Source: Bacillus sp. ISL-55
Lineage (GTDB): Bacteria; Bacillota; Bacilli; Bacillales; Cytobacillaceae
Assembly: GCF_018613155.1 (NCBI RefSeq)
Contig: NZ_JAGGQU010000042.1
Span: 1-32,405 of the forward strand
Direction of reading: 5' to 3'
Length of the DNA stretch: 32,405 nucleotides
Part shown: one piece after another, positions 1-32,405 of the stretch
Position numbering within the stretch: the first letter of the stretch is position 1
How the letters are laid out: each line of letters opens with the position of its first letter
Made by a program: the position numbers and the translations under genes
The notes under the pieces: generated by a model
Seen by the model: only the letters and a program-made list of their open reading frames with translations
Told to the model about the DNA's origin: nothing
Database searches by the model: none

Positions 1-90
1 GGGAGACCCCGCAGGCGCATATAGCGCCGAGGAGGCTCCCCGACTGCCCGCGGAAAGCGAAGCGCCTGGAACGAAAATCAGCAGCCGAGT
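1..90. repeat. REP-like GC-rich palindromic intergenic element
   Basis: A GC-rich block stands out against the AT-rich DNA that follows. It holds nested inverted repeats: GGGAG (1-5) with CTCCC (36-40), and inside them GGCGC (14-18) with GCGCC (24-28). It ends in a GCGGAAAGCGAAGCGCC-type segment. Similar segments are, from memory, scattered between genes in many Bacillaceae genomes. The window edge probably cuts the element, so its full length is unknown. No coding potential is seen. Confidence 0.55.
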
Positions 91-210
91 TTAACAGAGC
101 GTTATTTTAATTAAATTGATTCATTTTAAATTTTACATAATGATTTTTAGGGAAAAATGTAGATAAATCAGGGGGCAACTAGACAAAGGAATATCTTTTG
201 TGATAAATTA

Positions 211-240
211 TTACAGTAAAAATCCTTTTAAAACTATATA
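211..240 (+). promoter_or_regulatory. Candidate sigma-A promoter of the asnS T-box leader
   Basis: TTACAG (211-216) and TATATA (235-240) are separated by 18 bp, just upstream of the T-box stem I region. The match is moderate. The region 91-210 is AT-rich and shows nothing else I can name. Confidence 0.35.
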
Positions 241-246
241 TCTTAA

Positions 247-497
247 ATCGATGAAAAGGAAAGTAGTTTTTGCCATATTCGATAGCGAGCCGGGGACGGT
301 GGAAGCCTGGTGATGAAGCATAAATGAAGAACACCTTTGAGTTCTAACCGAAAGGGGTAACTTGAGTAGGCTTAGACGTTTCCAGCACGTTATATACTGG
401 GTTATGCATTAGTAAAGTTGGTCATTTTATGACAATTTGGGTGGTACCGCGGAAGTTCAGCCTTTCGTCCCTTTTTTAGGGATAGAAGGCTTTTTTT
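247..497 (+). ncRNA. T-box riboswitch leader of asnS
   Basis: The leader carries the hallmark T-box sequence (GGGTGGTACCGCGG, about 440-453) followed by an intrinsic terminator (459-497). The stem I region has a GAGTAGG-like segment (364-370). An AAC triplet at 346-348 lies in the expected specifier-loop region and would fit asparagine, matching the downstream gene; a second AAC occurs at 359-361, so the specifier is not settled. Known mechanism: uncharged tRNA pairs with the specifier and, through its CCA end, with the UGGN of the antiterminator, which prevents termination. The expected outcome is more asnS expression under asparagine starvation. The exact 5' end is inferred from the candidate promoter. 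Confidence 0.9.
459..497 (+). terminator. T-box-controlled intrinsic terminator
   Basis: AGCCTT...TCCC (459-470) pairs with GGGA...AAGGCT (479-491), followed by seven T. It is mutually exclusive with the antiterminator that uses the T-box sequence. Confidence 0.85.
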
Positions 498-528
498 ATT
501 GCAAAAAATTACCATAAGGAGGCTTATT

Positions 529-1920
529 ATGATTAAGACAGTAGTAAAAGATTTATACAGAAATCAAGAAAATTTTAAAGACAAAACTGTTCAATTAACA
601 GGATGGATCCGTACTCTTCGCGACTCCAAGACGATTGGCTTCATGGAGCTAAACGATGGAACATTCTTTAAGAGTGTACAGGTTGTTTTTGAGGATACCC
701 TTGATAACTTTAAAGAAATTACAAAATTGCCTATCAGTTCTTCTGTATTAGTTGAAGGCGAATTTGTACCAACTCCTGAAATGAAGCAGCCATTTGAAAT
801 TAAAGCGACTAAAATTGTCGTCGAGGGGTTATCGGATGCAGATTATCCTATACAAAAAAAGAGACATACCCTTGAATATTTGAGAACAATCGCTCACTTA
901 CGTCCGAGAGCCAACGCCTTCTCAGCCGTTTTCAGAGTAAGGTCTCTTGCATCCTATGCCCTTCACAAATTCTTTCAAGACAAAGGGTTTGTCTATGTAC
1001 ATACACCAATTATCACTGGAAGCGATACTGAAGGAGCAGGAGAAATGTTCCGTGTGACTTCAATGGACTTAAACCAGCTTCCGAAAACCGAAGATGGAAA
1101 AGTGGATGAAAGTGCAGATTTCTTCGGCAAAGAAACCAACTTAACTGTAAGCGGCCAATTAAATGTCGAAAGCTTTGCTCTAGCTTTCCGTAATGTGTAT
1201 ACCTTTGGTCCGACATTCAGAGCCGAAAATTCCAATACGGCACGTCATGCCTCAGAATTCTGGATGATCGAGCCGGAAGTTGCCTTTGCAGAATTACCGG
1301 ATATCATGGACCTTGGAGAAGAAATGGTCAAGTATGTCATTGATTACGTTTTTGAACATGCACCAGAAGAAATGGCCTTCTTTAACAGCTTTATCGATAA
1401 AACACTTATGGAAAGATTGCAGAATGCATTGAATTCCGATTTCGGAAGGGTTACTTATAGCGAAGCAGTTGAATTATTAAAGAACTCAGGCAAAGAATTT
1501 GAATACCCAGTTGAATGGGGTACGGATTTACAAACGGAACATGAACGCTACCTTAGTGAGGAGATTTACAAGCGTCCAGTCTTCGTTACCGACTATCCGA
1601 AAGACATCAAGGCATTTTATATGCGAGCGAATGAAGACGGAAAGACAGTTGCCGCGACCGACCTTTTGGTCCCTGGAATTGGTGAGTTAATCGGCGGAAG
1701 CCAGCGTGAGGAAAGGGAAGAAGTCCTTGCAGAAAGAATCAAAGAACTAGGTATGTCTGAAGAAGACTACTGGTGGTATCTCGAGCTTAGGAAATACGGA
1801 AGCACTAAGCATTCTGGGTATGGCATTGGGTTCGAACGACTTGTCATGTATCTAACCGGAATGAAGAACATCCGCGATGTCATTCCGTTCCCTCGTACAC
1901 CAGGAAATGCAGAATTTTAA
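529..1920 (+). CDS. asnS: Asparaginyl-tRNA synthetase
   Basis: This is a cytoplasmic class IIb aminoacyl-tRNA synthetase that charges tRNA-Asn with asparagine using ATP. The 463-residue protein has an N-terminal OB-fold (about 1-110) and a catalytic core with [14 protein letters not shown] near 164-177, class II motif 2 FRAEN...RH (230-240) and motif 3 GIGFERL (432-438). It also has a helical insert around 180-205 ([13 protein letters not shown]...), as in E. coli AsnRS. The end, [12 protein letters not shown], is typical of AsnRS. I chose ATG 529 because AAGGAGG lies 7 nt upstream; an in-frame TTG at 499 sits in the terminator tail and has no ribosome site. Expression should be set by the T-box leader. 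It is followed by its own terminator. Confidence 0.96.
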
Positions 1921-1943
1921 TTAAATATGGGTGAAAATGAAAA

Positions 1944-1972
1944 ATAGGATGCTGCGGCATCCTATTTTTTTA
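1944..1972 (+). terminator. Terminator after asnS
   Basis: AGGATGC-TGCG-GCATCCT stem followed by ATTTTTTT, 25-50 bp after the asnS stop. Confidence 0.85.
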
Positions 1973-1983
1973 TGGTAAAAGTG

Positions 1984-2030
1984 AAAAAAAAAACAGGGTT
2001 TGAAATCTCTCGCGATTTCAAACCCTGTTT
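1984..2030 (-). terminator. Terminator of the cba oxidase operon
   Basis: There is a perfect 17-bp inverted repeat (1991-2007 with 2014-2030) and a 6-nt loop. The A-run at 1984-1993 gives a T-run on the minus strand, so it terminates the leftward operon. It lies close behind the asnS terminator and separates two convergent units. Confidence 0.88.
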
Positions 2031-2072
2031 TGGTTAATTTATTTCTAAAAACTCATTCAGTTAAAGTGTTTT

Positions 2073-3728
2073 CTAGAAGAATTTATATCCTTTCGACCCA
2101 ATCGGTGCATTCTCGATCATGTCGATGAACGGTATCGTGTATGCAAATAGAATCAAAAGAACAGTGATACCGAGCCATAGTTTCCAGTTTTCAAATACCA
2201 TCGGAGTTTTTTCTGCTTGATCAGCAACTTCTCCAACAGGGAATTCTTCTTCCCCTTTAGGTGCGAAGAAAGCAAGGTTGATGAAAATGTAAAGCATCAG
2301 GATGATTCCAAGGAAAAGGATCGATCCGCCAACTGCCTGTGCTACCTGGTAAGGAATCCATTCAGCTGCTTGCTCTGAACCGCCGTATGTTGAGAATGAA
2401 GAACGGCGTGGAGCTCCTAGCAGGCCGGCAGCGTGCATCGCGCCAGACATGAATGTCATACCAATTGCCCAAACAATCCCCTGGATAATGGCTAGTTTAT
2501 TCATAGCCTTTGTAAGTACCCTTCCAGTCAGGTGAGGGACAAGCCAGTAGGAAATCCCAAAGAATGTCAGGACAACAGAAGTTGCAAGAGTCAAATGGAA
2601 GTGACCAGTGACCCAAATTGTATTGTGCACGACTTGGTTAAGCTGGTGGGATGCGTTGACAAGTCCGCCAGCACCGGCAGGGATGAATGCAAGCATACCG
2701 ATGAACGGCACTGCGAAACGGGCATCACCCCAAGGAAGCTTTTTCACCCAACCAAATAAGCCGGTAGAACCTTTAGAACGTCCAAACATTTCAAATGTCG
2801 CAAACAATGAGAATGCGGTCATCAGTGATGGGATCACAACAAGGAATGTTAAAATAACCTGAAGGAACTTCCATGCTGGGTCAATACCTGGTTCCATTAG
2901 TTGGTGGTGGAATCCTACCGGAATCGAGAACAACAGGAACAGGATGAATGACATCCTTGCTAATGAATCAGAGAAAATCTTTCCGCCAATAATCTTTGGA
3001 ACGATTGCGTACCATGCCATGTATGCAGGCAATAGCCAGAAATACACAAGCGGGTGGCCGAAATACCAGAACAATGTACGGCTAACTAGAACATCTACAC
3101 GATCTACAAGTCCCAGTGACCAAGGAAGCAATTGGAATAGTACTGTTGCAGCAACACCAATCGTAGCTACGATCCACATAAGCGTGTTGACAAGTGACAT
3201 GAAAGTCAACAACGGGCTAGGCTTTCCTGGGTTTGCTTTTCTCCATGAAGTGTAAGCCATGATGATTGCAGCACCGTCAATCCAGCTTCCGACGATTACA
3301 AGTGTAAGTCCTAAGTAAAAGAGTGCGTGGGCTTGTAATGGTGCGTAGAATGTATATAGGACAGAAGCCTGGTTTGTCAGGATCATGACAGCAGCCATTA
3401 CAGTACCGATTGTCATTGTCCAGAAACCAATCCAGCCAGTCTTTCGCTGTTTATCAGTTAATGTTCCGGATGTTTTGCTCACAAGAGAGAGCTGGAATCC
3501 CATAATGAAAAATGTTGTTAGCACGAGTCCAAGTACGACACCGTGGATGGTCAGGATTTGGTAGTATCCTGTCCATGAAGGTAATTCGAATTTTCCAGAA
3601 CGGACAAGTGTCTGGAGCAAGCCGGCAAGTCCGCCGATGGCAAGTGCGATGAAAGCAACATAAAAGTGGGCCATTGCCAATTTGCCGTCGCGGCGGTCAA
3701 CTTTTGGATTGATTAATTTAGTATTCAT
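2073..3728 (-). CDS. cbaA: ba3-type cytochrome c oxidase subunit I
   Basis: This is the catalytic membrane subunit of a B-family heme-copper oxidase that reduces O2 to water and pumps protons. The protein is 551 residues and almost entirely hydrophobic helices. Ligands by position: His62 (low-spin heme), His225 and the cross-linked Tyr229 in GHPLVY, His274-His275 (CuB), His376 (high-spin heme) and His378 (low-spin heme) in TGHFH. The spacing between His225 and His274 (49) and between His275 and His376 (101) equals that of Thermus thermophilus ba3 as I recall it, which sets it apart from aa3 enzymes. The start is ATG 3728, overlapping the TAA of cbaB by one base, with AGGTGG just upstream; a longer in-frame extension lies inside cbaB and is rejected. 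It is the last gene of a three-gene operon. Confidence 0.95.
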   Translation of the reverse strand: MNTKLINPKVDRRDGKLAMAHFYVAFIALAIGGLAGLLQTLVRSGKFELPSWTGYYQILTIHGVVLGLVLTTFFIMGFQLSLVSKTSGTLTDKQRKTGWIGFWTMTIGTVMAAVMILTNQASVLYTFYAPLQAHALFYLGLTLVIVGSWIDGAAIIMAYTSWRKANPGKPSPLLTFMSLVNTLMWIVATIGVAATVLFQLLPWSLGLVDRVDVLVSRTLFWYFGHPLVYFWLLPAYMAWYAIVPKIIGGKIFSDSLARMSFILFLLFSIPVGFHHQLMEPGIDPAWKFLQVILTFLVVIPSLMTAFSLFATFEMFGRSKGSTGLFGWVKKLPWGDARFAVPFIGMLAFIPAGAGGLVNASHQLNQVVHNTIWVTGHFHLTLATSVVLTFFGISYWLVPHLTGRVLTKAMNKLAIIQGIVWAIGMTFMSGAMHAAGLLGAPRRSSFSTYGGSEQAAEWIPYQVAQAVGGSILFLGIILMLYIFINLAFFAPKGEEEFPVGEVADQAEKTPMVFENWKLWLGITVLLILFAYTIPFIDMIENAPIGSKGYKFF

Positions 3729-4204
3729 TATTCTACCACCTCTATTTTCGACGTCATCATGTGGTGGCCGACTCCACAATACTCATTACAAACAATCAGG
3801 TATTCCCCAGCCTTGTCAAATGTTGTGACGAATTCACTGATATATCCAGGCTCGAGCATCATATTGATATTTGTGCCTGCCACCTGGAAGCCGTGAATTA
3901 CATCCTTTGTTGTTGCGATCACTTTCACTTTAGCTCCCTTTGGAACTTCTACCTGTCCAGGATTGTAGGAAAATGCAGATGCTACAAAAACAAGTTCGTA
4001 ATCCCATTCTTTTCCTTCAACTTTCTTCAATCCAGGCTCATTGAAAGGTGCTGTAGTATCTACCTTTTCAGGATTGATTGTTGCAAGACAGCTAGGAGGC
4101 TGGTTGCCTAAGTAGAAGGCACTGACCCCAATTACACTTAGGAATACGATCAGTGTCGTAATTCCGAAAATCAGCCAGATTTTTTCAAATTTATGAATAT
4201 GCAT
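3728..4204 (-). CDS. cbaB: ba3-type cytochrome c oxidase subunit II (CuA)
   Basis: This subunit accepts electrons from cytochrome c on the outer face of the membrane. The 158-residue protein has one N-terminal membrane anchor (about 9-33) and an extracytoplasmic cupredoxin domain. The CuA ligands are visible: His104, Cys139, Cys143, His147 and Met150 in CNEYCGVGHHMM. All sit exactly ten positions before their Thermus ba3 counterparts as I recall them. There is no cytochrome c fusion and no lipobox. The stop overlaps the cbaA start, so the two are likely translationally coupled. ATG 4204 is preceded by GGGGAGAAAG. Confidence 0.95.
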   Translation of the reverse strand: MHIHKFEKIWLIFGITTLIVFLSVIGVSAFYLGNQPPSCLATINPEKVDTTAPFNEPGLKKVEGKEWDYELVFVASAFSYNPGQVEVPKGAKVKVIATTKDVIHGFQVAGTNINMMLEPGYISEFVTTFDKAGEYLIVCNEYCGVGHHMMTSKIEVVE

Positions 4205-4231
4205 AACTTCTTTCTCCCCTTTTGGTCTCTC

Positions 4232-4381
4232 TTAAAAACGATTAACAAATAAGAAATAAACGCCTACCCAAGTAGCGATTAAAAAGAATCCTAACAAGAA
4301 CACAGATGCAAGTGTTCCTTTCAAGGAAGATTGTTCTTCCACCTTCGTATGTGTTTTCTTCCCAATTCCAGGCTGAGCCAT
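4232..4381 (-). CDS. Cytochrome c oxidase subunit IIa (49 aa)
   Basis: This 49-residue protein begins MAQPGIGKKTHTKVEEQSS and then has a single hydrophobic helix (about 21-45) ending in NRF. It lies 27 bp upstream of cbaB in the same direction. Its size, hydrophilic N-terminal tail and single helix match the CoxIIa subunit of ba3 oxidases, which supplies the helix missing from the one-helix subunit II. The start codon ATG 4381 has AAGGGAGTGG upstream. It is the first gene of the operon, and the candidate promoter and FNR/ResD-like sites lie upstream of it. The family assignment rests on context and topology more than on a diagnostic motif. Confidence 0.82.
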   Translation of the reverse strand: MAQPGIGKKTHTKVEEQSSLKGTLASVFLLGFFLIATWVGVYFLFVNRF

Positions 4382-4505
4382 CCCGGTCCACTCCCTTCGT
4401 AAAAAATGTTCGATTTAATTGATAAGTACACTCTCATAATACAAAACAATTTGGATACGTAAATATGGTTTCAGACAGTTCACAAATTGTTCATACCTGA
4501 CATAT

Positions 4506-4534
4506 TTACTATGTTAATGGTGAAAACGCGTCAA
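4506..4534 (-). promoter_or_regulatory. Candidate promoter of the cba operon
   Basis: On the minus strand, TTGACG (4529-4534) is followed after 17 bp by TAGTAA (4506-4511). The -35 is good and the -10 weak, as expected for an activator-dependent promoter. The predicted start is near 4499, giving a leader of about 118 nt. Confidence 0.45.
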
Positions 4535-4537
4535 CAC

Positions 4538-4618
4538 AGTGATTTAAGTCACATGGTACGAGGGGTAATTGTGAATAATCTGTGAAAATCGTCATGTGAA
4601 ACAGTGAGCAAAATCACA
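4538..4618 (-). promoter_or_regulatory. FNR/ResD-like operator cluster upstream of the oxidase operon
   Basis: Two sites match TGTGA-N6-TCACA at 9 of 10 positions: AGTGA-TTTAAG-TCACA (4538-4553) and AGTGA-GCAAAA-TCACA (4603-4618). Between them are three direct TGTGAA words (4570, 4581, 4595) resembling ResD half-sites. The first site is centred about 46 bp upstream of the predicted transcription start. TGTGA-N6-TCACA is the known Bacillus Fnr recognition sequence. Oxygen-dependent control of the oxidase is inferred. Confidence 0.5.
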
Positions 4619-4674
4619 AACTAACAGGTCAGGATGTGATAGATCGACTTGACATTGGAGAGCAAATGAATCAT

Positions 4675-5143
4675 AACAGCTTTGTCCACTTCATCATTAA
4701 ACCTGTCAATAAAACGAAGGAATCATGACAGCTTTGGTCTCTCCACCATCAAACCTGTCAAAAAAACGAAGGAATCATGACAGCTTTGGTCTCACCACCA
4801 TCAAAGCTGTCAAAAAAACGAAGGAATCGTGACAACTTTGGTCTCTCCACCATCAAAGCTGTCAATAAAACGTAGTAATCGTGACAGCTTTGGTCTCTCC
4901 ACCATCAAAGCTGTCAAAAAAACGAAGGAATCGTGACAGCTTTGGTCTCTCCACCATCAAAGCTGTCAAAAAAACGTAGTAATCGTGACAGCTTTGGTCT
5001 CTACACCACCAAAGCTGTCAAAAAAACGAAGGAATCATGACAGCTTTGTCCACTTCATCACAAAACCTGTCAAAAAAAACATAGAGATCATGACAGCTTT
5101 GAACTCTCCAGCATCATAGCTGTCAAAATAACGACGGATTCTT
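4675..5143. repeat. Array 1: nine tandem 52-bp units with internal inverted repeats
   Basis: Units begin at 4675, 4727, 4779, 4831, 4883, 4935, 4987, 5039 (53 bp) and 5092. The core unit carries GACAGCTTTG, a 13-nt middle, CAAAGCTGTC (a perfect 10-bp inverted repeat in central units) and a spacer rich in A with CGAAGGAAT. Central units are nearly identical; units 1, 8 and 9 are more diverged. Units 1 and 8 share a TCCACTTCATCA variant of the middle segment. The array fills most of the 846-bp gap between the cba operon and the next gene. No ORF or terminator T-tract is associated with it. Confidence 0.95.
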
Positions 5144-5227
5144 GAATCCATTAGGAAAATAGGAATCACCATTCTAAGCGGAGTCTAATAAACTAATAGA
5201 AAATGGATCTTTCAGGAAGTGGAAAAT

Positions 5228-5353
5228 ATGCAAAAGTTTTATTGTGAACATTGCCGTCTCATCTATGATGAAATGCGATTATGTAAAAAATGTGGGGGAG
5301 CAGCAGAAAAGCAAATATGGATTGAAGTCCAAAAGCAGTCCAACGAAAAATAG
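5228..5353 (+). CDS. Small zinc-ribbon protein (41 aa)
   Basis: This is a 41-residue protein with two CxxC knuckles (Cys6/Cys9 and Cys19/Cys22) nine residues apart, starting MQKFYCEHCRLIYDEMRLC. The spacing suggests a single zinc-ribbon. ATG 5228 has GGAAGTGG upstream, and a terminator begins right at the stop, so it looks like an independent monocistronic gene. I do not recognise a named family. It could be a nucleic-acid-binding or metallochaperone-like miniprotein, but nothing in the sequence decides this. Confidence 0.72.
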   Translation: MQKFYCEHCRLIYDEMRLCKKCGGAAEKQIWIEVQKQSNEK

Positions 5354-5378
5354 CACCTGGTTTGGTGCTTTTTCTTTT
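5352..5378 (+). terminator. Terminator after the zinc-ribbon gene
   Basis: AGCACC-TGGTTT-GGTGCT stem followed by TTTTCTTTT. Confidence 0.85.
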
Positions 5379-5452
5379 ACAAGGCGGGTAAACCTGATTT
5401 TCCTGCGTATTATGTTAAAATTAAATCAATTTAGAGCGGGAGGATGATGTGA

Positions 5453-6226
5453 ATGTTTTTGCCATCTTTTGAATTGAAGGGGAAAACAGCGGTAGTGACC
5501 GGTGCGGGAAGAGGGATTGGCAGGGCGATCGCCATCGGCCTGGCTGAAGCTGGAGCAGATGTTGCCTTACTTGCAAGAACGGAGGAAGATCTTAAAGAAA
5601 CTTCTTCGGTAATTGAAAAATTAGGAAGTAAAACTCTAGTGCTCCCCACAGATGTAACCAATAGGGATCAAGTACATAAGTCAATTTCAGCAGTACGCAC
5701 TGAATGGGGAAAGATTGATATCCTCGTCAATAATGCTGGCATGAATATCCGTTCCAAGGCGTTAGAGGCGACAGATGAAGAATGGCAAACGATTATGGAT
5801 ACCAATTTAAAATCAGCCTTCATGATGTCTCAGGAAGCTGGAAAAATCATGAAGGAACAAGAAACAGGCGGAAAAATCATTAATATCGCGTCTGTTGCTG
5901 GACAAGTTGCCCTTAGGACAGGTGTCGTGTATGCAGCAACTAAGGCAGCCCTCATGCAGATGACAAAGGTGCTGGCAATGGAATGGGGACAATACGGTAT
6001 CAATGTGAACTCAATTGGTCCGTGGTATTTCAAAACACCTCTGACTGAAAAACTATTGGCTGATGAATCATATGTAAAAGATATCCTTGCAGTAACGCCG
6101 TTGAAAAGAATTGGGGAATTGCCTGAACTGGTAGGACCAGTTGTTTTCCTAAGTTCTAAAGCAGGAAACTATGTGACAGGCCAAACTTTATTCGTCGACG
6201 GAGGTATGACGATTCACGGATTCTGA
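5453..6226 (+). CDS. SDR-family oxidoreductase
   Basis: This 257-residue classical short-chain dehydrogenase/reductase has a cofactor loop TGAGRGIG (16-23), NNAG (93-96), active-site Asn118, Ser147, Tyr160 and Lys164 (YAATK), and the C-terminal VDGG. These mark an intact NAD(P)-dependent enzyme. The overall look is close to gluconate 5-dehydrogenase or 3-oxoacyl-ACP reductase homologues common in Bacillaceae; the substrate cannot be read from the sequence. The start ATG 5453 follows GGGAGGATGATGTGA; upstream ATGs run into a stop. There are no operon partners, and a terminator follows about 170 bp later. Confidence 0.85.
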   Translation: MFLPSFELKGKTAVVTGAGRGIGRAIAIGLAEAGADVALLARTEEDLKETSSVIEKLGSKTLVLPTDVTNRDQVHKSISAVRTEWGKIDILVNNAGMNIRSKALEATDEEWQTIMDTNLKSAFMMSQEAGKIMKEQETGGKIINIASVAGQVALRTGVVYAATKAALMQMTKVLAMEWGQYGINVNSIGPWYFKTPLTEKLLADESYVKDILAVTPLKRIGELPELVGPVVFLSSKAGNYVTGQTLFVDGGMTIHGF

Positions 6227-6393
6227 CCAGGTATCTACGGAATAAAGGAAGGGTTTGCTTTTATCCAGAAAGACCATGACAAGAATGAATCTGTCAAAAA
6301 CAAATAGATTGTCAACTGGTAAAGATTTTATAATGTATAAGGCAAGAGAGCATTGTATAATGAATTTGCACAGCAACTCCTTCAAAACGTTAG

Positions 6394-6426
6394 GCTTTTC
6401 CCAATTGCGGGGAAAGCTTTTTTTTT
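6394..6426 (+). terminator. Strong intrinsic terminator between the SDR gene and bpsA
   Basis: GCTTTTCCC and GGGGAAAGC form a 9-bp stem (one G-T pair), followed by nine T. It ends either the SDR transcript or a short independent transcript starting from the TATAAT boxes at 6329 and 6356. Confidence 0.88.
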
Positions 6427-6509
6427 CGTCTTAATGAAAGCTAGTTTGACTGTATACTCTCTGGGTAAATGGAAAAAGTAACCGTACATAGATGTGAGGA
6501 GAGTATAAC

Positions 6510-7595
6510 ATGCCAAGAGTCATATCCATCGCAGAAGCATTGCCGCCATTTTCAATAGAACAAGATAAGGTAATGGACTTCGCTGAAAAGCTATTCAAAG
6601 AATCCTTTAAGGATATAAATAGGCTGCTCACCGTTTTTCAGAACGGCCAAATCGAGAAACGCCATTTTGCCAAAGATCTTGATTGGTTTGAAAATGACCA
6701 TACCTTTGAAGAAAAGAATAATGCGTATATTGAGGCGGCTGTGGAACTTGGTGCAAAAGCAGTCTCAAATTGCCTGAAGAGTGATGTATTTTTAAAAGAC
6801 GAAGTCCATCTTGAAGAGATCGATGCTATTTTTACCATCAGCAGCACAGGGGTGTCAACTCCTAGCATTGATGCGAGAATAATGAATACATTGCCATCAT
6901 CACAATACACTAAAAGGATTCCGATATGGGGTCTCGGGTGTGCAGGTGGGGCAAGCGGGCTTTCACGTGCATATGAGTACTGCCTGGCCTACCCGAAGGC
7001 CAAGGTACTTGTGCTATCCATTGAATTATGCAGTTTAACCTTCCAGCGGAACGATCGATCAAAAAGCAATCTGATCGGAACTTCATTGTTTGCCGACGGG
7101 GTTGCATGTGCCCTTGTCTGTGGTGATGAGTCTGGCTATGAAAATATAATGAAAAAAGATTCTGCCCCTAATATTATCGGTACACAATCCACAACGATGC
7201 CCGATTCTGAAGATGTAATGGGATGGGAAGTGAAGAATGAGGGATTGTATGTCGTGTTTTCGAAGGATATACCGACAATCATTGAAAACTGGCTTCAGCC
7301 AAATGTCTTAAGGTTTTTGAATACCAATGGTCTTGATGTTCCAGACCTTGATCATTTTATTGCGCACCCAGGAGGTAAGAAAGTATTGGAAGCCTATGTT
7401 TCTGCCCTGAAGTTTCCTGAAACAATGACCAGGACTTCCCTCGATGTCTTAAAAGAATACGGGAATATGTCTTCTGCGACCATACTATATGTATTAAGAA
7501 GGTTCATGGAGACAGCGAAGGCAGGAGATCTTGGACTCGGTGCTGCACTTGGCCCAGGTTTTAGCTCTGAATTGCTATTGATGAGGTGGGAGTAA
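6510..7595 (+). CDS. bpsA: Type III polyketide synthase (alkylpyrone synthase)
   Basis: This chalcone/stilbene-synthase-fold enzyme has 361 residues. The catalytic triad is visible: Cys144 in GLGCAGGASG, His286 in AHPGGKK and Asn319 in EYGNMSSAT. The B. subtilis homologue BpsA (BcsA) condenses long-chain acyl-CoA with malonyl/methylmalonyl units to triketide and tetraketide pyrones. ATG 6510 follows GAGGAGAG. The next gene begins 1 nt after the stop and encodes the partner methyltransferase, so the pair forms an operon as in B. subtilis. The products are probably membrane-associated alkylpyrones. Confidence 0.93.
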   Translation: MPRVISIAEALPPFSIEQDKVMDFAEKLFKESFKDINRLLTVFQNGQIEKRHFAKDLDWFENDHTFEEKNNAYIEAAVELGAKAVSNCLKSDVFLKDEVHLEEIDAIFTISSTGVSTPSIDARIMNTLPSSQYTKRIPIWGLGCAGGASGLSRAYEYCLAYPKAKVLVLSIELCSLTFQRNDRSKSNLIGTSLFADGVACALVCGDESGYENIMKKDSAPNIIGTQSTTMPDSEDVMGWEVKNEGLYVVFSKDIPTIIENWLQPNVLRFLNTNGLDVPDLDHFIAHPGGKKVLEAYVSALKFPETMTRTSLDVLKEYGNMSSATILYVLRRFMETAKAGDLGLGAALGPGFSSELLLMRWE

Positions 7596-7596
7596 C

Positions 7597-8166
7597 GTGG
7601 TGTTTCTCATATTTGTAGGTTTGATTATCCTTCAGCGGATAACAGAGCTGGTCATCGCGAGAAAAAATGAGGCCTGGATGAAAGATCAGGGAGCCGTAGA
7701 ATTCGGCCAGGGGCATTATCCCGCGATGGTGTCGATCCATACAGCTTTTTTCATATCCTTTATTTTGGAAGTGAATCTATTGGGTAAAAATCTTTCAGAT
7801 TATTGGCCTGTCCTGCTTGCTCTGTTTATTTTTACACAGACAATGAGAATTTGGGCACTAGCTTCATTGGGCAGGTTCTGGAATACAAAAATCATCATTC
7901 TTCCTGGAGCTAATGTCATTAAGAGAGGACCTTATAAAATTATCAAGCATCCAAATTATTTAATTGTTGCGATCGAGCTGATTGTGATTCCATTGATGTT
8001 CAATGCCTATATTACATTGGCGGTCTTTACTTTGTTGAATATCCTCATTTTATCAATCAGGATTCCTGCAGAGGAAAAGGCATTGAGAGAGTTAACAAAG
8101 TATGAATCTGAATTCTCTAAACAGGGGCGTTTCGTCCCGAATTTGTTAAATAAGTGTGACAATTAG
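7597..8166 (+). CDS. bpsB: Isoprenylcysteine methyltransferase-family protein, alkylpyrone O-methyltransferase
   Basis: This 189-residue membrane protein has four or five hydrophobic segments and the ICMT-family signature RGPYKIIKHPNY (about 109-120) that binds S-adenosylmethionine. In B. subtilis, BpsB (YpbQ) methylates the alkylpyrones made by BpsA. It starts with GTG (7597 or 7600) one base after bpsA, using GGTGGGAG inside the end of bpsA, so translation is coupled. No terminator follows before the Fur-box promoter. Confidence 0.9.
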   Translation: MVFLIFVGLIILQRITELVIARKNEAWMKDQGAVEFGQGHYPAMVSIHTAFFISFILEVNLLGKNLSDYWPVLLALFIFTQTMRIWALASLGRFWNTKIIILPGANVIKRGPYKIIKHPNYLIVAIELIVIPLMFNAYITLAVFTLLNILILSIRIPAEEKALRELTKYESEFSKQGRFVPNLLNKCDN

Positions 8167-8176
8167 CCTCCTTCCA

Positions 8177-8230
8177 TTGAAAATGATAATCAGTAGTGCT
8201 ACACTTTTCTTAAGATGAAAATTATTCTCA
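8177..8230 (+). promoter_or_regulatory. Promoter overlapped by two Fur boxes
   Basis: TTGAAA (8177-8182), 17 bp, TACACT (8200-8205) form a good sigma-A promoter. TGAAAATGATAATCA (8178-8192) covers the -35 and TGAAAATTATTCTCA (8216-8230) lies over the start of transcription. Each matches the 7-1-7 Fur consensus TGATAATNATTATCA at 12 of 14 defined positions. Repression by iron-loaded Fur is the natural reading. Confidence 0.78.
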
Positions 8231-8264
8231 GTTAAAAAAGTATCTTAAGGATGGTGTCGTACCA

Positions 8265-8351
8265 ATGGTTTCCATGTTAGTTGTTTCGACCGTAGCTGCT
8301 TATTCCTTACTTATGAAATATGTATTGAGCAATGTACTAAAACCTCATTAA
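8265..8351 (+). CDS. Fur-box-controlled 28-residue hydrophobic peptide
   Basis: The frame reads MVSMLVVSTVAAYSLLMKYV and then ends LSNVLKPH: one hydrophobic helix with a short basic tail. The ribosome site is AAGGATGGTG, 8 nt before ATG 8265. It has its own promoter with two Fur boxes and its own terminator (8376-8409), so it is a complete, very small iron-regulated transcription unit. B. subtilis has small Fur-regulated proteins FbpA, FbpB and FbpC that work with the sRNA FsrA; whether this peptide is related I cannot tell. It could also be a membrane miniprotein that modulates a transporter, or the transcript itself could act as an RNA. Confidence 0.68.
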   Translation: MVSMLVVSTVAAYSLLMKYVLSNVLKPH

Positions 8352-8375
8352 TAAACAATATTCTCATTTAGAAGG

Positions 8376-8409
8376 AAAGCCCGGACTGAGGTTCGGGCTT
8401 TTTCTTTTT
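8376..8409 (+). terminator. Terminator after the Fur-controlled peptide
   Basis: AAAGCCCG..C-TGAG-G..CGGGCTTT stem followed by TTCTTTTT. Confidence 0.87.
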
Positions 8410-8538
8410 GTCCTTTAACGGAGCGATTAATGTGCTTTTCATTACTTTTTCTAAGGGACAAAAATGAAATTATAGGAAAAGACCGAAAAATCATATAAAA
8501 TAAAGTTATTCACAATTTTGTCACAAGGGGTTAGAGGA

Positions 8539-11500
8539 ATGGGCCAAACTATTGCACAGCAAGATCAAAAGCTTCTTGGAAAGATTTTATCAATATATAA
8601 CTTAATGAATACAAATCATGATGAAGATATAGCTAAAAAAGTAAAGGAATTGGGCAGGAAAGCCGTTGAAGAAGAATTTTCAATCGCTTTTTGCGGACAC
8701 TTTTCTGCAGGGAAATCGAGCATGATCAACAAGTTGATTGGCGATAACATTCTGCCATCAAGCCCTATCCCAACCAGTGCGAATCTGGTGCGGCTAAAAT
8801 CAGGTAATGAATATGCCAAGGTCATCTTTAAGGACGGCGGGTCACGTCTGTATCCGGCTCCGTATGATTATGATACGGTCAAAACCTACTGCAAGGATGG
8901 TGAACAAATCCAGGCTATAGAAATCAGCCATAATGGAGCTGAGTTCCTGGAACAGGCAGTCATTATGGATACACCAGGAATCGATTCTACAGATGATGCC
9001 CATCGGATTGCCACTGAATCTGCGCTGCATCTTTCAGATATCGTCTTTTATATGATGGATTATAACCATGTCCAATCCGAACTGAATTTCCTTTTTACAA
9101 AGGAATTAACGGATGCAGGAAAAGAACTTTACTTGATTATCAACCAGGTCGACAAACATCTGGATGCAGAACTGTCTTTTAATCAATTTAAGCAAAGTGT
9201 TGAAGACTCTTTTGCGGACTGGGGAGTAAAGCATGCAGGGATTTTTTATACGTCGCTGAAATACCCTGAATCACCACATAACCAGTTTCAAGAGCTTCGT
9301 TCATTTATCATGGAGCGAAAGGATAGAAGAAAAGAAATACTGCCAGTTTCAATTTTTAAGTCATTGGAAAAGCTGTCTGAGGACCATTTGGGGAGTCTTC
9401 AGCAGGATGTTGCTGAAGAAATAGATCAGTTTGAGACCATCCTGGAAGGGATTTCTGAAAGTGAGCGACAAAAGCTTTCAGATGAGCTCGATAAAATAAA
9501 GATGCAGCTTGAAAAAATTCAGGTTGAAAGGGACCCTGAACGGGAATTCCGTGATGGTCTCAAGGATATCTTAAAGAACGCGTATCTAATGCCTTTCCAG
9601 ACAAGGGAATTGGCCGAGGCGTATCTGCAGTCAAGGCAGCCAGACTTTAAAGTTGGCTTGTTGTTCTCTAAACAAAAAACAGAACAGGACCGCTCAGCTA
9701 GATTGGATAATTTCTACCGGGAACTTGAGGATAAAGTACAATCCCAGCTCGACTGGCATATCAAGGACTTTTTATCAAAGCTTTTCAAGAAGCATAATCT
9801 ATCGCAGACCGAGCTGCAGGCAGCAGCAAATGGTTTCAAAATCGAGTTTCAAAAAGATCTGCTCTCAGAAGCAGTTAAGCCTGGCGCGAGACTATCAGGG
9901 GACTATGTCCTCAATTATACGAATGATGTCGCTGAGGCTTTGAAGAATCTTGCAAGAAGAAAGATTGAGCCAATTAAGGAACTTTTCATTGACTATGTAA
10001 AAGGTCATGATGATGAGGAGGTAAATGAACTTCTCAAAAAAGAAGAAAATCTCGAGAAGCTTTTATCTGCCTGGAAAGCATTGAATTCAATTCAAAACAA
10101 TCTCGACCAGCAACGAAGACTTGTGTCGGAAATTCTTTATGGCGAACATGCAGGATATAAAGAGGAAGATTTCCTTGTTTTTAAAGCTGATAAAGACGAG
10201 CCGGAAGTGATTTTAAATAATGACTTTGCTACCGAAAGCACAACTAGAGAAAAGGCCGTGCCATCAGTAGAAGCTCCTGTAGAGCAAACCGGGAATGGTA
10301 TAGAGCAATTTCACGAAAAACAACAGCAGCTGGTCAGGAAAATGAATTTCACATCCGAACATATTGAAGATATACCTGGCTTGAAAAAAATCGCCCGTGA
10401 ACTGAAGGAAAAAGCATCACGCCTTAAAGAGAGAGAATTTACTGTTGCTTTGTTTGGAGCATTCAGTGCAGGTAAGTCCTCTTTCGCGAATGCTCTGGTA
10501 GGGGAGCGGATTTTGCCGGTATCACCAAATCCGACAACTGCTGCCATTAATAAAATTAAACCGGTGACAACTGAGCATCGACACGGAACGGTAATTGTCA
10601 AAATCAAAAGTGCCGGAGAATTGCTAAAAGAGCTGGACCGATCGTTAGGATTGTTCGGCAAACAAACATCTGATTTCGAGCGAGCGATCGATCAAATCAA
10701 CAGTCTTAAATTCGAGGATAGCGGTTACAGCGCGGCAGAAAAGACGCATTACTCATTCCTGCAGGCTTTTGCCAAAGGATTCAGCAATTTTAAAAACAGC
10801 TTCGGGGAAAAGCTTTTGGTGGATCTTGAATCGTTCCGAGGTTATGTAGCTGAAGAGGAGAAATCCTGTTTTGTGGAGTGGATTGAGGTTTATTATGATT
10901 GTGAGCTTACGAGAGAGGGGATCACCCTTGTTGATACACCAGGTGCTGATTCAATCAATGCCCGCCATACTGGGGTAGCCTTCGATTATATCAAGAATTC
11001 GGATGCTATATTATTCGTAACCTACTATAACCACGCGTTCTCAAAAGCTGATCGTGAGTTCCTGATTCAGCTTGGCAGGGTCAAGGATACCTTTGAACTT
11101 GATAAAATGTTCTTCATTGTGAATGCCGTTGATTTAGCGAATTCGGAGGAAGAACAGGAAGCCGTTTTAGAGTATGTCGAGGACCAGCTTGTTCAATACG
11201 GCATCAGGAAGCCGCATCTATTTCCTGTTTCCAGTTTAAAGGGCCTGAATGCGAAGCTCGTAAATGAGACTGGCGGAGACCAGCTGTTTAATCAATTTGA
11301 AAAGGCGTTTTACACCTTCATCGCCAATGACCTGATGAATATGGCTGTCGAGGCCGCTGAGTCAAAATGGCGTCAGGCTGTGGGTACAATCGAGGAAATG
11401 ATCAACTCTGCAGAAGAAGACAAGGCAGCGAGGGCAGATAAACGACGAAAACTCCTTTCGGAAAAAGAAGAAATGCTGCTTATTTTATCACAAAAGAACT

Positions 11501-12189
11501 CAGCAGTACTTGAGGAGCGCTTGAACCTTGAGGCCGATGAATTGACTTATTACATTCGGCAGCGTGTCTTCATCCGTTTCGGTGACTTCTTTAGGGAGTC
11601 ATTCAATCCTGCGCTATTGAAAGATGATGGACGCAATTTGAAGAAGGCCCTTGAAACAGCGCTCGATGAGTTGATTGAAAGCATTGGATATGACCTGGCA
11701 CAGGAGATGAGAGCGACGTCTTTAAGAACCGAAGCGTTTATTATCCGGATCTTGAAAGAGTTCCAGGAAGCACTGTTAAGTGAACTAGTGAAAATTAACT
11801 CATCGATTTCCATTTCTGCAACAGATAATGGACCGCTTGCCGGAATAGAATTTGAAACAGCATACCAAAACATTGATCGTAACAATTTTAGAAAAGCCCT
11901 GGGCATGTTTAGGAATCCTAAATCCTTCTTTGAGAAGAATGAAAAGAAATTAATGGCGGATGAACTTGAAAAGCTTTTACATGGTCCTGCAGGTGAGTAT
12001 CTTGAAGCCGAGAATGATAGGCTTAAAGATCATTATCAGCCTGAATTGGTCCGGGAGTTTGCAAAAGTCCAGGAGGATTTTTCAGAGCAGATCACAGAGT
12101 ATTTTGAAGGGATTACATCTGCACTTGAAGATAACTTCTCTATTGATACTGTTAAAAGGGCACTATTAAATATTAGAAACTTTCAATAA
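8539..12189 (+). CDS. dynA: Double-headed bacterial dynamin
   Basis: This is a 1216-residue fusion of two dynamin-like GTPases. Head 1 has P-loop GHFSAGKS (53-60), DTPGID (144-149) and NQVDK (202-206). Head 2 has GAFSAGKS (640-647), DTPGAD (799-804) and NAVD (862-865). Each head is followed by long helical, coiled-coil stalk segments. B. subtilis DynA (YpbR, 1193 aa) fuses membranes without nucleotide in vitro and protects the membrane against phage and pore-forming stress. ATG 8539 is preceded by GGGG and AGAGGA; an in-frame TTG at 8518 is less likely. It sits between bpsAB and the small Cys-rich gene, as in B. subtilis. Confidence 0.95.
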   Translation: MGQTIAQQDQKLLGKILSIYNLMNTNHDEDIAKKVKELGRKAVEEEFSIAFCGHFSAGKSSMINKLIGDNILPSSPIPTSANLVRLKSGNEYAKVIFKDGGSRLYPAPYDYDTVKTYCKDGEQIQAIEISHNGAEFLEQAVIMDTPGIDSTDDAHRIATESALHLSDIVFYMMDYNHVQSELNFLFTKELTDAGKELYLIINQVDKHLDAELSFNQFKQSVEDSFADWGVKHAGIFYTSLKYPESPHNQFQELRSFIMERKDRRKEILPVSIFKSLEKLSEDHLGSLQQDVAEEIDQFETILEGISESERQKLSDELDKIKMQLEKIQVERDPEREFRDGLKDILKNAYLMPFQTRELAEAYLQSRQPDFKVGLLFSKQKTEQDRSARLDNFYRELEDKVQSQLDWHIKDFLSKLFKKHNLSQTELQAAANGFKIEFQKDLLSEAVKPGARLSGDYVLNYTNDVAEALKNLARRKIEPIKELFIDYVKGHDDEEVNELLKKEENLEKLLSAWKALNSIQNNLDQQRRLVSEILYGEHAGYKEEDFLVFKADKDEPEVILNNDFATESTTREKAVPSVEAPVEQTGNGIEQFHEKQQQLVRKMNFTSEHIEDIPGLKKIARELKEKASRLKEREFTVALFGAFSAGKSSFANALVGERILPVSPNPTTAAINKIKPVTTEHRHGTVIVKIKSAGELLKELDRSLGLFGKQTSDFERAIDQINSLKFEDSGYSAAEKTHYSFLQAFAKGFSNFKNSFGEKLLVDLESFRGYVAEEEKSCFVEWIEVYYDCELTREGITLVDTPGADSINARHTGVAFDYIKNSDAILFVTYYNHAFSKADREFLIQLGRVKDTFELDKMFFIVNAVDLANSEEEQEAVLEYVEDQLVQYGIRKPHLFPVSSLKGLNAKLVNETGGDQLFNQFEKAFYTFIANDLMNMAVEAAESKWRQAVGTIEEMINSAEEDKAARADKRRKLLSEKEEMLLILSQKNSAVLEERLNLEADELTYYIRQRVFIRFGDFFRESFNPALLKDDGRNLKKALETALDELIESIGYDLAQEMRATSLRTEAFIIRILKEFQEALLSELVKINSSISISATDNGPLAGIEFETAYQNIDRNNFRKALGMFRNPKSFFEKNEKKLMADELEKLLHGPAGEYLEAENDRLKDHYQPELVREFAKVQEDFSEQITEYFEGITSALEDNFSIDTVKRALLNIRNFQ

Positions 12190-12204
12190 AGGTTGAGTGC
12201 AGAG

Positions 12205-12384
12205 ATGACCAGTAATAGATTTCATGCATGTGCTACTTGTGTTAATTTTCAGGCTGAAAAGCTGAATGGCAAAATGATCTACCATTGTGGCAGGCTTGGC
12301 TATGAAACGAAGAGTCATTATAAATTTTCCTGCTGGGACCCTAAAGAACACGTGAAAAAATTGATGTCCAAAAAAACTACCTGA
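12205..12384 (+). CDS. Small cysteine-rich protein, ypbS position
   Basis: This 59-residue protein has a HxCxxC motif near the N-terminus (FHACATCVNF), a HC pair (YHCGRLGYE) and a later Cys (FSCWDPKEH), suggesting one zinc site. It lies 15 bp after dynA and 12 bp before the rhodanese gene, so all three are probably cotranscribed. The start is uncertain: ATG 12205 has AAAGG 12 nt upstream, and the in-frame TTG 12193 has no usable spacing. By gene order it occupies the place of B. subtilis ypbS; I have not confirmed similarity. Function unknown. Confidence 0.72.
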   Translation: MTSNRFHACATCVNFQAEKLNGKMIYHCGRLGYETKSHYKFSCWDPKEHVKKLMSKKTT

Positions 12385-12396
12385 GGAGTGGTTTCC

Positions 12397-13233
12397 TTGC
12401 AAAACCATGTAGATTCTGAATGGCTTAATGACCATCTTGGAGACGAAAATACAAGAGTTGTCGATTGCCGTTTCAAGCTTGGGAGTCCTGACGAGGGCAG
12501 GCTTCTGTATGAACGCAGTCATATTCCTGGTGCGGTTTATTTCGATCTCGAAAAAGACCTTTCCGGTACAGTCAGAGAACATGGCGGCAGACATCCGCTC
12601 CCGGAAACAACTCTGTTTAAAGAAAGACTGCAGGATGCCGGGATTGATAACAATACAACAGTTATTGTTTACGACGGAATGGAAGGAGCGTTCGCCTCAA
12701 GGTTATGGTGGCTCCTTAAATACGTTGGGCATGAAAAAGTCTATATCCTGAACGGAGGCTTCGATGCATGGGAGAAGTCTGGCTATCCAGCTGATCATTC
12801 CGTACCACAATATAAGACTGCAAAATACACCGTTGCAGAAAATTATGAAATGCTGGCTTCCTATGAAGAGGTGAAAGATATCGCACTAAAAGGGGCGGAA
12901 AGTGCGGTCCTGATAGATTCACGGGAAACTAAAAGGTACCTGGGAAACGAGGAGCCAATCGATCGTGTTCCAGGCCATATTCCAACAGCGATCAATAAGC
13001 CGTGGATGGAAGGGTATGAAAGTGGTTTTTTTAAGCCTGTTAATGAACAGGAAAAGAGATTTGCTGAGCTGGATCCTAATCAGCCTATCATTGTGTATTG
13101 CGGATCTGGAGTGACAGCTACGCCGAATTTTATCGCTCTAAAAGAAGCTGGATTCGAGAATGTCAGGCTTTATGCAGGAAGCTACAGCGATTGGGTTTCT
13201 TACAGAGAAAATCCAGTTTCAAGGAGTGAATAA
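12397..13233 (+). CDS. Two-domain rhodanese-family sulfurtransferase
   Basis: This 278-residue protein has tandem rhodanese domains. The C-terminal domain has the active-site loop with Cys235 in VYCGSGVTATPN; the N-terminal domain has Asp93 in its place (VYDGMEG), as usual for the inactive domain. The CGSGVTA loop is of the thiosulfate/3-mercaptopyruvate sulfurtransferase type, but the donor cannot be decided. TTG 12397 is chosen as start because GAGGAGTGG is 5-8 nt upstream; the earlier in-frame GTG 12388 lies inside that ribosome site. It follows the Cys-rich gene by 12 bp. Confidence 0.88.
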   Translation: MQNHVDSEWLNDHLGDENTRVVDCRFKLGSPDEGRLLYERSHIPGAVYFDLEKDLSGTVREHGGRHPLPETTLFKERLQDAGIDNNTTVIVYDGMEGAFASRLWWLLKYVGHEKVYILNGGFDAWEKSGYPADHSVPQYKTAKYTVAENYEMLASYEEVKDIALKGAESAVLIDSRETKRYLGNEEPIDRVPGHIPTAINKPWMEGYESGFFKPVNEQEKRFAELDPNQPIIVYCGSGVTATPNFIALKEAGFENVRLYAGSYSDWVSYRENPVSRSE

Positions 13234-13320
13234 AGTTTAAAGAAAAGTTGGCGCTTTTGATTCAGTTCACTAATTGAAGAATGGCTATTTTCCGAATATA
13301 AAAGGGAACTCCGAGAGTTA

Positions 13321-13329
13321 TGTTATAAT
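13321..13329 (+). promoter_or_regulatory. Extended -10 promoter for ypcP
   Basis: TGTTATAAT is a perfect extended -10 (TGnTATAAT). No good -35 is seen at 17 bp (AAAGGG). It lies 82 bp before the ypcP start. Confidence 0.5.
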
Positions 13330-13410
13330 ATCAAAGTTGACTTTTAAATTAAGGCTTCAGGCCTTTAAAATAGAGCCATGGCTCAAATTTTACCAAATGG
13401 AGGTACCAAC

Positions 13411-14301
13411 TTGGAAAATAATAAAACCTCTCTAATGCTAGTTGACGGGATGGCTTTGTTGTTCAGGGCATTCTATGCAACTGCTGTTTCCGGACAGTTC
13501 ATGATCAATTCAAAAGGGGTCCCTACAAATGCGATCCACGGTTTCATCAAACACTTTGCGACTGCAGTTGCAAATTTCAAGCCCACCCATACTGCTGTAT
13601 GCTGGGATATGGGCAGTAAAACCTTCCGTACGGAAATGTTCGACAATTACAAAGCAAATAGACCTGAGGCACCTGTTGAGCTGCTGCCACAGTTTGACCT
13701 TGTCAAAGAGGTAGTGGAAGCTCTGGATGTACCAAACATTGGCTTGCCGGGCTATGAAGCGGATGACTGTATCGGGACGATTGCCAGGACGGTTAAGGAA
13801 GTGGATACGGTTACAATTTTGACAGGTGATAAGGATATTCTCCAGCTGATCGATGACCGGATCTCTGTCATCCTGCTACAGAAGGGCTATGGCAATTACC
13901 TGGTCCACGACCGCAATACATTGTATGCTGAAAAGGGAATCTGGCCTGAACAGATGATTGATCTGAAAGCATTCATGGGAGACCCAAGTGATAACTATCC
14001 TGGTGTCCGCGGGATTGGTGAAAAGACGGCAATTAAGTTACTTCAGGAGCATAGGGATGTAGAAGGTGTCATCGCGAATCTGCATCAACTGACAAAATCA
14101 CAGCGAGCAAAAATCGAGGCCGACCTTGAAATGCTTCATTTAAGCAGACAGCTTGCTGAAATCAAATGTGATGTACCAGTTGAATGCAAGATGGACGACG
14201 CCCTATTCAAAATTGACCGTGACAAGCTCCTCGCCAAGTTCAATGAAGTTGAACTCAGGGGGCTGCACAGACTGTTTGAAAATGACTCAATATACGCTTA
14301 A
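13411..14301 (+). CDS. ypcP: 5'-3' exonuclease, standalone Pol I N-terminal-like domain
   Basis: This 296-residue flap-nuclease homologue lacks any polymerase part. Metal-binding acidic motifs are present: Asp12 (VDGMALLF), Asp66 (CWDMG), EADD (117-119), TGDKD (139-142) and GDPSDN (190-195), followed by the helix-hairpin-helix GVRGIGEKTAIKLL. It should remove RNA primers or flaps during lagging-strand maturation, redundant with PolA. The TTG at 13411 is the likely start: GGAGGT is 6 nt upstream, and 296 aa equals the B. subtilis YpcP length as I recall it. The in-frame ATG 13378 has no ribosome site. A terminator follows. Confidence 0.93.
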   Translation: MENNKTSLMLVDGMALLFRAFYATAVSGQFMINSKGVPTNAIHGFIKHFATAVANFKPTHTAVCWDMGSKTFRTEMFDNYKANRPEAPVELLPQFDLVKEVVEALDVPNIGLPGYEADDCIGTIARTVKEVDTVTILTGDKDILQLIDDRISVILLQKGYGNYLVHDRNTLYAEKGIWPEQMIDLKAFMGDPSDNYPGVRGIGEKTAIKLLQEHRDVEGVIANLHQLTKSQRAKIEADLEMLHLSRQLAEIKCDVPVECKMDDALFKIDRDKLLAKFNEVELRGLHRLFENDSIYA

Positions 14302-14305
14302 AGGA

Positions 14306-14340
14306 AACGGCTGGTTTTTATACCAGCCGTTGTTTTTTTT
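14306..14340 (+). terminator. Terminator after ypcP
   Basis: AACGGCTGGT and ACCAGCCGTT form a perfect 10-bp stem followed by GTTTTTTTT. Confidence 0.9.
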
Positions 14341-14374
14341 ATAATGTTTTCGCATTTAAAATGGTGTCTATCCT

Positions 14375-14400
14375 CGCCCTTGTCGAAGCTGAACAAGGCG
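14375..14400. repeat. REP-like inverted repeat between ypcP and sspL
   Basis: CGCCCTTGT (14375-14383) and ACAAGGCG (14393-14400) flank a CGAAGCTGA loop. The style resembles short GC-rich intergenic elements of Bacillaceae. No T-tract follows on either strand, so it is not a clear terminator. Confidence 0.45.
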
Positions 14401-14412
14401 CCTGAGCTTTTC

Positions 14413-14544
14413 TTATTTTGTATTCTTCTTTTTAGCGGCATTTTCCAGTTTTGACTTTGGTTCTTCAGCAAATTCTGCATCCTGTCCGTAGCCTTGCGGG
14501 TTTACACCGGGTGCCTTTGTTCCTCTGTTTCCCTTTTTGCTCAT
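14413..14544 (-). CDS. sspL: Small acid-soluble spore protein L
   Basis: This 43-residue protein reads MSKKGNRGTKAPGVNPQGYG... and ends SKLENAAKKKNTK. The GV-PQG core and the PK-x-x-LE-x-AKK-x-NTK end match SspL, a minor spore-core protein made in the forespore. The start ATG 14544 has GGAGGG 10 nt upstream. It is convergent with ypcP, the same arrangement as in B. subtilis. Its presence shows the host forms endospores. A sigma-G-like promoter lies upstream. Confidence 0.88.
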   Translation of the reverse strand: MSKKGNRGTKAPGVNPQGYGQDAEFAEEPKSKLENAAKKKNTK

Positions 14545-14637
14545 AATCAGTGATCCCTCCAGAAATGTTTTTGTTTAAAAATGTTCAGAAATGAGAAATA
14601 ACCTTTATAGGTTGTCTGCTTTGTACAGCTTAATCCT

Positions 14638-14668
14638 TATTATGAACGTGCAGGAATAAAAGCAATCA
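14638..14668 (-). promoter_or_regulatory. Candidate sigma-G promoter of sspL
   Basis: On the minus strand, TGATTG (14663-14668), an 18-bp spacer and CATAATA (14638-14644) resemble the forespore sigma-G promoter (GHATR-N18-CATnHTA) with one mismatch in the -35. It implies a leader of about 85 nt. Confidence 0.35.
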
Positions 14669-14701
14669 TTTTTCTTCAAAATAACATGGAGGTGACGGAT
14701 A

Positions 14702-15163
14702 ATGAATAAAGGCGCAGTTATTGCTATCTCAAGTATTGGCCTTGCTCAGGCCTTAAAAATACCGTTTCATTACGCAAAGACACAGGAGTGGAAGCCGGAT
14801 TTATTTTTGGCCAGCGGCGGGATGCCCAGCTCCCATTCAGCTGGTGTAGCATCTTTAACCACATATGTAGCACTTACAAAAGGCGTACGCTCGATTGACT
14901 TCGCCTTGTCACTCGTGTATGGCATGATAGTCATGTATGATGCACAGGGCATAAGGAGACAAACAGGAGAACTGACTTTAAAAGTAAATGATCTTGATGA
15001 ATTAATTGATAAGATTCACGAGGATGACCCAGTAGAGTTTGAAGAAAAGTCTCCAGATCCATTAAAGGAAATGCTAGGCCATCAGCCAAAAGAAGTACTT
15101 GGCGGAGCCCTTTTTGGCATGGCGATGGGTTTTGCTGGATATCTTTTAACGAAAAAACGGTAG
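14702..15163 (+). CDS. yuiD: Divergent PAP2-family membrane protein
   Basis: This 153-residue membrane protein is of the DUF212/YuiD type. It has the phosphatase-like motif GGMPSSHSAG (about 39-48) and hydrophobic segments at about 5-17, 45-60, 66-82 and 135-150. The SSHS serine/histidine motif is shared with PAP2 lipid phosphatases, but the family function is not established. ATG 14702 follows GGAGGTGAC with ideal spacing. The small gene downstream lies in the same frame and may be cotranscribed. Confidence 0.85.
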   Translation: MNKGAVIAISSIGLAQALKIPFHYAKTQEWKPDLFLASGGMPSSHSAGVASLTTYVALTKGVRSIDFALSLVYGMIVMYDAQGIRRQTGELTLKVNDLDELIDKIHEDDPVEFEEKSPDPLKEMLGHQPKEVLGGALFGMAMGFAGYLLTKKR

Positions 15164-15229
15164 AAAATGCTCGAATTATGCGGTAAAATTTTACTAGAAG
15201 TCGGCTTGAAGAGAGGATTGATTCAGTCA

Positions 15230-15499
15230 GTGCGGACAGTTGAAGATTACTTGCTTCATTTGAAGAGCAAAGGGTTCCAGTTGCGTGAGGACGCCATCGG
15301 CTTTATTTACTTTGGACAGCAATATACAAATTCTACCGATGAACTTACCAATACAGCCATTGAGATTACCCTAAAGGCTCAAAAAGGTTTTGATGGAAGC
15401 TTTTATATATCGTTGCTGGAAACCTTCGCTTCTAATAAAATCCATTCCCGCAAAGCAGCATTGCAGTATATTAAAAAAATCGAGCTTTTGGCCGTTTAA
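15230..15499 (+). CDS. Conserved hypothetical small protein (possibly DUF6123-like)
   Basis: This acidic/helical protein of about 89 residues begins MRTVEDYLLHLKSKGFQL and contains EDAIGFIYFGQQYTN and EITLKAQKGFDGSFY. I choose GTG 15230 because GAGAGG lies upstream (15211-15216). The alternative ATG 15167, the first in-frame ATG after the yuiD stop, gives 110 aa but lacks a ribosome site. The pattern reminds me of DUF6123 proteins of Bacillaceae, without proof. There is no signal peptide or membrane helix. A bidirectional terminator follows. Confidence 0.6.
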   Translation: MRTVEDYLLHLKSKGFQLREDAIGFIYFGQQYTNSTDELTNTAIEITLKAQKGFDGSFYISLLETFASNKIHSRKAALQYIKKIELLAV

Positions 15500-15570
15500 C
15501 GAAAGCCGGAAGCGCCACGAATGGCTAGGCGTTCTCGAAGTAGAAAATATATAAACTGGATTATAAGAAA

Positions 15571-15615
15571 AGGCTGGTTTCAAAGCGTTATGCTTTGAAA
15601 TCAGCCTCTTTTTTT
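15571..15615. terminator. Bidirectional terminator between convergent genes
   Basis: AGGCTGGTTTCAAAG (15571-15585) pairs with CTTTGAAATCAGCCT (15593-15607) with one G-T pair, then CTTTTTTT. On the minus strand the end is TTTTCTTAT. It overlaps the last codons of the leftward transporter gene. Confidence 0.85.
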
Positions 15616-16526
15616 GGGAAGAACTTACGAATAAAACTTTCGAATTTGCCAGAAGGCAATTCCGCAAAAACCATACCGGAAAAAATTAGCAAACAGCCGG
15701 CAAGGGCACCGTATGTAAGACGTTCATCAGCCCAGAAGTAAGCTGTAATAGCAGCAAAGACTGGCTCCATTGCAAAAATCAAAGCAACTCGAGTGGCCGT
15801 CGTATGTTTCTGGAAATTGGTCTGGATGAAAAACGCCAGTGCGGTTGCAAGAATAGATGTGACCAACAGGGCGACCATGACATTCGCTGAAAAAATGACC
15901 TCAGGGTTGAATGCCCTCTTCCAATCCTCGAATAGGACAGAAGATACTGCAGATAGGGCAGCAACAGTTGAGATTTGGACTGTCGTCAACAGGAGTGTTG
16001 GATAACTGCTGCTGTATTTTCCAGTAAAAACAATGTGCAGAGCAAAACCGGCTGCACATATGAGGACAAAGCCGTCTCCAATGTTAAGGTTTGAAACATC
16101 TGACATTGTTAAAAGATATAGACCTGCAGTTGCTGCAGAGACACCCGCAATAGAGTTGATGCTTGGGCGCTGCTTTAAAATCCCGATCATCAGCAATGGT
16201 ACCAGGACTACACTTAAACCAGTGATAAAGCCGGCTTTGGATGAGGTTGTATACAACAGGCCTAATGTTTGGAATGCATAGCCAATGAAAAGAAAAAAGC
16301 CGAGCATTATTCCTGATACAATTAATTTTCGATCCAGCTTTTTTAGCTGATCTTTTTCAAAAAACATAAGCCAAAGTCCTAATAGGATTGCTGCCAGGGT
16401 GAAGCGGACAGCATTGAAGGCTTGTGGCTCAAGAAAAGAAATTGCATTTTGTACAAGAACAAAAGTTGCGCCCCAGATGAGGGCTACGAATAGTAAGCTG
16501 AGATCCGCGAAAGTTGATGCTTTCAT
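15588..16526 (-). CDS. EamA/DMT-family transporter
   Basis: This 312-residue protein has ten predicted membrane helices in two EamA repeats (about 8-140 and 150-290), with the typical WGATFVLVQNAI start and the second-repeat pattern ATALAFFIQT...FAMEPVFAAI. Members export metabolites or amino acids; the substrate cannot be read here. ATG 16526 starts one base after the stop of the RNase HI-like gene (TAACATG), with AAAGGAA upstream inside that gene, so the two are translationally coupled. The C-terminus is a short basic cytoplasmic tail. Confidence 0.9.
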   Translation of the reverse strand: MKASTFADLSLLFVALIWGATFVLVQNAISFLEPQAFNAVRFTLAAILLGLWLMFFEKDQLKKLDRKLIVSGIMLGFFLFIGYAFQTLGLLYTTSSKAGFITGLSVVLVPLLMIGILKQRPSINSIAGVSAATAGLYLLTMSDVSNLNIGDGFVLICAAGFALHIVFTGKYSSSYPTLLLTTVQISTVAALSAVSSVLFEDWKRAFNPEVIFSANVMVALLVTSILATALAFFIQTNFQKHTTATRVALIFAMEPVFAAITAYFWADERLTYGALAGCLLIFSGMVFAELPSGKFESFIRKFFPKKEADFKA

Positions 16527-16527
16527 G

Positions 16528-16938
16528 TTAGTTATCGGTTCCTTTCATGTTGTTGTCCCTTACCGCTTTTCTTGCCAGATCGTCAGCTGTCTTATTTTCA
16601 CTCGATGGAATCCATTTCATGAAGAAGAGGTCGAATTGACTGGCAAGCATTAATGCTTTTTCCAAAAGGGGGGCATATAGTTTATTTTTGACGAACTCTT
16701 TCTCAACCGCTGCATTAACAAGCTGTGAATCGGTTCTGAAAGAGACAACTTTAAGACCTTTATCTAGGCAGATTTCCAATGCTTTTATAAATGCATGATA
16801 TTCAGCTTCATGATTGGACATGACACCAAGAGGAATGGAATATCTAAAAACTTCCCCTTCACCTTTAATAAAAATGCCAGCACCGCTTGGACCAGGGTTA
16901 CCAGCACTTGCACCATCAATATACACTTCGAACAACAA
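16528..16938 (-). CDS. ypdQ: RNase HI-family protein
   Basis: This 136-residue protein has an RNase H fold. The catalytic acidic residues are present: Asp8 (YIDGAS), Glu46 (NHEAEYHAF), Asp70 (RTDSQLV) and Asp119/120 (TADDLARKA), so it looks competent to cut RNA in RNA-DNA hybrids. The B. subtilis homologue YpdQ was reported to lack activity in vitro, as I recall. The start is TTG 16938, with GGGAGTGATC 6 nt upstream; a second TTG follows at once. It is divergent from ypeP, another RNase H fold, and coupled to a DMT transporter. Confidence 0.85.
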   Translation of the reverse strand: MLFEVYIDGASAGNPGPSGAGIFIKGEGEVFRYSIPLGVMSNHEAEYHAFIKALEICLDKGLKVVSFRTDSQLVNAAVEKEFVKNKLYAPLLEKALMLASQFDLFFMKWIPSSENKTADDLARKAVRDNNMKGTDN

Positions 16939-16956
16939 AGATCACTCCCAGTTGGT

Positions 16957-16986
16957 TTGTACAGATAATAGTTAGTGTATCATAAT
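16957..16986 (+). promoter_or_regulatory. Candidate promoter for ypeP
   Basis: TTGTAC (16957-16962), 18 bp, CATAAT (16981-16986). The resulting leader would be about 140 nt. Confidence 0.35.
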
Positions 16987-17132
16987 AGCAGTGAAAATTT
17001 ATAAAAATATACAAGGACCATTTCTTGTTCATCGTCCCTTTTTCATTGTAACGGGCTCGGAAAATGGGTAAGATAACTAAAAATAATCCATTTGGCAGAG
17101 TGAAAAACAGATCAGAAAGCGGGGGAGAAGTC

Positions 17133-17789
17133 ATGAAATATAAATTGGAGTGGGAATACAAAGCTAAAGGCATTGATCCCATCCTATTCAGCTCTGATTT
17201 CCTTGATGGCGAGCATGCGCTGCAGGCTGGTGAAGAATTAGAAAAATCGGGTAGAGCTGGTGAAATATCTTTCTTTGATGAAATCGGTACTTCGTGGACT
17301 TTAAAGGAACTGAGAAAGCTTCTTGAAGAAGTAGAAGAAGAACCTCATGATCTTACCGTTTTTTTTGACGGTGGTTTTGATAATTTTAATCATAAAGCAG
17401 GACTCGGGACCATAATCTACTTCAAACAAGGAAAGAAGAAGTACAGACTTCGTGCCAATGAAGTTTTCGATGAACTTGAAACGAATAATGAAGCAGAATA
17501 CGCTGCTCTATATTTTGCCCTTACCATCCTTGAAGAAATGGGTGTCAGGAACATGACCTGCGATATAAAAGGTGATTCCCAGGTTGTTTTAAAACAGCTT
17601 GAAGGGGAATGGCCTTGCTATGAAGAAACCCTCAACCGTTGGCTTGATAGAATCGAGAATAAGATCAAAGAACTTGGATTGTATCCGAAATATAACCCTG
17701 TAGGCAGAAAAGAAAATAAAGAAGCGGATAAACTGGCCACACAGGCATTGCAGGGTAAAATGATCAACAGTAAGATGCAAATATTATAA
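17133..17789 (+). CDS. ypeP: RNase H-fold protein with N-terminal extra domain
   Basis: The protein has 218 residues. Residues 1-70 form a small alpha/beta domain (MKYKLEWEYKAKG..., EISFFDEIGTSWT). Residues 74-208 are an RNase HI/reverse-transcriptase-like fold with Asp79 (FFDGG), Glu122 (NNEAEYAAL), Asp148 (KGDSQVV) and Asp199 (NKEADKLA). The four acidic residues suggest a nuclease; no substrate is established for this family to my knowledge. ATG 17133 has GGGGGAG 5 nt upstream; an in-frame ATG at 17064 has none. The zinc-finger gene follows 24 bp later. Confidence 0.85.
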   Translation: MKYKLEWEYKAKGIDPILFSSDFLDGEHALQAGEELEKSGRAGEISFFDEIGTSWTLKELRKLLEEVEEEPHDLTVFFDGGFDNFNHKAGLGTIIYFKQGKKKYRLRANEVFDELETNNEAEYAALYFALTILEEMGVRNMTCDIKGDSQVVLKQLEGEWPCYEETLNRWLDRIENKIKELGLYPKYNPVGRKENKEADKLATQALQGKMINSKMQIL

Positions 17790-17813
17790 CCAGGAGGGAA
17801 AGGCGGGAATAGA

Positions 17814-17987
17814 TTGACGCGTATTAAAATCCTTGCTGAGGTAGAGACATTGCTCAATACATATTGCAATGGATGCTTCCTGAAAAAGCATCATCGGCAA
17901 GAACACGGAAAAAGAGCTGCCCACAGGTTCTGTATAAATGAATGCACCGTTGGCGAAAAAATTAAAAAGTGCGGACAAAAACTATAG
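17814..17987 (+). CDS. Small zinc-finger protein (57 aa), ypeQ position
   Basis: This 57-residue protein has the pattern TYCNGCFLKKHHRQEHGKR, AAHRFCINECTVG and a last Cys in KKCGQKL, giving a Cys/His-rich site. It matches my memory of the Firmicute zinc-finger family often annotated next to ypeP (YpeQ in B. subtilis). The start is TTG 17814 with GGCGGG 6 nt and AGGAGG 16 nt upstream. It is cotranscribed with ypeP and ends just before the second 52-bp array. Confidence 0.78.
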   Translation: MTRIKILAEVETLLNTYCNGCFLKKHHRQEHGKRAAHRFCINECTVGEKIKKCGQKL

Positions 17988-18009
17988 TGTGGTTAACGGT
18001 TAAAGATAT

Positions 18010-18233
18010 CCAAAGCCGAAAAGTCCATGAACGGAATTTAATGGACATTTCAGCCTGAGTTCGAAGTCAAAATGTCTAAGAATGTGCATTTAATAGACAT
18101 TTCAACAGGAGTTCGAAGCCAAAATGTCTAAGAAAGTGAATTTAATGGACATTTCAACTGGAGTTCGAAGTCAAAATGTCTAAGAAAGTGAATTTAATGG
18201 ACATTTTAGAAAGAGTCCAAAGTCAAAATGTCC
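18010..18233. repeat. Array 2: tandem 52-bp units with internal inverted repeats
   Basis: A degenerate partial unit (18010-18042) is followed by units at 18043, 18095, 18147 and a shortened one at 18199. Each unit has (G/A)GACATTT, a middle containing GAGTTCGAAGTC or a variant, AAATGTC(T/C), and a spacer ending GAATTTAAT. The pairing partner changes with the arm in units 2 (AGACATTT/AAATGTCT) and 4 (GGACATTTT/AAAATGTCC). The array fills the 333-bp gap between the zinc-finger gene and cspD. Its sequence is unrelated to arrays 1 and 3. Confidence 0.93.
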
Positions 18234-18280
18234 ATAAAGCTATTCAAAGTTGGTATTCACAACTAAATTAAATAAATCAA

Positions 18281-18307
18281 AAAAGGCTGACGCTATGCGC
18301 CAGCCTT
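18281..18307 (-). terminator. Terminator of cspD
   Basis: AAGGCTGACGC (18283-18293) pairs with GCGCCAGCCTT (18297-18307) with one G-T pair. The A-run before it gives a T-run on the minus strand. Confidence 0.88.
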
Positions 18308-18320
18308 CAATTCTTTTAAA

Positions 18321-18521
18321 TTATAGTTTTACTACGTTCGCAGCTTGTGGTCCACGGTTTCCTTCAACGATTTCAAAAGAAACTTCTTGGCCTTCTTCTA
18401 GTGACTTATAGCCATCTCCCTGGATAGCTGAGAAGTGAACGAATACATCGTCTCCGCCTTCTACTTCGATGAACCCAAAACCTTTTTCATTGTTAAACCA
18501 TTTTACTTTACCGTTTTGCAT
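18321..18521 (-). CDS. cspD: Cold shock protein
   Basis: This 66-residue single cold-shock domain has RNP1 KGFGFIEV (about 13-20) and RNP2 VFVHFSAI (about 26-33). It starts [10 protein letters not shown] and ends [10 protein letters not shown]. It is an RNA/ssDNA chaperone that melts mRNA structure. The start is ATG 18521, with GGGAGGAAAG 6 nt upstream. The CspD name follows gene order; B. subtilis CspB, CspC and CspD are very similar, so the paralogue label is less sure than the family. A leader of about 88 nt is predicted, as for cold-shock genes. Confidence 0.93.
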
Positions 18522-18615
18522 GTTAAACTTTCCTCCCATGACTTTCGCGACACAAAATATGTGCCAAAGTTGAATATTATCATTCAATGGATACATCTGC
18601 CGTTTTGAGATGACA

Positions 18616-18643
18616 ATTATAATCTATTAAATGATGTCTTAAA
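18616..18643 (-). promoter_or_regulatory. Candidate promoter of cspD
   Basis: On the minus strand TTTAAG (18638-18643), 16 bp, then a perfect TATAAT (18616-18621). Apart from this promoter and the cspD leader, I see only AT-rich DNA in the rest of the 18522-18863 gap. Confidence 0.5.
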
Positions 18644-18863
18644 TATACAATATCGGTAAGGATTGCGTCAAGAATGTAAGCGTATTACAAACTGAACAAT
18701 CTTAAAATTTTGTCAATTTAAAATAAAATGAATTTCATTCCGCTTTTGTTCCTATTTCCGGAAAAATTTGTTATTATTTTCTTAATCAAACTCTATTGAA
18801 GTCTGGTAAAGATTAGTAATTAAAAAGTCTAGAAGTCTATTAAAAGCTCAGAGGAGGGTACTA

Positions 18864-19850
18864 ATGAAGAAGACCACTCCATCCGCGTTCACGTCCTTGA
18901 CTGATCATCAAATTGATGCATTATTGGATACAATCAGGAATGGCAATGCCATTCAGGACCACACACCTCAGATAGCAGTAAATAAAAAGCTTGCTGATAT
19001 TTCAGTGAAAATCGATGATGCCTCCAGGCAAATGGAAGAGATATTCGATATTGTAGCAAATACAGGAGTTGTTCCTGTTGGTGAAATCGAGAATGAAATC
19101 CTGCCTGTCATCAGGCAGGCGGCGGAAATTCCCCATATCTATCACCTTTTTTATGAGCTGAAGGCGCAAGATGAGTATACCTACAGGCACACAGTCTGTG
19201 TTGGCATCATCTCCACATTGATAGGGAAATGGCTCAATCTAGGCCAGGCAGAATTGAATGACTTGACTCTGGGAGCAACTCTACATGATATCGGGAAAGC
19301 TCGCATCCCATCCGGCATCCTTAACAAGCCGGGCAGGCTGACACAGGAAGAATACAATGAGATGAAACGCCACACTGTATACGGATACCGGATGTTGAAG
19401 GATATTCCAGAACTAAGTGAAAGAGTCGCGCTGATTGCTCTGCAGCACCATGAGCGTGAGGATGGCGGAGGCTATCCGTTCAGCCTGCGCAGCGAAAAGA
19501 TAGACGAGCTTGCAAAGATCGTCGCAATAGCAGACGTCTACCATGCCATGTCGTCTTCAAGGGTCTATCATCAGGCAGAGCCTTTCCATATTGTCATATC
19601 CCAGATGCAGAACGATGTATTTGGAAAATTCGATCCCAAAATCATGCTCGTATTCCTGTACAGAATCATGGATAGCCTTGTCGGAAGGCGTGTTCTCCTT
19701 AGCGACGGTGAAGAGGGGACAATCTTGATGGTTGACCCATTTGAGCCATTAAGGGCCTTGATTAAAACGGGAGATACACTCGTTGACCTGCGTCTTAATC
19801 GCGGCTTGAGGATTTCGAGAGTCTTAAATGATTCAATCGTAGGGGTATAA
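18864..19850 (+). CDS. HD-GYP domain phosphodiesterase
   Basis: This 328-residue cytoplasmic protein has an uncharacterised N-terminal region (1-100), a central HD-GYP domain (about 100-245) and a C-terminal part with a beta-rich stretch (280-328). Metal-binding and signature residues: His109, His141-Asp142 (LHDIGKARIP), Lys145, His170, His195-His196 (HHERED) and GGGYP (201-205). HD-GYP proteins hydrolyse cyclic-di-GMP or related dinucleotides. No response-regulator or membrane sensor domain is attached, so the input signal is unknown. ATG 18864 follows AGAGGAGGG. Confidence 0.9.
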   Translation: MKKTTPSAFTSLTDHQIDALLDTIRNGNAIQDHTPQIAVNKKLADISVKIDDASRQMEEIFDIVANTGVVPVGEIENEILPVIRQAAEIPHIYHLFYELKAQDEYTYRHTVCVGIISTLIGKWLNLGQAELNDLTLGATLHDIGKARIPSGILNKPGRLTQEEYNEMKRHTVYGYRMLKDIPELSERVALIALQHHEREDGGGYPFSLRSEKIDELAKIVAIADVYHAMSSSRVYHQAEPFHIVISQMQNDVFGKFDPKIMLVFLYRIMDSLVGRRVLLSDGEEGTILMVDPFEPLRALIKTGDTLVDLRLNRGLRISRVLNDSIVGV

Positions 19851-19910
19851 TCTGCTGATGTACTTCATATCTTTTATTAGTCAAAGATGATGAATTAAAA
19901 GGGTGAGGGC

Positions 19911-20198
19911 ATGTACCGCTTTTCGATAGGTGATGAGGACTGGATAATCATTTTTTCTCAACATCTTTCACTTGAGCAAGCAGAAAAGGAAGAAATCATC
20001 CGTTCCATTGCCATCATGGGTCCCCAGTGGGCAGCATTTGGCCATGGGGAGTCATTCGTGATTTTTCAACAGCTGGTCGGGGCAATCGTTGTCCGGATCG
20101 AAAAGGTTCCTTCGCTGATTTTAACCGTTTCGGCAGTCGTCAACAGGAATCGTTGGTACATCAATGACAACAACATAGTTGAGCCATTTGAAGAATAA
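19911..20198 (+). CDS. Hypothetical protein (95 aa)
   Basis: I do not recognise this protein. It is 95 residues, acidic, soluble and probably alpha/beta: MYRFSIGDEDWIIIFSQHLS, a charged helix, then a beta-rich core (WAAFGHGESFVIFQQLVGAIVVRIEK) and a C-terminal EPFEE. ATG 19911 has GGGTGAGGG upstream. It lies 60 bp after the HD-GYP gene in the same direction with no terminator between, so it may share its transcript and function. Confidence 0.72.
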   Translation: MYRFSIGDEDWIIIFSQHLSLEQAEKEEIIRSIAIMGPQWAAFGHGESFVIFQQLVGAIVVRIEKVPSLILTVSAVVNRNRWYINDNNIVEPFEE

Positions 20199-20206
20199 TA
20201 TCTTTA

Positions 20207-20241
20207 AGGCAGCTGATCAATTCAGCTGCCTGTTTATTTTT
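20207..20241 (+). terminator. Terminator after the 95-aa gene
   Basis: AGGCAGCTGA-TCAAT-TCAGCTGCCT perfect 10-bp stem followed by GTTTATTTTT. Confidence 0.86.
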
Positions 20242-20381
20242 ATAGGTTAAAATACATACCCTGCAGGCAGGCAGGCAGTCAAAGTCCAATAAAAGTCCTT
20301 TACGCTTTTGTCGAAAAAAAGATAAAATAGAGAGCGAAGCTTAAAAAGCACGCTCATATAAAAGTTTTTCAGGAGGAAATT

Positions 20382-22559
20382 ATGAAATTGATTGTTGCGG
20401 AAAAGCCTGACCAGGGCAGAACGCTGGCCTCCGTATTTAAAATGAAGAAAAGGGATGGATTCCTTGAGATACTCCCTAATGAAATATTCCCTAAGGGTGC
20501 ATACGTCTCATGGGCAATCGGACATTTAACGGAATTGTCCGCACCCGAGCATTACAATCCATCATGGAAAAAATGGTCGCTCGATACACTGCCGATCATT
20601 CCAGAGAACTTCAAGTATGAAGTCGTCAAATCGAAAGCAAAGCAATTCCAAATCATAAAAAAGCTTGCTACCGACCCGCAGGTGTCTGAAATAATCCATG
20701 CGGGCGATGCCGGGCGTGAAGGGGAATTAATCATCAGGAATGTCCTCCGCCTTGCCAATTGTATGAAGCCGATGAAAAGACTATGGATCTCTTCACTGAC
20801 GCCAAAAGCGATAAAGGAGGGCTTTCAAAACCTTTTGAATGAATCAGATACAAAAAATTTGTATTTTGAAGCCTATACCCGCGCTTGTGCTGACTGGGTT
20901 GTCGGCATGAATGCATCCAGATTGTACACACTTCTGCTTCAGAAGAGAGGCTATTCAGATGTGTTTTCTGTCGGAAGAGTGCAGACACCTACTCTGGCTT
21001 TGATTGTAAAAAGAGAGCTGGAAATCGAAAATTTCGTATCGGAACCATTTTGGGAAGTGCTCGCAAGATTTAATATCAATGGCAAGAAATACAGCGGCAA
21101 ATGGGAAAAAGACGGTGACTCACGGATCAAAACGAAGGAAATGGCCGAGAAAATTGCTGCATTTTGCGATGGAAAAGCTGCGGAAGCCGCAGAAGTTACT
21201 TCTGAGAAAAAAGAATTCCTGCCGCCGCTATTTTATAATCTTTCTGCAATCCAGGCGGAAGCAAATCGCCGTTTTAAAATGTCGCCAAAAAAGACGCTGG
21301 ACATCTTACAAGGATTATACCAAAGAGGAATCGTATCCTATCCGCGTTCTGACTCGAGGCATGTAACGCCAGGAGAGGCCGAGGGCTTTTCTGCTATTTT
21401 GAATAAATTGCAGGCTAATCCTGATTATCAGCCGCTTTTTCCATTACCCAGTTCATCGATCAAAAATAACAAACGCTACGTGAATGAAAAAAAAGTGACA
21501 GATCACTACGCCATCATTCCAACAGAACAAGTTCCCAATCTCAGCAGGCTGTCAGGAGACGAGCAGAAGTTATATGATTTATTGGCCAGGACACTGATTG
21601 CAGCCCATTATGGACCATACATCGCAGAATATACAACGATTAAGACAGTTGTTGAAGGCAGGGCCGAGTTTATATCGAAGGGGAAAGTCCAGCTGGATGA
21701 AGGCTGGAAGAAAGTACTCCCACAAAAAGACTCAGATAAAGAACCAGAGCTGCCTGCTGTCCAGCAAGGTGAAACAGGAACCGTAATGAAATCTGAGGTA
21801 AAGGAAAGTAAGACACAGCCGCCAAAGAGGCTGACTGAGGGCCAGCTGATCACCCTGATGAAAACGGCAGGCAAGCATATTGAAGACAAGGAGCTTGAGA
21901 AGGTCCTGATGAAAGCTGAAGGACTTGGAACTGAAGCGACGAGAGCGGGCATCATTACGATGCTTAAAGACAGGGCGTATATTGAAGTCCGGAAAAACCT
22001 CGTATATGCGACCGCCAAGGCAAAGATCCTCGTCGCCGCTGTTGGTGGACAAGTATTGGCATCACCGGAAATGACAGCGAAATGGGAGCAGCGCCTGCAC
22101 CAAATTGGCGAGGGAGAAGCTTCTCCTAAACTGTTCATTGAGCAAACTTCAAAAATGATTAAACACCTTGTTGCTGAAACATCCGAGGGAGCTTCCGGGT
22201 GGGCTTTTTCAGATGAACTGACCAATGCTTTTGTCCCGGGTAAGAAAAGCGGGCGTTCCCGCAGAACTACTAACCTGGGAAAATGCAAAAAATGCGATGG
22301 TATGGTGGTGGACAAAGGAACATTCTATGGCTGCTCAAACTACCAAAAAACAAAATGCAATTTCACACTTTCCAAGCAAATCCTTGGCAAGACGGTAACG
22401 CAGAAGAATATCAAGAAGCTGTTGACTGAAGGGATTACTGATGTGATTGAAGGCTTCCAGAGCAAGGATAGAACCTTCAACGCCAAGCTATATTGGGATG
22501 GAGAAGACAGCAAGCTGAAGTTCGATATTGCAGCACAGCCGGTCAATCAAGGTGGATAG
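20382..22559 (+). CDS. topB: DNA topoisomerase III
   Basis: This 725-residue type IA topoisomerase relaxes or decatenates single-stranded or hemicatenated DNA. It has the Toprim domain (1-140) with Glu7 and GDAGREGE (108-115), the catalytic Tyr320 in IVSYPRSDSRH, and a C-terminal zinc-ribbon CKKC...C...C (about 632-660). In the Toprim DxD position the second Asp is Gly111 (Asp109-Ala-Gly), unlike the DPDREGE of TopA. ATG 20382 follows AGGAGGAAATT. The length is close to B. subtilis TopB. It is monocistronic, or cotranscribed into mntR. Confidence 0.95.
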   Translation: MKLIVAEKPDQGRTLASVFKMKKRDGFLEILPNEIFPKGAYVSWAIGHLTELSAPEHYNPSWKKWSLDTLPIIPENFKYEVVKSKAKQFQIIKKLATDPQVSEIIHAGDAGREGELIIRNVLRLANCMKPMKRLWISSLTPKAIKEGFQNLLNESDTKNLYFEAYTRACADWVVGMNASRLYTLLLQKRGYSDVFSVGRVQTPTLALIVKRELEIENFVSEPFWEVLARFNINGKKYSGKWEKDGDSRIKTKEMAEKIAAFCDGKAAEAAEVTSEKKEFLPPLFYNLSAIQAEANRRFKMSPKKTLDILQGLYQRGIVSYPRSDSRHVTPGEAEGFSAILNKLQANPDYQPLFPLPSSSIKNNKRYVNEKKVTDHYAIIPTEQVPNLSRLSGDEQKLYDLLARTLIAAHYGPYIAEYTTIKTVVEGRAEFISKGKVQLDEGWKKVLPQKDSDKEPELPAVQQGETGTVMKSEVKESKTQPPKRLTEGQLITLMKTAGKHIEDKELEKVLMKAEGLGTEATRAGIITMLKDRAYIEVRKNLVYATAKAKILVAAVGGQVLASPEMTAKWEQRLHQIGEGEASPKLFIEQTSKMIKHLVAETSEGASGWAFSDELTNAFVPGKKSGRSRRTTNLGKCKKCDGMVVDKGTFYGCSNYQKTKCNFTLSKQILGKTVTQKNIKKLLTEGITDVIEGFQSKDRTFNAKLYWDGEDSKLKFDIAAQPVNQGG

Positions 22560-22563
22560 CGCC

Positions 22564-22592
22564 TTGTCACCCCTGTCCTTCTATAGTAAACT
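22564..22592 (+). promoter_or_regulatory. Promoter of mntR
   Basis: TTGTCA (22564-22569), 17 bp, TAAACT (22587-22592), directly after the topB stop and 38 bp before the mntR start. Confidence 0.6.
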
Positions 22593-22629
22593 TTAATATG
22601 GCTATTGTTTAAGCATTGGAGGTCATGGG

Positions 22630-23052
22630 ATGCCAACACCTAGTATGGAAGATTATATAGAACAAATATTTATTTTAATAGAACAAAAAGGATATGCCCG
22701 GGTAGTGGATATCGCGGAGGCATTATCGGTCCATCCCTCCTCAGTGACAAAAATGGTCCAGAAGCTGGATAAAGATCAGTTCGTTGTTTACGAGAAATAT
22801 CGGGGTCTTGTGCTGACTCCAAAAGGATTCAAAACCGGCAAAAGGCTGGTCGACCGTCATGAACTCCTTGAGCAATTGCTGAAGGTGATCGGCGTAAAAG
22901 AGGAAAATATATATAATGATGTGGAAGGTATTGAACATCATTTAAGCTGGGATGCTATTGACAGGATCGGTGATCTTGTCCAATTTTTTGAAGAAGATAA
23001 ATCACGGGTTCAAGAACTAAGGGCCATCCAAAAACAGAATGACGAAGATTAA
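22630..23052 (+). CDS. mntR: Manganese-responsive DtxR-family repressor
   Basis: This 140-residue protein has an N-terminal winged helix (HTH about 24-46, [11 protein letters not shown]) and a dimerisation domain. All six Mn-binding ligands known from B. subtilis MntR fall at the same numbers: Asp8, Glu11, His77, Glu99, Glu102 and His103. It lacks the SH3 domain of DtxR. It represses manganese import genes and activates efflux when Mn(II) is high. ATG 22630 follows GGAGGTCATGGG. None of its usual target genes lies in the window. Confidence 0.96.
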
Positions 23053-23057
23053 ATCAA

Positions 23058-23085
23058 AACACCTGACTGCTGTCAGGTGTTTTTT
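23058..23085 (+). terminator. Terminator after mntR
   Basis: AACACCTGAC-TGCT-GTCAGGTGTT perfect stem with a T-run; it also faces the convergent small gene. Confidence 0.9.
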
Positions 23086-23091
23086 CGATAC

Positions 23092-23310
23092 TTAGTAAAT
23101 ATCCGGATACTGTTCAAAGGCGGACCCGTCTGCCGAAACTAATGAAATCATTCCATCTCCACCTTCGTTGATATTCACACCTGAGATTGTTCCTGTACTA
23201 GCTTCCATTAATGCTTTTCGGTAGGATATAATCCTTCCGCTCGATGTCTGGAAACTGATGATTTCTCCGGCGTTATTTTTATGTATGGCAACCAATTGTT
23301 CCTGTTCCAA
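23092..23310 (-). CDS. DUF3892-like small protein
   Basis: This 72-residue soluble protein begins MEQEQLVAIHKNNAGEIISF and continues with a TSSGRIISYRKALMEA helix and SGVNINEGGDG. The pattern (V-A-x-x-K-N-x-x-G-x-I, later G-x-I-x-G-V-N) agrees with my memory of DUF3892. TTG 23310 is the start since AAAGGAGAG lies 6 nt upstream; the earlier ATG 23328 abuts its own AGGAGG with no spacing. It is convergent with mntR. Function unknown. Confidence 0.75.
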   Translation of the reverse strand: MEQEQLVAIHKNNAGEIISFQTSSGRIISYRKALMEASTGTISGVNINEGGDGMISLVSADGSAFEQYPDIY

Positions 23311-23432
23311 GATAATCTCTCCTTTCATCCTCCTAGTCTTGCACTTTTTAAGGAAAAATAAACTTAAGAGGAATTCCTTCTTCTATAACGAAATAACTAT
23401 TATAGGCAATAAAAAAATAGGCAGGTGAGCTT

Positions 23433-24116
23433 ATGAGTACCTTCAATTGGGAATTGGAATCTGAAAAACAGTGGGACAATATGGCTGCCACGTGGAATTC
23501 CAGAAGCAGGGGGATGTGGGAAACTGGAAGCCGCAAGGATATAGTGCCATTCATCAAGCAGTTTGTGCCAGCTGGTTCTCTGATTTGTGATTTAGGCTGC
23601 GGAGATGGAACAGGCTCTGAGAAGCTGGCCGAAGCAGGCTATGTGGTTACCGGAATCGATGTATCTGAGGAGATGCTTGAGAGAGCCAGGCAGAAACCGG
23701 GGAATGAAGATTGTATTTTTAGAAAGGGGAATCTTGCGGATTGCGGAAGCCCTGATAGCCATTTTGATGCGGTGATGGCCATCAATTCAATAGAATGGAC
23801 GAACCACCCCTATGAATCTTTAAAAGAAATGGCTCGGATCCTCAAGCCCAATGGTTATGCCTGCATTGGCATTCTTGGACCGACTGCAGGACCGAGGACA
23901 AACAGCTTCAGAAGGCTTTATGGAGAAGAAGTAATCTGTAATACGATCATGCCATGGGAACTTGAGAGGCTTGCATTGGAAAGTGGCTGGAGAAAAGCCG
24001 GTGAGTTCGGAGTATTTAAAAAAGCGGCAGAGCAGCTTCCCCAAGGCTCATTGCCGGCAGAACTGCAGCAGGCACTGTCATTTATGTGGGTTTTCATGTT
24101 CCAGGTTATAAAATAA
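23433..24116 (+). CDS. Class I SAM-dependent methyltransferase
   Basis: This 227-residue protein has a Rossmann methyltransferase core: motif I CDLGCGDGTG (52-61), the acidic end of strand 2 in GIDVSEEML (about 74-82), motif IV FDAVMAINSIEW and the post-motif RILKPNGYACIGI. The substrate is unknown; the fold resembles UbiE/small-molecule enzymes. ATG 23433 follows GCAGGTGAG. The AIM24 gene starts 12 bp after its stop, so the two form an operon. Confidence 0.85.
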   Translation: MSTFNWELESEKQWDNMAATWNSRSRGMWETGSRKDIVPFIKQFVPAGSLICDLGCGDGTGSEKLAEAGYVVTGIDVSEEMLERARQKPGNEDCIFRKGNLADCGSPDSHFDAVMAINSIEWTNHPYESLKEMARILKPNGYACIGILGPTAGPRTNSFRRLYGEEVICNTIMPWELERLALESGWRKAGEFGVFKKAAEQLPQGSLPAELQQALSFMWVFMFQVIK

Positions 24117-24128
24117 GGAGGCATTATT

Positions 24129-24821
24129 ATGAGTCGATATTCAATCAAGGAGTTTGTGAGCAACACGAAGCAGCAGGATAAAGGGGAAGGGCTATTTGAA
24201 CTGGAAACACCGAGAATGCTGGAAATTAATTTGAATGGCCAGGTATGGTCAAAGGCTGGAGCGATGGTTTCCTATCGTGGCCAGATCAAGTTTGAACGCG
24301 AGGGCGTGCTTGAACACGGAATTGGCAAGATGTTCAAGAAGGCATTAACAGGTGAAGGTGCTTCATTAATGAAGGCAAATGGTAATGGGAAGCTATATCT
24401 GGCTGATCAGGGTAAGAAAATATCAATCTTGCATTTGCAAAACGAGGCAATTTTCGTTAACGGAAATGACCTGCTGGCATTTGAGCCTTCCATCAACTGG
24501 GATATCAAGCTGATGCGCCGGGTCGCCGGAATGCTGTCCGGAGGATTGTTCAATGTCCGCCTCGAGGGTACAGGAATGGTAGCGATCACATCCCATTATG
24601 AGCCGCTGACCCTGCTTGTCAGTCCAGACAATCCTGTTTATACAGACCCGAACGCAACAGTAGCCTGGTCTGGAAATCTTCAGCCGGAATTCGTAACAGA
24701 TATTTCATTCAAAACATTCCTTGGCCGTGGAAGCGGAGAATCCATCCAGATGAAATTCAGCGGTGAAGGATTCGTTGTCGTCCAACCCTTTGAAGAAGTC
24801 TATTATGCTCCGCAAGGTTAA
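24129..24821 (+). CDS. AIM24-family protein
   Basis: This 230-residue, beta-rich protein of the AIM24/TIGR00266-like family (tryptophan RNA-binding attenuator-like fold) contains repeated GxGxx/LxxG segments such as [34 protein letters not shown] and [18 protein letters not shown]. Bacterial members have no settled function; the yeast namesake acts in mitochondria. ATG 24129 follows AAGGAGGCATT. It is cotranscribed with the methyltransferase and ends at a shared bidirectional terminator. Confidence 0.88.
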
Positions 24822-24850
24822 TAGAAGGTCCGGGCATAGGTCCGGAATGG

Positions 24851-24881
24851 AGAAAGGCATCGAATCAATCGATGCCTTTTC
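24851..24881. terminator. Bidirectional terminator between AIM24 and metA
   Basis: AAAGGCATCGA (24853-24863) and TCGATGCCTTT (24869-24879) form a perfect 11-bp stem ending at the metA stop codon. T-richness is modest on both sides. Confidence 0.78.
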
Positions 24882-25789
24882 TAATCCCATTCATAAGGAG
24901 TTTCCTGATATACATAATAATTCAGCCAATTGGAAAAGAACAGATGGGCATGTGACCTCCAGCGGTTTGTCGGTTTTTTATCAGGATTATCCTGTGGGAA
25001 ATAGTTTTCTGGCATGACAATTTCAATGCCTTTTTCCTTATCCCTTAAATATTCTTCTGCAAGTGTTGTGGCTTCGTATTCAAGGTGGCCGGTAATCATG
25101 ATTCTTTTGCTGTCTTTGCTGGAAATGATCAAGGCGCCTGCTTCATCTGATGAGGCCAATAGCTTAAGCTGTGGATGGTTTTGCAATGCCTCTTTGGATA
25201 TATCGGTATTCCGTGAATGAGGAGCAATGAATTCATCGTCGAACCCTCTTAGGAGCTTTTCAGTATGGTCAAGGACTCTGTGGGTGAATACGCCTGAGCA
25301 CTTCCTGGCAAGGACGAATTTATTTATGCCATAGTGATGATATAAAGCGGCCTGTGCTCCCCAGCATATGTGTAAGGTGGAAGTGACATTCCGTTCAGTC
25401 CAGTCAAGGATTTCCGTCAGTTCATTCCAATAGTTTACTTCCTCAAATTCCATCAGTTCGATTGGTGCACCTGTAATGATCATGCCGTCATATTTCTTTT
25501 CTTTTACTTGATCGAATGTTTGATAAAACTCTTCTAGATGGTATTGTGATGTGTTTTTCGAATCATATGTAGCGGTCTTTAAAAAAGTTATGTTCACCTG
25601 GAGTGGCGTATTTCCGAGCAGCCGCAGCAGCTGTCTTTCTGTTTTTTCTTTTTCGGGCATTAAATTCAGGATCAATATATTCAACGGCCGGATATCCTGT
25701 TTGGCAGCCCGGCTGTCATCCATAATAAAAATATTTTCTCTTTCCAGTATTTCCTTTGCTGGCAAGTGAAGCGGTATTTTTATTGGCAA
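24881..25789 (-). CDS. metA: Homoserine O-acetyltransferase
   Basis: This 302-residue enzyme activates homoserine for methionine synthesis. The catalytic residues are Cys142 (HICWGAQA), His235 and Glu237 (GHLEYE). Residue 111 is Glu ([10 protein letters not shown]). In the MetA family, Glu111 is known to select acetyl-CoA and Gly111 succinyl-CoA, so acetylation is predicted in spite of the homoserine-succinyltransferase name. The start is TTG 25789, with AAGGGAGGT 6 nt upstream; upstream in-frame codons run through that site. The 5' leader is only about 35 nt, so no S-box riboswitch fits. Confidence 0.93.
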
Positions 25790-25830
25790 AGTATAACCTC
25801 CCTTTTGGAAAACTAAAATCAATAATTTTT

Positions 25831-25859
25831 ATTATAGTCTGAATTCTTTCGCGGAGCAA
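25831..25859 (-). promoter_or_regulatory. Promoter of metA
   Basis: On the minus strand TTGCTC (25854-25859), 17 bp, perfect TATAAT (25831-25836). The predicted start is near 25824. Confidence 0.65.
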
Positions 25860-25970
25860 TTGGCTAAAGAGGAAATTTTATGACAAATAAATATTTTTTA
25901 CCTGATAGTATTTCACTGATGGTAAAATATAAAATGGTAAGCATATAGAGAATATCTGGGGGGATTGGAA

Positions 25971-27659
25971 ATGGGAACAAATATTCAAGTTAAGTCAGAT
26001 ATTGAAATTGCTCGTGACAGTAAAATGAAACCGATTGTTGATATTGCAGCAAGCATTGGCCTGGATGCCGATGAAATTGAGCTGTTTGGTAAGTATAAAG
26101 CGAAGCTGTCTTCAGAAGCTTTGGCTAAGTTAAAAACAAAAGAAAGCGGCAAGGTCGTCCTTGTTACTGCGATTAACCCTACTCCAGCCGGTGAAGGAAA
26201 ATCGACTGTAACGGTCGGACTTGCGGATGCATTGAACAAGCTAGGTAAAAAAACAATGATTGCTATGCGTGAGCCTTCATTAGGGCCAACTATGGGAATC
26301 AAGGGCGGTGCAACAGGCGGAGGTTTCGCGCAGGTGCTTCCGATGGAGGATATCAACCTTCACTTTACGGGTGACCTGCATGCAATTACAACAGCGAATA
26401 ATGCGCTGGCTGCTTTGATTGATAATCATCTGCAGCAGGGCAACAAGCTGAACATTGATCAGCGCAGAATCGTTTGGAAGCGCGCTCTCGACTTGAATGA
26501 CCGTGCATTGAGAAAAGTGATCGTCGGACTGGGCGGGCCTATGCAGGGCGTACCTCGTGAAGATGGCTTCGATATTACAGTTGCATCAGAAATCATGGCT
26601 GTCCTCTGCCTTGCGAGCGATCTTAAAGATTTAAAACTCCGCCTGTCAAAGATGGTCGTTGCTTATAATTTTGAAAAACAGCCTGTCACTGTGGGCGACC
26701 TGGGAGTAGAAGGGGCTTTGACTCTTTTATTGAAGGAAGCAGTAAAGCCGAACCTTGTCCAGACGATTGAACATACTCCAGCACTGATCCATGGCGGACC
26801 CTTTGCAAACATAGCGCATGGATGCAACAGTGTCATCGCTACCGAGGCTGCGTCCAAGCTTGCTGATTTTGTCGTTACGGAAGCCGGATTCGGTGCTGAT
26901 CTAGGGGCAGAGAAGTTCTTGAATATTAAGGCAAGAACAGCGGGAATCGATCCGTCAGCCGTTGTCATAGTTGCAACCATCCGTGCACTGAAAATGCATG
27001 GTGGAATGAAGAAGACAGAATTGGTAAACGAAGATGTGCAGGCATTAAAGGACGGATTCACAAACCTGAAAAAGCATGTTGAGACGATTGCCAGCTTTGG
27101 CTTGCCATATGTAGTTGCGATTAACCGATTCATTACAGATACAGAGCTTGAAACCAACACATTGAAAGAGATGTGTGAGAATGCTGGAATCCCGGTTGCC
27201 TTGACGGAAGTTTGGGAAAAGGGCGGCGCCGGCGGAGTAGAGCTTGCAGAGAGACTTCTTGATGTAATTGAAAAAAGCGAAAATACATTTGCCCATCTTT
27301 ATGATTTGTCCGATTCGCTGGAGGATAAAATCAAGACGATTGCTTCCCAGGTTTATGGTGCGGAAGGAGTCGAGTTTTCCCCGAAAGCAAAGAAGCAGCT
27401 TATTGACTTTGAAGGATTCGGCTGGGGTGTGCTGCCAGTCTGTATGGCCAAAACACAGTATTCATTATCAGATGATCCGCAGAAACTAGGCAGGCCTTCA
27501 GGATTCACCATCACAGTAAGGGAACTGAAGCCATCAGTAGGTGCTGGATTCATCGTTGCATTGACAGGCGAAGTCATGACAATGCCTGGTTTACCGAAGC
27601 TTCCGGCAGCATTGAATATGGATGTTGATGAAGAGGGTAACGCAGTCGGATTGTTCTAA
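25971..27659 (+). CDS. fhs: Formate-tetrahydrofolate ligase
   Basis: This 562-residue enzyme makes 10-formyl-THF from formate, THF and ATP and feeds purine and fMet synthesis. It has the ATP-binding loop TPAGEGKST (71-79), the family signature [27 protein letters not shown] split over about 105-131, and the conserved end [25 protein letters not shown]-type tail. ATG 25971 has GGGGGGA upstream; the in-frame TTG 25965 is too close to it. It is divergent from metA, both being C1/methionine genes. A structured terminator region follows. Confidence 0.96.
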
Positions 27660-27672
27660 GTAAAACAAATCT

Positions 27673-27767
27673 TGGTCAGTTCTGCCAGGCATAGTGTCGA
27701 CGTGAGATTGTTTTTTCTATCGGACGCGACGTTGTGCAGAGCATCGGGCTGACCATTTTTTAATTTT
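27673..27767 (+). terminator. Long structured 3' region/terminator after fhs
   Basis: TGGTCAG (27673-27679) pairs with CTGACCA (27749-27755), followed by TTTTTTAATTTT. Inside, TCTGC/GCAGA and GTCG.CGT/ACG.CGAC helices can form a long branched hairpin of about 80 nt, unusually large for a terminator. Confidence 0.6.
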
Positions 27768-27808
27768 GGCAAAAAGCATGATTTTGGCTGGTGAAAGGAG
27801 TGGAAGCT

Positions 27809-28339
27809 TTGTTTGACCCGACAGCTTTTGAAAACATCAAAGTCGTATTCGAAGGCGATATATATGACAGGGATTTGAGCGGAGAAATTATTGTGATTGA
27901 TCGCAATGACTGGATTAATGCCGCCAAGATGTCGCGTAAATATGAAATTTCATTCACTAAAAGAGGTTATGAACCGGATCTTTTATCGGCAATGATGACC
28001 ATTGAGGCCGGATTGGAGAACCTCTCAGCGGAGCTATTGGAAAGTGTGCATGCCAAACAGCTTGCAGGGTGTAAAGTGAGTATTTCTTTCTCAATTCATC
28101 ATAAAAATGAAAAGGTTGTTTTTAAGGAAGTACATAAAGGGTTGGAAGAAATATGGGGAAGAGATCGGGCGATAGTCCAAACCGCCTTGCTTGACCCATT
28201 GGGAGATAAACCGACGATCAAAAGCCATGTGCAGGTTTCCTTCAACCGTCTTGTGTATGAAGAACAGATTGACGATTTATCAGAAATGGTGGATTATATG
28301 ATCGCTTCACTTGAAAAAATCAAAAAAATTATTGAGTGA
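27809..28339 (+). CDS. Conserved hypothetical protein (176 aa)
   Basis: I do not recognise a named family. The 176-residue soluble protein starts MFDPTAFENIKVVFEGDIYD and has a beta-rich N-terminal half, a helix around 65-85 (LENLSAELLES) and a C-terminal coiled-coil-like helix (DDLSEMVDYMIASLEKIKKIIE). TTG 27809 has GGAGTGG upstream; GTG codons at 27791 and 27800 overlap that site. It is monocistronic between fhs and degV with a weak terminator behind it. Confidence 0.78.
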   Translation: MFDPTAFENIKVVFEGDIYDRDLSGEIIVIDRNDWINAAKMSRKYEISFTKRGYEPDLLSAMMTIEAGLENLSAELLESVHAKQLAGCKVSISFSIHHKNEKVVFKEVHKGLEEIWGRDRAIVQTALLDPLGDKPTIKSHVQVSFNRLVYEEQIDDLSEMVDYMIASLEKIKKIIE

Positions 28340-28344
28340 ATAAT

Positions 28345-28385
28345 AATTCCTGTCTCAGAAGCAGGAATTTCTGTGTTGTTTTCAG
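28345..28385 (+). terminator. Weak terminator after the 176-aa gene
   Basis: AATTCCTG and CAGGAATT form a perfect 8-bp stem with a 9-nt loop. The tail TTCTGTGTTGTTTT is T-rich but interrupted. Confidence 0.55.
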
Positions 28386-28557
28386 AATAGTCTATTAACG
28401 GATGGATTTAAACATATAATATAAAAGTTCTGATAGTGGTGAAGGTATCTCATGATTTGTACAAGCATTTCTGTCACTTATTAAAGGGGAATTGGCGGAT
28501 ATCTAGAAACCACGATATTCAAATAGAACTGAAAAAAGTAAAATAGGGGGAGATTGT

Positions 28558-29406
28558 TTGAAGAAAATCGCCTGGGTTACAGATAGTACAGCATACCTGG
28601 ATGAGGAGTTAAAGAACCATCCTGATGTGTATCAAGTACCAATGACCATTGTATTGGATGATGCAGAATACCTTGATGGAAAGGATCTGACTGCAGAAGA
28701 GCTATATAAAAGATTAAAATCGGTGAAAACAGCTCCTAAAACGTCACAGCCGCCTGTGGGGGTCTTTATGGAACTTTATAAGGAGCTTGAAAAAGATTAT
28801 GACCTCGTATTCTCAGTCCTGATTTCATCCAAGCTAAGCGGAACAGTTGCCTCAAGTGTACAAGCTGAACAAGATGTTAACATTCCTGTCATTACCTTTG
28901 ATTCTAAAATTCTCACATATCCATTGACGTCCCTATTAAAAAAAGGAATAGCATTAGCTGAACAGGGAGCATCAGTCGATGAAATCAAGGAGAAGCTGGA
29001 AACCATCCGTGATTCCAATGAAACCTACGTCATGATCGGGAGCCTTGAGCAGCTGCATCGAAGCGGCCGTATGTCAGGCATGCAATTCTATCTAGGAAGC
29101 ATGCTAAATATCAAACCTATCATCAGTATTGAAGATGGCGCTCTAAATACAAAGGAAAAGGTCCGCAGCGATAAAAAAGCGCGCGAGAAGATATTTGATT
29201 ATCTGAAAGAATCGCATAATAAATATGGTGTTAAGGAAGTGTACATTCTATACGGCCTTCATAAACAGGTTGCTGACGAATGGCAAAGCCAGCTTGAAGC
29301 AGCATTCCCTGATATCCGTTTCCTCAGCTGTCCGATCGGAGCCGTAATCGGTGTACATGCTGGTGAACATACAATCGGGATCAGCTGGAATAATGCAGAT
29401 GCATAA
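28558..29406 (+). CDS. DegV-family fatty-acid-binding protein
   Basis: This 282-residue protein has the DegV pattern: WVTDSTAYL near the N-terminus, PKTSQPPVGVFMELY (about 60-74), SSKLSGT (about 90-96), FDSKILTYP, and GSLEQLHRSGRMSG (about 161-174). Family members (FakB) bind a fatty acid and present it to the kinase FakA for phosphorylation; no fakA lies here. The start TTG 28558 follows AGGGGGAGATTG. It is followed by a strong terminator, so it is monocistronic. Confidence 0.9.
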   Translation: MKKIAWVTDSTAYLDEELKNHPDVYQVPMTIVLDDAEYLDGKDLTAEELYKRLKSVKTAPKTSQPPVGVFMELYKELEKDYDLVFSVLISSKLSGTVASSVQAEQDVNIPVITFDSKILTYPLTSLLKKGIALAEQGASVDEIKEKLETIRDSNETYVMIGSLEQLHRSGRMSGMQFYLGSMLNIKPIISIEDGALNTKEKVRSDKKAREKIFDYLKESHNKYGVKEVYILYGLHKQVADEWQSQLEAAFPDIRFLSCPIGAVIGVHAGEHTIGISWNNADA

Positions 29407-29432
29407 GTGCCGATTTGGCACTTTTTCTTTTT
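29405..29432 (+). terminator. Terminator after the degV-family gene
   Basis: AAGTGCC-GATTT-GGCACTT stem starting in the stop codon, then TTTCTTTTT. Confidence 0.87.
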
Positions 29433-29501
29433 GTCCGGCAAAACTGAGCCAATTGACTTGCTTCGGTACTTATAGAGAATGTTTGAATAGTATGCCTCCC
29501 A

Positions 29502-29656
29502 CGGACAAACAGAGAGCGGAACCCGGAGAAAGTGTCCGATAGAGGGTCTCTAACGGACAAACAGAGGGCAGAACCTGTAGAAAGTGTCCGATAGAAGGTC
29601 TCTAATGGAAAAACAGGGAGCAGTACCTGAGGAAAGTGCTCGATAGACAGGCTGAT
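29502..29656. repeat. Array 3: three tandem 52-bp units with internal inverted repeats
   Basis: Units begin at 29502, 29554 and 29606; the third is diverged. Units 1 and 2 carry CGGACAAACAGAG, a middle with GAACC, AAAGTGTCCG, and ATAGA(G/A)GGTCTCTAA. TGTCCG pairs with the CGGACA of the next unit, and TAGAG with CTCTA inside gives a long hairpin with a GGT loop. The array occupies the 357-bp gap between the degV-family gene and the HD hydrolase. Its sequence is unrelated to arrays 1 and 2. Confidence 0.92.
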
Positions 29657-29763
29657 ATTAAAACAAAGGTAATAGTACAGATTTACGCTTACTGATATTT
29701 ATCCAGCTATCTCTCATCACTATATATGGTAAAATGAGTTCGGTAGGAAAGTAGGTGCAGGAT

Positions 29764-30408
29764 ATGAGAGATAAAATAACAAGAGCTGAGGAGTTTGTCA
29801 AAAATGAGCTTGGCAAGGATTCTTCGGGACATGACTGGCACCATATTGACAGAGTCAGGAAGAATGCAAGACTGATATGGAGCAAGGAACAGCAGGGTGA
29901 CTGGTTTATCATTGAAATGGCCGCCTTGCTTCACGACATTCCAGATGATAAATTGAATGAATCGGAAGAAGCCGGATGGTTAAAACTGGATTCATTTTTA
30001 CAAAGCATACAATTAGATAGCGAAATCTCATCAAGGATAAAGGGTTGTATCGAATCAGTTTCCTTTAAAGGCGGCAGGGTGATTGAGCTTAATAGTATTG
30101 AAGCGGAGATTGTCCAGGACGCTGACCGTCTCGATGCCCTTGGTGCAATTGGGATTGCAAGGACGTTTGCATTCGGCGGGAAGAAAGGCCATCCGATTTA
30201 TGAGCCTGACCTTAATATCAGGGAAGAAATGACGCTGGAAGAATACAGGAATGGCGACAGTTCTTCGGTCAATCATTTTTACGAGAAGCTATTGAAGCTT
30301 AAACATAAAATGAATACGGAGCAAGCGAGACAACTTGCTGAGGAAAGACACCAGTTCATGGAGAATTTCCTAGATCAATTTTACAGTGAATGGAATGGTA
30401 AGGCATGA
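29764..30408 (+). CDS. HD-domain phosphohydrolase, YpgQ/YedJ-like
   Basis: This 214-residue helical HD-superfamily protein has DWHHIDRV (His26/His27), LLHDIPDDK (His57-Asp58) and VQDADRLDALGAIG (Asp119, Asp121), in the order typical of the YpgQ/YedJ group. B. subtilis YpgQ was described as a nucleotide pyrophosphohydrolase acting on dNTPs, as I recall. ATG 29764 has TAGGTG about 8 nt upstream; GTG 29755 is an alternative. Its TGA overlaps the yfmR start (ATGA), so the two are coupled. Confidence 0.87.
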   Translation: MRDKITRAEEFVKNELGKDSSGHDWHHIDRVRKNARLIWSKEQQGDWFIIEMAALLHDIPDDKLNESEEAGWLKLDSFLQSIQLDSEISSRIKGCIESVSFKGGRVIELNSIEAEIVQDADRLDALGAIGIARTFAFGGKKGHPIYEPDLNIREEMTLEEYRNGDSSSVNHFYEKLLKLKHKMNTEQARQLAEERHQFMENFLDQFYSEWNGKA

Positions 30409-32288
30409 AAATGATTACGATTGAAAACGTGACGAAAACATACGGAGAAAAAGAGTTGTTTAATGGGATTTCTTTTACAATCGGCGAGCGTGAAAGAGTC
30501 GGTTTGATCGGAGTGAACGGAACAGGAAAGTCTTCTTTACTCCGGATTGTGGCTGGGATTGATCAGCCGGATTCGGGAGAGTTAATTTTTGCAAAAGACT
30601 ATAAAATCTCATTTTTATCCCAACAGCCTGAAATGGAACATGAAAAAACAGTCCTTGATCAGGTTTTCAGCGGGGAAGCGCCTATCTTAAAACTGATGAG
30701 AGATTATGAGATTATTCTCTCTGAATTAGGCAAAAAACCTGATGATCCAGGACTTCAGGAAAAATTTTATGACTTGCAGCGGAGAATGGATAGTTCTGAT
30801 GGCTGGGATGCGAATACTGCCGCTAAATCGATACTCATGCAGCTTGGAATTTCTGACTTCACCAAAAAAATGGGTGAGCTATCCGGGGGCCAGAAAAAAC
30901 GTGTCGCACTTGCTCAGGTTTTGATAGAATCTCCAGATTTGCTGATTCTGGATGAGCCCACGAACCATCTTGATTACGAGACGGTAAAATGGCTTGAAGA
31001 TTATCTATCCCGATATTCAGGGTCACTTCTGCTCGTTACCCATGACCGTTATTTCCTTGACCGAGTGACGAACAGGATTTTTGAACTTGATGGTGGAAAT
31101 CTCTATAGCTATAAAGGCAACTATGCCAGCTTCCTTGAAGCCAAGGCAATCCGGGAAGAGAACGAAGCCGCAACACTTGAAAAGAAGAAGAATTTGTTCA
31201 GACAGGAACTCGAGTGGATCAGACGCGGGGCTAAGGCGAGGACAACCAAACAGAAGGCTCGCATCCAGCGTTTTGATAAATTGGATGATGAAGTGTCAAA
31301 TGTGAAGTCTTCTGAAAAACTCGACATCTCTTTGAGTGGCAGCAGGCTGGGCAAACAGGTGCTTGAACTGAAAGATGCAACCAAAAAATACGAAGATAAA
31401 GTAATTCTGGATCACTTCAATCTTCTTGTGAAACCCGGGGACAGGCTGGGAATCATCGGCCGCAATGGGACAGGAAAATCGACTTTGCTGAATATTCTCG
31501 CAGGCAGGATTATGCTTGATGACGGTGAAATCATCACCGGACAAACCGTAAAGATTGCTTACTATACACAAGAAAATGAAGATATGGACGAAAATAAGCG
31601 GGTGATTGAATACCTGAAAGAAACGGCAGAAATCGTCCAAACCACTGATGGCAAGACAATTTCAGCTGCACAAATGCTCGAGAGATTCCTGTTTCCGCCT
31701 TATGCACATGGAACCCCGATCAGGAAGCTTTCCGGAGGCGAAAAGCGCAGACTCTATTTGTTAAAGCTGTTAATGGAAGAACCAAATGTTCTGCTGCTGG
31801 ATGAGCCAACCAATGATTTGGACACACAGACATTAACTGTTTTGGAAGATTACCTGGAAGACTTCCCTGGTGTCGTCATCTCGGTATCCCATGACCGTTA
31901 CTTCCTTGATAAGGTCGTCGATCTGCTGCTTGTACTGGAAGGCAATGGACAGACAGACCTGCATTACGGCAATTACTCAGAGTACCTTGAAAAGCGGCCG
32001 AAACTTGAATCTGCTCCTTCAGTGCCAAAGAAAGAAAAGGCAGAGCAGACAGAAAAACCGAAGAAAAAGAAACTTAGCTTCAAGGAGCAAAAAGAATGGG
32101 CAGAAATTGAAGAAAAGATTGCAGGTACAGAAGCCCGCCTTGAGGAAGTGCAGGGGGAAATGGCCAGTATCGGCAGTGATTTTGAAAAAGGCCAGGCATT
32201 GGTGAATGAAGAGAAAGAGTTGAATGAGCAGCTAGAGTATTTAATTGAAAGATGGAGCTATTTATCCGAACTTGCAGAAAACGAATAA
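30405..32288 (+). CDS. yfmR: ABC-F ATPase of the Uup/YfmR type
   Basis: This 627-residue protein has two ATP-binding cassettes and no membrane domain: Walker A GVNGTGKSS (36-44) and GRNGTGKST (352-360), signatures LSGGQ (159-163) and LSGGE, and Walker B LILDEPTNHLD and LLLDEPTNDLD. The interdomain linker (about 240-305) is charged, and a C-terminal coiled coil (about 540-627) marks the Uup group. B. subtilis YfmR binds the ribosomal E site and relieves stalling at polyproline-like sequences, becoming essential without EF-P. It overlaps the HD gene by 4 nt. Confidence 0.93.
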   Translation: MKMITIENVTKTYGEKELFNGISFTIGERERVGLIGVNGTGKSSLLRIVAGIDQPDSGELIFAKDYKISFLSQQPEMEHEKTVLDQVFSGEAPILKLMRDYEIILSELGKKPDDPGLQEKFYDLQRRMDSSDGWDANTAAKSILMQLGISDFTKKMGELSGGQKKRVALAQVLIESPDLLILDEPTNHLDYETVKWLEDYLSRYSGSLLLVTHDRYFLDRVTNRIFELDGGNLYSYKGNYASFLEAKAIREENEAATLEKKKNLFRQELEWIRRGAKARTTKQKARIQRFDKLDDEVSNVKSSEKLDISLSGSRLGKQVLELKDATKKYEDKVILDHFNLLVKPGDRLGIIGRNGTGKSTLLNILAGRIMLDDGEIITGQTVKIAYYTQENEDMDENKRVIEYLKETAEIVQTTDGKTISAAQMLERFLFPPYAHGTPIRKLSGGEKRRLYLLKLLMEEPNVLLLDEPTNDLDTQTLTVLEDYLEDFPGVVISVSHDRYFLDKVVDLLLVLEGNGQTDLHYGNYSEYLEKRPKLESAPSVPKKEKAEQTEKPKKKKLSFKEQKEWAEIEEKIAGTEARLEEVQGEMASIGSDFEKGQALVNEEKELNEQLEYLIERWSYLSELAENE

Positions 32289-32317
32289 GACCAGGGATTC
32301 CAGGTCTTATTTTTTTA
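32287..32317 (+). terminator. Terminator after yfmR
   Basis: AAGACC and GGTCTT flank a 10-nt loop, followed by ATTTTTTT. Confidence 0.82.
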
Positions 32318-32351
32318 TCTAGTAAAAGGACTTCATCTTCTAAAGATATAT

Positions 32352-32385
32352 AACTTTGGAAAAAGAGGAAAAGCTGTCCAAAGTT
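32352..32385. repeat. Single inverted repeat at the window edge
   Basis: AACTTTGG (32352-32359) and CCAAAGTT (32378-32385) are perfect 8-bp arms 34 nt end to end, close to the 33-37 nt arm span in the three 52-bp arrays. The window ends before a second unit could be seen. Confidence 0.5.
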
Positions 32386-32405
32386 GATATGCTCCCCTTT
32401 AGGTA

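Follow-up and report, generated by a model that had tools for sequence, protein, structure and literature searches.

A fixed GACA-N25-TGTC layout in intergenic 52-bp tandem arrays of a Mesobacillus-like genome suggests a putative protein-binding lattice

Nearly every unit of the three intergenic arrays in the window (the whole 32,405-nt stretch of Bacillus sp. ISL-55 contig NZ_JAGGQU010000042.1 that was analysed) carries GACA-N25-TGTC followed by N19 to the next GACA, in one register. From this layout, together with the constraint profile, the location bias and the locus histories of such arrays, we propose, at a probability of roughly 40%, that they are putative protein-binding lattices on double-stranded DNA with a repeat of five helical turns; the double-stranded recognition, cooperative binding, helical facing and boundary role that this entails are what we infer from the observations.

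TRF recovered all three arrays described in an earlier note on this DNA, with a period of about 52 bp (Table 1), and the single 53-bp unit reported there for array 1 is borne out by the core anchors at 5039 and 5092. The arrays had been thought to have no common sequence, which does not hold: the 33-nt GACA-N25-TGTC is present eight times in array 1, four times in array 2 and twice in array 3, at an identical register in the unit; cores are altered in unit 1 of array 1 and in unit 3 of array 3. The spans of 33, 35 and 37 nt given earlier for the inverted arms represent, by our reading, one site with the arms trimmed differently. A protein-coding role for the arrays was ruled out, since 52 is not divisible by three.

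Table 1 Arrays and terminator-like hairpins of the window, with core positions and TRF calls.
Feature	Span	Strand	GACA-N25-TGTC starts	TRF	Remarks
Array 1	4668..5145	.	4727, 4779, 4831, 4883, 4935, 4987, 5039, 5092	4668-5145, 9.2 x 52, 86% match, 0% indel	9.2 units of 52 bp; GACAGCTTT type
Array 2	18009..18234	.	18044, 18096, 18148, 18200	18034-18232, 3.8 x 52, 87%; a second call joins two units (104 bp) over 18009-18234	about 4 full units and a shortened first unit; GACATTT type
Array 3	29501..29656	.	29504, 29556	29501-29647, 2.8 x 52, 85%	3 units, the final one altered; TATCGGACA type
Terminator-like hairpin	29405..29423	+			directly 3' of the DegV gene, stops short of array 3
Terminator-like hairpin	18282..18308	-			3' of the csp gene, external to array 2

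Across the source genome, which is Mesobacillus-like and 4.52 Mb in size, GACA-N25-TGTC-N19-GACA occurs 712 times on the forward and 726 times on the reverse strand (reversed control, 0 and 1), an abundance far beyond chance. On the forward strand of a 1.57-Mb sample the gap pair (25,19) was found 209 times, as against 4 for the runner-up pair, and a fuzzy half-site search returned spacers of exactly 25 in 261/270 gaps and of exactly 19 in 240/248. Such rigid spacing in otherwise free sequence argues for a lattice and supports the selection on geometry that had been suggested for these arrays, though no part of the unit varies more than the spacers; the copying mechanism of fixed unit size proposed alongside it may or may not be at work. 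As had been expected for a 52-bp unit, the period histogram of intergenic arrays in this genome (in-gene arrays were tallied apart) peaks at 51-53 bp, a class that takes in 62 of the 105 sampled in 1.57 Mb. The inverted arms are likewise kept in most arrays, 43 of 63 having a dyad axis that is significant (p<0.05) relative to base shuffles, where about 3 are expected. Counting against a lattice are the 20 of these 63 arrays that lack such a dyad, the 26 that lack the exact GACA-N25-TGTC layout (37 have it), and three of eight other 52-53-bp arrays from relatives, in which the dyad was not significant (p 0.16 to 0.74).

The idea that 52 bp corresponds to five helical turns gains some support. 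Intergenic periods between 18 and 64 bp (n 94) cluster at multiples of 10.4 bp, with R 0.84 and an offset of 0.1 bp, and the fit persists at R 0.61 (offset 0.2, n 32) when the 51-53 class is removed and at R 0.45 with the 17 distinct periods entered singly, but the arrays behind these statistics are not independent of each other. Periods of both size classes thus lie near whole helical turns, as a lattice would lead one to expect.

Half-sites are constrained, and the spacers drift in sequence yet are fixed in length. In 32 of the 37 exact-core arrays, where GACA and TGTC score 0 by construction, mean within-array heterozygosity was 0.03-0.06 at positions -5 to -3, 0.12-0.13 at -2 and -1, 0.07-0.11 at +4 to +6, 0.02-0.14 at 26 to 28 and 0.03-0.08 at 33 to 37, rising to 0.14-0.28 in the inner and 0.13-0.33 in the outer spacer, a profile that favours a lattice. 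Substitutions per gap, measured with one aligner for both, were 13 in arrays and 5.2 in flanks; this difference of only 2.5-fold, from aligner-based indel counts that are a weak measure, weighs against it. The sequence of the outer arms is kept inside an array and differs from array to array, while their complementarity recurs in array after array. Such differing arms would not be expected if a single protein with fixed specificity read them, which counts against the lattice, whereas hairpin or cruciform pairing would predict them.

Arrays are scarce between divergent genes. The flanking ORFs of 48 arrays were convergent in 20 cases, codirectional in 26 and divergent in 2, a distribution that differs (p 3e-6) from that of all adjacent ORF pairs (195, 838 and 194, respectively) and is in keeping with a lattice, array 1 of the window being one of the two divergent exceptions and so a point against it. 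ORFs were called longest-first at a minimum of 90 aa, which misses small genes, and the 48 were drawn from 64 arrays after dropping 3 at the ends of stretches and 13 that shared over 60 bp with ORFs of 92-232 aa (of those ORFs, 10 fall largely within the array and 3 only partly).

The layout recurs in relatives, which also speaks for a lattice: at least 10 forward matches were found in 116/193 genomes of the family. At the locus of array 2, an exact core is present in 14/21 Mesobacillus genomes, and across the genus the half-sites persist while the spacers diverge and the exact-core number ranges from 1 to 9; these counts come from a separate 21-genome tally, as in the comparison of the locus G072, G073 and G088 lack the anchor and G078, G079, G081 and G087 run from another start.

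In the layout that underlies the proposed lattice, each unit consists of a pair of inverted half-sites, each about 13 bp long and made up of an outer arm, the GACA core and a short inner edge, with cores spaced 25 bp apart within a unit and 19 bp between units, giving the 52-bp repeat. This repeat is close to five helical turns, and all units would lie on one side of the helix. The dyads, or the cruciform that they can form, may be read by one protein or by several paralogues, whose binding along the array would be cooperative and would build a small complex with an architectural or boundary role, in most cases at a distance from divergent promoters; unequal recombination or slippage would alter copy number. 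No such protein was found in this analysis, a point against the lattice. We regard as doubtful a broader version, a new chromosomal nucleoprotein lattice of Bacillales in which an architectural protein or its paralogues would read dyads with half-sites whose centres alternate at 29 and 23 bp and would polymerise in five-turn steps, the 20-21-bp arrays of these genomes would form a second, two-turn lattice, and dyad and spacing would outweigh base sequence. A lattice protein, should there be one, would be a new kind of Gram-positive chromosome organiser or gene boundary. Should there be no such protein, the arrays would be, to our knowledge, the most rigid selfish palindromes known.

The earlier note knew no named family for these arrays; constant-length 52-nt tandem repeats of variable sequence are, however, already in print for Bacillus (Subirana and Messeguer 2021, PMC8161180), with a nucleoid protein or a small RNA proposed for them. 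Their function has been a puzzle in print since 2020-2021, and the fixed layout makes a reader protein and the spacing testable. As here, the published repeats have a 51-53-nt unit, many sequence families per genome and a companion class of 20-21 nt; 4-10 units are typical, short words occur with their reverse in one repeat, and in the close relative B. selenatarsenatis 49/82 arrays measure 51-53 nt (PMC8161180). The window arrays belong to this class by their unit length of 51-53 and by the several same-length families per genome, although the published search took at least 4 units and TRF gives 9.2, 3.8 and 2.8 for arrays 1, 2 and 3. PMC8161180 states no sequence conservation, and the half-site layout is absent from the parts covered, whereas here one core layout is exact in 37/63 arrays; TGTC-N19-GACA is contained in 5 of 24 consensus repeats tabulated there (24 of 27 were scored, the omitted three being of 50 and 54 nt). 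Added here are the half-site layout, the scarcity between divergent genes, the locus histories and the absence of a Y1 link and of a plasmid match.

CRISPR arrays combine a constant palindromic part and a part of fixed length, with unique spacers and cas genes. The likeness ends at the first two features, as the present spacers recur within an array; no Cas1 match was found in the genome itself or in 19/21 Mesobacillus genomes. The two with Cas1, G081 and G086, have the fewest layout matches in the genus; a Cas1 link to the layout was rejected across 193 family genomes (stratified p 0.39, unstratified p 0.29).

REP/BIME elements (PMC3733652) resemble these arrays in being palindromic, intergenic and at times clustered, and in having a conserved tetranucleotide. 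A rather unlikely alternative to the lattice is that the arrays are selfish palindromes of this kind, with a unit of about 50 bp put between genes by some transposase and multiplying in tandem with no role in the cell. The scarcity between divergent genes fits this account as well, as do several locus histories. At the locus of array 1 an exact core is present in 6/21 Mesobacillus genomes and missing from 15/21, and a one-unit insert in G089 faces empty sites in G070, G083 and G078. At the locus of array 3, which holds 1 unit in L181, about 5 in L182 and about 4 in L183, the repeat family differs, being GACATTT in L186 and another in L191 and the window. Spread is patchy, with at least 30 layout matches in 20/21 Mesobacillus genomes and 0 in G081, and eight families, each represented at more than one locus, account for 44 of the 63 arrays (70% single linkage of 63 arrays, all 51-53, gave 27 groups, 19 of them single arrays). 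However, spacing and half-sites remain constrained at an old locus, and no unit had a 95%-identical counterpart in another sampled array for any of the 63 (median best identity between arrays, 0.755), so no recent movement is seen.

REP tags (GTAG or CGTC) are unpaired and mostly proteobacterial (PMC3733652), whereas the window arrays carry no such unpaired tag, GACA/TGTC being part of the dyad and of fixed period. GTAG REPs accompany RAYT transposases (PMC3733652), and here Y1 genes track neither copy number nor the presence or absence of arrays: a Y1 match is missing in 3/20 array-bearing Mesobacillus genomes (G085 with 602 forward matches, G088 with 76 and G089 with 592), while G081, with 0 forward matches, has one, and Y1 was rejected as the mover. 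For CGTC REPs, the part of PMC3733652 covered names no dedicated transposase either, so this feature does not separate them. The three window arrays gave no match in a plasmid search, nor did array 1 against 50,697 phage records. A phage origin was likewise rejected: GGACA-N25-TGTCC-N17-GGACA was found in 56 of 2.9 million viral contigs, one match each, which by our estimate is about chance level.

Less probable still is transcription of the arrays into strings of hairpins acting as small RNAs, sponges or 3'-end stabilisers. RNA-seq coverage of the 52-nt repeats of B. coagulans (PMC8625621) points this way, as do outer arms that stay complementary though their sequence varies by array, and that are constrained within arrays. 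Folding of either strand is better than that of shuffled units, with a mean z of -2.14 and -2.33 over 37 arrays, which suits an RNA and tells against a lattice. On the sense strand of codirectional arrays, however, mismatches show no G.U excess (inner arms, G.T 13 and A.C 31; outer arms, G.T 47 and A.C 35), and this missing RNA signature favours the lattice. Within-unit compensation was not seen at p<0.05 in seven of eight tests of low power, the outer stem offering only 6 informative columns; the one exception, on nine pairs of the inner arms with G.U allowed, reached p 0.026. An RNA would have no evident need for spacers of one fixed length, array 3 sits past the terminator-like hairpin that follows DegV, and an Rfam scan of the window matched none of the arrays at E<=1. 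A ToxN-like gene, as in type III toxin-antitoxin systems, was found in 0/21 genomes, in a search in which control genomes gave no match either.

Very unlikely, finally, is a neutral by-product of hairpin-assisted slippage that builds and keeps the arrays and whose mechanism sets their length, for it accounts for the likeness of units within an array (median best identity 0.962), their unlikeness from one array to another and free variation in copy number, but predicts neither low half-site diversity, nor gaps of exactly 25 and 19 shared by unlike arrays, nor the near absence of arrays between divergent genes. Apart from the arrays, the Rfam scan placed a T-box and a cspA leader above the gathering score in the window, and MicC below it.

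The window makes up a whole contig (G000:C37, within a draft genome of 4.52 Mb), and because its HD-domain protein shares 93% identity with the Mesobacillus selenatarsenatis counterpart, we place its source in Mesobacillus or close kin. TRF recovered three 52-bp arrays where the earlier note had put them; their supposed lack of common sequence did not hold, as the 33-nt element GACA-N25-TGTC (the exact core) lies in a single register of the 52-bp unit in all three, with 8, 4 and 2 copies in arrays 1, 2 and 3 when all GACA-N18-36-TGTC in the window are listed. The arrays therefore share a core and a spacing, with unlike arms and spacers.

Arrays and other features in the window, elsewhere in the ISL-55 genome (G000) and in relatives (L181-L263, DNA stretches)
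Feature	Location	Description
Array 1	4668..5145	neighbours divergent
Array 2	18009..18234	neighbours convergent
Array 3	29501..29656	neighbours codirectional; past terminator-like hairpin after DegV
T-box leader (Rfam)	242-475	5' of ORF resembling aminoacyl-tRNA synthetase (by eye)
cspA thermoregulator (Rfam)	18279-18638	over csp gene; score just at gathering threshold
1223-aa protein	8518-12189	two stretches match Dynamin_N
20-21 bp arrays, examples	G000 C14:53101-53193, C19:2792-2905, C5:50252-50371	TRF
Locus 3, TATCGGACA type	L181, L182, L183, L191	1, about 5, about 4, about 7 units
Locus 3, TATCGGACA type	L184, L185	1 unit plus altered one
Locus 3, GACATTT type	L186	6 to 7 units
Locus 3	L187	altered unit
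52-bp family of G081, GTAAAAGGTAACGCAAGAGCG...GCACTCCC	L263:10739-11670, 15523-15872	about 18 and about 7 units
Similar 52-bp family	L190:2372-3633	about 24 units

Across the genome of ISL-55, the pattern GACA-N25-TGTC-N19-GACA occurred 712 times forward and 726 times in reverse, against 0 and 1 for the reversed control. Single-gap spectra of a 1.57 Mb sample had two maxima, with 282 occurrences of gap 25 (7 to 40 for most other gaps) and 247 of gap 19 (7 to 35 for the others), and the gap pair (25,19) was found 209 times, the runner-up pair 4 times. The period distribution proposed as a check in the earlier note was obtained by TRF on this sample: 62 of 105 intergenic arrays have a period of 51-53, with 16 of 20-21, six of 40-42, one of 63 and one 104-bp double unit also present. 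The 62 arrays and the double unit make up a set of 63, of which 37 carry the exact core; many of the others hold dyads of other sequence (e.g. TTGGTGACC/GGGCACCAA, ACCCTTAT/ATAAGGGT, TTCTATAAGCCC) with arms at approximately equal distance from the axis, and a dyad axis was detected in 43/63 (p<0.05 against base shuffles). Single linkage at 70% gave 27 groups, of which 19 are singletons and 8 hold four to seven arrays, every one of period 51-53. Two families kept their period (51 in 6/6 for TTCTATA, 53 in 5/5 for ACCCTTAT) and three more vary by one base, a mixing that may partly reflect the choice of TRF consensus.

Of 193 family genomes, 116 had at least 10 forward matches, as did 20 of the 21 of the genus and, counted by eye, 41/381 genomes (15 families) of the order sample from other families. 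Genome G081 yielded zero forward matches; in 320 kb of it, both arrays of period >45 are of 52 bp, with unlike sequence. All 16 arrays of period at least 50 in L181-L214 are likewise of 52 or 53. Cas1 matches occur in just two of the 21 Mesobacillus genomes, G081 and G086, which have the lowest pattern counts; this link fails across the wider family.

The phenomenon is real, striking and already published: over 176 Bacillus genomes, Subirana and Messeguer (2021, PMC8161180) counted 1886 arrays with units of 51-53 nt and 781 with units of 20-21 nt; the repeats hold their length while varying in sequence, and are species-specific and partially conserved between strains. They list 49 arrays of 51-53 nt for B. 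selenatarsenatis, with repeats common to B. boroniphilus and B. subterraneus, remark on single repeats with short words plus their reverse, and suggest that small RNAs or a nucleoid protein able to polymerise may be involved; repeat transcription in B. coagulans is covered in their Genes 2021 paper (PMC8625621). Among 24 of the 27 consensus repeats of Table 1 in PMC8161180 (three of 50 and 54 nt left out), TGTC-N19-GACA was present in 5 and a dyad axis (p<0.05) in 13. The half-site layout was not found in the published text covered here, by literature searches not aimed at the layout itself. With the class in print, our analysis is a rediscovery with a sharper description.

Over 192 pairs, neighbouring units differ by a mean of 7.1 positions. 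Within-array diversity reaches its minimum in the half-sites and its maximum in both spacers, also when positions are ordered by their distance to the axis. With half-sites accepted at 10/13 matches, the inner gap was 25 in 261/270 cases and the outer gap 19 in 240/248. TRF columns over the 62 arrays showed 12.1% mismatch and 0.72% indels, 43 being free of indels, as compared to 2.4% indels in 43 other intergenic arrays. One pairwise aligner gave 13 substitutions per gap in arrays versus 5.2 in locus 3 flanks (78 to 15; six pairs from four sequences), a cruder test of length constraint with a weaker result than the fuzzy-half-site and TRF counts. Periods were in phase at 10.4 bp (R 0.84, offset 0.1, 94 arrays), also outside the 51-53 class (R 0.61, offset 0.2, 32 arrays), with R 0.45 when each of 17 distinct periods was weighted once and about equally high R at 10.2, 10.5 and 10.6 bp. 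Related arrays being non-independent, the phase supports but does not prove helical facing. The most likely, though tentative, reading of the arrays is that they are double-stranded binding lattices, each step covering five turns (probability about 0.4).

Among 64 arrays with a period of 51-53 or 104, 3 at stretch ends and 13 that overlap called ORFs (10 of these ORFs sit largely within the array, 3 partially) were set aside, and orientation was scored for the other 48. Flanking ORFs were convergent in 20, codirectional in 26 and divergent in 2, a bias relative both to all adjacent ORF pairs (p 3e-6) and to gaps of at least 300 bp (45, 162 and 69, respectively; p 1e-6).

REP-like selfish palindromes are a strong rival, if a less likely one. 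No recent movement was seen, as 0/63 arrays had a unit matching another sampled array at 95%. The comparison of relatives suggested in the earlier note revealed variation in both copy number and occupancy. At locus 1, 6/21 Mesobacillus genomes carry the exact core, with 8, 11, 7, 10, 1 and 4 units (the last in a locus cut at its edge), and G070, G083 and G078 have continuous intergenic DNA without it; the single unit of G089, altered at its edges, may be a seed or a remnant of a longer array. At locus 2, 14/21 genomes carry 1 to 9 copies of the exact core, all loci inspected by reading being of the GACATTT type with half-sites retained and spacers changed; G070 retains one altered unit, G086 is empty and G079 has a run of N. 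Locus 3 was read in the 12 nearest named relatives, and no unit was seen by this reading in L188, L189, L190 and L192. Arrays can thus be gained, long retained and changed in copy number, and another family can arrive at a site by replacement or new gain. Two records, L191 (JAGGQZ010000018.1, titled Chryseobacterium sp. ISL-80) and L186 (NZ_VEEP01000009.1, titled Cytobacillus oceanisediminis), hold Mesobacillus-like DNA at locus 3 (82-84% protein identity, synteny alike by eye); their names or assemblies may be wrong.

The weakest point of the binding-lattice reading is that outer arms are conserved inside arrays yet differ between them, a pattern that suits a single protein of fixed specificity less well than it does base pairing or paralogous binders. 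A one-strand RNA element is disfavoured by three results: sense RNA would predict more G.U than A.C mismatches on the sense strand, and codirectional arrays gave 13 versus 31 in inner arms and 47 versus 35 in outer arms; random re-pairing of arms among the units of an array produced as many paired cells as observed in 7/8 tests (the exception, p 0.026, concerned nine pairs of the inner arms with G.U counted as paired; just 6 informative columns in the outer stem); and consensus folding exceeded shuffled units nearly alike on both strands (z -2.14 and -2.33). Double-stranded half-sites or cruciforms remain.

The sixteen 20-21 bp intergenic arrays, to which the six of 40-42 may be added, are mostly AT-rich. 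Among their short words are TTTTATTGGCGA and TTTTTATAGCGA, and they represent the other constant-length class described in PMC8161180.
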